NCBI GenBank assembly: GCA_963969365.1
Contig: OZ017759.1
Span: 2,356,001 to 2,420,000 of the forward strand
From: Asterochloris sp. CNOR1
Taxonomy: Eukaryota; Chlorophyta; Trebouxiophyceae; Trebouxiales; Trebouxiaceae
Direction of reading: 5' to 3'
DNA length: 64,000 nucleotides
Part shown: positions 1 through 64,000 of the stretch, piece by piece
How the letters are laid out: every line of letters begins with the position of its first letter
Position numbering within the stretch: the first letter of the stretch is position 1
Program-made: the position numbers and the translations under genes
The notes under the pieces: generated by a model
The model's database searches: none
Told to the model about the DNA's origin: nothing
The model's input: only the letters and a program-made list of their open reading frames with translations

Positions 1-276
1 ACTCCCAAGGTTGTGCCAGCTCCCCTGATCCAGCCTGCTTGCTGCATGTTGTCTTCAGGCACACGGAGACCAGGCAGGCAAGCATCGCCCCTCCCTGAGA
101 AGGAATGCCATGCTTGAACGTTACAAAGAGCTAACTAAACTATGTGCCACCAATTCTCAGGCTGGTCAAAATGGTAGTAGCCCCTCGGCACCAGACAACC
201 TCACAGCAGCCCCCAGCGCTTGCCGTGAGGTCAAGGGGTGGGCTCGTAGAAGTCCAAGCTGCATGCTGCCCTGCAG

Positions 277-1538
277 AAGTGACTGGCTTGAGGCGGAAGC
301 TGTTCAAGACACTGTCGCCCGCTGCGGCGTCTGCACAGACTGAGTGGATGGTGGGCAGGCAGCAGCAACACTGCACTCCAACGCACATCTCCAGACTCCC
401 CTTGTGCACGTCTCTCGCGCGTTGCTGTCAGTCCTCTGGAGGACTGTCTGTCTAAATGAGTGCTGGATCCAGCACTGGTGTCTGGTTAAGGTGCAGCCCC
501 AGGCGTTGCTCACCTGTGTGCCTGGAGTGTGACCTGTCGCTCAGTGCGCGCATTGCCCCCAAGCAACGCTGTGTGCCTCTCATGACCTCACCCCTTGCAG
601 GTTGGGGAGTGCATCAGCATGTTTCAGAGGCCCAGCTTGAGACCCCACTGTACCCTTACCTGCCAGCCCACATTACCCGGCCTAAGGAGATCAGGAAGCT
701 GTATGTCCTGCCCCTGGATGTGAAGTGCTACTTTGCAGTGGGTGCGCCTAGTGTGCAGCCTGCCCCATGTTGCTTTCCTGCACAGCTACATGCCCTGCCT
801 GGCATGCACAGCCTATGGGAAGTACTGCTCTGAGCAATGCAGTGTAGCACTACATACTGTTCAGCACTGCCTGCCGTGCACCCTTTCCTTGCAGGTAGCT
901 CTGACTTGCCCTTGGGATAAGCCGCACAGCACCTCGAGCAGCAGCCTGCACCCCATGGCCTGTGGCACACATTGAGAGATCCACCTGCCAGCATAAGCAC
1001 GCACACCTAGTAGCAGCATGGTGCCCAGCCCACCTCGACGCAGGCAGTCACAACTGCCCTGAAGGTGCCAGCCAACCAGAGGGTGCTGGCTGTACCCCTG
1101 CATGACCTGTACAAGAACCCCCAAAAGTTTGGCACTGTGATTGCCGCAATCCCACAGCTGCTGTCGCGCTTACAAGTGACTCTGTCTGGAGTGACTCCAG
1201 CACAGCCAGGCTACTCGGTGGAGTCACCCCAGACTGAGTCTCGCGACCCCAGGCAGCAGCAGCAGCCTCAGCAGTCCTTGCAATGCGTGGGCAGTCAGCT
1301 GCAGCTGGCGGGCCCTGCCCAGACCGGCAGTGAATGCAGATGGAAGCCCACTGTGAAGGCTGGAATGGAGGCCTGTCAGATGTGCGTGCAGACTGCTACG
1401 CACACCTCTGGCATCAGAAGCAATGTGCCAACTGACGAATGCAATGACAGGCGTCCGGCAGGCAGCCCAGCAGGGCTGGCAGTGCCAGAAGGGTGGCATG
1501 CCAAGAGGGAGCTGCGCCTGCACCTGCCCAGCTCATGA
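277..1538 (+). CDS. CFIM25: CFIm25 / NUDT21-like cleavage factor subunit, 3' part only
   Basis: Pre-mRNA 3'-end processing factor (nuclear cleavage factor I, 25 kDa subunit, Nudix fold) that binds UGUA in nascent RNA. Three exons are visible: 277-350 (GLRRKLFKTLS, the helix after the Nudix box), 601-737 (VGECISMF, then YPYLPAHITRPKE), and 1065 onward (LAVPLHDLYKNPQKFGTV, then IPQLLSRLQ). These match the family in order: VGEC-xx-WWRPNFE, YPYIPAHITKPKE, AVPLFELYDN, LPQLLSRF. The Nudix box itself lies left of the window. The family normally ends just after LLSR; here the frame stays open to a stop at 1536-1538, so there is either a C-terminal extension or an unrecognised last intron. Exon 601-737 is 137 nt where 138 is expected: the frame slips within the conserved RPxFE stretch, so either the base is missing from the assembly or the copy is damaged. 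Identity is secure; integrity is not. Confidence 0.85.
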
Positions 1539-1747
1539 CAATGACAATCGAAGTCTGCCTGGTGGACACTTGCAGCGCGGCTTGCTTAGGGCCTCATCAG
1601 CAGCAGCTGCTTCAAGCGCGCAGGTCCGCAGGTCAGTGCTGAGTTTGAGCAGCATGCTGAATTGCATTTGAAGACACGTTACATACAAAGACAGAACACT
1701 CTCAGCAAAAGGGTTGTCCACACTACATCTGTCCAGCTTGCACATTT

Positions 1748-3060
1748 TCAGATTTCATGGAGATACAAACTGAACTGCCAATCCTCAAGAGCTGTTTGCT
1801 GTTCCTTGAATTCAATGGGTTGCCTCTTGCCCAAAGATATGAACAAACGTCCAACACGTCTAATGTCAGCGTCAGGTACTCCAGAACACTCATGCACCAA
1901 CCAAGCTATCACAGACAGCCTCATGCCAAGTTGTTTGATTGCTTTGCTGTAATCTGGGCCTTTCTTGACTTCACCTATGTCTATATAAGCAAACTTGCTG
2001 GGCGTGACATCCAGGTTGCCGCGGCAGTCCAATTGAAGTTCCTCACTGGGAAGGTACTGGACGAGACTGTTGAGGTCTTTGATATGCAGATCTGGTGGAA
2101 AGCATGGTTTCCCATCTTTCTTCAGTGCGGCGCTGATGAGGGCACATATGCCAGGGCCATTACATGATTGCATCATGGTGATCTGAGGCGCAACAGAGGT
2201 TGTCTTTCAGCAACAAGCAGGGTGGGGAGATTCATGACAGCAGAAGAAGGACCCACCTTGTCCTGAGCGACAAGGTACTTCTTGATGCGCACAAAAGTAC
2301 GCCTCAGGGTCTCATTCTCTAAGCTGCCCAGGAACGCACCAAACGCTCTGACGTCGACCTCTGAGTTGCTAGCGTTGATGACGATGGCCAGGATTGAGCC
2401 CGCTTCTGTCCAGCAGGGCATGCAGACTAACAACAAGTGACTCCAGCTCCTTAGTGTCTACAAGAACCTGTAAGGAAAACAAGCAACAGTGTCACGGTAT
2501 GCGCTTTCAGTGTAGTGAACAAAACATGCTACATACCTTGCCTGTGCTTTCAGTGCAGTGCAGTAAACAAAACAGGCAACATACCTGGACTGCAGGCAAC
2601 AACAGCGAAGCTTGATCCTGAAAGTCGTTAAGCTTTGGCTGAATGGCCCGATTCTTGAAGAGGTGCACAAAGTCGATGATGGAGCGAGCCAGCAGGCCCT
2701 TTGCATACTGGCCACCATGCTGGTCCTTTATGTCTCCTCTGAGCTGTCGCTCCACCAACTCGCCAAACTCTGACTGCAGAGCCTGCAACTCTGACTGCAT
2801 AGCCTGCTGTCCTGACTGCAGAACCTGCTGTCCTTCTTACACCCGATTGACAGGTCTGTAAGCTGCTTTAGGGAGTTTAAGATCTGCAGCATGTGTGGTC
2901 GGCAAGCTGAAGCTCTTATTGATGCCCAATGCTGCAAACATCGAGACAAAGAGCTTCACAGCAAGGCTGGCTGACCTTCTGCAACTCCTCGTCCAGGGAT
3001 GCGGTCGGCTTGAAGACGTGCCTGCGCCTTGTCAAACATGGTCTGGGCTGCAGGTGTGCT
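1748..3060 (-). CDS. Unknown protein with PD-(D/E)XK nuclease-like core
   Basis: I do not recognise the family. The last exon (2182 down to 1748) is joined to the one before it (ending at 2257) by a 74-nt intron. It reads GNLDV, then YIDIGEVKKG, then AIKQLGMRLSVIAWL. That order (Asp, strand, E-x-K, then a helix with Gln) is the PD-(D/E)XK nuclease pattern: Asp codon 2009-2011, Glu-Val-Lys 1964-1972. Upstream (about 2820-2585) lies a Q/S/L-rich coiled-coil stretch followed by GLLARSIIDFVHLFKNRA. The 5' exons near 3060-2940 (SLDEELQKVSQ) are tentative. At least one frame change seems needed between the recognised parts. The gene is head to head with the one starting at 3274. A donor-side 48-bp tandem copy lies at 2507-2586. 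The nuclease reading is inference from motif order only. Confidence 0.45.
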
Positions 3061-3273
3061 GTGCCCCGAGGAGCTGACTGTCTCATGGACATAGGGGCTG
3101 CTGGGCCGTGCATCCTTGCCCTCGCCTCACTCTTGTGCCATCGATACAAAGTCTTCTTCCGTTCTATTCGAAGAAGCCAATGACACTTTCTTTCTAGACA
3201 TATCAATGAGCTGAGCTTAGGCCTGTGTGCCTACTTAGAGCTTTGCGATCTCACTCCATAGGAGCAGGCCAGG

Positions 3274-4211
3274 ATGAAGTCTAAGCCAGGCAGCGGGAAG
3301 AGGCAAGACCGCAACTTTGAGATTGTTGTCAACCACATCATCATCAATGAAGACCAGCTGCCTCAGGTCTCGAGGCAGAGCATGGCGGCTCTGAAGGGTG
3401 TCTTTGGACACAGCATAAAGAAGTACTCAGGCACTTTTCACCACAAGCCAGGCAGCGAGCATGCACATTTCCTGGTGATGTCTGAGGCTCCTAAGAGCAA
3501 GAGTGCAGTTAAAGCCAGTATTTCTGCCTCCATGGCACTCATCTTTGACACAAAGAAGGATCCTGATCACAGGACAGTGGAGTTCATGTGCGGTGGAGAT
3601 TGGGAGATCTCACATGGAGGTGCCAGGAATGGTTCTGGACAACAAGGGCCAGTGCAAGTGGCAATAGCGGCCATCAGGGCAGGGACTCCAGAGTTGCAGT
3701 GCAAGACGTATGAGGAGTTTGAGCAGTGCTGGAAGCTGCTGCAGAGAGTGTGGATGGCACCACATGTACCTTGCCGAAGGTGCCGGGCTTTCTCAGTACT
3801 GTGCCCAAGCGTGTGAAGGGTGACTTCGTCCCCAAGCCTGCCTACGATGAGGAGGTGTTTAACGCCCCACCCAAAAAGGAGCAAACCAGCAAGCGGCAAC
3901 GCACCATGAAGTATTTGCAGGGGCCAGACGAGCAAAGCCTGAGAGAGGAGGTGGTGGTCCAACACAAGTTTCTGGAGGGACACCCTCCTGATTTTTACAG
4001 ATTCAGGCTCCTTGAGCCAATCAGGAAGTTGCAGTCTAACACCAGCATGCTCACAGTTCCCAAGCTGAAGCATTACTACAACCAGGCCTTCATGGCCCTG
4101 TTCCACGAGCACGTACCTCCTGGATGGATGGCTAGTTGTTCGCCACCAAGGGCACGTGTCACTTACAATCTGCCGGCAGCTGTTGTTGCTGATGTGATGA
4201 AGGCCAGATGA
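3274..4211 (+). CDS. Unknown protein, divergent partner of the nuclease-like gene
   Basis: A long intron-poor reading frame starts at 3274 (MKSKPGSGKRQDRNFEIVV), with lysine-rich, clearly protein-like composition; coding character continues in an overlapping frame to a stop at 4211 (VKGDFVPKPAYDEEVFNAPP; later YYNQAFMALFHEHVPPGW). I recognise no family. There is a His-x-His segment (GSEHAHFLVMSEAP) of the kind found in HUH nucleases, but no accompanying motif that would support that call. No intron that would join the two frames was found, so the gene has about one apparent break or a sequence error. Base composition looks less GC-rich than the downstream genes. It starts a few hundred bases from the nuclease-like gene on the other strand, which suggests a shared promoter or a two-gene unit. 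Confidence 0.4.
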
Positions 4212-4720
4212 TGCAACCCCCAGAGGCAAACCAAATTCCACATGCGGCTTGCGGCTGCCCTGCGCAAACGCTGGCGAGCACGGTCTGTGGCCGCCAAGGT
4301 CGATGCCCTTCGGCACTGGACCCGCGTCGCGTCGGGCATGCCCAGCACCTGCAGATGCTTGCAGGCCAGTGCGATACTCCCAGGAGCATCTCGCACCACG
4401 CCAGGCCCATCACTGCTGGCCTGCTGCCCAATGGGGCTGTGCAAAGCTCCACTGCAGCCTGCTGCGGCCTGCTGGAGCAGCTGCTGCTGCAGCTGCTTGA
4501 CCTTCTGGTCCAGGGCATTTTCTGGAGACTTGCCCTCCGCAGGCTGGCAGCCTGGTCCTGGTGACTGCCAGGCGTGCCCACATCATCGTTTAGCCTGCCT
4601 ACTCTACCCTCCAGCAGAGGCATTTTCTTAACCTGCTGCTGCTTCTGGGCAAGCTGCTTTTGTATCTGAGTGAGCTGCAGTTGCTGCTGGTTGAGCTGCA
4701 GTTGCTGCTGGGCAACTTAC
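4163..4720 (-). CDS. Possible Gln-rich coiled-coil coding segment
   Basis: The minus strand carries a Gln-rich heptad stretch (QQLQLTQIQKQLAQKQQQ, about 4705-4625), then, in another frame, ALDQKVKQLQQQLLQQAAA and LGMPDATRVQCRR down to a stop near 4163. The composition is protein-like, but no start, splice sites or family could be fixed, and it overlaps the 3' end of the plus-strand gene. It could be a gene remnant or chance repeats of CAG/CTG. Confidence 0.25.
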
Positions 4721-5160
4721 TGCTGCAGGCTGCGATCAGCCCCTGGACGTCAAATGGGCTGGCTGTGGACGTGATGAGCGCCAGCTGGGAGAGTCTTGCA
4801 GCAGCAGCAGCAGCATCTACTGGTGCAACAGAGGTGCTCTAGGGGGCAGCATGAACAGCAGTTTGAAGCCTCAGGTGAATCAAGTGTTGCTGGCAGTACT
4901 GCCCTCCTACTTCCTCACGTGGTGGCATTTGAATGAGCTGTGTCAGCTGCGACATATTCAGTCTTTAATCTTCTTCTTGTTTACGAGAATCGACACACAA
5001 ATATCTCGAACGTGTGGTGCAGGCTCTAGTACGCATGAGCAGCCCGGATTCCGTGCTCAAGGCTTCTGGGGGCCTTGACAACTCAAGTGAACAGTCCAGG
5101 TCCGTTCAAGGCCTTGATAACTGTCAGCTGCTTTTTCTGAGCTTAAGGCCTCGTGTATGC

Positions 5161-5427
5161 AACACCTACATGTTTCATTGCAGTTCGACATGCAGCAGCA
5201 GCAACGAGACTGCAATCCGCACAGCAGACATTCAAGCAGCAATGCAGGTGCACGACCTCAACATCAAGAGGGCTCTTGACCGTATTGCGGCCTCGAACAA
5301 TGCCCTCCAAATACTGCTGGGGCCAACTCTGCAGGCAGAGTTGCTGACTTTGAAATTTGCCCTGAAGTCCTTACAAGCAGCCCGTGAGTCCCAGGAAATG
5401 CTGGCTTTTGCCACAATCCCACAGTAG
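5161..5427 (+). CDS. Possible terminal exon of an unrecognised protein
   Basis: An open frame reads DIQAAMQVHDLNIKRALDRI, then LLTLKFALKSLQAARESQEM, and stops at 5425-5427. It looks like an amphipathic helical tail. It may be the last exon of the gene starting at 3274 or a separate gene. No homology recognised. Confidence 0.3.
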   Translation, partial: NTYMFHCSSTCSSSNETAIRTADIQAAMQVHDLNIKRALDRIAASNNALQILLGPTLQAELLTLKFALKSLQAARESQEMLAFATIPQ

Positions 5428-6409
5428 GGTGGCCCATCCTTCAACGCTGGCAATACTGTTTTCAGTTTGTTTCATGCCAAATTTTTGATCTGTCTGCCTC
5501 AACATCCCCCCCTAGCACAGTGTTCTGCCCCCCAGTTACTGTCTGTGGTGCGAGTACCGCCCTTCAGACTCTTGTCTGGCACAAGCGTCATTCTCTGCTG
5601 AATAAAGCAAGAAATTTTCCTGCCTCACCCACTTTAAGGCTTGCTGGGTCTCCTCCACAGCACAGCCAAGTCCAGACACAAGACAAGGAGACTGTTAAAA
5701 ATGCCAAGCCCATAATGCAGGCACTGGACTGCCTACAAGGTCGAAACAGCACTGATTGATGCTGTGCTGCAGGCACACACTTGGCAAGCAAATGGTTGTG
5801 TCCAGAGCAGTTGGCTGGTCAGGTGTGCTGCGGAAGCTGGCTGGCTTGTGAGGGTACTCTGAGCATTTCCTCTCAGTCCAGCCTGCCACTGTGCACACCA
5901 GCTCCACAGCAAAGAGCTTGCCACTGTGCGCACCAGCACCAAGGCAATGAGCACTTTTTCATGGAAATATGACTTCTGGCGGGTCCTCCTAGAAGTCCTC
6001 ATGGGCCTATGAAACATTGAGACAGGGCGGCTTTCTCCAATGGGACTGCTGGATGTTCTGCGGTTTTGCTACATGCTAGGTGCTATGCTTTGCCGGCATT
6101 AGGTCTGACTCTGCCCTTCCATGCCACATAGCTGGAAATAATCGTCTAAGCGGACCTGTAAAGGTGGATCTTCATATTCAGCAACCCACGCTGGCGTGGC
6201 GCCAGCCATCACGGTTTCTGAGGCCCCTCACCTCCTGGAACTTGGCCCACAGCTGGATCTGCACTCACAGCAAATTCAAAGTAAGAAGTCAGCTTGGCTG
6301 GGGAGTCAGATGCGCAGCAAGTAGTGCAGATGCCTTGCACAGGCTGAGGGACGCAGGTGCAGAGCTGTGCACAGCGCAGGCAGCAGCATCCCACTTTGCC
6401 AATTTATCA
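5428..6409. other. Intergenic stretch before the helicase gene
   Basis: No conserved protein segment or RNA gene was recognised. An open frame runs from an ATG at 6080 into the first helicase exon, so part of this stretch may be 5' UTR or an N-terminal extension of the helicase. Confidence 0.4.
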
Positions 6410-9400
6410 ATGGCAGACAGGCAGCAGGCAGCCCTGGATGTTCTGGCCAAGTACTGGGGGTTCCGGCAATTTCGCTCCTGCCAACAGGCACGCCCAAACC
6501 TGCTGCTCTGCTTGCGGCAGGGCATGCGTAAATCTTGGCGCCAAGCCTGTGTTCGTGACATGCAATACTTTGGCCTGGCATTCTGGCGCAATCCCTGAGG
6601 CATGCCCACCCTCAGGCACGCAGCCTATCCTCCCAAACAAAACCCACAGTGCCTGTGCAGGAAGTGGTGAACAGCGTCCTCTCTGGCCGCGACAACTTGG
6701 TGGTCATGGTGAGCCATTTCTCAGCCACGCCAAGCAGAAGCATGGACAGGTTCCAGTCTTCATCTGGCGTGCAAAGGCACAATGCCAATGCGCAGGACTG
6801 CAGACCCGCTGCCTGCCCATCAAGCCAATTGACTATGTTTCTTTCTGCAGGCCACTGGCGGCGGCAAGTCTGTGTGCTATCAGATTCCACCCCTGGTGCT
6901 ACAGAGGCCATGCGTGATCGTTTCACCTCTCATCAGTCTGATGGAGGACCAGGTGGGCACATCGTCTTCTGCTTGCCAGCACCAGGGCTACTATTGCCCT
7001 GTCAGTCAAAGTTAACATTTAGGAGCAGAGCCTGCACCAGGCTTCCTTTTACAGTGCCCCTGCACAGCATGCAGCAGGGCAGAGCATATTGTGGGGAATT
7101 TTCCAGCTTTTCACTGATGCTGCAATTGTGTTCTAGCAAAGCATCCCGTGGGGAACCACCAGCTCTCGACTAAAGCTGCGGTTAACTCCCTGCAAAGCAT
7201 GCAGCAGGCCTGTGCCAACGTAGTGCATCTGTGCCAACACCTGGCTGTAGTCCAGCACTCTTCACTTCGCAGTCCCTCGCGTCTGGTGCAGGCCAGTGAC
7301 ACTGCGGGCACCAAATGATGCCCATGGCTGTGCAGGTGTCTGCTCTCAAGGCAAGGGGGGTGACGGCATGCTTCCTTGGCAGCGCCCAGACAGATCATGC
7401 AATCACGCAAGGGGCGTGGGCTGGGGATTTTCAATTCATTTACATCACGCCTGAGCTGGCTGCCTCCAAGCTGTCTGCACTGCAGCAACTACAGAGAGAC
7501 CACGTGAGTCCTTGGATGAGCGCACCCTGAGGCAGACGAGGAGCGCTGCATGGCAGCAGCAGCTGCAGACTGCGCTTGGCAGACCTTTGCTCCTGGCCAG
7601 CATTGCTCTTGGTGCAATGTTCTTGTGCCTCACAGGCCGTCCTCTGCTGCAGGGTCTGTGTCTGGTAGCTGTTGATGAGGTAAAGCCCTCTTATTATATA
7701 CCACACTGCTAAGTCCTGGGCCGGGCCTTGCACAGAATTGCAGTGAGCAGTGTGGTATGTGGCGGCAAGCTTGGAAGTGCATCCTGCAGGCGCACTGCAT
7801 CTCAGAGTGGGGCCATGACTTTCGGCATGAGGTGAGGAGCTGCCGTGCCTGATGCTGTGCAGCACCGCTGCGCACCTGCTGCACCGTGCTCCAGGTTGCA
7901 GCTGGGGGCCAGGTCAGCCAAGGGCTCTATGAGTGGCCCTGTACGTGTGCTGCCAGCTGCTGGTACTCATGCTGCGTGCATGGCTGCAAGGCATGACTCA
8001 CAGACGCTTTGGCCCTTTCTCTCGCTCGCTGGGGTCAGCTGCAAGGCATGCCTCGCTGGTGCGCTGGCGGCTGCGTGCATGTCCCAGCTTGCAGGCATGA
8101 CCATTTGATGGGGTGTCCCTGCACTGCCGCTGCATGCAAGCCTCAGGAGGTCCACCTTGCCGACATGACCAACTGCTGGGGTGGCCTGCGCTGCAGTTCA
8201 GGCAGCTGGGCAAGCTGAGGGACAGCCTGCCGGGCGTCCCCTTCATTGCTGTCACAGCCACAGCCACCCCAAAGGTGCAGAACGACATCTGCACCAACCT
8301 CCACCTGAAGCCATCCCAGACCGACAGGTGACCACTTCCACTGATGGGTGATTAGCACTTGACAACTACGCTGTGTGCTCTCTGAGGAACCAGGCTGCTG
8401 CTCACACTGTGAAGGGACAGACTGCTCAGATCCTGCGCAAAGTGTGGTGAGTGCAGTAGTGCTTCGGGTCGACAGCAAAGCGTGCACGCAGCTTCTGTCT
8501 CTGCAGGAGTATCAGCTGCTCTGCCCACTCCTTGCTTGACCGTTAGCTGCAATGTCTCCCCTGGCTCTGTTGCTCCAGGTGGATCATGGGGTTTGACCGG
8601 GACAACCTGCACATCTCAGTCGTCAAGCGGATGGGCGGGCCCCAGGAGCTGTTTGCAGACCTCATTACCCAGAAGCAGGACACAGGCAAGCCTGAGCTCC
8701 AGCACACTGCTGGTGCGCGCCAGCTTGCGGTTAGGCTGCATCCTGACCGTGCAAGCAGCGTGATTCTGCTTGGTGGCGCTGCCGCCGTGTGCACTGGCTA
8801 CCCCCTGACCACAGCCTTGCTGCATGGGTAGCGCTCATGTGCTGGGAAGCGCTGGTGTTTGTCCACCTGCTGCCTTGCAGACTGCCCCCAACAGGCAACG
8901 CGTCTCTCCCTAGAGGTGCTGGACCTTGTTGGAGTTGCCCCTTGGGCAGCAACTTGATTAGCAAGCAGCGCATCATTACTAGCTATCATCGGCCTGTGGC
9001 AACTGACGTCTGCCCAAACTGACTCAGCAGGCAGCAGGGCTTTGCAGGATGAGCTGCCTGACGTGCATTTGACAAGATTACGAGCCCTTCCACTCAGCAG
9101 CAGCAGAGCACAGCTCCATGTGTGCACATACCTCGCTCTAAGGTCAGGCTGTTGCTGTAGGCAGCACAGAGCCCACCACCATCTACTGGTCTGCACAACA
9201 GCCACACATGCTGCTGCCGCCCCCCTACAGTTGGGGTGTTGTCTACAGGCTGCACACCTCCCGCCCTCATCCACTTGCCTGCAGACATATTCCTGTTTAA
9301 TTTCTCTGAGTTTCCTGTAGGCAGTACAGACCCCACCATCATCTACACACTGACCAGGAGGGACACAGAGGATCTTGCCAAAGCCCTGCAGCCGGTCTTC

Positions 9401-12400
9401 AAGGACCGCATTGCCATGTATCATGGCGGCATGAGCACCCCCCAGCGCTCGGCAGTCCACCACAGGTTCATCAATGATGAACTGGAGGTGGGGTTGCACC
9501 TGTCAGCATCTTCTGTGGGTGCACAGTGACCTGCCTGTCACGGTGAAGCAGCGCACACCGGTCCCTTTGCTGGGTAGTCTTGTTCAACACAGGTGTCAGT
9601 TGGGTCACACAACTGAGATGCACTGTGCCCTGCTCCAACTCTGCGCAGCGGCTGCAGTCGTGACTTGTGGACTGCCTGGCGTGCATCACTCGGCGAGTGG
9701 CAGACAGGCAGGCGGCCAGGCGGCCAGAGCACATCCCTCTTGCAGCGTCTTGCATGCTGGCCCCGCCCTCTGGAACAAACTGGGACCTTGAAGGTTGCCC
9801 CAGCCACTGTGCCCCTCATACCCCCACCCCTCCTTCTGCCCCCGCCGATCATCACCAACAGCACGCTGCACATTGTTTCCGCCATCTGGCCTGGTCTGCG
9901 AAAATCAGCGTGTTCGCTATGAACTGGCCTGATATGTCTGCTGTCTTGCTGCAGGTGGTGGTGGCTACAGTGGCCTTTGGCATGGGTGAGCAGCGTTTCG
10001 GCCCTGGGGTGTCCCCAGCAGCAAGGACTGATGGGCACCAGACAGCTGATGCAGAGCAGTGACTTCATCATCAGCAGCCTGCTAGCCACTGCACGCCTGG
10101 TGCATTGACAGCTGATCTTGACACAAGAGGGTGCCCATGCTCGCTTTTTGGAGGCTGCAATCAGACAGGAGAGCTGCTGCTGGCTGCAGGCATCGACAAG
10201 AGCAATCTGCGCAACGTCATCCACTACGGGGCTCCGGCAACGGTGGAAGCCTATTACCAGCAGGTGTGCTTCAGGCCCCTGGTTTGTGTTGTATTGTGCC
10301 ACATGATCTTGTCAGCTCCTTGCAGTTGCTAACTGCGCCTGCTGCCTACAACAAGTTGCAGCTTGCCTTGCCATGTGTGGTGCCCAGTCCTGGGCTGCCC
10401 AAATAACAAAAAAGTGTCCGTGGCAGGCCTGCAGCGTATGCAGGAACAAGTTGTGTAGTGCAGAGTCAGCAGCCGCCATGAGCACCTGAGCTGGCTGCAG
10501 TCACATGTAGGTCCCTCCACATCCAGCAGAGGTGTTGCGGTCAACCCTGCCTGCATTTGGTTGTTCACAGCCCCTATGCTGCCCTGTGCTGCTTGGTTAA
10601 GCACAGCTCAAGTGCCCTGTGCTGGCGCTTTTTGACAGCAGGGTGCAGGGACAGCCACACATAGTAGCTGGGCTGCCGCAATGTTAAAAAGCAAAGAAGA
10701 GAAAGCTTGCAATGTGGCTGGGCACCTGCAGATCTGTGCATTGCAGAGTTAGCAGCTGCCCTAGGCCTATGATTAGGTCTCAGCTGTGTCATCAAGCAGC
10801 AGCTATGCTGCAATGGGGCCTGGCAGCTCAGCTCCCTGTGCTGCATTGTGCTGCTCCTCTAAGCACAGCACAACCGCCGTGCTGGCACTCTCTTGTCGTT
10901 TCTGCAGGTGCAGGTATCGCTACACAGCACTCTCCATTGTTCAGGAAGCTGCATAGTGCTCCTGCCTTGCTACAGCTGGTCACCTCAGATAGGGCGCAGT
11001 GGTCAGTCACAGCATATGAGCTTGACCTCACTGTGCGTGTGCTGCAGATTGGGCGGGCTGGCCGTGACGGGCTGCCCTCCAAGTGCAAGCTCATGTGGAG
11101 TGCGCAGGACTGGGTCAAGAACAACATGATCCAGGTGACTGTTGATGATGAGCTCGTCAGAGCACAAGCTGCAAAGTGCAAAGCAGTGTGGCAGGGAGCT
11201 GCCAAGATTGTGGTGTGGGGCTCAAGCTGCAATCTGGCACAGCAATGCAGCGGCCCTGGGTCCCAAGCTGCGATCAAGCAAAGCATTGCTTTGGGAAAGT
11301 TCTGGACTTGGGGTTCAAGCTGTAATGTGACAAAATGCTGCAGCAGGGGAGCTGCCAAGAGCAGTGACCTTGCCATGCCTCTTGAGGCAGGTCACTGCAC
11401 CTGTGCTGTCTTGCAACACGCCAATGGGCTGACGACACTGCCAGCACTCGACTTGTGTGTCAGTGGTCATGCTCCAGATGGGTAAGGATCCGATTCAGGG
11501 CCGCTGCTGGAAGCTGCACCAAGCTCTTGATGGCAAATGTGGCTGCGCTGTGTCCAGGCTGGGAGCAAGCAAACCTGCACCAAGACCACGCCCAGTTCAC
11601 CACTGGCGGTGAATTGCATCAGGTGCATGCTGTTACATGGAAGCAATACCCCTGGCTTCTACAGACTTGCTGTGCAGATTTTACGCAACATGCAGGGATA
11701 CGAAGGCATAGGCCGCCATGCAGTGCAGGAATTGCAGGACACTGTGCCTGAATCGTGCATGCTGCATGCAGAGCGTTGATGGTGCGGGTCCCCAGGCAAT
11801 GCTGATGGAGACAGGCGCCCAGGAGACGATGTTCTGATGCAGCAGCAGCAGTGGCTGCCAGGACCTGCAGAGCACCGTGCCCAAATGTTGCACATGCTGC
11901 ATGCAGGGGCGGGGATGGTGTCGGCTCCCAGGCAATGATTGCCTGATGGAGACAGGCCCCCAGAAGATGACATCCTTCTGCTGCAGCAGAGGCTGCCAGG
12001 AAGTGCAGGGCACCGTGCCCAAATGTCGTGCATGCTGCATGCAGGGCAGCGTTGTGCAGGCTCCCAGGCACTGCAGGAGACAGGCCCCCAGAAGATGATG
12101 CCCTTATGCTGCAGCAGTGGCCGTCAGGCATTGCAGGATGCAAAGCCCAAACGTCGTCCACTCTGCGTGCAGGGCGGTGATGGTGCGGGCTCCCAGGCGA
12201 TGATGGCCACTCAGGAGACAGGCGCCCAAAAGATGACCTCCTTCTGCTACAGCAGTGGCTGCCGGCACGCCTTCCTCGTCAATCACTTTGAATCCAGAAA
12301 GGAGGCAGCTCCTGTCCAGACGGCCTGCTCGTGAGATTGGTGGCTCCTCTTGCACAGCGTGCAGATGTGACTCCAGGAAGACTGAGGCAGAAGTGTCTGG

Positions 12401-15400
12401 CCTGGCCCCTCTTGACTGCCATGCGCCAAGTGGAGCCACAGCTTGCCTGATCCATGACGTCTTAGAAAGGAAGCCCTGCTTGTCCAGACGACATGCTTGA
12501 GAGCTCTGATGAGCCTCTGTGCACACCACCGGTTTGACTGCGTGCTTCTTCCTGCCGAGCATGACATGGAATTGGACTTGCTCCTGTCCTGTCATTGCAG
12601 TACCTGCGTGCCAGCCTTATTGCTACACCTGGCAATTGGAGCCTGTCAACCTTCTGCATGCACCAGCCCACACATGGCCATGGGCTGCCCGCTCTGCAAA
12701 GGACGCCCAGCCCCTAGCTTGTTCGAATCATGCGGATGTTACATTGCGCCCCAATACTGCCCTGAGCCGGGCCTGTGACCAGTGTAACAAAACTTCAGCC
12801 TGTCCTAGGTGTAGCACAATCTCTGCACTTGCATGTCCACTTCCTCCCTTGAAGCAATACAAGAAAGGAACTGCAATGTCTGGACTGCATCTGCCTACCT
12901 GGCACAGCCTCACCAGCCCTCAAAGTTGCCTGCAGCGGAGGATGTGACAACTGCGACAGGCGCTTGCGCGGGGATGTGACCCAGAGGGACTTTCAGGCAG
13001 ATGCTGCACTGCTGCTGGCAGCTGTGCAGGGCTTGAAGGGCACCTATGGGCTGGCCAAGCCCATTGCTGTGCTGGCTGGCTCCATGGCCAAGGTGAGACT
13101 GCCTGCAGGGAAATTTGGCACCAGGTATGCAGTATGCTTTGCGCCTCCATGCTCACAACCAGAGCCCTCAGGGGTCAAACTGGGGCACCTGGGAAGGCAA
13201 ACCCATTGCTGTGCCAGCGCAAGCTGCGGCTGCCCTTGTGGGGACAGTTGGGACGATGGAGCTGCGCTGGGGAGGCAGCAGGTATGCCTTGATGTGACAT
13301 ATTCAACTCCAGAATCGCCCAGCCATGCTTGATAGTTGTTGTTGCTGAATGGCACCTGCTGCTGCGCTCTGCAGGATGTGCCTGAGAGGCTGCGGCAGCT
13401 GCGCGACCCTGGCGGCCAGCTGCTGCACGGAGCAGGCAAGCATCGCAGCCGAGACTGGTGGAAGGTCAGTCTGAGGGGTGTATGTTGCCTGCAGCTGCAT
13501 GCGACCCTGGCAGTAGGCTGCTGCGCAGACACTGAGTCTTGAGCCTGAGGTGCAATACAACAAGCGCTGATGCAACCTTCCAGCGAGCTGCAGGTGACTG
13601 GCATGTTTCTGCACAACTTTTGCAACTGAGTTGAGATACCACAGGCCCGCACCAGTGTTTCCCGGCTGCTCTGGCGGCCTGCACCACTCCCGGCTGCTCA
13701 AAGCAGGCTGCTGTGCCTTCTAGATGTTGATCGTCCTTGGTGCTTCAGTTGAGTTGACCACCACTCAGGTTCCTCGAACCACTACAATGCCCTCCCCTGA
13801 CGACAATGCCCAGCTTCACAGGTGGCAGAGCCTCTCTTGCCATCCTGGCACCAGATCAGGCGCTGGCAATGCAGGCGATGCATCTGAAGGCAGTGCCGGC
13901 TGGGCTGGTGGTGCATAGCCTGTTAGCGATGCACTGCAATCATCAGCTGTGGTGCTGGTGGCAGCAGAGGTGGCTGTGCTGCAGGCCCTGGCAGGCATGC
14001 TGATGGAGCAGGGCTTGCTGGCGCTGCACCGCAAGCAGATGGGCGGCTTTGGCGCAGGCGGCAGAGCCGGCGCCTTTTCAGCGATTGCTATTACGCCGCA
14101 GGTGGGCACCCTTTAAACAAAGCTGCGCATCGATGATCATAAGAAGCTGCAGGGTCTGGAACTGCTTGTGCACAAGCTCCTTTCTTTGATTGCATCAATT
14201 GCAGGATGCTGGACATCCTGACATGGCCCTTTGAGCCACCCTCAAGCTTTGAGCAGGTAGTGAAGCAGAAGCATGGCACACGCATCAGTCTTGGCAGCTG
14301 CACTCGGCCCCACACCTGACCTGTTTCCATACAATGTGTGGCAATCAGCAGCTGCCTCACTATTCTAGCTTTTTGGTACCCCAGTTCTGGGTGACCTGCT
14401 TTGCAGGATATCATCAACTTAAAAGGATTTGATGCCTCCTGGCCTGCAGGGCCAGAGCTTCTTGAACAACCCTCGGCCCCTGGAACTGTCAGTAGCTGCC
14501 GAGATGGTGGCTGAGGAGCGCAGCAAGGCTCAGGTGAATGCTTTGCCTCACTGCTGCGTGGGGCACAGGCTGTGTGCGGCCTGCTCTTCAGCAGCAGTAT
14601 TCCAACCACCACCAGCTTCAGCTGCTGCAGGCAGGACTGCACTATGCAGCGCCAGTGCCATCTGAAGCACGTGTCGCATGCTCTTTTCTTCAAGAAAGTA
14701 AACCCTGGCAGTGCAGACTGAGGCCACTGCACAAATGTGGCAGCTGCAGCCCAGACCAAGGTCATGGTTGCAGATTTTGATGAGTAAAACAGCAAATATG
14801 CAGCAAATTGTGTTATGCCTTCTAAAGCGCTTCTGTGCCAAGCCCCAAGACTGCACTGCGAAGCTCTGCATGTGCGGTGGAAGCTGAGGCAGGAGAGGCA
14901 GCCTCATCAGCTGCACCTGTTTCAGTATAAGCCAATCTGGGCAGTCTTAGCAAAGTGTTCAGCTTTGTGCTGGTGGTGCAGGATGAGGCTTAAGCGCACA
15001 AAAGAAGAGAAAGCTGCCTAAATAAGCAGAAATTCCACAATGCACTCCATCCTATGCAGGCTGAGGCTGAGGCACAAAGGCGGCAGGACCAGCTGCAGCT
15101 GCTGCAGTCCAAGCAGGACAGAACCAGGAGCGAGGAGCAAAGACTGTTTCAGCACCTCACTGGCTTGCGCAAGGTAGCTGCTGGGGCACTTCCGCGGCCT
15201 TGCCACCAGCTGCCCTGCCTGCATGCGGGCGCCATCTGTCTGGTGCTTGCAGACAACATTGTTGCTGCTGGGGGCTGGGCTGCAACACTTCAAAGTCCGT
15301 TGCTAGCCACACAATCTGCAGGAGGCAGCCTCCTGCTTGTCGGTTGCACCGCAGTTGAGCAGAGCAGCAACAGGAGTGCGTGGAAATTCCATGAACACTT

Positions 15401-18400
15401 GACTGCCTGTTATAGTGGGACAGGTGCAATGTTGTTACAGGCCATTTCCTTGTGTGGATAACTGTGGATCACCGTGCTGTCTGCGTGCAGGACGTGGCAG
15501 CTGGTGTGGGGCAGGCCCCCATCAACATCTGTGCAGACAGCGTGCTCCTCCAGCTGGCCAGGATGCGTCCAGGCAGCGTTGCTGCGCTGAGCGCTGTGGA
15601 CGGGTGCACAGCTGTCTTCAGGGAGCAGCATGGGCAGGTGGGCTCCTCCTTGTCACTGGCTGCTTGGCGCTGCTGGTCCCTGCGCTTCGCTTGACATGTA
15701 CAGCTCAATAAAGGGAATCAATCAAATATTCACTTAGAATTGAGGATTTTGATTCATGTCAAATGACTAGTGCTTCCCTGGAGGGCCATGCATGAGCAGC
15801 TCTGCCGGGTGAGCATGAGAACACCAACTTGGGCACATGGGCCCCTCATCTGCTCTGCTGATGTGCGTGCGCCTGCTGTAGCTCAGCTGGCCCTATGGCT
15901 GAGCAGTGTAGACGCTTTGAGCAGCGCCAGTCTTGCCCAGGAGTGTGCGCCACTGTGGCGAGCTCGGCAGACGATCCCTCTGGGACATGGATTGTGCTGT
16001 CGCTGCCTGGTTGCACTGCATCAAGGTCCAGCCCAGGCATTGACTGACCTCTATATTCCTGCTGCTGCTGCTGAGTCTCATTCATTGGATAGGAGACAGC
16101 GCGTTCCTGGATTTTTGGCACTTGCTGCTCCTCTTTCAGACAATTATGGATGCATGCTGCAGCTGGTATTCCTGGATGCTGGCCACATCTCATGGTCATT
16201 CCTGCTGCTGCAGACCTTTGTGGATGCAATTTTCAATTTCTGCCAGGACAGCCCCCTCACAGTTGGTGGGGAGTGGCTGTCTACTGGAAGGGGCGCTGGC
16301 ACTGCAGCAAGGCTGCCCAAGGTACATTCCAGCTGTGTGTTACTGTACTACAACCTGGTGACTCTCAGGCCATGTCATTTTGCCATGACTGCTGTCAGCT
16401 ACAAGCGGTCACAGGTCTCTGCCACAACAATGTGCCGTAGTGCATCAGCGCCTGGTGGTGCTGAGTTGCTGGGATGCCAGACCATTGTGACTGCTATGAC
16501 ACTGACTTGCACCCTTGCAATGCCTTGCCAGTCTGCTTCAGGTGCCCTTATGCTGCAGAGCTCCCCCAGGCCGTCTGTCATCCCAGAGGGCAGCTGGGAT
16601 GTGGGCGCGCTCTCCTATATTCTTCAGGAACCCAAGGTGGGTCTAGTCACCAGTGACTACAAGCCAGTCTGTCGCTCTATCCAGTTGTTGACCATGAGGC
16701 TTAGGACTCTTCCGGGGGACCTCGTGCGCTTTGAACGTGTGCAGCTTTCATTATCTCTGCAGGGCTGTCATGGCCTCTGCAGGTGCCTGTTGTGTGAGGC
16801 AGTCCAGCTGATGCCTTCTTCTGCAAATAGTTTACTGCACGTGCCGTGTGTTATGGTGGCTGTGCTGACATTGCCACCAATACTGCAGGGCAAAGCCAAA
16901 GAGCGGCACGAGCTCTTCTCTCAGGGACAGAGCTTGAGTGACACTGCCCTGGCAACAGCTCAGGTGGCTGGCAAGCCTCCCACGGTGAGAGGTACTGTTC
17001 ATGTCCTGCTGTGACTAACAGGGCTGTGGCATAGCTCAGGTGGCCGGCAAGCCTCCCACCGTGAGAAACATTCTCCTTCTGCTGTGACACACCAAGCTGT
17101 GGCTGCGCCTCCAAAAAGTTCCCTCCTTTGTGCACTCGCGCCCGGGGTGCGACACCTGTCACAGCTGCACATGCTCTGGGAGCTCATGCTTTGCCAACAG
17201 GCCACTGGCAGAAGCAAGCACTGCCTAGTCGCAGCTGCCACCTGGTTATGCCTTTAAGGGAGCACCGGCCAGGGTGGGCCATCTGCATGTGGCATGGACA
17301 GTCGTGCCTGCTGCAAGCTGCAGCAATATGACCAGCTGCCTGGGGTTTGCAGCAATCGCATCTACCATTACCAGCTTGAGAGACATAAATTGCTCATGGG
17401 CATCAACAGCTGCCATGCCCAGCTACCATGCCCAATGCATCCAGCAATAGAACACCAGTCTGCCAACGCAAGTGGGTTCTGGCACTGCAGATCTGGGAGC
17501 AGCTGGGAGCCTTATGGCCTCCTCCTGTGTGCAGCAGACATGGCGTGGCCAGCTGCCTGTTAGGGGTCTACAGTGCCCTCAGGCATCACCAGTCATCAAG
17601 CCGAGAGAACCCCACCACGTCCCTGCGAACCCCACCATGTCCCTGCCACCCCGCAATGACATACCTGACCTGCCCTGTGCAGGCAGGCACGGTGGCCTCT
17701 GGCATTGCGGACATGGGAGCAGCTGGGTACTCCGTGGACTGGGCACGCTTGGCTGCTGAGGCCTCTGTTGGAGAGGCAGCTGACCTCACGCAGCCCGGCG
17801 TCCTGCAGCGCTGCATCAATGGTGCGTGCCAAGGACTCAGCAACAGCCCCTTTCCAGGAAACCCTCTTGCACCCTGCGCAGTGGCTTTGCACCAGGTGTC
17901 CCACTTCTGAGGCATCTGCTGGATGGCGATGTAACCAGCCAGTCAGCTGCGCTGCATCCAGAGTGGGGGTTCACTGCGCTGGAGATTGGCATGCTTTGAT
18001 CGCCTCACTGCCATGGCCTGCCAATCTCACTTTCCGTTGCTGCACAGCCCTCCCTTTCCCTTTCACCCCCTCTCATCCCCAAGGGGGATGACCTGTGCTA
18101 GCACCAGGCCTGCAACCACGCGTGTGCACTTGTGCCCTGGCAGTGTGCTCAGCAGCAAGTCCTCAGTGCAATTCTAGGCGTCTGCTGGTAGTGGCAAGGT
18201 TCCTGTGCCAACTCTCCCCGAGGGCCTTTGCTTTAGCTTCCCACTTGGGGACAGAGCCATCCTTATATAAGGCTCGGACCACGATTGACCGTCCAACATG
18301 CTGCCACCGCTTCTCCTGTGCAGCCATCAACGGCAACCGTCAGCTCAGGGCGGCCAAGGACGCGGCTGATGTCAGCTACGGGCAGCTGCACGTGGCAGCA

Positions 18401-21400
18401 GCCATGCTGCATGTAGGCGCTGTCCAACCCCCTGGTGAGGACGAGGTGTTCATGGACCTGAGCCGGGGTGAGTCACTTCCTGTCCGGTGAAAACATCACT
18501 GCACACTCAGCTGTGACCAGGGCATCTGGCTTTAGGCTTCAGGCTCTAGGATTTAGGCTCCAGGGCAGACAGCATGGTGCCGCACAGCTGGCTTGGCTGC
18601 TGGGCCTGGGCCGCCACCAGGGCACGTGAGGCCTCAGCATGCCTGCAGAGCGGCCGCTGAGCAGCATCGTCTCTGTGGACCTCAACAGTGCTGCCATTCC
18701 TGCTGGCACTTGGAACATGCAGGGACTGCTGCAGTGTTTGCTTGCAAGCCCAGTGGCAATGCAGTGCCATCAGGGATGCCATGTTTGACCAGGACCTGTT
18801 ATTTCAATAGAACAGGATGAAGCGACCGCTTCTGTCAAGCTCAGCCTTCCTCCAGCAGGTTGCTGTCTCTACCTGCAGTTTTAGCCCCTGGGCATGGTGG
18901 CAGATGATTCAGCTACATCTGCCACCAGCTGCCAGCCACCTGCGACCTGTCGTGTTCAAGCTCTCACTTTCTGCAGACGCGGCCGTGCCTGCAGACAACG
19001 CCATGGAGCAGGGAGAGGACGTGGATCCCCTGCTGGACGCTGAGCTGGACAGAGTGGAGCTGCAGATGACTGCACGCAAGGGTTCTGGCACGCCTGCAGC
19101 CGCCAGCCCAGGTTTGTGCTCAGCGGGGGGGCTCTGTCTGGTGCTGCAGCTTAAGCCTGTGGTGCTGGCAGCCTCAGCCTCTGATTCTGGGCCTCAGCCT
19201 TGTTGTTGATAAGGGCCTTAGTTGGTGCTGGAGGCCTTAGCATGGTGCTGGGGTTTTGGCCCTGGTCCAGGGTTTGTCCTTTGCTACATGGCAGGCAAGC
19301 ATGCAAGCCTGCCACTGCCAGCCCAGGGTTAGAGCGTGCCCTGCCGTATGCATGGCATGATGGTGGGCCTGCCGCTGTTGGGCCTGTTGTGCTGCGTGGC
19401 AGCGGAGCAGGCAGGCCTGCAGCTGCCCGTCCGGGTCTGTGCTCTGGTGGTGAGCTGGGGGCCTCAATTGCGCTGAGGGCTCCAGCCTGTGGTGCTGGGA
19501 GCCTCAGCCCGCCCCTGTGCATTTCTGCCAGCATGATCAGTGTGTCAGCATGGCTGTGGTACTGCAGCAGGCCAGACGTCCTGAGTGTCGACTGCACATT
19601 TCCACATCTGCAAGCATTGCGTTGTGCTGCTGCAGCACCCATAGCTTCAAGAGTCCCCAAAAATTGCTGTACGTCTGTGCATCTGCAAGCTTACACAGGC
19701 AGCACTGCAGCAACCCAGATCTCAAGAGGGCTCAGCCCACCGCAGAATTCCCACATGTGCCAGCCTTACCTTGTGCTGCTGCAGCACCTGTGGCCTCAGG
19801 GGTGTTCAGCCCTGCAGCAGGGAGCCCGCCAGAGCAGGGGTTCATGGGAACCCCCCTGTCTGGGCAGGCGGCCAGCAGCAGCAGCACAGACCCCGGGTTT
19901 GCTGACAGGAGCAACACGCTGCCCACCACAGGCGGCGGCAGCGGTGAAGGCCGGGGCAAGAGCCGGCTCAGTAGTGTGCAGGGCGGACGGGGGAGCGATG
20001 CAGCTGAGGTGGGTCACATCGCTGCCTGTGGGATGCCGTGCAGGGCCCAATGTGACACGACACCCTGCAGCGCTTCCGAAGGGCTGAAGCCACCCCAAGC
20101 TGCTGGAAGCTGGGGGCTGGCTCGGTAGCGTGCAGGGCAGGCGGGGCAGCCACGCGGCTGGGGACTTGCACAGCGCCAGTTGTTACACAAGCCTCAGCAC
20201 TGGATGCTCGCCTGAAAGGAGTAATTGGAGGAGAGCAGTATAACTGTAAATGGCTAACACTGCCTTTGACTGTGCAAGCGCAGTGGCTGCAGCCCTGAAA
20301 GCAGTCCTTGCGCGAGAGCAGCTCCCATCAGAATTTACGCTCTGTTGCTGAATGTGCAATTGCAGCGGCCGCAGGCCTGCAAGTAGTCCTTGCATGAGAG
20401 CAGCATTCTCCATTTTCCACGCTCTATTGCTGACTGTGCTGACTCAGCTGCTGCAGAACTAAAGGCATTCTTGATTGAGAGCAAGGTTTAATTATTCTCT
20501 GGCTGTCCCTGACTGTGCAGGTGCAGCCAGATGAGCAGGAGGCAGCTAGCCAACCTCGCAGCATAGGCGCTGCAGCTGTGGTTAACAGGACGCGTAAGCG
20601 ACCCCGCCTGGGGTCAAAGCCAACTGCTTTTGCACCACTGGCGTCAGGTGAGATGTTTGGCCAGTCTCATGGGTTGCCATCATACCAGCTCCCTCCTACT
20701 CTGCTTCTCTCTTTTTCTTCGCTGCGAACCTTTATTCAACGCGTCAGCCTCGCATCAGCACATCAGCTCTGCCCCTGGTGACACCTCAGGTGCTGTCCGC
20801 TGAGCATAGTAGGACTGCAGCTGCCTTGTGGGGCCGCCCTTGAAGCTGGTGGGACTGGTCAGTTTTCTCCACTCCAGATGACCCGTTGGCAGTTGCCTTG
20901 ATGAAACATGCACAGTGCCTTGCATGTTGGTGGCGCTGTTGCCTGGCAAGTTGGCACCCCAGCACGGCTGTGTGCACCTGCATGCAAAGCCTGTCCTGGG
21001 GCAGCTGCACACCTCACTGCACACCTGCACACCTGACCGAGTGCAGCTGTACAACGCACTGCACACTGCACTACACACCTCAGTGAAGTGCATCGGCAAG
21101 CACAGCCTGCCCTGCGGAAGCCGTGTGCAACCTGAGGTGCATCCCTGGCTGCGCAGACATGCCACCCTGTCCATGTGGCTATGCTCTGCAGGCAGCACTG
21201 ATACTCCAGCAGAGCTGTTGCGCGAGGGCCTCTTGCAGCTGCTGCGCACCAGCCAGCAGGGCATGACTGCGCCTGCCATGCTGGCACACCTGAAGCTGCC
21301 AGCAGAGCAGCAGGCCAGGTGGGGCCGCAGCACATGCGCCTGCTCTTGCAGCATCATGCAGGCTCTGTTGGGAGCTGCCTGGCTTGGGTGACCTTCAGGG

Positions 21401-21589
21401 GCAGGTGCCTTTTGTCCGCCCTGCTTGACATTGGAGGTTTTCACAGACAATGAGGCAATGTCTGCCTGCAGGCTGAAACCTCTGCTGCAACAGATGACCA
21501 ATGACATGGACATCCTCCGCTTAGGGCCAAATGCTACAAACTCAGACCAGATTGACTTGACAGATGACACTGTGTACCGGGCCTTCTAG
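6410..21589 (+). CDS. RecQ/WRN-type DNA helicase with RQC, HRDC and C-terminal winged-helix parts
   Basis: ATP-dependent 3'-5' DNA helicase for recombination and replication repair. Exons seen, in order: 6410-6487 (WGFRQFR); 6661-6708; 6851-6952 (Walker A TGGGKS); 7336-7503; 7653-7679 (27 nt); 7790-7831 (the two together make the DEAH box); 8197-8327 (TATAT); 8579-8685; 9321-9487 (motif IV, MYHGGM); 9955-9985 and 10190-10263 ([14 protein letters not shown]); 11048-11134 (GRAGRDG). Then: a zinc-binding exon near 12251-12316 ([11 protein letters not shown]); 12936-13092 (CDNCD, RQC); 13375-13464 ([13 protein letters not shown]); 13985-14101; 14450-14533; 15060-15173 and 15491-15637 (HRDC); 16214 on; 16889-16984 and 17683-17821 (WRN/bacterial RecQ-type HTH); 18324-18467; 18977-19111; 19800-20008 (Ser/Gly-rich linker); 20521-20647 (nuclear signal RTRKRPRL); 21192-21318; 21472-21589 with stop. 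Length is about 1000 aa. The exon(s) between 11134 and 12251 and around 16250-16640 are unresolved. The start could instead be the in-frame ATG at 6080. Confidence 0.9.
9130..9345 (+). repeat. Acceptor-side tandem copies before helicase motif IV exon
   Basis: The real acceptor ends at 9320, followed by GCAGTACAGACCCCACCAT. Diverged copies of acceptor plus exon start occur at 9160 (GCAGCACAGAGCCCACCACC) and about 9248 (GCTGCACACCTCCCGCCCTC). Unit spacing is about 75-90 bp. Confidence 0.75.
10572..10887 (+). repeat. Diverged direct repeat inside a helicase intron
   Basis: The stretch 10572-10624 (ccctgtgctgcttggttaag...) recurs in diverged form at 10828-10887, both ending in gtgctggc. The offset is about 260 bp. 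Both lie in the intron between exons 10190-10263 and 11048-11134. Confidence 0.5.
11715..12270 (+). repeat. ~130-bp tandem array ending in the helicase zinc-binding exon
   Basis: Four or more diverged units of about 129-137 bp, marked by gctcccaggc-like sequence at about 11788, 11925, 12058 and 12187. Each carries gagacaggc-gcccagaagatga and tgctgcagcagtggctgcc. The last unit runs into the exon coding [11 protein letters not shown], so the array holds copies of that exon's acceptor and first codons. Confidence 0.75.
13028..13290 (+). repeat. Duplicated end of RQC exon inside the following intron
   Basis: Exon end 13035-13092 ([15 protein letters not shown], then donor) has a decayed copy at about 13170-13250 ([10 protein letters not shown] in one frame). 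The intron start that follows is also partly copied (tttggcaccaggtatgc against ggaggcagcaggtatgc). Unit about 150-165 bp. Confidence 0.65.
16955..17075 (+). repeat. Duplicated donor end of helicase HTH exon
   Basis: The exon end reading AQVAGKPPT with donor gtgaga at 16985 is repeated 76 bp downstream (gctcaggtggccggcaagcc, donor gtgaga at 17061). The copy keeps both the codons and the splice site. Confidence 0.8.
17466..17735 (+). repeat. Decayed copy of helicase exon 17683-17821 in the upstream intron
   Basis: Sequence at about 17472-17512 (tctggcactgcagatctggg, then agcagctgggagcc) matches the start of the real exon at 17698-17735 (tctggcattgcggacatggg, then agcagctgggtact), offset about 225 bp. 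Confidence 0.65.
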
Positions 21590-21881
21590 CCAATCCCCTG
21601 CTGAACACATACTGTGCACTGGGCCCTGAGCCACTCCCCTGCTGAACAAATTGCGCTAAATCAGCTGACCAAGAACCATCTGCTGACGACCTCCATCGTC
21701 ACAATCCCCAATCAGCGCTGTCAACACATGAAAGCCAGCTGCACAGCTTGACATCTCATGGAGTAAGCTGAAAGCAGATGAAGCATGCACAGCGCAAAGT
21801 GAGGGCAGACAGGCTCGGGGAGGCCTTTGCCCAATCAGGAGGCAGGGGATCTGGGGACATCTGTCTTTTTGACAATGGTGC
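21590..21881. other. Convergent 3' spacer between helicase and riboflavin synthase
   Basis: 292 bp between two stop codons of opposite strands. It must hold both 3' UTRs. No gene-like content; a short direct repeat (gccttctagccaatcccctg against ccctgagccactcccctgct) lies at 21581-21645. Confidence 0.6.
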
Positions 21882-24771
21882 TCAGCTTGGAACAAGCTGC
21901 TTGTCCTGCATGTACCTCCCCACAACCTTCTCCACCGTGTCAACGATTGCCTGCGCGGGGCATCAGCAGGGCAGAGTTAGCCACGTTGCAAAAACGTGCA
22001 ACGTTTGGCAGGCACATAGCCCTGAATGGGCATGGCAAGAGGCCATCTCTACCTGCGTCTGGGCTTCAATCTCAATGTTGGCCACATCACCCTCCTGCTT
22101 CTCCCCAAGAATGGTGACCCGCAGGGTTTCAGGTATCAAATAGATATTGAACCAGTCCGGCCCAACCTCACCCACCTTCAGGCACCGCAGCAGCACTGAG
22201 TTTAACAAGCTTGCGGGTTGGTGCAGCTAGCTGCTGGATCTCATGAGGCAGCAGGTCCAAAGCTGTGGGCTCTCAGGGGGTCAAGTTTGCAGCGCTGAGC
22301 AGGCGAAGGGCAGAGAAGAAGGGCAGCCAGGAGCAGGTTCAGATGCAATTGTGATGGGCAAGAAACTGTGTCAGCAGGCAACGGCAGGAGACAAGGTAAA
22401 CAGCACAGCTCCAGGTGCAGACGGATGGGAGACGTTGTTATGGCAGCTCTCAGAGGTAACTAGCAGAGGTGACGCAGCCAAACAGTACAGAGCTAGGCGC
22501 ATATTCTGTAGATGCTGTGGCAGCAGTGGTCAGACAGAGGTGGGGCAGACAGCGCAGGCGCCTCACGGTGAGGCTGATGCCATCCACTGCCACAAAACCC
22601 TTTGGCAGGATGTACTTCATCCACTGCTCCGGCACCTGCAGGCAACAGTGGTCTGCCTTGACGACTATCTCCAGGACTTCAAGGGTACTAGCTGGCCTGT
22701 CCATGACCTCTGCGCAGGACCAGCGTGTTCTCAGCAGCCAACCCAAGTAGAGCCAAGCTGAAAGCCTCCCCTTATCAGCAGCCTCCTGACCCGCCCATGT
22801 CGACACTTGGGAACAGGCAGGCTGAGTCACCCTGCCAGGTCAGCCAGATTTTGGCTATAGTTGGATGCAGAATTCTGCAGCCCGGCCAACGCGGCTTCAG
22901 CAGCCCAGCTGGCACACCGCAGTGGTGCAGATTGCAAGAGAGCTTTGCGAGCAGGTCCCAACTCCCAACAGGCACTCCATGATGTGTAAGCTGTGGGAGT
23001 GATGCACCTGCATGGTGATCTGCCGGTTGTTGTCGGTCTGCTTGATGCTGGTGATGGTGGCTGTGGTGTGCACATGTCCTGAGACGTGGTGGCCCCCAAT
23101 CTCATCTCCCATGCGGGCTGACCTGCATGCGGAAATGTGGCATGCTGGGGCTGACCAATTGCAGGCAGAAAGCAAGAGATGCATGAGAGCTTTACTCAAA
23201 AGGCATCAGCAAGCGAGCCGCCTCTCCATGCGCATATCTGAGCCCTGCTGCCTGTCTCAGCCTATTGGTGAATGGTGCCCAAGTTCCTACAGGACACATG
23301 CTGCATTGCTACCCTGCTTCACAGTCAGGTGCTGGCATGAAAGGTGCAGCCTGAATTGAGATGTGCCCAAAGACCTGTGTTTCCTGCCAATGGCATCAGC
23401 CCATTGGTGGATGCACCAGGACGAAGGGCGCAGGCCACCTCTCAAAGGTTGCATCTCGTCATGGCCTGCAGCCTCTGCTGGTGCTCATTTCAGTCTCATA
23501 AGCCTCACCCCTGGGTCAACCGCAAGACGGTGATACTGGGTTGAAGGCACGGGCATGAAGGGTGCTGTGCGCGAATCACCTCTCAAAGTTCACCTCGCAG
23601 CCTTCCTGCAACCGCCCCAGGCTGGTGGCTCGTAGGGTCTCCTCAATGACATCAAAGCTGAGGCGGTCCCCGTTCTGGGCAGTGACCTGCAGCACGAAGA
23701 ACACAGTATCGCTCACAGTGAGGTGAGGCGGAGGGGAGCAGGCCTTCTAATGATGAGGCAGGTTTTAATTGGTATCTGCGCTGAAGCGCAAAAGCTATCC
23801 CGTGAACACGGGGTTGCTCACAGTGTGGGCAGGCGCAGGGGAGGAGGGGTTGGGAAACTTCAGGGATTGTGGTAGTTCCCATCCTGGGCAGGGCATTGCA
23901 GCACGAGGAACAGCCCCGTGAACACAGTCTGGCTCACAGTGTGGGGAGGCGGAGGAGAGCTGCCACAGCCACAGAGTGCATGGCAAGGCAGGCGCCAACC
24001 AGTTGCTACAGCTCCCAGGTCAGTGTTGCTGTAGCTGCCTGCACCTGCATTCCCGTCAAAATGTGGAGCCTGTGTTGCATACTGTGTGAACCCACAGTGA
24101 GGCAGGTGCCGTTGATGGCCACGCTGGCTCCTATCTGGATCCCATCTGTCGTCCCAGGCGGGAAGCTCACATGGATGGAACGGAAGTTCTGCTTTTGCTG
24201 CAGCTCTGTCACTCTGCCCTTGCCCTGGACAATGCCTGCAGCCAGCATGGAGTTACTGGAGTTTCTGAGGGGTCAGCTGCCACAGAGGGCATGTGACCCA
24301 GCACACAGTGCCTGCAGCCAGCTTCATGTCACTGCCAGCTTCTCCAAGGCAGCAAGGCTGCAATGTGGAGGGTGCAACTCTGAACAGTGCCCTGCAGCCG
24401 GCTTGGGGTCACTGCAAGCATGTTGGTGTTGGTGCTGTGAAGCTGCAACAATGCACGGCCCCGCTTTGACGCTCATGTGCTGCAGGGAATGGGGTCACCT
24501 GTGAAGAGTGCCTGGACTAAATGCCGCTGTCGCCCTGCTGTGCGCCTGCCAGCAATGCGCCGACATTCAAGGCGCTGCCCCAGCGATGGCCGCAGGGACA
24601 GCTGCTGCAGTCTGCATGATGCTGCCTGATCAGACCTGAGTCCACCCCTGCGCCAGTGAAACGCCTGATCAGCACAGGTCTGGCTTTGGGTTGTTAACTA
24701 CTGTTCTCAGCAGCGCACCTGCACTCGGTAGCCTGACAGCGCCCCAAGGCCACATGTGCATGGAGTTGCAT
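21882..24771 (-). CDS. RIBE: Riboflavin synthase, alpha-type, probably plastid-targeted
   Basis: Last step of riboflavin synthesis: two 6,7-dimethyl-8-ribityllumazine give riboflavin plus a pyrimidinedione. Exons on the minus strand: 24771-24719, 24611-24499, 24235-24096, 23686-23580, 23122-23008, 22635-22567, 22175-22053, 21950-21882. All junctions keep phase and give 262 aa. Two lumazine-binding barrels are evident: first ALFTGIVQGKGRV, IGASVAINGTCLTV, FDVIEETLRATSLG, RMGDEIGGHHVSGHV; second MKYILPKGFVAVDGISLT, FNIYLIPETL, VANIEIEAQTQ, then VDTVEKVVGRYM. Bacterial enzymes begin at MFTGIV; here about 52 Arg/Ser/Leu-rich residues precede it, as in a chloroplast transit peptide. The first exon (ATG at 24771) and second exon are less certain than the rest. 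The gene is divergent from sucrose synthase. Confidence 0.9.
24231..24425 (-). repeat. Acceptor-side triplicate at riboflavin synthase third exon
   Basis: The region around the acceptor of exon 24235-24096 (plus strand aatgcctgcagccagcatgg) recurs at about 24308 (cagtgcctgcagccagcttc) and 24388 (cagtgccctgcagccggctt), all within the intron. Spacing is about 75-80 bp. Confidence 0.7.
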
Positions 24772-25076
24772 CACTGCTTCGGAGTTGAACGCCTGTTTGA
24801 ACGACAGTTGACCTGCTGCGCCTATTTGTGGTGTCCGGGCAGGACCTGACCCTGGTTGAGCAAACGGCAGTCAGTCAAACTCTTCAGGATCCACCTTTCG
24901 CGTGATCGACAACTTCAGAAAGCCCCATTTTGGTGTCGGTGAGTTGGAGAGCTGGATGCTCAGGTGCTACTTGAAATTTTTCCATGAAACCTGACGTGAA
25001 CGAACTTCCTGCAGGGAGCAGCGTCTCTCCGGACCGGATCTGAGCAGACAGGCAGAGTCCATCTGTAATTGTGGCC
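24772..25076. promoter_or_regulatory. Short divergent promoter region, riboflavin synthase / sucrose synthase
   Basis: About 305 bp separate the two inferred start codons and must contain both promoters and 5' UTRs. No TATA box or known motif could be assigned with confidence. The call rests on gene geometry only. Confidence 0.45.
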
Positions 25077-28000
25077 ATGCCTCAACATGAGCCAAATCCA
25101 GAGAGCATGACAACACCCAGGAGAGCTGCTGCTGCCAAGAAGGAGATGGAGGGAGCGCTGACCACAGCTTTCACGGAGCACCGGGAGGCCTTCACCAAAG
25201 TCTTCAAGAGGTCAGCGCACATGTTCACCAGAGACCCCATGTGGCATGTCAAGGGCAAAACCCCGGCACGTGCCTGCCTCCACATATACCAACCGCGTCA
25301 GCTGGCTAGCACCAAGCTGCTGAGGTTGCAGCCACATGTCTGGCTTGCAGCAAACGTCTTCCGTCAAATGTTATGCAAGCACCAGGGCAAATTTATCTGC
25401 TGATGTTTGTTGCATGGCAGCCTCCACCTGGGAGTGTTCCAAGCATAGTGAAGGTCTAGAAACCAGCTGCAGCAGATGTGTCAGCCCAGGTGGCAGGGAT
25501 AAGCCAAGATCAGGACCCATTCCACTTTTGCCCGCCTCTGAACTTGAGCGCCTCCTGCCTAGCTCTGCTGAGCTGCCTGTAGTGGCAGAGTCTGCCAGGA
25601 GAGGCTACAGCGGACACAGCACTGTGGGATGCATGGACTGCTCAGGCTGATGTCAAGATGCATCATGCAGCAATGAGCAGCAGCTCCTCCGTGCAAGACA
25701 GTTCCAGTGCTTTTACCTGTGGAGTGTTGCGGCAGCAAGCGTGACTCATGCAGCATGCTTGACCAGGGCATGAATGGAGGCCATAGCCTCCTGCTGCCGC
25801 TGCTGGCTACCGCTCACCATCACCATCAGCTGCCTGCTGCCAATGTGGTCTGCCTTGACCTAAGTCAACTTCTGTGGTGCAGAGTGCGTGATCAGGCATC
25901 CAAGGGCCACAGCATCCTGCTGCCCCACGTCGTAAAGGATGCTATTGACGCGGTGGCTGAGGAGAGCAAGCAGCCCGCCCTGTGCGACTGCAAGGGTGCC
26001 CAAACCCTGGCCACTGCACAGGAGGTGGCCGTGTTGGGCGAGGAGATCGCTTTTGCGCTGCGCCCGTGCGTCGGGGTGTGGAAGTACCTTCAAGTGCGCT
26101 CTCCACGGCACACAATTGGCCATTGTGCAGCTGAGTGCAGAAGGGTTTGGGCACACTCTATCGTATTTCAAGGGGTTCTAAAAGTTATTCTGGTGCCTTG
26201 CGCCAGGGAGATTTTGGTCGTCCCATCAGGTGCTGTCAATCACCCAGCTTTTGTTGACAGGCTATGTTTCAGCTGCACGATTACAAGGGATCTGCTTCAG
26301 GTATGTCTAAGGTCACAGAACCAGGGACAAAGGCACTGGAGGACACCTCACAGCAGGTACGCACTACTGCAGCTCTGCCTGGTCCAGTATGGCGCAAAGG
26401 AGCTGACTGCATCTTCATGGAGCTACTTGGCATCGTCCACAGCGTGCCTTGCTGGGGATTGGCTACCTTCAGTTTCTGTTCAGTGCGGCCGCACCTGGTG
26501 CTGGCAGCCTCCCTGTGCTGTGCTGGCGCTGCTGCTACGTTTGGTGCCAGGCATGGGGAGGCTGTGCGAGGAGAGAGCTGGCGCTGCTGCTACATTTGAT
26601 GCTGTGCATGGGGAGGCTGTGTGAGGAGAGAGCTGATGACATGTTGCAGCTGTGTAATGCAATGGCTGGACCCGTTCCTAGAGGTGCATGCCAACACTAG
26701 GGCGTTTTGCCCCGCATCCCCCTGCTCTCCTGCCCAGTGCAGCGCCGATTTGCAGATTTGCAGGTGGCTGCTGTGTTAGACATTGCTCATGAGACTCCCT
26801 TCTCCTGCCAGAGGTCGAATTGCTAAGCTGCAGTACCCACAAAGTTCCATTGTCACCTGGCTTGCCCTTACCCAGTCCGGCAACTGCCTGCAGGTGGCTG
26901 CTGACTCGCTGGAGGCCCACAGCCTGACAGTCTCTGAGTACCTGGCCTTCAAGGAGCGCACTGCAGGTGGCTGGCTGCGTTCTCTGCTCAGTGTGTGCTT
27001 GGGGCAGCACCGCATTGCAGCCAGGTCATCGCCGGCTGAGGTTGGTGGTTGTCCGTGGCTTTGAGAAGAGCATGAGGCTGACGCCATGCCCTGCCGCCAC
27101 GCCTGGCAGCACTCATGCAGCGTGTGGATTTGGCGGAAGCGATTGGCAGGCAGGCAGTTGCTCAATGTGTGCATGCCATGCTTCTGTGCCACTGGCTGCA
27201 GCGCATGTGGCTGTCATCTCCAGCTGGCTAAGTGCACCATGCAGCAGCCACAATGCCCCAGCAGAAACTATGCATGATGCATGCTGCTGCTCAAGCACAG
27301 GGGTCCTTTCAGGTGGAGACTGCACCCTGCAACACAGACAACTACAGAGCTGATCTCAGCCTCCCGGCTAAAGGTAACACAAGTGTCGCTTTTCCAGTAC
27401 TTGTTGGCACCCAGACCCCTGCAGCCAGCTGACGAGGTGTACTCCGCTGCCCACTCACCTGTGCGCCCCTGATGGTTGCAGGGGAGAAGGGTGGTCCCTT
27501 TCAGTTGGAGGTGGACTTAGGAGCTTTCAATGGCAACCTTCCCCGCATGTCACGCACCGCCTCCATCGGGCAGGGGGTGCGCTTCCTGAACCGCCACCTC
27601 TCCTCTTGTCTCCCAAATGATGTCAGTGCCGGGGGGATCAAGGGCAGCCTGTATCAGTTCCTGGCGCGCATGCATTACAACGGTGAGCACACGTGATTGG
27701 GGGCCGTCAGAGATAGCCGGCACATGCCCGCATGGCAGGTCAGGAGCAGCTCACTGGCTGCTCACGTGGCACAAACAGGAGTCCCTTAAGTTCTTCCAGC
27801 TGCTTTTGATCGATTTCTGCTCTGGCTGCTGCAAGGCGCTCTCTGCACCCCGGCTCTGAGATGTCAATTAACCTGGTCACCAGCACCAGGTCACTGCTTA
27901 GCAGCCCGGTCTGGGCCTGCACAGGTACAGATTTCCTGTGACAGCCATCAAGACCGCCCAGGCTTCAATGCTGAGGCAGGTGTGCAAGCAGTTGTCTGAC

Positions 28001-31000
28001 ACAAGGTGCAGCCAGCAACATGTGAGCCTACAATGTTACAGCACAGCGTGGCCACCTGCCCATGCTGGATGAGAATTGAAACTAGGACTGTAGGCGCCTT
28101 CTGTCCTTCAGAGGGCACTCTTTAAAACTGGCCTGCACGAGACTTGCTGCTGCCCACAGGTCAGGCGCTGCTGTTTGACGAGGAGAAGATCAGCTCCCGT
28201 GAGGACCTAAACCTGGCTCTGAGCGACCTGGAGGACCTCCTCTCTGCTCACAACGATGAGGTGAACATGATCTGTTCTGCCCTTTTGCGCCAAGAATTGC
28301 TGAATGTTGCATGACCAGCCATGGCAGGTGCCTGCTAGCGAGCCCACAAGGCACGCTCGCTGGGTACACTAACAGGCCAAGGGGCTTGCTGAGGGCAGAC
28401 AATTGCTGTCGCCCCCTGAGATGAGGGCCAGGCCACTACAAAGAGACCTTGAATGCAAAGAAGCCCCTGCTTTCTACATTAAGTGACCAGCAAGGCACCA
28501 AGTCATCCCAAACTCCCCACTGGGTGCCTGCAGGCCAGCTCTGAGAGCAGGAGATGCCTGCAGCAGAAGCGATTTCTGCCAGGGCTGAGACATCCTGCAA
28601 GGCACCGTGTCGTCCCGCACTTTCGACTGGCTGACTGCAGGACAGCTTCAACAGTGTGAAGAAGCCCATGGCAGAGCTGGGCTTCCTTCCAGGGTGGGGC
28701 AACACGGTGGGGCGCATCAAGGAGACAGCCAACATGGCGCTGGACCTCTTTGAGGCTCCAGATGCCTCCACCCTGGAGCAGTTCCTGGCGCGCATGCCCA
28801 ACATGTTCGATGTGATCATCCTCAGCCCCCACGGGTGAGTGGGCGCATGAACGCGGTGCGCGGTGTGAAGTCCGCAAGTCATATAGCTGGGCATGAGTCT
28901 GCCATGAAGGGCAGCCTGCTACCAGGCAGCTGCGCAGGGTTTTCACTATTGCTGCCCAACATCATTGATGACCACTGCCAGGGTGAATGTCATTTAGCAA
29001 TTTCACTGTTAACAGGGCAGCCCTGCAGGGGCTGTGGAGCTCCAGGGGCTGCCATGATGCTCAGGCTACATAGCTGAGCACCCAGGTATCTGCTGACAGT
29101 AAGCCTGCTCGATTTGCCCTGCGCAATCGTTCTCAATCCTCATGCATGGGTACCCTGCCTCCCTATAACTATATACACAGCTAATGCATGCTCGCCGCCC
29201 CTGCATCGGGGCAGATGTGGCAACTGCCAGGTGGAGCATGCTGCCAGGCATGGTGCCGCTGGTGCTCTGCAGGTTCTTCGCCAATCAAGATCCTGCAAGT
29301 GCTGTCATGCAGGTTCTTTGCTGGGCGTGATGCCGCTAGTACCCTGCACACAGGTTCATGCCCAGGCATGATGCCGTGAGTCTCTGGCACGCAGGTTCTT
29401 GGGCAATCAAGATGCCCTGGACTGCCCTGCATGCAGCCACTGAGCCATGTTTGATGTCTGGTCTGCTCTGCATGCAGATTCTTTGGGCAGGCAGATGTTC
29501 TGGGAAAGCCCGACACCGGTGGCCAGGTGAGGGGTTTTCCTGCCTTTTCAGGATGTACGTGGAGCACATGCCCCTGTAGTGCTGGCGCGCCACAGTGTAC
29601 TCTGGCCATCGTGACTAGGTGAAACAGCGCCTGCTCAGCTTTCCTGGTGCCTGCTGGCGCACCGTCTTGTGACTCTGTGTGCGCGACTCTCACCAAACTC
29701 TGCTGGCGCTGGCTTGCATGGTCATGCCCTTGGATGCTGTGACCCTGCGTGAGCATCTGTCACTGATGGCTGTTGTTGCTGTGCCTGCAGATCGTGTACA
29801 TCCTTGATCAGGTGGGGCTCCTGCAATTGTGCTGGCTGCTGAATCCCCCCACGCTTTCCAGAGATTTAGCTAAGTGGTGAAACCCATGTGATGGTCCTCA
29901 TGCGCATCTCTTTATGCCCGCTCCACGGCTGGGGCGTCTGCCTTTGCAGTCGTGTCTAACGTGCACAATCTGGTGGATCAGCATGGCCAGCCTGGAAGAG
30001 TTTGTGTCATGCTTGGCCGCCAGCAGGTGCTGTGAAACAGTTTGGACTGCAGCGCCCAGCTGCTTCTCTGCTGGCCCCTGTGTAGGCTCCAACTGCCGGC
30101 TCAGGCCGTCAGGCAGTGCCCTGGTCGCCACCATGACCCGGCAGTGCGTCATCCTGGAGGATTGGCGTGCAGTACCCTGAATGCCACCACCTGCAGCCAA
30201 CAGTGCCAAAAGTAAACCCCAAAAGCTAACCCCATAGACTTTATCTTGGCATGCAGGTGAAGGCGCTGGAGCGTGAAATGTACATTCGCATCAAGGAGCA
30301 GGGTCTGGAGCACGTCGACCCCAAGGTAGGTGTGCGCTTGTGCCTCCTGCTAGTGCACAAACAGAACCAGATGGCTTCTGATGATGTTGCATACTGCTCT
30401 CTGCTGAACGACCATGCATCTGCCTGCAGCGCACTGCTGATACGGCAATGTGGTTCTTCACAGGGCATCTGCAGTGTTTACAAGCTGCACATACAGGGCT
30501 TAGGCATCTCCTCTGCTAGTCTGTTCATTGGTGTCACTGGGAGCTTGCTGGATTGCTCTGCTGCACCGAAGTATCAAGTGAGCGCAGCACACTTCAGGGT
30601 CGCGCCTGCTAAACAGCAGGGTGCACTGCACAGCTGCTGTGTACAGCTCTTGTCCTGTTGCAGACAGATCCAGGCCATCATACTCCCGTCAAGGACTTAC
30701 ATGGGTATCACTCATTGACCTAGACGGAATCTATGCTGTTGCCAGTCATGGTCAGCTCAACAAAGCGCGATCAACAGGAGCTCCGCGGCTGCCCTTACTG
30801 CAGATCCTTGTGGTGACTCGCCTCATCCCTGAGGCCCAGGGGACGACCTGCAACCAGCGCATTGAGAAGATCAATGGCACCAACCATGCCAGGTGCGCTT
30901 GATACAGCAGGCGCTTCTCTTTCTTTTTCTGGGCCTGCCTGGCTGTGAACCTTCATCTACAATCACGCCGCCTGAGAGCCAACAGAATGCTGCACATGCA

Positions 31001-34000
31001 ACAGCACTCCACAGAACAGGCGTGCATGTGTTTTGAGATGGCGCAACTGCTGATTGGAGAGGCTGAGACCCAAGTCCTGTGCAGGATCCTGAGGGTGCCA
31101 TTCAAGAAGAAGAATGGCGAGGTTTTGCAGAAGTGGGTGTCCAGGTGAGACCTTCTCTAAACCATACCCCCTGTGACCTCTCTGGTGCACGATCTTGGGC
31201 AGGACAGCTTGTCAGTTGCCTGTCGGCCCTGACCTGGCTGCTGAGTTGCACTTGAACACCATCAGCCAGGTCAGCGCCTTAGTGGTCACACTGGGGCTCA
31301 TCGCCTCCTGACCTGTCTATAGGTTCGAGGTGTGGCCCTACCTGGAGCGCTTTGCCATGGACGCCAGAGTGGAAATCTACAAAGAGCTGGGCAACTCCAA
31401 GCCGGACTTCATCATTGGCAACTACAGGCGAGCTGGGGTGGGCCTGGCTCATGTTCTTGATGCACGCTGTGGCAGCGTGCCGGCAGCAAGCCTCTGGTAG
31501 TGCAGAAGCCACTGGTGGTGGTAAGCTGCAACATGATCCATGCAGAAGTGGGCAACACTGAAGTAAGGGCTTCGCGCCAAGTAACTACAGGCAAGCCGGT
31601 GGAGGTGTGCTCACTTCAGGAGGTATGTGGCTGCCCAGCCTGGCAGTAGCACAGCTGTCGTAGGCCTTTCGGCGCTAGACGGGTCTGTAGCGGTCAAGCG
31701 CTGTTGGGGGGTGGGGCACAGCTGTGCATGTACTGCCAGTGCCGCGGGCTGGAAAGCTGATAAAGCCATGGGCTGGAAAAGCTGATAAAGCTTGGGGCCA
31801 GCTCGTTGCTGTTGCTGTCTGCCTGGTGACTTGCCAACACCTTCCTGAATTGTGATGTAGGCATGGTGCTGGCAGCCTATGAGCCTGGCAACCCATCTCC
31901 TAAACCCTGATCAGTGACCTGCTGACGTCTGCTCCTGCCCATGCAGTGACGGCAACTTGGTGGCGAGTCTGCTGAGCCACAGGCTGGGCATCACTCAGGT
32001 AGGGTGCCACAACTGCAAGCTGCTGCAGCTGCTTGGCCTGCCTCATCACAACAGCCAGCAATGAGCAGCATCTCTGACAGGGGTAGGCATCTGCATGTGT
32101 GCTGCCTTTCCCCCACACTCTGGGATTGGCTCCAGCAGTGCACATGGACAATAAGCAGTGGCCTTCGTTTGCAGGCAAACATTGCACACGCCCTAGAGAA
32201 AACCAAGTACACTGATGCTGACATCAACTGGTGCGTTGCACTCAGATGCCTGGAGATGAGTGCAGCATTGCCTGGTCAGCGTATGGGAGCTGCTCATGGC
32301 GCCTGCGAGGACTTGCAGCTGAGTGTGAAGCATGTCTGGCTTCCTGCTGCAGGCGCGAGATGGACAAGAACTACCACTTTGGGTGTCAGGTGAGCTCAAG
32401 CCCCGATTTGGGGCCTCTAGCCAGGCTTTGTGGGCTAGGCCTAGCTGCACACACACACCCCATTCGGTGAGGTGCAAGACGCTGAGACCTGCCGCAGAAC
32501 CCCTTGTGCGCTGGCCTGGCACTCCAGATGGAGGCGCCCAGACGCATGTGATGACCAGCAATGCCCTGCTCCAGGAGCATGGTCGTGCAGCAGCCTGATG
32601 CCCAGCCCCTGCACTATTGTTTGACACTGGCTGTGCACTTTCTTTCTTCATGTTTCCCCTCCTGCGTGCAGTTCACAGCTGACCTGATTGCTATGAACAC
32701 AGCAGGTGGGCACCAGCTCTGCTGCACAGACCGCTGGCATTACAGATGGCGCTTGCCTGGAGCATACACGTGCTGCATGAGTCGTGGCCCGCAACTCTCT
32801 TCTGTGAATACAAGCATCCCACAACCCGCCAGGCTGCCTGCCGCACCCACTATCGGGGCTCTGCTCTGCGGCCAGTTTTTGCACCACGCATGATTCTCCC
32901 ACTCCAGATCAAGACCTTCCCCTATGAGGGCAACCTCTCTCATGCATGTGCCCTGCTGGGTGCAGACTTCATCATCACATCGACCTTCCAGGAAATCGCC
33001 GGAGCTAAGGGGGTGGTGGGGCAGTACGAGTCTCACACAGCCTTCACAATGCCTGGCCTGTACCGCGTCGTGCAGGTAGGTCATGTCAGCTTGTGACCTC
33101 CCTGTGTCTTGGTGCCTGTGTTCAGAGCGCAATGGCCTGTGCAGTGATAGCAGGTCCTGTGGTTTCTAGAATCTACAGGGGCAGGACAAGGGGCACAGAT
33201 GTAGTGGATGTGGTCTTGTGCTGTGATGTTGGGGCAGGCCCTTACAGGTGACATACTGCTGGAACTGCATGTGTGTGCCAAGCCACATTGAAATCCCCAG
33301 ACTGCTTTATTGGCCTGGAAGGGAAATGCTTGAGCAGCCTGCCTGCTTGAGGCAAGCTTTGGAACACGGCAGCAGCACAACAGTCCATTCCATGGAAGAG
33401 TTCCCATTTAGGGCCGCTGGCCATAGTTGCACGCAGGGCAGCAGCAATACACCTTTTAATTACTGGCTGGCATGTAAGCCATTGCCGACCAGGATGCTTT
33501 CTTTGTCAGTTCTCGACATTTGCGTCCTCCACAAGACAAAGTAGGTCTGCCTGCAGGAGGCAGCGATGGCTAGAACCACACTCTGGAGTGCTTCTCACAG
33601 TATACCGCCTCATCATCGCAGCCTGGCAGTTAACTTTTGAAATTGCAAGCATGGCATGGTGTCACCCATGATGGTTCTATCCTGCTCACACAACATTGTC
33701 CTCATTGTCTGTACAGGGCATCGATGTCAAAGACTGTAAGTTCAACATTGTATCTCCTGGGGCAGATCCTGACATCTACTTCCCCTACACCCAAGAGGAC
33801 AAGCGCAAACCCCTCAAGGTGATTTGAGGCATTTCAAGTCGTCCCAATGGTGGTGGGGGGCGGCCCAGTACCTGGTTCATGATTTAAGTGGTGGAACCCA
33901 ACTGCTGTTCAGGCACCTTTTCTGCTATGGTGACAAGCCTTCAGCAATGGTGTCTATTGGAGGTCAGCATGGTGGTGTCATTGAAGCAGCTATTAGAAAA

Positions 34001-37000
34001 AGTCGATGCAGCCTGAGTTTGACTGCGGAAAGCTGGTTTCACGTTAGCGGCAGCCAGGAAACCTCTCGACAAGGTGAGGCAACATCTAAACTTTGTCTGC
34101 TGCAGATGTGCTTGGATTGGGCTGCTGTCAGGCCAGGTTGGTCTACGAGCACGCCAAGCTGCGGCTCACCCTCAACCAGGACGATGTAGGATGAGGCAGC
34201 TGCTGGTGGCACTGGGGTGCTTCAGCTGCTCTGTGCAAGCAGGACATCCTGTCGGGCCTGAAGCTATCGTTGCACGCTTTGGCCCGAAAGCGGCTGCCAT
34301 CGTGGCCCTAGGTGCATCTGTGGCTTGCCCCCAGCTCAGGGGCCGCCCTGTGGCCCATTTGTGTACCATATCTACAAACAAGTTCAGGCTTTTAGTGGCT
34401 GCCTGCAGGACAAGTATGGCGACAAGATCGAGAAAATTCTGTATGGGCCGGAGGAGGATGGCTATGCTGTCGGCAGCCTGAAGGATAAGAAGAAGCCCAT
34501 CATCTTCAGGCAAGCCCCTGACTCTCTGCTGCTGTGTCCTGCCTGGCAGACAGTGATAGGTATGCTGTGTGTTGAAAGCTGGAGAGCCAGACTGCTTGCG
34601 TTTGGTCTGCATCCCTGGGCCAGCCTGGCAACTGAAGCCGCCATGACCTCCTATGCTAGCCCCTGCCGACAGCTTGATAAGACCAGTCCATGCCTGTTGA
34701 CCCTCTCTGGGTCAGGCTGGGGTCACTGCTGGCTGCTGCAGGCGCCATGACCTCCTGTGCAGCCACCATAGCTTTCTGTGCTACACGTGCATGCGGCATG
34801 GCGCCAATTGGCCATGCATTGCAACCTACTTTGTGTCATGCCACTATCAGGGCGCTGGCTGCAAATGCTGCAATACGCTACTGGGCAGCCGTTGTAGCCT
34901 CCTGTGCCACGGCTGCCTGCAGCTCAGCTCAGCTGGCCCATGAATGTGTACCCTTCCTGAGTATGGCCACCATCACTGCTGCAGCATGGCGCGACTGGAC
35001 AGCGTGAAGAATTTGACGGGGCTGGCGTCCTGGTGAGGTCAAGTCTTGTGCACAGCATAGCCAAGGTTGCTTGCCTGCAAATATGGCCCCCATTTCTGAG
35101 GGTAGACAAGGAGAAAGGCATCGCGCAGCCTTTCACGGTCCCCCAGACAAGGAACCTCCTGATGCTGCCCTGTTCAATCGCGCTGCGCCTCAGCGCTGCG
35201 ATCGGCTGTAACAGCTGTGCTCTCTATGCATGTCATTGGTAAGCAAGCTGAGTGTCATGACTGTGTCATAGAGCCACTTGCCAGCACGCTGAGTGGCAGC
35301 AGCAAATGTTGCTCATCATGCAGGTACGCCAACTGCAAGAGGCTGAGGGAGCTGGTCAACCTGGTCATTGTGGGTGAGCACAATGCCTACCTCAGCTCCT
35401 CACATTACTGGCTGTTGCAGTGCAACGGCCTAGCATATGATGATGTCAGGGTGGCAGCATTGCTGGGCAGAGGCATGTTTCCTGCAACCCTCTGCCTGCT
35501 TCAGCAATGCAGCTGTCAGCTTTGTGTTACTGGCAGCAGCTGGGGTTGCCCATCCTTGACCGGCCACATAGAGCATGGTGCTCTGCAAAGTGGCACCGGT
35601 CAGCCTGACCTGGCGGTCCCTATCGCGCGTCATAGCCACTGCCAGCAGAGCGACATGCTGCGTTCTTTGCCATGGACCGGAAAGGATCTGCACAGCACTT
35701 TTGAATAGCTTGGGTGGTGTTGTACTGTTGTCTTGCCTGCCTGCAGACAGCATTGTGGACCCACGGCAGAGCAGCAATCATGCAGAGAAGCTTCATGGCA
35801 GTTTCAGGAGCACAGCAGACAGCTGCACCACCACCTTATATGGTGCCCCATTGCAGGCAGCAGTGTAGACCCCAAGCCAAAGCGTTTAACATCCGGCTGC
35901 ACCATGCCAAACTCCATTGCCCAGGGGCGGCACATGGCTATCAGCCTTCTGCCCTGCCAGGTGCTGTACAGATACAGTATACAATGCTCTATGCTGTGCG
36001 TCTTGCCTGCAGGCGGCATCGTGGATCCCAGCCAGAGCAACGATCACGAGGAGAAGGCCCAGTGCGAGAAGATGCACGAGATCATCAAGGAGCACAAGCT
36101 GAACGGAGAGATGCGGTGGCTGGTGGCCCAGAAGGACCCTGTCGTCAATGGCGAGATCTACAGGTGACACAGCTGCAAATGATGCCCACAGCTGCATGGG
36201 CTGAATACAGGATGGCCACCGCTCCAGGTGTGGGCACTTTCAGTCTTCCAAGCCACCCGACAGTAAATGGTGTGCCACGAGGTACCTAAGATTGAGGTTG
36301 AGATGGGGACAGGTATGTGGGAGGTACTGCTGTGTAATGCTGGCCATATTTGGCCACATTTGCAGTGGCTAAGTGACCCAGCAGGGTCCCATTCCTGGGT
36401 TATTTTCACCTTTCCCTCACAGTACTTGTTCACTATCGGTCAAAGCAAGTGTTTTAGGGTTAGAGATTTGCTGCTGTTGGCGACATCAGAAGGCGAGAGA
36501 GCCCTTGGGGGCTGCTTGTCATTTCTGCTGTGCAGCTCAGGCTGGGGATCACGCTTTGGGATCTGCTTCCCTCTTGGTCTCTGACTTGCCTGTCTGTGGC
36601 CGTCAGCCTCACTAGAGCCTGCCATCTCTGTGCTGCTGCTCTGGACTGTACAGCATTCCGACTTTACCCTGGTTTCCTGGAGCGGCCTGTGGGATGTAAG
36701 CTCTCTCAATTGGCAGCATGACTGGCCAGGCATGCCGATGGAAGCACTAATGGATCTTGGCGTGGCTGGCAACTTCCTTGTCCATTGTTAGCTTGAGGCG
36801 CACGCACTGTCCCGACCTGCTTCTATCTGTGCAGGTATGTGGCCGACACTGGGGGAGCATTTGTGCAGCCCGCAACCTATGAGGCCTTTGGGCTCACTGT
36901 CATTGAGGTGAGACCTAACAAGTGCTCTGCTGACGTGCCAACCTCAAGTGGAGGCAGCTGCAGGTGCTGTGCTGACATGCCAACCTCAAAGGGCGGCAGC

Positions 37001-38936
37001 TGCAGGTGCTGTGCTGACATGCCAACCTCGAAGGGAGGCAGCTGCAGGTGCTGTGCTGACATGCCAATCTCAAAGGGAGGCAGCTGCAGGTGTTGTGCTG
37101 ACATGCCATTCTCAAAGGGAGGCAGCTGCAGTCGCAGCATTTGTGCTTTGCAAGTTGCCGCCACCCAGCACCTCTGTGGGCAGCCCTTAGGCAGCCCTGC
37201 ATCTTGCCTGCTCGCAGCGCTAGTAGATTTTGAGTCACGCACCCCTGGCACCTGTCTGTCTGCTGTGCTCTCTTTGTGAACACTGCTGCTGCACCCTCAA
37301 TACTCAGCCTTATGTCCCTGCGAAGGCTCACCCAGGTATTCTTGACCATTGACTTACAGGCCATGACCTGCGGCCTGGTGACCTTTGGGACAAACAGGTG
37401 AGGGATGCTTCTCCTGTCAGTCAGCTGGTGGATCATCCTTCAGCATTGCTGGTTGTTCCAGCATCCCTGAAGGTGATAGTCACCCTCCACAAGCATCTGC
37501 AAGGCGCCCATGCTCTTGCATGTTCAGATACACAGCAGTCTCTGTGTCTATCATCATCAGACCGACAGGCAGGGCATGACCTCTTATTTGCTGCTTTCCC
37601 AACGTTGAGGCATGGCCTGTGCTGCAGGGGCGGGCCCAGTGAGATCATCGTCGACGGCGTGTCTGGCTTCCAAATTGATCCCTTCCGTGGCGAGCAGGCA
37701 GCTGACACGATGGCCGACTTTTTTGAGAAGGTATGTGGGCTCTCAAGCTTCAGCAATTGTAGTGGCTGTTCATGAAGAAGTAAGAAGAGCAAGCAACTGA
37801 TGTCACCTTTCTGAGAAGGTTGCATCGCCCCCCGCCGTGCTTCTACTTTAAAGATGGTGCTTCTACTTTAAAGATGGTGCAGCCGCCTTGCCATGTGGGT
37901 ACCTTGCTGCAGACATGTGCCAGGGCTGGCACGGCCCCACTCAAGAAAGTGTGATGTTGCAGCACAGCTGCTCTGCATGATGCAATCTGGCATACATGTG
38001 CCATCAACAGCTCTTTGTCAAGTGAGCTCGAGCCATCAGGTGGATTCTTATGCCATCACACATTTGCACAGTTTTAGAACTGCAGCGGCGCACTCCTGCT
38101 GATGAGAGCTTGCTTGCTGCCTCCGGGCTGCCATGGTGCTTTGCTGCGGCGCGTTGGCTGCAAGGCCTGGCCTATCTTCATGACCCACTGCCTGTCTGTG
38201 CAAGCAGCTCTGGAGAAGGTTGCGGTGTCTGATTGCAGCGCACTGGACCCCTGCCTGCCTCTGCAGGCCGCCAAGGAGAGACACTATTGGAAGGAGATGA
38301 GCGACGCCTCTCTGGAGCGCATCAGGACAACTTACACCTGGTGCGCCCAGCTGCCATTACTGTCCCAAAGGGGAATCCAGTGTGTGACACCATCTGCCTG
38401 AACAGTATTGCCAGGCATTCACAATACAATGATCAGATGGTGCACCCTGCTAGTGTCATCTGGGCAGATGAGAACCCTCAATCACTTCAGCATAGCTGTT
38501 GCCGCTAGATCAGAACCGGGACCTGCAAGGCCAGGCCCACTGTGATTGGCTGCCTCTGCTACAGTGCCATGATCACCCTGGTGTCTGGCTGTTTGACGAG
38601 CAAGCATTCAGCTGCAATTTGACGGACAGCTGAATGCTTGCCATCTCAGTTGCTGTTCCCTCTGCTGTGCAGGGGCATCTATGCTAAACGACTGATGACT
38701 CTATCAAGGGTGTACAGGTGCATACTTAATTGAATTGTTGTACACCTTCTCACCCAGCAGCTGCTGCATTGTGTCTGACTTGATTTCCTGCCTACAGCTT
38801 CTGGAAATTTGTCACGGGCCAGACTCGCACATCTGCAAGGAGGTACCTGGAGATGCTGTTCCTGTTGTGCATGCGCCCTCTGATTGCCAGCGTCCCAGAA
38901 CACGAGACTAATGGCGCTGACGAGGGCAAGAACTGA
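25077..38936 (+). CDS. SUS: Sucrose synthase
   Basis: Reversible cleavage of sucrose with UDP to UDP-glucose and fructose; cytosolic, GT4 family. Twenty-eight exons: 25077-25210, 25883-26093, 26894-26966, 27482-27682, 28160-28260, 28641-28834, 29478-29526, 29791-29811, 30257-30325, 30804-30892, 31085-31144, 31323-31427, 31947-31998, 32175-32230, 32353-32389, 32672-32705, 32966-33075, 33717-33818, 34409-34509, 34985-35032, 35324-35373, 36013-36163, 36835-36907, 37360-37397, 37628-37730, 38267-38340, 38673-38717, 38798-38936. The total is 2520 nt, 839 aa, in phase throughout; plant enzymes are about 805-840 aa. Diagnostic segments: IRP-like GVWKYLQ, SSIG-like [130 protein letters not shown], and the catalytic E-x7-E pair in EAFGLTVIE (near residues 699 and 707). 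The N-terminal exon is the least conserved part. No transit peptide is evident. Confidence 0.96.
29268..29500 (+). repeat. Five tandem acceptor-side copies before sucrose synthase exon 7
   Basis: The true exon follows CAG at 29477 (ATTCTTTGGGCAGGCAGATG). Similar acceptor plus exon-start blocks follow the AGs ending at about 29272 (GTTCTTCGCCAATCAAGATC), 29312 (GTTCTTTGCTGGGCGTGATG), 29353 (GTTCATGCCCAGGCATGATG) and 29394 (GTTCTTGGGCAATCAAGATG). Spacing is about 40-85 bp. Confidence 0.85.
35735..36055 (+). repeat. Acceptor-side copies before sucrose synthase exon 22
   Basis: The real exon starts at 36013 ([17 protein letters not shown]). A good copy starts at 35747 and codes [17 protein letters not shown] in one frame; a poorer one follows the AG at 35856 (cagtgtagaccccaagccaa). 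Confidence 0.85.
36923..37132 (+). repeat. 42-bp minisatellite, five units, in a sucrose synthase intron
   Basis: Five head-to-tail units of exactly 42 bp (36923-36964, 36965-37006, 37007-37048, 37049-37090, 37091-37132), each reading tgctgtgctgacatgccaac at its start and ggcagctgcagg at its end. The array is stop-free in the frame of the preceding exon and codes a 14-residue unit [14 protein letters not shown]. Confidence 0.95.
37841..37880 (+). repeat. Exact 20-bp direct duplication
   Basis: ttctactttaaagatggtgc occurs twice back to back (37841-37860, 37861-37880) in the intron after exon 37628-37730. Confidence 0.95.
38600..38641. repeat. Perfect 15-bp inverted repeat with 12-nt loop
   Basis: Arm GCAAGCATTCAGCTG (38600-38614) pairs perfectly with CAGCTGAATGCTTGC (38627-38641). 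It lies in the intron before exon 38673-38717 of sucrose synthase. It could fold in RNA or be the trace of a small inverted duplication. Confidence 0.85.
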
Positions 38937-39223
38937 ATATGAGACGACCAGGCACTCTGAACTGTGAATTTGTAGGGCACTGATTCGGGCATCACTGACA
39001 GTCTGCTCTTGCCATCATTCAGAGGTGCGGGCTATTTTCCCCCATCTTCACACTCTTTGCTCAGCAATGTCGAGATAGGTCTGCTTTGTCATGAAATGAT
39101 GGGACCCAGCTTTGTACAGCTAATTTTTGGTAATCGTCTATGAGATTGCGGCAGCAGAATCTCTGGTTCTGTGCTGGAGCTAGATGATGCTGCACTGGCG
39201 CGTCAGATGTTGCTTCGCATGGT
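38937..39223. other. Convergent 3' spacer, sucrose synthase / EsV-1-7-like gene
   Basis: 287 bp between opposed stop codons holding both 3' UTRs. No gene-like content seen. Confidence 0.6.
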
Positions 39224-42200
39224 TCAGGCTGACACTCTCTGGCGCTTGACCCTCTGTGTCTGGCTGCTCTCCTCCTTGATGGGCATGCCAGCCTGCAGTT
39301 CCCCATGCAGCTGCTCTGGCGACAGCCTGGGCAGCGAGGGGGGGCCCAGGTGCGCAGCCTCTGGAGCGTAGGCCTGCAGGCAACACTGGTAGCCCTGATG
39401 GGGAGCCTGACGCTGTCCCGCAGTCAAAACATGCTGCAAAAGAAGTCTCAGCTGCAAACCCTCCATAGCCTCCCCAGTTTGGGAGTCTTGTTTATGGTCA
39501 GTCAGGGAGTTCTGTTGCTTTCAGGGGGCAAGAGGCCATGTGTGAGAGCCCCCGACGTGATTTGGGCTTGCAAGAGCCCCAGATAGCCAGCATTTGCACA
39601 TCAGCAGTGGCCAAGCTTTGCACCATCTGGTGGCGGGATCAGGAGCTGTGTACTTGGGCTCTGCTGTATTCAGGTGAGAGGGTGCCGAGATGGGCCAAAG
39701 GTGAGATGGGTGCAGTGGGACATGCTGCGAGAGCTTGATGCTCTTTCATACACATCTGTGCTGAGGCCTGCTTACTTGGGCGACCTCCCCGCCATGCTGT
39801 GGCATGTCCCCAAGCTGTCCCTGCGTTGGGCAAAGAAACCACCCGTCAGCCAGCGGCGACAAGAGCTGCAGCGCCAGGCAGGGCAGGTTGCCCGCATTCA
39901 TTGAAGCACAAGCTACACATTTTCAAGCGGCTGTGAGAGCTCAGCATGGCTTAAGGCAGCCCGCAACCCAAGCACTCTAGATACAGGAGCAAGACGCCCA
40001 GAAACCCCATGTTACAATACTGCTGCCAGTGCGGCGCACTCTTTTGCAATGGCCTGATTGTGGGACAGCCCCACAAGGACATCCCACTATTTGCTGCACA
40101 GGGTGGCTGTCATGATGCGGTTCATGAAGCTATGGTTGTGCAGTACAGGACTACATCAGTTCACCCAAAGCAAACACTTTAGGACAGCCACGCAGGTCAA
40201 ACTCATCTGGCGCGGCTGCACAGATCTGGTGCAGATGGGGACATCTTGACATTCTATACCCACAACCCTGCAGCTCTCCAGAGGCCAGCCCTGAACACCC
40301 CACCTGGTGCTGCAGCGGCAGCTGCATCGCCTGCTCATGCTGAGTGTGCCCCGGCGGGAGCGGCATGCCCATACCATGGATGCCCTGGACCCCCATGGCC
40401 TGACTGGCCTGGTGCAGCTGCTCCAGAGCTGCGGACACCGCCTGGGCCTGCTCCACCGAGAGAGGGGGCTGCTCCTGCAGGCAGAAGGAGAGGCCCCTTG
40501 TGAAACACCTGTGTTGACTGTTGCCTGTGCAACTGCTGCTCGAAGCGGCTCACACTGGCGCAGGGCCTGCTCGCCTGCCCGTGAGGCTGCTTCTGCAGCG
40601 GACAACAAGAGCCGGAGCGGGGGCCCAGGGCTTCAGCACTTGCGACTCAACTCACATAATGCACTTTACATGTGTTCTTGTTTTCTGATACACGCTGACA
40701 GGTGGGCTCTTCATGTGCAGAAGCAAAATTGTAAGTAGAGGAGGTGCAAGGGCTATCCCAGTGCTGCAGATGCTGATGGTCTGCTGGAAGACGACAGAAA
40801 GAGTTGCTGCTGGAGAACAGTGCAAAAGGCCTGCACCCCCAGCTGCCTTACGCTCCCTGACCACACAAACCCTCTGTGAAGGACCCACAAAGCCTATTTC
40901 AGCATCGACAACCTCAAGCTGCACTTTGTTTGCAGTACTTATAGCTGACACATCACAAAGATGCAACGTACGTCTACACTGAACTGCTCTGCTCTTTGGT
41001 GAGGGTGCATGACCCAACACAGCACTCTCTGACACCTCAGTGGCCTCCAGCCCACCTGCGCTTCCCCTGTGCACATAAAGGTATACTCTGAGATTGATGA
41101 ATCCCTGAAGTCCCTGACCCTAGGCCAACCTTGCCCACCGCCCACTGGCTGTGCTGTTGAGTCTCCAACGGTGTACGTCAAGACAAAGCCAACAAAGCCT
41201 CCACGAACCAGTCGTCGGGGCCCCAGCTGTGGCTCGCTGTGCAACAATACTGTGCAACTGCACACGACCCACCTGCCCGTCCATCTGGCCCCCGCCAGAG
41301 AAAAGGGAAGAGCTGTGGCTCGCTGTGCAACAATATGGCAGCTGCATGCGACCCACCTACGCGTCCATCTGGCCCCCAGCTGTGGCTCGCTATGCAACAA
41401 TACTGCAACTGCATGCGACCCACCTGCCCGTCCATCTGGGCCCCGCCTGGTGGCCCCGCAGCCGCCAGGTTGGCATGCATCATTGCCAGCTGCTCCGGTG
41501 TGAGGTGGGCCATCATGTCATGCACCTGCATCGTCTGCTGCGCCTCGTGCATGCCCGGCACGGGGGCCCCATGGTGGTGCATGGCGTGCTGCTGCTGGAC
41601 CCCAGCACCGTAGTCCTGCAGCACAGACAGCACTGCGTGGTGACTGGGTGCCCATCATGGTGGGAGTGGAGCATGGCCGGTTGCCGCGCATGAGCGCCGT
41701 GCTCCTGCAGCACAGGCAGCCTGTGAAGTAAATTGGTCCCCTGTCCTGCCTTGTTGGATAGATGAGCTGTCATGGATGGCCTGACCTTAGGGCTTCAGTA
41801 TCAATTTCGGCAGCGCAGGTGGCCTGTGACAGCAGCTCGAGCGGCTTGATGAAGAATGTGGTGATGAGTTGGAGGAGCAGCACACGCAGCAGGCTGGGCG
41901 ACTTAACGGCAGCTACAGACAGCGGTGCAAGTGGCAAGGCTTGGTGGCCCCCTTCAGGGTACTGGCGACCAACAGGGCTGACAACAGGCGCACCACGGGG
42001 CTCAGCAGTGCAGCCTAACCCCAAGCAGAGAAGCAGGCATGCAGCCCTGGCAGATATGCTGGCAACCAGCAGCAATGACACCAGGTGTAATCTGGGGCCA
42101 GGCAGTGCACCCAGGCAGCCCAGGCAGATAGACGGCACTTCGACAGCAACAATGGCAGGTGCAGCACAAGCTGGGCACTGCAGTATGGCGCAGCCACTGG

Positions 42201-45200
42201 TGGTAGACTGGGAAGCACAGATGGGAAGTGACAGCCAGCAGCAATGACGGCAGGTGCAGCCTGGAAACTGGCAGTGCAGCATGGTGAGACAGCGCTGGCA
42301 GCTATTGGAGGCTTGCTTGGTGCATGCCACCAGAAGATCAGCCTGCAGCAATGTGAACTGGCAGCAGCGATGGCAGGTGCAGCTTGGCGCAGCCAGGCGA
42401 TCAGACGAACATGAAGCAGGCTCACCCCGACGGCCTGCAGGTTGGGCTGCTGGTGGGCCGGCATGTCCTCCTGCAACGCCCAGCAGAGCTCACTCAGCTA
42501 CAGCAGCCGCAGCAAGCAGGGGGCTTGGTGCAGGTCGCTATCTCTGTGCGCTTGAGACTGACGCTGACGAAGGGTAGGGATGGGGCAGCAGGTTGGGCAG
42601 CAGGCTCACTGATAGCATTGCGCTGCCATGACAACAGTCCTGTCAGCTTCAGATGCTGCATGCAATAAAATTTCCTTGGGCCATTGATGCTCAGTAAGTC
42701 CTGGGGTAGGCACAGCACTCCCTTGCAGTTGGACCATGCCGCCCACATCACACATGCAACAGTACACTCAGAACCAGCCTGCACTCAAAGCTCTGCCATG
42801 CTGGGATCACACAACTGACAGCATCCTGTCATTGTCATCGATCCCATGCAGCAACTGCCTCAGTGACACAAGCCTCCAGAGGGCTGGTTGCACAAGCAGA
42901 GGGCTTCAAGCCTTCGACACCACTGGACATCTGGCAGCGCCTCCCACAGTGGCACAAATGTCTAGAGCCAACAGTGCGCTGGCAGCTCAAGCAGAGAGGT
43001 TGATCAACTCAAAACCTAGCCATGCGAGCAAGAGGCAAGCCTCTAAGTCAACCTGAGACCTGGCAGCACTCCACCTGTGACACAAAACTGTGGGCCCCAG
43101 TGACTGGCAGTGCAAGCAAATGCCCTCTGGCACACCACGGCTTCATGCCATGAAAGTCAGGCAGGGCCCTTTCCTGCTGACAGTCAGGCCGATGCTGAGT
43201 TCAGACCACTGACCATGTGCAGCAGCATGGGCACCCTTGGTCCCCAGAAAGCCAGGCCAATACAATGAGCACATGAGCGATCTGCGAACGGGGTGGCAGC
43301 ATCCGGGGGGAGGCAAAATTGTCATGCCTGAGGTGCCGAACAGCACAGGAGCCCTGCCCCGGCTTCAGGGCTGCTTGTCATCAAGCCTACCCAGAGAACC
43401 CCAGAAGGTCGTACAATAGGGGCAGCCCAGCTCACCGAGGAGGGTGGCAGGGGAGGCAGGGGCAGCCTCGCCAGGGGGTTCTTGCTCAGGTTGACCATCC
43501 CCGGCAGCTTGCACTGCGCGCAGTGGGTGCGCTTGCGCTGCCCAGCCTGCCCGAAGTTGGGCACCGCCTTCCCGCACGCGCACCGCCGCGACACCACGTT
43601 GACCATCCCGGGCTGCGTTGCAGAAGGAGGGCACCTGAGTTGACTGCAGTTGACTGGCCTGGCAAGAGGGGACAGCTTGCTGGGAACGTCGCTACAAGGA
43701 GCAAGGCAGGAGGGCTCCTTCGCTGTGATCAGGGCGCCACCAAATGGACCGTGCCAGGCTGCATGACAGGCAGAGAGCAACATCAAATCGACCACTGCGG
43801 GCTGCAGGGCAGATGGAGGGCCCTCAAGTCAGCAGCAGCAGCAGCTGTGGCCACACTGCTAAGAGGCAGAGCACTGCCACGACGCAACCCCAGGGTTGCA
43901 GGGCAAGGTTCGGAGAGGTGGCTGAGGCATTGACCGCCAGAGGGAACAAGGCAGGTGGGCGCCTGTCAGCAGCAGCGGCAGCAGCAGTGCAAGCACTGCT
44001 TGGGCGGGGCACCGCTGTGATGCTGAGTGCCAGGCTCTGCCTGGAAGGCAAGGGATCAGCAGCCCATCAGATGCACATGGCTCTGCTAAGGGAGACTGCA
44101 TTGACCACTCGAGGCTGCTTTGCCAATGTCCTGGTGGGCCACCTTCTGGTGGCCCACCCCCTTGCAACACAAAGGGGTTGACAAAGCTGCTGAGAATCTC
44201 ATGCAGTTGGCCTGCTTCCAAAGAACCATAGCTCCTGCCTGCCCCTGCACGCCTTCTTCATGTGAAGGCAGTCGCACTGAGGCCGCCGCCATGCTGCATC
44301 CACGCAAGACATGGGGCCCCTCAAGCTGTAGGCCAAGCAGCCAGGAGCTGTACAAAAGACAAGCTACTGGCCCCGGTAGAAAGGAGGTCCACAAGTCACC
44401 AGCCCTGTACAACCGCTGCAGTGCACCAGTGTAGATGCAGCCCATGTTCCCTGCCCACCTCCTTGCAGTTGTTGCAGTGGGTAGCCTTCATGGTCCCAAG
44501 GGTGGCAAAGCTGGGCACAGCCTTCCCACAGGCGCAAGTGGCTGCCCGGATGTTCACCATCCCGTCCTCCTTGCACTTGGCGCAGTGGGTGGGCTTGCTC
44601 TGCCCGGGGTGCGCGAAGTTGGGCTGGGCCCGGTTGCAGAAGCACTTGCGGGGCGCCGCTCCCACGTTGGTCATACCATCCAGCTTGCACCTGCAGGGTA
44701 GATGAGCCCGGTCGCGCTGGGGATGGGGAAACAGGCCGTGCATTGGTCAAGCCACCCGGCTTGCGCTTGCAGGGCAGTGCAGTCTCTGTGAGGCTAAGGG
44801 CAGAGGCACCTGAGGGGTGCAGCCCCCGCGTCGACATGCCACTGCATGTAGGCTGGGGAGCGCCTCAGCTGCAGCGCCAAACGCTGGCGGTACTGGCCTG
44901 TAAGCGGGTTGAGGCAAACGCTGCTGAGACTGCCGGGTCCGGGGGCCGGGCCCACCTGCTGCCACAGCTGCCCAGCATATGCAGCATCCTCTGGAGCGTG
45001 CTAGGCCATTCACGGACTCTGCTTGGGCACCCCAGGCTGGCACTCCAACCATGGCTTGCGGGGCAGCCATGCAGACCACACGCACTCAGCGAGAGCACGC
45101 TCTGCTGTGCAGCACATGGAGCTACATCCCAGCAGGTGGCGCAGCAATGTGGGTGCCGTGGCCCCATTCACGGCAGTACCTGCCACTGCTGTGCAGTCAC

Positions 45201-46310
45201 AGCACTGCAGCAGGCTTGCCTGGCACAGTGAGTGGGCTCATTGCTCCCAGGCGTGGCATAGCTGGGCCGCGCCTTGCCACAGAAGCACCGCTTGGCCTCC
45301 ATCATCCCAGGCTCCTTGCACCTGCACCAGTGCAGACAGAGGCTTGGTGGGCTGCCTGCGCAGTGCTATGTGAGACAATGTGTGCTTCCAGCGCCACTAA
45401 CGCCATGAGGGTAGTCAGTCCAGGCTCTATGCACCTGCACGGGCCCAGGCACAGGCTCAGCTAGCTGTCAGTGCAATGCTCAACTGACGCCATGGGAGGG
45501 TCAGTGGTTGCAGCGTTCCTGCACCTGCGACCATGAAGGCCATGATGGAAGTCAAGTGGAATGGCTGGGCAAAGCCCTGCTCGCTGGGCGCCCCACAAAT
45601 GAAGGGGTCAGGACAGGACAGGTCAGGACAGGTCGGGTCAGGTCTGGTCTTGGGCTCCTGCGACAGTATACGTGGTGATGGAGCCAAGTGAGCTTGCTGA
45701 ATGATGCTCTGGTGGCTGCACTCGCCACAAGTGAGACAGGTCAAGAGTCTCACATCCGAAGCAGTGCATTGCAGCCAGCCATGCCAGTGAGCAGCAGTTC
45801 CACCCGTGCTCCGCCAAAGTCTTGGCAGGCCAGCAGTGCGGTTTGCGGGCAGGCTGCGCCCTAGTGTCGGGTGCTCTGTCTTGTAAGTGCTGAGAACGCG
45901 AAGAGGTCAGGCACAAGGCACGACTGTGAGGTCACGAAGACCTCAGTCTCCTGTATGGGAGAAATGTGTACACAGCTGTGGCAGGCTCACCTTCCACAGT
46001 GTGTGGGCCTCCCAGCTCCAGTGGTGGCAAAGGTGGCCACCTCACCTGCACGGATGCAGGGAGCTGGTGAACCTCTCTTCTGGCTCAGGCGAGCAACAAG
46101 GCTGGGAAGGATGGCTGCAGCTACTGGCCAGCCACAACCGACTGTGCAGGCTACCCACAGCATTGCTTCTGCTTTTGAGTCTGGTGCAGTTGCTCGATGG
46201 TGCGGCAGTTGTGCGGGCAGTCAAATCGACCAGGCCTGCTCATGCACAGCAAGCACATGAGGCCAGGCGTTGTGCTCACCGCAGGCACACACAGGCATGG
46301 CACCAGACAT
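39224..46310 (-). CDS. EsV-1-7-like cysteine-repeat protein
   Basis: Nine minus-strand exons: 46310-46280, 46045-45991, 45321-45220, 44690-44459, 43612-43436, 41615-41424, 40592-40509, 40474-40304, 39373-39224. All phases agree; the product is 397 aa. Five repeats start at residues 8, 41, 79, 115 and 151, each with C-x-C-[GN]-x-A near the start, then P-x-[FY] in four of the five (T-F in the first), then T-H-C-x2-C-K-x2-G-M, for example KPTHCAKCKEDGMVN. The second to third Cys spacing is 17 residues (16 in the first repeat). This resembles the EsV-1-7 motif (C-x4-C-x16-C-x2-H) known from brown algae and some algal viruses, but with C-x-C and a final Cys in place of His: likely zinc-binding, molecular role unknown. 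Residues 200-348 are Gln/His/Met-rich (TPEQLAMMHANLAA; VSAALEQLHQASQAMG). The C-terminus KEESSQTQRVKRQRVSA has a possible nuclear signal. The repeat region is secure; the last four exons rest on phase and composition. Confidence 0.75.
41221..41452 (-). repeat. Donor-side triplicate after the EsV-1-7-like gene's sixth exon
   Basis: The exon end coding GAQMDGQ and its donor gtgggtcg (41424/41423, minus strand) recur twice further into the intron, near 41368 and 41280 (plus strand cgacccacct-acg/gcc-cgtccatctggccccc). Each copy is followed by a copied intron segment (gttgcacagcgagccacagc). Units are about 75-88 bp. Confidence 0.85.
45606..45650 (+). repeat. Pentanucleotide repeat, nine units
   Basis: Nine consecutive 5-mers of the form ggtca / ggaca / ggtcg / ggtct. 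It lies in the intron between exons 45991 and 45321 of the minus-strand gene. Confidence 0.9.
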
Positions 46311-47606
46311 GCTTCACTGGGCGCAGCTCTGGCGCAGCGAATGGCGGGGCAGCGGCGCCTCCCTGCAGGATCAGCACAGAGCATTGAGGGCAGGGTGACT
46401 ACACCTTGGGCGCTACCTGCAGGATCAGGCAGACTGGGCTGTGCTGCAGTCAGCAATTGCACAGCACTCTTTTTGAATGAGTGGCTGTGGTGGCGGTAAG
46501 GCCCAGTCTTGGCAGGGCCCCCCAATCACATCTGGGTGAGCTTTTACACCCTGCAACTCTAACACTCAGGGGCGGCAAGACAGCAAAGCAATGGTGGTGT
46601 GGTGGCTTCTCGAGGACTTGCATGAGGTCATAACAGCTGTGCAGCTCAGGCCACAGGCGTTAGTCCGCCGGGCTGCAGGCATGGCAGCAGGCACTCACTG
46701 GCGGGGCTCTTGCAAGGCCGGTCTCCCCTAAGATCCGCTATCTGGGAGGCCCTGGTGCACGTCTTATGGCAGCGACCGACCTGGGCTTCTGAAGAGTGAA
46801 TCTGGTGGGCACTAGCTTGAGTCCCTTTCCGGTATTATTATTATTCTCTTGTTTGGACATGTTTTCCATTGTCTGAGACCTTGGATGCCTCAGGCCTGCA
46901 GTTCATGCAGCAAATGCAGCGTGTTGCTCGGGACAGTCAAGTTGCAAGCCAAGCTTGCCGATCTGCATTCAGGCTGTGCTGGGCATGGCCCAGCTGAAGA
47001 TGTTGATAGGCGGCATAAATTGCAATGCAGTGGGCTGAAAGGCTGCGAGGTGTTCTGTTTGTGGCAACTGCTCAGCCAAGAGGCTCATCCCTATTGAAGG
47101 CATTGCAAAATTTATGTCACTAGACCTATATCTCAAGGTGCAATTTGGAGCCACAGATTCCCCAGGCGAAGGCAGGTCGCCTCCAGCGTGAGCCTGCACA
47201 GGCAGAGCTGACTGCCGGTCGCAGCAGAAAAGTCAAAGCAAGCCTGCCGTGGCGCTTTTCATTGCTGTCGGTAAGAAATGAGCGTCTGGCATGCCTTGTA
47301 TGCCCCAAGGAATCACAGATCGTATCCGCCACCTGCTCTTTTGGGCCTCTAGCACTTGCATGGTATGATTTGTCCGGCATGCAGTCCATGCTTGAGCTGC
47401 TGTGATTGGTGCACAGCTCTCAGGCCAGATGCACTGTGCTGCGTTCTGCATTGCAGCAGCCCATGAGATGCAGATTTTGCATGCCTTCCTAAATTGCACG
47501 TTGCCAGCCACAGCTGCCAGGGGCACAAATTGAGTTGCTGGGGGAGCCATGTGATGTGCTGAACCTCACATTGCACCACTGCCTGTCATGATGCAGAGGC
47601 TCTAAG
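46311..47606. other. Divergent intergenic region, EsV-1-7-like gene / ureide permease
   Basis: About 1.3 kb with no recognisable protein or RNA gene. It should include two promoters and 5' UTRs. A short ttattattatt run lies at about 46835. Open frames here show no conserved segment. Confidence 0.5.
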
Positions 47607-50600
47607 ATGTTGACTGTGGACACGAGAGGCGGCGCAATTGCTCTGCTGGTCATTGGCCTCATTCTGCTGGGTGAGCACAGGCCACAAGCAAACACAAGAT
47701 ACATTCCAAGGGCAGCCTGCAGCTGCCCATGAAGCAGCTGGCCAGGCTGCATGCATCACAGCAAGACAGCACTGTCATGATGCGCACTACTGCCAGCCTC
47801 CTCACGGCGACTGCCCCTGCTGCAGGCACATGGGGAGCACTGCTGAACTTGGCTGAGCGTAAGGGGCGCTCCACCACTCACACCTACATAGGTAGGCTGC
47901 AGTGCGACCTGCATGCTGTCGCCTTTGCACTCCATGCATGCCTTGCTGCCTGGGGCTGGCCCCAGCTCGGCCTGGCCACAGCAGCAACAGCTGCGCCTGC
48001 AATGCCACCTGCTTGCCTGCCTAGGCAGTCATGTTGCTGCTGCAGACTTCTGTATAGCGTTCTTCCTGGTGTCGCTCGTGTGCGCCCTCACTCTTGGGCA
48101 ATTCGGCCACTCCAGTGCGGATGGCCGGGAGCTGGAGAACTTCATCTACCAGTTACAACACTCTTCAGTGGGTTTCCTTGGGCCTGCTATTGCTTTTTCA
48201 AACACTGTATGATAAAGTGCTTGCCATCCTGGCACTGCACGAGGGTGGCAAGCAGCTGGCGCAGCCCGCTGTGCACGCTACACGTCGGCGTGCTATGTTG
48301 TGCATCATCCACAGTGTCCCGGTGGCAAAGTGTCCAGAGATGTACTGGCAAAGGCAGGGCTGACCAGTCACTGGTGACTAGTCACTGAGCTAATGCCAAA
48401 CCTTGGGATGGTCCTAGCAGCAAGTTCCCCACATAGTGCTCCAGCTCTGCACCAGCCTTCCTGCACAATCCCACCTTCGCACCGTCTTGGGCATTCTCAG
48501 CATCTTGCTCTAGACCTATCGGCAAAGCCGATCTTAGGACTTTCTCCCGCATTCCGACGGGTACCAAGCTTTCGTGCTGGTGAGCGCGACCCGACTCTCT
48601 GATGGCACACCCACATGCTTCAGGCAGACATGAGCAGCAACACCCCGCCTAAAGTCACTGCCTGCAGGAAAAGAAGCTTTTGCTTTCGGGTCTGGGTCTG
48701 CATCTTCGTTTGCAGCAGCTGCCTGACACCGAGGATGATTGCCCGCAGGGAAAGCAGCCCCTGATTGGCGTTCCCCATGGGGCCAGCTGTCTGCATCTTT
48801 CTTGGCAGCAGCTTCTGACGAGATCTGGACATCACCACCTGCAGCAAAAGAAGCCCCTGTTCTGGTCTGCCTTAGGTGTTGGGTGTGCATCTTCTTTGGC
48901 AGCAGCTTCCCTCCACGGTGAAGGTCATTGCTTGCAGGAGAAGAAGCCCCTGATTGGGTTTGCCATGGGGGCTGGCGTCTGCATCTTCTTCGGCAACTTG
49001 GGTCTGCAACTGGCGCTGACGCTGTGCGGCGTCACCATTGCGGTTCCCCTTTTCTCCTCCTTCCTTGTCATTATTGGTGGGTTCCATCTCACGATCCCGC
49101 TGGGTGTGCTATGGAGGGCTTGGTGTCAGACTGCAGGGGCGATCCTGGAACTTGTCATCATGCTAAGTTCGTCGTTTCATCATTGGTGGGCTGGTCTCCC
49201 ATGACCTGATTGGGCTCTGCTGCAGAAGGCTTTGTTTCATGTCACATGGCAGGGCAATGTTGCATCTTGTTCAGCATTGGAGGGTTGCGGTGAAAGTCAT
49301 ACCCTTCATGGTTGTCATCAGTAGGTGGTCTCTCATGACCTGGGCAGGTCTTGCTGTGGATTGCATATCTCGTGTCAGATGGCAGGGCAATTGCTGGTCC
49401 CTGTTCGTCATTGCTGGGTGGCCCCGGAAGGTCACAGGGGCTGCACGTGGGAATGCTGTGGGAATGCTGTCTGTGGACAGGCTTTACGGTTTGCCTGCTC
49501 CCGAACAGGCTCCCTGTTCGGGAGCAGCAACCCTGCTCCCTGTTCGGTGTCTGATGGCATGTGCTGAGTGGCGAGCTGTTAGAGGCCAGTATCTGTGTGC
49601 CAGTGCCACAGGGACCAGGTCCTTCACGGATGTACCAAAATCTGCTCAAGCCTTGCTCCGTGCCAGCGAATGCTTGCACAGTATCATCGTTGGCTGGGCC
49701 AACTCCAAAGTTTGTTGAGAGCTTGCCTCCTGTGCTGAACTCGCTGCCCTCTGCTGGGTGAAGCGTTCCCGGCCCAGAGCGAGCGGACTGGCGCACTTGC
49801 TGTGCCAGAATGCCTCCAGAATTCAGAATGTCACCATACAGAATACCCACGGTGCCCTCGGCCCTGTTTGCAGGTACTTCCCTCAACTGGGCAGAGGACA
49901 AGACGCTAAATGCAGCCCGCATCCTGTTCCCTGGCGTGGCCTGCTTCTTCCTGGCCTTTGTGGCGGGCTCCATCACCCACCTCCTCAATGAGCGCCACAT
50001 CTCCCGCCAGAAGCAGCTGATGGACCAGTGAGCAGCTGCACTGTTTTGCCCACCCAGGAATGCCTCCAAAGCCCTCCATGCACAGCATCGACCCTTCTCT
50101 TCAGGGGTGTCTGATTAAGCAGCACCACTGTCAAGCACAGTCACCTGGCAAGGGCATGCCTGTCCTCAACTTACTCCTCAGTGTCACCTAGTGGACCAGT
50201 GAGGAGCTGCACCGACAAAGCCAGGAAATATCTGCAGTTGGGGGCTCTGCACGGCCTCAAGCTTGTCCCCCAACAGAAGCTGATGGACCAGTGAGCAGCT
50301 GCTGTTCTCTGCCCAGCATCCCATCAGTCACCCAGTTGCCCAGCAATGTGGCTCTTGCTTGGTGACAGCCCTGCTGTGCGCGCTGAAGGCCACAGCCAGA
50401 CCACACCCGCATGCCTCTGCAGACATCACACCCCAATGCAAGCTGGCCTGTGTCTGGAATTGCTGACTCAGACAACACCTTCCCAGGGTGCAGTTCCCTA
50501 GGATGATGTCCCAATGGCTGCAGGTCTGGTGCAGTGGTGCCCCACGGCACCACCGCAAAAGCTGGAGCTCCCGGGCCCAAAACTGGCTCAAAGGAGGTGG

Positions 50601-52281
50601 ATGACTCAGCGCATGGCCAGAACCAGGCCTTCAGCAAGGGTAGCAAGGATGGGGACAGCGACACGGACCCCTTGGATCAGGCAGAGGCAGCCGGTGGAGC
50701 TGCCAGGCTACCCCATGCAGTGGCCAATGTGCAGCATGAGTGGGCTGACCCTGACGCGCAGGCTCGCTCCGTTCGGCTGTCGCCTGCCCAGAAGCGATTC
50801 TGGTGAGTCTGATGCCTGACAAGCCCAGAAGATGGGCGCTGTTTGTGCAGGCAGCTACATGTGAATCTGGCCTGTGTGACTTTTCAGAGATACCTCTGCT
50901 GGAATGGCTTCCCCCCCTGCGCTGCAGGGGCATCATTGTGGCGTCGCTTGCAGGCGCAGTGGGGTCCCTGTTCAGCCCTGGGTTCAATGTGAGTCCTCCC
51001 AAAACAAGTGCTGGGATCAGCCTTGGCATGCCCTTCTTGTTTTGAAGCCTCTGCCTGATGCTGGCTTGCAGGTGGTGACCAACGACACTTTCCACACTCT
51101 GGCCCCGGGCGTGCAGCCCCTGACAGTGTACACAGGTGCGCCTCTACAGCTGCCAGGCTTTAGTGCTTGGAGCACATCACTGCCTTGCTTGCAATGCGTC
51201 CTGGCTGCTTGTATTGCTTCTCGGTGTGACGTGAGGTCAACTCTATGCATGCTGCTCATATTTGCCACTCTCAGGATGTGTTCCGCTGAACCTGCGTGGT
51301 GCAATCTGCAGCCCTGACCATGCAAATGCTATGCCTCCCACAGCGCTGAGGTCCGCTGCCTTCAGGCTACTTCTGGTTCTGCGTGCCCTTCATCCCGCTG
51401 TGCATCCTCCAGTGCTCCATCTTCATGCGGTGGCCCATCCTGGGGCAGAAGCGCACCACCTGGACGGCCTGGCTCAAGGACCACAAAGGCAAGCATGAGA
51501 CTTGCTCTTGCGATGCCTGTGCTACATCTGTTGCCATCCAGTGGCATATCACTTGCCTGGTGCCTGGCTTGTGAGAGCACACTAGCCCTTTTTCTTGGGG
51601 GCGTTCATATCACATGGCCTGTAACGCATGACGTGCTGCTTTTGGCATTATTGCTTGCCAGCTCTTGTTGTCCACTGATCATCAACGTGGATTTGGCCAG
51701 AGGGCTGTGCCGGCCCCTAATGTGGTCAGCTTAGGTGCCGGCTGCTAATCAACCCTCAGTCCCAGCCTCTCAGACTGCTCCAGGTGTTTAGTGAGGCAGT
51801 GTATGCAGCGGTCATGTCCGCCCTGCCCGGCATAAAGCCCGAGAGCACGTTTGAAGTTTGGTCAGGTGTCCTGTGTGCTGCAGACATGAGCTTGACCTGG
51901 GGCCCCTGATACGGCACTCTGCATTCAACTCTCAATGGGCTGCAGTAACTGGGCGGGGCAGGCAGCTGGCTACTTGAAGGGAGGTCTGATGTGTGCTCTG
52001 CGCTGGCTGCAGGCATGACGTGGTTCTGGGGCTTCCTTTCTGGCGTCCTGGTGTCGGCTGCCAACGTGCTGCAGTTCCTGGGTGGCCAGGCGGCAGGCTA
52101 TGCAGCCAGTGACCTGGTGCAGGCCAACCCCATCATTGCCACTCTGTGGGGCATCTTCCTGTTCCACGAGTTCCACCGCAGCACCACCTCCAAGCTGACC
52201 TACTTTTTTCTGGCCTGCATGTATGCTCTCTATATCGGCGCAGTAGTGCTGCTGGCCATCTCGGCCAAGGCCCGAAATTGA
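47607..52281 (+). CDS. UPS: Ureide permease (UPS family)
   Basis: Membrane carrier of the plant UPS family (10 transmembrane segments, DMT-like), importing allantoin and related ureides, uracil or similar bases with protons. Ten exons: 47607-47670, 47826-47891, 48046-48167, 48938-49076, 49874-50027, 50524-50802, 50928-50988, 51072-51135, 51366-51488, 52013-52281. The total is 1341 nt, 446 aa, in phase throughout. Family landmarks: start MLTVDTRGGAIALL against plant MYVVESKGGAIACM; GTWGALLNLAERKGR; ILFPGVACFFLAFVAGS; SPGFNVVTNDTFHTL; then VYTGYFWFCVPFIPL, FMRWPILGQKRTTW and FLGGQAAGYAASDLVQANP close to the C-terminus. The hydrophilic central loop (exon 50524-50802, Asp/Gly/Ala-rich, about 93 residues) is longer than I recall for plants. 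Substrate is inferred from family only. Confidence 0.93.
48660..48985 (+). repeat. Four acceptor-side copies before ureide permease exon 4
   Basis: The real acceptor ends at 48937 (GAGAAGAAGCCCCTGATTGG). Copies follow the CAGs at about 48667 (GAAAAGAAGC), 48748 (GGAAAGCAGCCCCTGATTGG) and 48844 (CAAAAGAAGCCCCTGTTCTG). Each continues into a copy of the codons for GVCIFFG. Unit about 80-95 bp. Confidence 0.88.
49495..49527. repeat. Perfect 15-bp hairpin with 3-nt loop
   Basis: CTGCTCCCGAACAGG (49495-49509), loop ctc, CCTGTTCGGGAGCAG (49513-49527). A further partial copy of one arm follows at about 49533-49549. It lies within the intron between ureide permease exons 49076 and 49874. Confidence 0.9.
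50012..50312 (+). repeat. Donor-side triplicate after ureide permease exon 5
   Basis: The exon end with donor (ctgatggacca, gtgagcagctg; donor at 50028) recurs at about 50192 (tagtggaccagtgaggagct; donor 50199) and 50278 (aagctgatggaccagtgagc; donor 50291). Confidence 0.88.
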
Positions 52282-52721
52282 TGACTGTCCATCAGTTTGC
52301 TGCTCACCAGCTGAAGCACCCAGATGTGCTGGGCACCAGGCCACAGCAAAAACATGCTCAAGTAACAAAAACTACTGTTTACAATAGCAGCAGCTCCTGC
52401 CTGAAACCTCGCATGTACATGCGGCAGGTGTTGCTGCACTTCCTAAGCGTGTCGTCAGGCTTTGCACCTTATTTCCCCTGTCATGAACCCATTTGTGAAC
52501 AATCACCAGGCGCAGACCTCAATTTGTTGAACCCACCTAGCCCTTTCTTACGCCTGAGCTGTAACTGCAATGTCCTGGTTGCATTAGCAAGGCAGCACCG
52601 CTGAGCTCAGTCGGCTTGACATCATCTCTCTCACCTGCTGCCTGATGGGCAAGATGGTCGAACCACAGTGTTAAGAGGGCTCTGCAAAAAACAAAAATAA
52701 AACTCTGAGCAGCGAGACAAC
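52282..52721. other. Spacer between ureide permease and CRM gene
   Basis: 440 bp between a stop and the next start on the same strand. A TGTAA, the usual green-algal polyadenylation signal, occurs at about 52560, and an A-rich stretch (aaaaaacaaaaataaaac) lies at about 52686-52703. No gene-like content. Confidence 0.5.
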
Positions 52722-54623
52722 ATGCTCAGTCTTGCACAAGCGTCCATGCACACACCCTGTCAGTTGAGGTCCCCACAGACTTGTGCGAGGGTGCAGGTCG
52801 AGGTGCCGCCATTCAGACACCACAGATCGACTGCAGGCAGGCGGCATCCTGCTGGCTGGGGTGCTCTATGCTGCCAGGCGGCCAGCACAATGGATGGACT
52901 TGAAAGTGAGTGGCCTCCTGCCAGTGCACCTCAAAGCCTGGGGCGGCTCACTATCTGAGAGCTGAGAAGTAGTGTGCACTCACTGAGCGGTGCCTGCAAT
53001 AGCTTCACTGCTGTCTTCTGCAGATGGATGGGTTGCATCTCCACCGTCTGGTGCCCTCAGCGTCTCAACCATGCGCCTGCTGTGGGACAGTGTGGAGAAG
53101 CCACTTCTGAGAATAGGGAGGAGTGGCATCCAGGTGCGGGTCACTCCCTTAGCGTGCTCTGTGCTAAATCAAGGGCAGACCACCCACCTGCACTTCCTCT
53201 TAGGCCTACTGACCATGCTTGGCATGAGAGGCCATCCCTTTGGAATGCCATGGTCTGGCAGTGAACTGGTGTTGGGCCACCTGCAGGCAACAGGCCCCAA
53301 ATGTGGCACCATCTGCCCCGCCGGACATGCACCATGAATATTAGCTTAAGCGCGTCCGTACTCTTCTGCAGGGCAGTCACACCTCTTCCCTGAGGGAGCT
53401 GGTTCAGGCGCACTCTCTGGTCAAGGTGCAGCTCAATCAGCAGCATGAGGTGGCGGTGGCGGCGGTGGCTCAGCAGCTGGCAGAGGCCTCTGGTGAGACC
53501 CAGGGAGTGCCAGTTGCAGCCTGCCCCTCCAGCAGCTGCGGGCAGAACATGGCAACACTGACGCATCAGCAGGGGCGTGCAGCAGGAGGTCAAGCAGAAG
53601 TGCAAGGTTGCTTTAGAACGCACCGGGCAGCTGCAGGGCTGGCTGGACCACAGCTGCAGCGGCCAGGCAGGGGCGGAGGCGCTGGATGCAGACGCCACGC
53701 CGTTCTCCTGCAGGATCTGCTCTCTTGTGCGCAGCAGGGCCTCAGCTGATGTTCCTGTTGGTGGGGTGGTGGTTGTGTTGGTGAGGTGGTGGTGGTGGTG
53801 TTGGCGACTGGTGAGGAGATCATGTTGCTGAAGCTGGCAGAGTCATCTGACAAGAAACCGGGGCGTGACAAGCCTGCGATGGGCAAATGACAAGCCCTGC
53901 GGGGCCTCAAGCCTTGTCTGGGGCAGGCAGTCAATAATCTCCTGGCAGCTGCCAGAGGTTGTCTGAGGACCTGTGATGCATGTGAGCAGCAGGCTTGGCT
54001 GGTCAGCTGCCTCTTCCAAAGCCCCGGAAGGCAAACACACATTGGTGTCCATCCTGCTGGGGGTGCACAGGCCTGTGCACTGGCCAGCCTTGACCTCCTG
54101 CCTACAGGCAGGTGCAGCAACCTGGTGCCGATTCTCTGTCGGTCGTTCTCGTCCACCAAGTTGAGCACTGCCAGAGCTCTGACTGCCTTGCGAGCAGGGG
54201 CATCTGGCAGTGGCTGGCACTGAGTCTGCGTTGTTCAGAGCGGTTGTGGCTGAGGCGCCCCCCGCATGTTGCGTGCCCCTGGCACCGCACAACCCAGCTG
54301 TTGACTGGCCTCATCAACCACACCCGTTCCTGCTGCCCCATGTGAACCCTGCAGATTTCTCAGTCAGGCTACGGGCTGCTGCAGGGGCTGATGTGGTCCA
54401 GGTCAAGGGCAGGACGCTCCTCTTCTCTGACACTGCCGTGCCCACGCCAGAGCTGCTGGCGCAGGCCCGGCAGCGGCATGACTCCAAGCGGGTGCGACGG
54501 GAGAGCAAGGCCACTGCCAAGCAGCCAGTCACCCTGGCGCCTCCCGTGCAGTCACAGCTAGCAGCCCTGCACAGGGCTGGATGTGTGCCACAGGACGCTT
54601 TTGACAATAGCTCCCTAGGGTGA
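52722..54623 (+). CDS. Small CRM (YhbY-like) RNA-binding protein, likely plastid
   Basis: CRM domains bind structured RNA; plant members act in chloroplast or mitochondrial intron splicing, and bacterial YhbY associates with pre-50S ribosomes. Four exons: 52722-52905, 53024-53133, 53372-53492, 54385-54623, in phase, 217 aa. Residues 1-61 are Ser/Arg/Ala-rich and transit-peptide-like. The single CRM domain spans about 72-153: LLRIGRSG with the GxxG loop at 93-96, LRELVQAHSLVKVQLN, AVAQQLAEASGADVVQVKGR, TLLFS. The tail is basic (RQRHDSKRVRRESKATAK). The first exon is chosen because it stays open from the ATG and joins in phase; it is less certain than the domain. The plastid location is inferred. 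Confidence 0.8.
53758..53812 (+). repeat. GGT-rich simple repeat in CRM gene intron
   Basis: Stretch of ggtgg/ggttgt units with a pure ggtggtggtggtggt core. It lies in the large last intron (53493-54384). Confidence 0.9.
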
Positions 54624-55301
54624 GCTTCGTGGCACTGCTAAGGCCCAGAAGCCTTTGCTGCTTGATATGCTGCCAAACCACTCCCTGACTGGCACCTTAT
54701 GTTCCTCGCAGGGCATTGAGCCGCTTACCAGAGGCGTCTGCCCTGAAGGTCCTACAGCAGATTACCAGGCATCGCATGAGGCAAATCAACAACAAGTCTG
54801 CCTGGCTATCCAGCCAGTGTGCAAAAGCAGCATCTGGGCTGCAATGACTCTTTTCCTGAGTCTTTGCTGTGGTGGCACTGCCTCTCTTCATGGGTGCAGA
54901 GCCCCTCATGGACACAGGGATACCATTGAAGAACCTATACGACCCGGCAACTGTGCTAAGAACTACAAGTTCTTGGCATGGCATGCCGGATTGTTGTTTA
55001 GTAGAGAAACTTGAATTCCCCTGCCCTTCTTCCTCTGATTAGTAAGCCAGTAGCAGGTTTTCCTTGGCCCCAATCTGGGGCTGGCCGTGTCTGGAGGGCA
55101 GGCTGCTGCTTGACTGCAAAGAGATTTGTAGATCAGCAAGAACTCACTCACACACCGCAAGCCGGCAGCAGTACGCCCCTGTGCAGGCCGCTTGCAATTT
55201 CGGAAGCGCAGTCCGGAAGCAGCAGGCGGCCAGATCCTCAAGCCTCTGCCCCCACCAGGTCACAGGCCCATGTGCAGGCTGTGATCTCAGGGCCATCTTT
55301 C
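54624..55301. other. Spacer between CRM and ABCG genes
   Basis: 678 bp on the same strand; expected to hold the 3' UTR of the CRM gene and the promoter of the ABCG gene. No recognisable gene. Confidence 0.5.
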
Positions 55302-58300
55302 ATGGGCAGCTCAGATCAGGGCAGCATGCAGAACGGCGTGGGGGAGCAACAGTATGAGCGCGTCCCCAGGGAGGGCTTGCAACTTGCTGAGCTCAATGGC
55401 GTGGAGACCACCAGCGCCAGCAGCTTTGAGAAATTGCAGCCCCAGTGGCGCACTTCCAGGCGCACCAATTCGCGCTACGCAAAGAGGCCCACCAACCTTG
55501 TGGCTGAATCTTGCCAGGTGAAGGTGGGGCATCCCTGCAAGCGTGCACCTATGTGGCCCATGTCACATGCATGTGCTCACCATGCCAGCATGCAGCATGC
55601 AGTCATAATACGGGGGCAGAAGACAGCGTGCGCTGTTGGGGTGATCGCTCATGTTGACCGTACATGTAGAGATGCTGGTGGCTGGCCCCCTGCCTTGCAC
55701 TGCCCAGAGAAGGCAACCCACATGTTGCGATGCCCTCCTGCACACACGCCAGGCTGAGAGATGCGCACCCAGTCGGCGCTTGCATGCACTGCCAGTGTAG
55801 TAGGTTGTGGCGCTGACAGGCCACGCTTGCTGCACTCTGCTGACCGCTCCCAGTACAACTGCTGACAGCCCCAGGTTCCTGTGTACTGCAGGAATCTCCC
55901 ATGCCGGAGCATGTGGAGGTCATGCGGAGCAACGACTCCAACCCAATCAGGGTGGATGGACGGATCTCATCTGATCACAGCAGCAATGTGGGCAGCTTCA
56001 TGGCTGAAGGCAAGTCCTGGGCCTGCCTCTAAACCCTACCAGCAGCACCACCCATCCAGCAGCTCGGGGGCAGCATTTGCCTGGTTCATAAGCTGTGGCG
56101 CCACTTTGCGCACGTCACAGGGGTGCCCTTGCCAGCCACTTCAGAAGACCCACAGACCATACCGCAGCCAGGGGAGGAGGTGGCGTTTGCCCCTGGTTGG
56201 AGGGTGCCCACAGCCATCATTTGTGGGCCTCGCTGCTGGCTGTTGGTAGCCAGGTGCCCTGCAGTGTTGGGCCGTCAAGCCCCACGGGTGTGAAGCTGGA
56301 GCAGGCTGACTGCCAGCTCAAAGCCATTGCGGAGGATGCCCGCTCAGTGGACTCAATAGAATTTGCCTCAGTGTCAGGCTTTGGGGGTGAGGCTGCCTGT
56401 GCCTCCTCTCTGAGCAATCGGTCTGCTGTTCACCTCAGTGTCAGCATGTGTCGTGGGGCTGCTTGCCTCAGCCAGAGGTCCTCCATCCCAGTCAGACCTT
56501 GATGGTGAGCAGTGGTCAGGTGGTCTAAAGTCCCTCTTGGGTTGCCCACAACAGAGGCCGGCAGCAGCAGGGTGGGACAGGCCACAGAGTCCTTTCCGCA
56601 TGCAGCAGCCGACCCAGCAGCAGATCTATGACCAGCACACTCCTGACATGGATCAAGGCATCACGCTGGACAGGGTGCCAGGGCCTGACTTGTGCTCCTC
56701 ACGGTTCACTGCTGCAGCCTGCAGATCGCCACTCACTGGCCAGTTGCGCTGCCTGTCTCAGGTCTGACAATATGGGCTGTGCTGCATCTTGCTTCACATG
56801 GCTGCAGCTGAAGCTGCAGCGCAGACCATGGGCAGACCCAGCTGAAAGCATCTTGACCGGCAGCTTGGCGGTCCTCCCGGCACATGAACCCTATGAGGGT
56901 CTGCCCCAACTTAGCAAATACTACCTGCCTGCAGACCCAAAGTTTGGGAGCATCGGGGGCTCGGAAGTGTCAGACACTGGCCTGGACATCCGCGATCAGA
57001 CCCCTCAGGTCACAGTTGTCTGGAGGAACCTGACGGTGGTGAGTCAGGGGTTCCAGCTGCTTGTTGTGTGCCAGCAGCGGTGCAGACTGGTGCAGAGGGC
57101 AGCATAGCTGCTTGTGACCTTGTCTCAGCCCGAACATGGCTGAAGCCTTGTGACCAGACTTCTGTAGGAACAGTGGTTCAGCGCGACCTGATGGTGGTGG
57201 GCGGGGGTTTCCTGTTGCAGGACCAGAGCTGACAACAGCAGGTCTGGAGGAGTTTTTGCGTTGGGTGTCGGCTGATGCATAGGCGGCACAGCTGTTAGTG
57301 AGTCAAGGCCCTGTGGGGCTCTGAACGGGATACAGGCAGCAGAGCTGGCTTGTCAAGCCCTGCTGACGAGGCAGGACCCTGCTCCCAGTCTGTTTTGGAT
57401 CAGCTCACCTGGCGCATCAGCAGGCGCCAAAACTTGCCCATGATGCGCCTGGGGTTTGTTGGTCAAAGAATTAATTGGGCTCCCAGCTGTTTCAGCCTTT
57501 GATTCCAAAAGAAACCTTTTCAACTTATGCGTTTGGGCTGCTGCCCACATCATGGCCTATTCATCCTTTTGTACAAGGAGCCAGCCTGCTTGGCATGACA
57601 GCTGCTGCTTCACTTCTAGGCAACCAGGAGCAGACTCACCATGGGGAGCAGAGCTGCCGCCTGGGTAGAGTTGGTGTGTTGTGGCTCAAGTGCAGCATGC
57701 CTGCTGCTGTATGAGGGGCCACCTGCAGTGTACAGCTGGCTCACCAGTGGGGGCAAAGCTGCTGCCTGAGCCACGATGCCATGTGGAGGGCTGGCACAAG
57801 CTTGGCACGCCTGCTGATGAGCGCCCTCGGTGAGGTGTGTCACTGTACTTCGCAGCCCCATGCTAACTGCTGCCTTATGTTGTCTGCAGCGCAGCAAGCA
57901 GGGCTTTGGACGGGGGCAGGTGGATGTGTTGAGGGCAGTCAGTGGATATGCAGAGCCCAGGTGAGACCCGCGCTGAATAACCTAGGTTCCTTTGCTGGGT
58001 CTTTCTCATGCATGCTGACACCATGCTCCTAGCACCCTCTGGTCTGGCAGTGCATGCTGCTCTATCAGTGGCCTGATGCTGACTACCTGACCTTGCCTGC
58101 TTTGATGCCTTGCTGGTGGCAGCTGGCTCCATGCTGAATGAACTGCACTCCCTATACACCGACAGGTTTGCTCATATGCAGCTTTGCTGGTGTGGCTCAG
58201 CACCGCAGACTTCGTCAGTGAAGCTGTTTGCCAGCCGCTGCAAGCTCCAGCAGGCCTGACCAGTCTGCGCTTCTGCCTGCGTGCAGCAGCCTCAAAGCTG

Positions 58301-61300
58301 CTCGTCCACTCCACTGCTGTGAGGGTTGTGCCCAGTCTGGTATTTGATATAAGACAGAACAAGACTGGGTGCTGTTCAGTGCCTGAGCTTCTGTGCACAA
58401 CCAGGGACTTGTCCTCCAGCTTGACAGTGCGCAAGCCCCAGCCCTCTGAAGCCACTGTCTTGTTCCTGTATGCAGGAGCGTCACTGCCATCGTGGGCCCT
58501 GCTGGGTCAGGCAAGTCAGCCCTGGTGGCAGCGTTGGCTGCACGCCTGTGCCCAGGGAGCTCAGCTGTTGGCCAGGTGCGCACTACAGCACGCTTTCCAT
58601 TGTTTCAGCAGTGTCCAAAGCCAGAAATATGGCCACATGCAGTGGCCCCAAGCGCTCAGCTGATGGCCGTGTGCGTATCCCTGCACCCTTTTCATCACTC
58701 AATTGGACCAGTCTCACACTTTGGCGTGATGTTGTAGCTCAGGGCGCTCAGCTGTTGGCCAGATGCAACTCAGCACACCTGTTGTTGCTCCACTTGAGCC
58801 AGCATCGTGCTGTGGCATCCTCTTGTGCCCCCATCATGTGGCCCCACAGGGGAGTGTGGATCGCATCTCAGCACACTGCGTTCTGTTGTGCTGAACACCA
58901 GTCCAAGTACAGGGTACTGGCAGTGATGAAGCCCTGCTGTGTTGGCGAAATGCACAGATTGTAGCAGACTGCTGTCGCATACATCATCCTGCTCGTGGCA
59001 GGCATGTGACAGAATGCAGGACCAAGGGCAAGCAGAAGCACACTAATGCCCTTCTGCAACACAGATTGTTCTGCTTGCTTCTCTGTTATGCTACAGGTGG
59101 CCAAAGGCAAGCATCAGCAGGTTCCACCTTAGTCCTTGGGCCTCCCTATCACCAACTGTTAGCAACCTCTGCTGATTTTCCTGCTGCAGGTGCTGGTCAA
59201 CGGGAAATACCACCGCACCAGCACACTCAGCGTGACCTGGATCACCAACCAGGACGAGTTGATGATGCACATCACCGTTAGGGAGACTCTGACGCACATG
59301 GGTGAGCATGTACTGCCTGCCTGCCTGCTGTCTGTATGCCACGTGCACCTTCCTACCTAGGTCTTCTCGGCGCCAGCCGTCTCGGCGCCAGCCGTCGCAT
59401 GGGCTTCAGCAGACTGTCCTTGCAGTGGCCCAGCAGCCCCTGCTACTATGTGCCTCTGGACCAGACATTTGTGTGCCAGTGCTGCATCTGTTTGAGCTGA
59501 GAGTCCTCATTGTACCCCTGGCTGTCCCTGCTGCAGTGCGATCTGGGGCACAATGGTACTGAATCATCAGCTCCATACCAGCCAAATTTGATTGTCCATG
59601 GCTGGGGGGTCCTCACTGTGCTCCTGGCTTGCCCTGCTGCAGCGCGCCTCCAGATCAAGGACACTGGCACTGGCAACATCAGCAGCGTGGTGCATGATGT
59701 TGCTCAGCAGCTGGGCCTGCTGTCATCCCTCGACAAGATGTCACGTGAGTCCTCAGGTTGGGTGAAGGCATGCTGACAGATGACGCGGAAGTTCGCATGT
59801 CCCAGTCTCCCAATGTGTTGGATTTGGCTGCGCCACACACTCCTGGACCGTCTGGTGGCGCTTGTGCTGGATCAACCGGCGCATTCGATGCTTTTGCCAC
59901 CAGCACCGAGCCCGCCCACCACCAGCAACGGGATCATGTGGGCTGGGAGGACTAGTACAAGTGCCACCAGGCGGCCCATGAGTGGTGCCACCATTCAGTG
60001 GGCGGGGATGTCCTGGTGTGGTGCCATCTTGTTTTGCCAAAGCAGACTGGTCCCTTACAGCTGAACCCCGTGCTTTCCTAGTGGCTGCCTAGCAGCTGAG
60101 CCTGCTGTTTACCCTCAATGACTTGCTGGCTGGTGAGGTGGCCCTTTGTAGGGTTTCACGGCTGTCTCGGAAAGGCAGGGACCGACGCTGGCACTGCAGC
60201 AGTCAGTCAGCCCACCATAGGCGTCAGCACCAGGCCACCCAGGCCCAGCAACTGAATGTGGTGCACACACAGAACAATTTATAGTTTCTCTCTGTGCAGA
60301 CGAGCTGTCTGTGGGCAACAAGCGGCGCCTGTGCGTGGCCACCCAGCTGATCAACTGCACGCCCCTGCTGGTGCTGCACGACATAATGGTTGGGATGAAC
60401 GAGGGGGACTCGCTGGCCATCATGCGCTGCGTCTCAGAGTACTGCAAGTGAGCTTGACCTAAGGGTCCAGATGTTGCAGTGATTGCTTACTGAATGGTCC
60501 CCGGCTTCACCATACAAGTTACTCAGTCAAGTGCATGGCCCAAGGCCATTGGCTGCTGCTGCTGTGCTGCACAGCTGCTGTGCTGCATCTCAGACTTCTG
60601 CAAGTGAGCATGACCAAAGGGTGCAGATGTTGCTGTGCCTGCTCACTGAGTTCTCCCCCAGCTTCATACCGCAAACTGCCCTAGTGCTGCGAAAATAGTG
60701 CTTGGCTTGACATTCAGGCCACTAGCTGCTGTTGCTGTGCTGCACAGCAATGAGCCATCATGCGATGCATCTCGGAGCACTGCAAGTGAGCAGTGCTCTG
60801 TCTTACAGATTGGATCGATGCGCTGAACGCTGGTTATTTGAGAACAAGCTCCACAGTCCTCAAATTGCGCTGCCTGCAGATTGGCATGCATGGCCGCTGT
60901 GGCTAAGGAAGCAGCCTTACTGAGATGTGTGCACATACACACCAAGTCGCCTGCATTGGCTGTGAGTGTCAAATGCAACACCTGCAGGCTGGAATGCACG
61001 CCCATTGTGGGGCCAGATCAGCCCTCCACCAATGCGTCCACCTTGTTCTGAACTCACCAAGGCACCTGCAAGTAGCTTAAGTGTCATGTACATGGCCTGC
61101 AGAATGGGGTGCACAGCCATTGTGGAGGCAGAGCAGCCCTCCACCGATGTGTGCAGCTTCTTTGACCGAGCCTACATCCTGGCCCAGGGAGAGCTGGTCT
61201 TCTTTGGCAGCACCGGGCACGATGCCGTGCAGCTGCTGACTTCAGCAGGCATGCCCTGCCCACCCCTGTACAGCCCTGTGGAGCAGTTCATGCGCCTGAT

Positions 61301-63965
61301 TGACCCCACATTTGAGGTGAGCCGTGGTGTTAATGACGTGCTCTGGTTCACACCACAGGTCTCAAGCCTTTTGAACAAGCACAATCAGTCCTTGGGATGG
61401 TGGCTGCAAAAGTCGGCCCAAGGCTGTTGATGTGTGGGCCACAGACCGCTTCAGCAAGCTGCAGGGTCTCTGTGTGCTGAGCCACACTGCGCAGCTGACG
61501 GATGCCATCAACGCCCCTTTTGCTGTGCAGGTGTACCTTCAGACAGCGCCCGGCGGCGCGGAGGAAGGCTGGACCGCCAACTTCAGCAGCATGATGACCA
61601 AGCTGCTGCAGGAGAGCTACGATGGCAGCAAGGTGCAGCGGGAGGCCCAGCTGAGGACCGAGGCTCTGGCCACGCTCACAGAGGTGCCAGGCTTGCCGCC
61701 GCTGCCAGACCTGCCACCCAAGGTGAGGGGAGCAGGGGTAGGGCAGTGCATCAACCGCTGCGAGTTGGACAGCAGCCTGCCCTCTGCACCAAGCGTACTG
61801 CACTGCTATCATGGGACGGTGGAGAGGCAGGCCAGGTGGTGGACTGATGCTCTGGCTGTGCTGCCTCAGCTTCCTGATGATGATCGTCTGCGCAGTGCAG
61901 GGACAATCTTGAATGTTGCACTGATGCAAGTACTACTGGCAGGGGCGCCCGTCAACGCCATAAAAATGCAGCATGAATTCTGCACATCTCTGTGCTGGAC
62001 AAGTTGATTGTCGTCTGTAGTTGCAGGGATGCTGAGCCTGCAGAAACGCACTGCCCCACCATCTGCAATGCCTGCTCACTCACCTGTCCAGTGTGGTGTC
62101 CTTGCGCATATGGCGCGAGTTGCTTTGTGACTGCCTTCAGGGAATAGAGCCTTCAATCTGCTGGAGTTCTGCTCAGGAACAGCTTGGTGCCCTGTGAGAC
62201 GCATCTCTTCACGTAGGTCACGTCTAAACAACGTGCATGTACTGTTTGCAGAAAGCGCTGTCCCGGAACCTGCAAGGGAAGCTGATCCAGATGCGCTGCC
62301 TCATACAGTCCCTGCGATCCTTCTCCATGTTCCAGTCGCGCCTCCTGCTGATCATTCTGATCACTCTTGTCTATGGCGGTACCTACTGGAAGCCCGATCA
62401 CACCTACAGGCAAGCTTGGCTGCTGTGCTTGGAATCCATCTCCTGTCAGGTGGTGGTATTTCAGGGCTCAAGTTGTTCTGTGGCATCTCGGATTGTTGTG
62501 AGGCGCTGGAAGCCATCTGGAATTGAAGGCAAGCAGCGCTGGCTGCCTAAGAATATCTTTCAAGTCCTCATCGTGCGTGTAGATTGTGCGCTTTGGCATG
62601 TGCAAGGAGGGGCAAAGCTGTTGCGACCTTGTGTTTTGAGACACAAATGCAGAACCCCTTACCAAAAAGGTGCATCGGAAACACTCTCAATGTCTTGCTT
62701 GTTACTTCTGAATCCATTTTTGCTCTTGTGCTGCAGGGGCCTGGAGTACCGCCTGACAGTGCTCTTCCTGGCTTCCTGCGTGCTGCCGTCCCTGGCAGTG
62801 CTTGCTCTGCCCGTGTATGCCAGCAACCACAAGGTAGGCACGCCCTTGATTGGGCTCTTTGTAGTGTCCTTTGTGCCGCCATCTGTGGCAGTGCTTGCCC
62901 CTGCCCGTGTACGCCAGCAACGCCAAGGTAGGCGCGCCCTCACCTGGGCTGTTTCTGGTGTCCTTTCTGCTGCCTGCCCTGGAAGCGCTGGCCCTGCCGG
63001 TCTGCGCCAGCCCCACAAGCTGGAATGGAATGATGCAGCGCCCGCAGACATGGGCATGCTCGCATTGTGCACACCGTCTTTGTGGAGCTGGCCTGCCGCA
63101 CCGCAACCCCTGAGGGTGGTTGGAGAACTTCCATTTCTGGTTGAGCAACAACAAACAGTTGAGGAATGATTCGGTTTTGATTGCACATGCGGCAGTCTGC
63201 AGCACTGAGGCTAAGCAAAAGAGGTACAAACAGAAGGGAGCCCTCAGGCCACAATGGTCCCAAACACCAAGGGCCTCTCCCTGATTGTCAGCTGCAGGTT
63301 GCACTGTAGTCAGCAGGCTGCAGCAACTGTACAGTGCTGTCCCTTTTGCCTGCAGGTCTTTGTGCGTGAGCGTGACACCTGCAGGGAGTGCCCCTACGCC
63401 TTCCTCTCCAGCACAGTCTTCACCTCACTGCCCTACCTGCTGGTGGCTGCTTGCCTCACGGCCATTGTTCTCATTCCCATGGCTGGCCTCAACTCCTCAG
63501 GTGAGTGCTTACACTTCCCCACTTGCTGGTGGCTGCCCGCCTTTTAGCTGTGATGTCCACCTCAATGCCTCAAGTTGAGGCCACACCAGAGCTAGCCTCC
63601 TCGGTGTCTGCAGCCCTTCGAGTGCTGATCATTCAGCCAGATAAAGCTTGTGAGCATATGCCCAGTTCAGCACTGACTGATGGTGCCTTCACAAGGAGGG
63701 GCACAGGCAACCTCAGCCTGCCCACACACACAAATGTGGGAACCCCTGTACATGGCGTCACCCGGTGGACATGCAGCGTGAAGTCACCTCAGCCGGCACT
63801 GCCTCAACACCGCCTTGTCAGATGCACTTCCCAGTGGCTGCACCTCTGGTGCAGGCGCCGCGTGGGGCTACTTCATCCTCTGCACCTGGCTGACCTACCT
63901 GATAGCAGACGCCATTGTGCTGCTGATCAGCCTGCACGTCAAGCGGGAGCACATGTCTCTGGCAG
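55302..63965 (+). CDS. ABCG half-transporter with degenerate nucleotide-binding motifs, 3' end missing
   Basis: Membrane exporter of the ABCG (white-brown) type, NBD before TMD, continuing past the window. Exons: 55302-55517, 55892 to about 56010, about 56257-56386, about 56560-56676, about 56824-57038, 57890-57960, 58476-58575, 59190-59301, 59643-59744, 60300-60447, 61103-61316, 61531-61722, 62252-62409, 62737-62833, 63356-63500, 63855-63965. The N-terminal 250 or so residues are polar and unrecognised (exons 2-5 have uncertain edges). NBD: VDVLRAVSGYAEP, Walker A GPAGSGKSA, Q-loop TNQDE, signature LSVGNKRRLCVATQL (usual SGGE/Q), Walker B LLVLHDIMVGMNEGD (usual LDEPTSGLDS; Glu replaced by Ile), H-loop IVEAEQPSTD (usual IHQPS; His replaced by Glu), then FFGSTGHDAVQLLTSAGMPC. 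TMD: FQSRLLLIILITLVYGGTYW, LTVLFLASCVLPSLAVL, VFVRERDTCRECPYAF, SSTVFTSLPYLLVA, WGYFILCTWLTYLIADAIVL. A weak ATPase that works with a partner half is the natural inference. Confidence 0.88.
58545..58780 (+). repeat. Donor-side copies after the Walker A exon
   Basis: The exon end agctcagctgttggccag with donor gtgcgc at 58576 is echoed at about 58647 (gcgctcagctgatggccgtg) and 58743 (gcgctcagctgttggccaga), each followed by related intron sequence (actacagcacgc / actcagcacacc). Confidence 0.7.
59365..59394 (+). repeat. Exact 15-bp tandem duplication
   Basis: tctcggcgccagccg twice in a row in an ABCG intron. Confidence 0.95.
60425..61145 (+). repeat. ABCG intron with triplicated donor side and triplicated acceptor side
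   Basis: Donor block (tctcagagtactgcaagtga; donor 60448) recurs with donors at 60604 and 60786; the last copy also keeps the preceding codons for AIMRC. Acceptor block (cctgcagaatggggtgcaca; CAG ends 61102) is preceded by copies ending at 60879 (attggcatgcatggccgctg) and 60987 (gctggaatgcacgcccattg). The middle acceptor copy extends through cagccctccaccaatg. Confidence 0.9.
62765..63019 (+). repeat. Three tandem copies of an ABCG transmembrane exon end
   Basis: The exon end coding VLPSLAVLALPVYASNHK with donor gtaggc at 62834 is followed by a copy with donor gtaggc at 62928 (gccagcaacgccaag before it) and a third lacking a donor, ending near 63019 (ctggccctgccggtctgcgc). Unit about 94 bp. 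Confidence 0.92.
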
Positions 63966-64000
63966 GTAACAACCAGGGAGGTGCCAGACTTCCCAAACTT

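Follow-up and report, generated by a model that had tools for sequence, protein, structure and literature searches.

Gene models and local direct repeats

The window analysed is a single 64 kb stretch of Asterochloris sp. CNOR1 (contig OZ017759.1, positions 2,356,001-2,420,000). Five genes were rebuilt in it, for sucrose synthase, a RecQ helicase, riboflavin synthase, a ureide permease and an ABCG-like transporter, giving 135 splice junctions. A self-trained gene model made too many calls and was dropped; exons were instead curated from protein homology, phase and splice dinucleotides, and then checked with Pfam. Raw frames of the 6 kb-15 kb region yielded a single weak match when scanned with Pfam, because the exons are short. 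Sucrose synthase and ureide permease queries found no relatives in viral contigs, and an alpha-tubulin query, which hit three loci in genome contigs, found no match in the viral ones.

Local alignment (score at least 18, offset 15-1300) returned 112 direct-repeat pairs, 90 after de-duplication, of which 85 have offsets of up to 700 bp and fall into 53 clusters; pairs with offsets above 700 bp (5/90) are excluded from the mask, cluster and rotation tests below. One or two such local pairs would be expected from the frequency of far pairs. At score at least 20, 77 raw pairs lie at 10-300 bp offset, against about 0.1 predicted from how often pairs occur at distances above 10 kb (0.007 per 10^6 bp^2), an excess of local direct repeats of two to three orders of magnitude. 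Inverted repeats at this score number 14 in the window, just one of them within 400 bp. The local repeats are therefore direct in orientation, short in offset and absent at distance. Offsets are mostly 85-280 bp (middle half 105-209 bp), and in 27 of the 85 pairs the copies take up at least 80% of the offset, the pattern of a head-to-tail duplication; the other 58 fall short of this and may be decayed tandem units or local copies that are not tandem. Pair identity is 60-95%, and for 80% of pairs it falls in the range of about 66-86%. Three short arrays are scored as 100% identical by Tandem Repeats Finder. Tandem duplication of graded age, as the sequence-only reading had proposed, is supported.

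Copies make up 14.9% of the window by sensitive local alignment and 3.3% by Tandem Repeats Finder. Curated exons are touched by at least 8 bp in 25 of the 53 clusters, nine are confined to introns, and 19 lie in unannotated DNA. The copy content of unannotated DNA (14.2%) is only a little below that of introns (16.0%). The term intronic minisatellite would suit the youngest arrays (42 bp x 5; 67 bp; 55 bp x 2), but many clusters consist of two or three diverged copies that lie under the usual detection threshold.

The abundance of repeats within introns could also suggest decayed mobile elements or introners inserted side by side. This is hardly credible, as the units carry sequence of the neighbouring exon, and at score at least 26 none was found at an unlinked place, that is, beyond 1.2 kb, within the 64 kb window.

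For comparison, one metagenome-derived assembly supplied 12 stretches, 198 kb in total, picked by Ras or RRM matches; such matches also occur in bacterial controls (13 and 2 of 14), so that some stretches may be non-eukaryotic, and long-open-frame coverage is highest in L036, L043 and L044 (0.61, 0.66, 0.84). The comparators hold 33 pairs, with about 1.0% of bases in copies by our own sum; the corresponding values for the window are 64 pairs and 13.2%. L044 and L045 contribute 27 of the 33 pairs, and the listed pairs (8 of 23 raw pairs and 8 of 13, respectively) belong to a single array in each. By bases, the copy density of the window is about 13-fold that of this one comparator assembly, a weak baseline. 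Escherichia coli has 2 pairs in 50 kb, and no baseline for duplication density at this sensitivity was found in the literature.

Copies of exon edges and splice sites

A splice-site copy was defined as covering the site by about 6 nt on each side, with score at least 16 and within 1 kb. There are 27 at 21 of the 135 curated junctions, distributed over all five genes, which bears out the earlier estimate of at least 16 loci; eight of the 27 score only 16-19, a range in which about two chance matches are expected (null 1.5% at score at least 16). The arrays at 48651-48995, 60416-60792 and 62754-63019 are directly readable. The clusters are as follows.

9152-9487 (+), RecQ helicase: exon 9321-9487, acceptor-side copy at 9161 (89% identity over 35 bp)
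11726-12268 (+), RecQ gene: 138 bp x 4 array between curated exons
14611-15173 (+), RecQ: exon 15060-15173, partial exon matches upstream in the intron (scores 18-22)
18995-19509 (+), RecQ: exon 18995-19111, donor-side copies, the donor-covering one at 19435
19561-20176 (+), RecQ: exon 19785-20008, acceptor-side copy at 19636 (AG kept), donor-side copy at 20163 (GT lost)
20197-20527 (+), RecQ: 82-83 bp array filling the intron up to the acceptor of exon 20521-20647
23659-23960 (-), riboflavin synthase: acceptor 23686 (exon 23686-23580), acceptor-side array, units about 105 bp, AA in place of AG in the far copy
24225-24419 (-), riboflavin synthase: acceptor 24235, copies at 24311 and 24390, AG in both, score 19 each
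26522-26635 (+), outside curated introns: head-to-tail duplication, 55 bp x 2, 89% identity
28487-28834 (+), sucrose synthase: exon 28641-28834, acceptor-side copy at 28534
29244-29526 (+), sucrose synthase: exon 29478-29526, acceptor-side duplication at 118 bp offset, weak site copy at 29395
34625-34981 (+), sucrose synthase: array within the intron only, units about 125 bp
35738-36163 (+), sucrose synthase: exon 36013-36163, acceptor-side copy at 35747
36919-37147 (+), sucrose synthase: young intron-only array, 42 bp x 5, pair identity 83-95%
41215-41449 (no strand), unannotated region: array, units about 67 bp, up to 90% identity
48651-49076 (+), ureide permease: exon 48938-49076, upstream acceptor-side array of about 93 bp period, two copies covering the acceptor and a third matching the exon edge
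49874-50315 (+), ureide permease: exon 49874-50027, donor-side copies at 50199 and 50291 retaining GTGAG
51877-52280 (+), ureide permease: exon from 52013, acceptor-side copy at 51884, score 19
56994-57218 (+), ABCG: donor after 57038, copy at 57197, 158 bp off
58476-58826 (+), ABCG: exon 58476-58575 (P-loop), donor-side copies at 58671 (GT) and 58763 (AT)
59503-59744 (+), ABCG: exon 59643-59744, acceptor-side copy at 59537
60300-60792 (+), ABCG: exon 60300-60447, donor TGCAA/GTGAGC, retained in donor-side copies at 60604 and 60786
60872-61316 (+), ABCG: exon 61103-61316 and acceptor, upstream acceptor-side copies at 60988 and 60880, AG in both
62737-63019 (+), ABCG: exon 62737-62833 and donor, two decaying exon-edge copies in the intron at 93-94 bp period, GTAGGC donor kept in the first and lost in the second

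Local repeats are also seen at 2500-2592 (gene 1748-3060) and at 43588-45746 (EsV-1-7 region), both in regions without exon models. The EsV-1-7 motifs are on the minus strand, and repetition of a protein domain, not intron duplication, may account for the repeats at 43490/44552 in this region, which are separated by about 1 kb.

Placement relative to junctions

The sequence-only reading took the duplications to be a process specific to exon-intron junctions, and the covering copies at 21 junctions appear at first to favour duplication aimed at these sites, for example through splicing-coupled or R-loop breaks. Among the 111 junctions curated by the stage of the point comparison, 15.3% have a local copy at score at least 18. 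The corresponding shares are 16.0% for mid-intron points (n = 764), 12.6% for mid-exon points (n = 223) and 16.9% for points spaced evenly (n = 626). The proposed comparison of exon edges with their own introns, run here within the window, thus finds matches no commoner at junctions than in mid-intron. At score at least 25 the order is reversed (junctions 9.0%, mid-intron 6.7%). In the rotation test, 12 of 116 junction cores lie inside a copy (19 of the 135 were excluded, their flanks leaving the curated spans) against a mean of 13.2% (sd 3.0%), with no significant excess; the comparison figure at score at least 26 is 10.7%.

Clusters give a similar picture, with 12 of 27 covering a junction against 10.7 by rotation and no significant excess; at score at least 26, 12 of 18 do so against 8.4 (P = 0.053). 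The cluster rotation and the random-placement model exclude the 26 of 53 clusters that are not wholly within curated spans. Under a model of random duplication plus selection, 37-44% of clusters are expected to touch an exon, and 18/27, 15/23 and 12/19 were found to do so at three cut-offs (P = 0.002 to 0.07). The excess is modest and model-based (18/27 against 38-42% expected), and the model counts each cluster as two copies; larger arrays would raise the expected share. The excess may reflect some preference for exon edges, or copies of those edges that survive longer than the model allows. A weak junction preference is possible within the window, but a junction-directed process seems rather unlikely, given the mid-intron and rotation figures and the copy content of unannotated DNA. 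Of the original proposal, the duplication, its range of ages and the intron lengthening are supported, and the direction towards junctions is not.

Intron length and intron creation

Introns with copies are longer than those without (median 608 bp in 21 introns against 356.5 bp in 40, P = 1e-4), a difference that is partly trivial, because longer introns have more room for duplications. With recognisable spare copies subtracted, the median of copy-bearing introns is 431. These spare copies amount to 2975 of 28097 curated intron bp (about 10.6%), and older copies are presumably past recognition. Lengthening on both donor and acceptor sides, with use of the exon-adjacent copy, is supported in the five rebuilt genes.

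Tandem duplication of AGGT segments is an accepted route to new introns elsewhere (PMC3443670), and tandem duplications are dense here. That introns of this window were made in this way is nevertheless very improbable. Likeness between donor and acceptor of the same intron is found in 1 of 61 introns at score at least 16, no excess over chance (null 1.0%), the mean donor/acceptor score is 8.87 within introns against 8.88 between different introns, and no pair has both copies covering a junction.

Decay and fate of the copies

Where one copy has a CpG, the other keeps it in 32% of 360 comparisons and has TG or CA in 41%; as a control, GC is changed to GT or AC in 9%. The copies differ mainly by CpG loss, which is natural ageing and not assembly error. 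An artefact of assembly can be given scarcely any weight, since it would account neither for this bias nor for the 66-86% identity of most pairs. Exon-to-copy mismatches fall at all codon positions (69/320, 59/332 and 97/328 at positions 1, 2 and 3), and the offsets of exon-touching pairs are even modulo 3 (10, 10 and 11 of 31), showing that the copies are non-coding.

The dinucleotide is retained in 23 of the 27 splice-site copies, and decoys are thus not purged. Retention compares with 93 of 167 matched cryptic sites of similar identity (P = 0.0025, the copies not being independent), and for the first 111 junctions it is 21 of 23, where the remaining dinucleotides of these pairs predict 13.4 (P = 0.0005), as if copied sites were kept by selection as working alternative or regulatory sites. 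However, both controls decay in two copies, whereas a used site is fixed by selection, so that only one copy decays. One-sided decay is expected, by our own estimate, to give 0.66-0.77 retention, with P = 0.02-0.22 per copy, and counted once per junction (17/21) P = 0.11-0.45. In addition, only 10 of the 31 exon-touching offsets are multiples of three, so that splicing at the copies would mostly shift the frame. Selective retention was accordingly withdrawn as firm evidence after one-sided decay was allowed for, and a function for the copied sites is unlikely.

Proposed process

Short local duplications of many ages lengthen introns and at times copy splice sites, window-wide and not specially at junctions. 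The process is likely to be a continuing short local tandem duplication that is filtered by selection and not specific to junctions. Duplication would strike introns, exon edges and other DNA alike. Duplications within a coding exon would be eliminated by selection, which appears to act as the filter; no pair within 700 bp has both copies mostly exonic, and the copies of the single exon-exon pair among the 90 are 1.1 kb apart. Duplications inside an intron or across one junction would be tolerated, because the copy next to the exon still provides the body of that exon with a functional splice site and splicing removes the spare with the intron. Introns would therefore grow. Part of the added DNA would be exon edges and splice-site copies, decaying as ordinary non-coding DNA with CpG loss as the leading change. 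The range of identities in this one window suggests that the process is still running.

At the molecular level, staggered breaks that arise from nearby nicks on opposite strands would be filled in and joined at their ends, the mechanism we consider most likely, ahead of replication slippage. Microhomology at eight short arrays, one of which is poorly registered (59% identity), measures 0-4 nt and does not discriminate between mechanisms. Repair of staggered breaks has been proposed for local, tandem or partly tandem duplications among rice insertions (summarised in PMC7407515).

It is conceivable, though doubtful, that heavy CpG methylation and the duplications have one cause. Deaminated 5-methylcytosines on opposite strands would be excised by base-excision repair, and the paired nicks would become staggered breaks whose filling and joining leaves tandem duplications of roughly 100 bp, and so intron growth. 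If this were true, methylation damage would be turned into steady intron growth, with splicing as a buffer that makes junction-spanning duplications nearly neutral.

On the long introns of compact green-algal genomes, a comparison of Chlamydomonas and its relatives (PMC8226300) takes whatever drives their length to be probably of ancient origin and reports no known benefit. The sequence of this window makes one concrete source of intron DNA directly visible. Annotators of such genomes should be aware that introns may hold convincing splice-site copies and exon fragments.

Relation to known systems

The rice insertions, as summarised in PMC7407515, are alike in being local duplications of 10-1000 bp, in tandem or partly so, and in including non-tandem copies from within 200 bp. 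Insertions were studied there, whereas the window carries a standing load of old and young copies, 13-15% of a genic stretch. Intron gain by tandem duplication (Hellsten 2011; Gao and Lynch 2009; reviewed in PMC3443670) likewise involves duplications that include splice-site motifs, but here existing introns are lengthened, and the 61 introns have no matching ends beyond chance. In potato RdRp (PMC4974935), a tandem duplication took intron-exon structure with it, acceptor included, and a second, 83 bp duplication inside an intron left gene structure unchanged. The potato copy gave a new intron and an inserted exon, whereas the spare copies of the window remain intronic.

Local direct repeats in the window

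Local repeats exceed chance, and the repeats described in the sequence-only reading are real. A BLAST search of the window against itself returns local direct matches and almost nothing besides. In a scan of greater sensitivity, pairs with an alignment score of at least 20 number 22, 45 and 10 at offsets of 10-100, 100-200 and 200-300 bp (3.8, 7.0 and 1.6 per 10^6 bp^2), versus 0.007 per 10^6 bp^2 for pairs more than 10 kb apart, a control that preserves composition, including the abundant CTGCAG-like words. One near inverted repeat is present. Copies from the 85 pairs with offset up to 700 bp and score of at least 18 occupy 14.9% of the window (curated exon 13.6%, intron 16.0%, unannotated DNA 14.2%); by our estimate, 1-2 of these pairs are expected by chance (background 0.03-0.05 pairs per 10^6 bp^2).

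Gene models

Five gene models were curated by homology, phase and splice dinucleotides, with some exons absent or one-edged:

6851-20647, plus strand, RecQ helicase (PF00271, PF09382, PF00570)
25008-21465, minus strand, riboflavin synthase (PF00677)
26894-38340, plus strand, sucrose synthase, 24 exons (Pfam PF00862, E = 4.9e-149)
47826-52280, plus strand, ureide permease (PF07168)
57038-63500, plus strand, ABC transporter (PF00005, PF01061), which we take to be ABCG from domain order and motifs

These models give 135 junctions. On the plus strand (n=125), 64 junctions are AG acceptors; the donors are GT in 58 cases and GC in 3. The GC donors (3 of 61) are at 31428, 34510 and 51489 (plus strand); a weak local copy (score 16) of the first, at 31591, likewise reads GC. 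EsV-1-7 cysteine-rich motifs (PF19114) at 43322-44863 (minus strand) lie in two mutually similar stretches spaced by about 1 kb, possibly protein-domain repeats. Open frames at 1748-2206 (minus strand, 152 residues) and 3262-3816 (plus strand, 184 residues) have no Pfam match at E 0.01. Searches of the window found no tRNA and, at the gathering threshold, no Rfam family. The presence of sucrose synthase, ureide permease and riboflavin synthase genes suggests that the DNA comes from a green alga or plant.

Duplication and exon-intron junctions

The claim that duplication is directed at junctions is not borne out. At a score of at least 18, a local copy is found for 15.3% of junction windows (n=111), 16.0% of mid-intron (n=764), 12.6% of mid-exon (n=223) and 16.9% of evenly spaced windows (n=626), and for 0.07-0.31% of identical windows set against distant DNA. 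At a score of at least 25 the values are 9.0%, 6.7%, 4.5% and 7.8%, respectively. Junction cores lie inside a copy in 12 of 116 cases (rotation mean 13.2%, sd 3.0%), and still in 12 at a score of at least 26 (rotation 10.7%). Clusters lying entirely within curated spans number 27: a junction is covered by 12 of them (rotation 10.7, P = 0.33), an exon is touched by 18 (rotation 14.6, P = 0.10); at a score of at least 26, 12 of 18 cover a junction (rotation 8.4, P = 0.053). None of these model-free tests gives a significant junction excess. Against a complete lack of preference stands the exon-touching share of clusters, 63-67% versus the 37-44% predicted by a model that places duplications at random and includes selection and detection (P = 0.002-0.07 by cut-off), although the model counts each cluster as two copies and its expectation is too low for larger arrays. 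Any junction preference is at most modest.

Intron growth

Introns have been lengthened, as had been proposed. Median length is 608 with copies (n=21) versus 356.5 without (n=40), and removal of the spare copies reduces the median of copy-bearing introns from 614 (under a slightly different criterion) to 431. Recognisable spare copies account for 2975 of 28097 intron bases. As donor and acceptor regions of the same intron are unlike (likeness in 1 of 61 at a score of at least 16; null 1.0%), there is no sign here of new introns arising by the AGGT route: this is intron growth, not intron birth.

Fate of the copies

Exon-to-exon duplication is not seen: within 700 bp, no pair has both copies mostly exonic, and exon copies sit in introns or unannotated DNA. 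Two sucrose synthase exons (27645-27673 and 28769-28797) share 29 bp at 90% identity, each coding QFLARM, which may be due to chance, to convergence or to old copying between exons. Differences between exon and copy at codon positions 1, 2 and 3 (69/320, 59/332 and 97/328 cells) indicate non-coding decay of the copy, with silent changes added on the exon side.

Of 27 copies, belonging to 21 junctions, 23 keep the splice dinucleotide, versus 93 of 167 matched cryptic sites (P = 0.0025); a second comparison gives 21 of 23 kept versus 13.4 predicted from other dinucleotides of the same pairs. In either control each copy is free to decay. If the used site is held fixed, we estimate an expected retention of 0.66-0.77, giving P = 0.02-0.22 per copy, or 0.11-0.45 with each junction counted once (17/21, our count). 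Copied splice sites thus escape purging; that selection keeps them is not firmly indicated.

Copies differ above all by CpG decay (CG kept in 32%, changed to TG/CA in 41%; GC to GT/AC in 9%). In the window (64 kb of eukaryote DNA, 57% GC), CpG observed/expected is 0.38 and CA/TG is 1.68. Taken together, this strong depletion, the CA/TG excess and the chief inter-copy change suggest a genome that is probably heavily CpG-methylated.

Possible mechanism

The duplications are local, direct and recurrent; they lie within introns, span junctions and also occur in unannotated DNA. The range of copy identities suggests that the process is continuing. Schiml, Fauser and Puchta (2016) reportedly dealt with plant tandem duplications that arise where single-strand breaks lie close together. 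The probable mechanism here is repair of staggered breaks, which has been proposed for rice (review PMC7407515). A link to methylated CpG is speculation, prompted by the CpG depletion and a base-excision idea quoted in that review.

Density compared with other DNA

At a score of at least 20 and offsets of 30-300, 13.2% of window bases lie in copies versus approximately 1.0% (our sums) in 12 stretches (198 kb) of one metagenome-derived assembly, not all of which need be eukaryotic. Among titles retrieved on tandem duplication, intron gain or expansion and green-algal repeats, none describes such duplication, which does not establish its absence from print. An assembly titled Verrucomicrobiaceae MAG and matched by an alpha-tubulin query (L001, L002, G001) has contigs that carry, in several pieces, Ras genes and an alpha-tubulin of eukaryote type with 86-90% identity; these contigs are probably eukaryote contamination. 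On a contig titled Methylococcaceae (L003), 82% of which is covered by long open frames, positions 10001-10693 code for a protein that shares 61% identity with this query over 231 residues.
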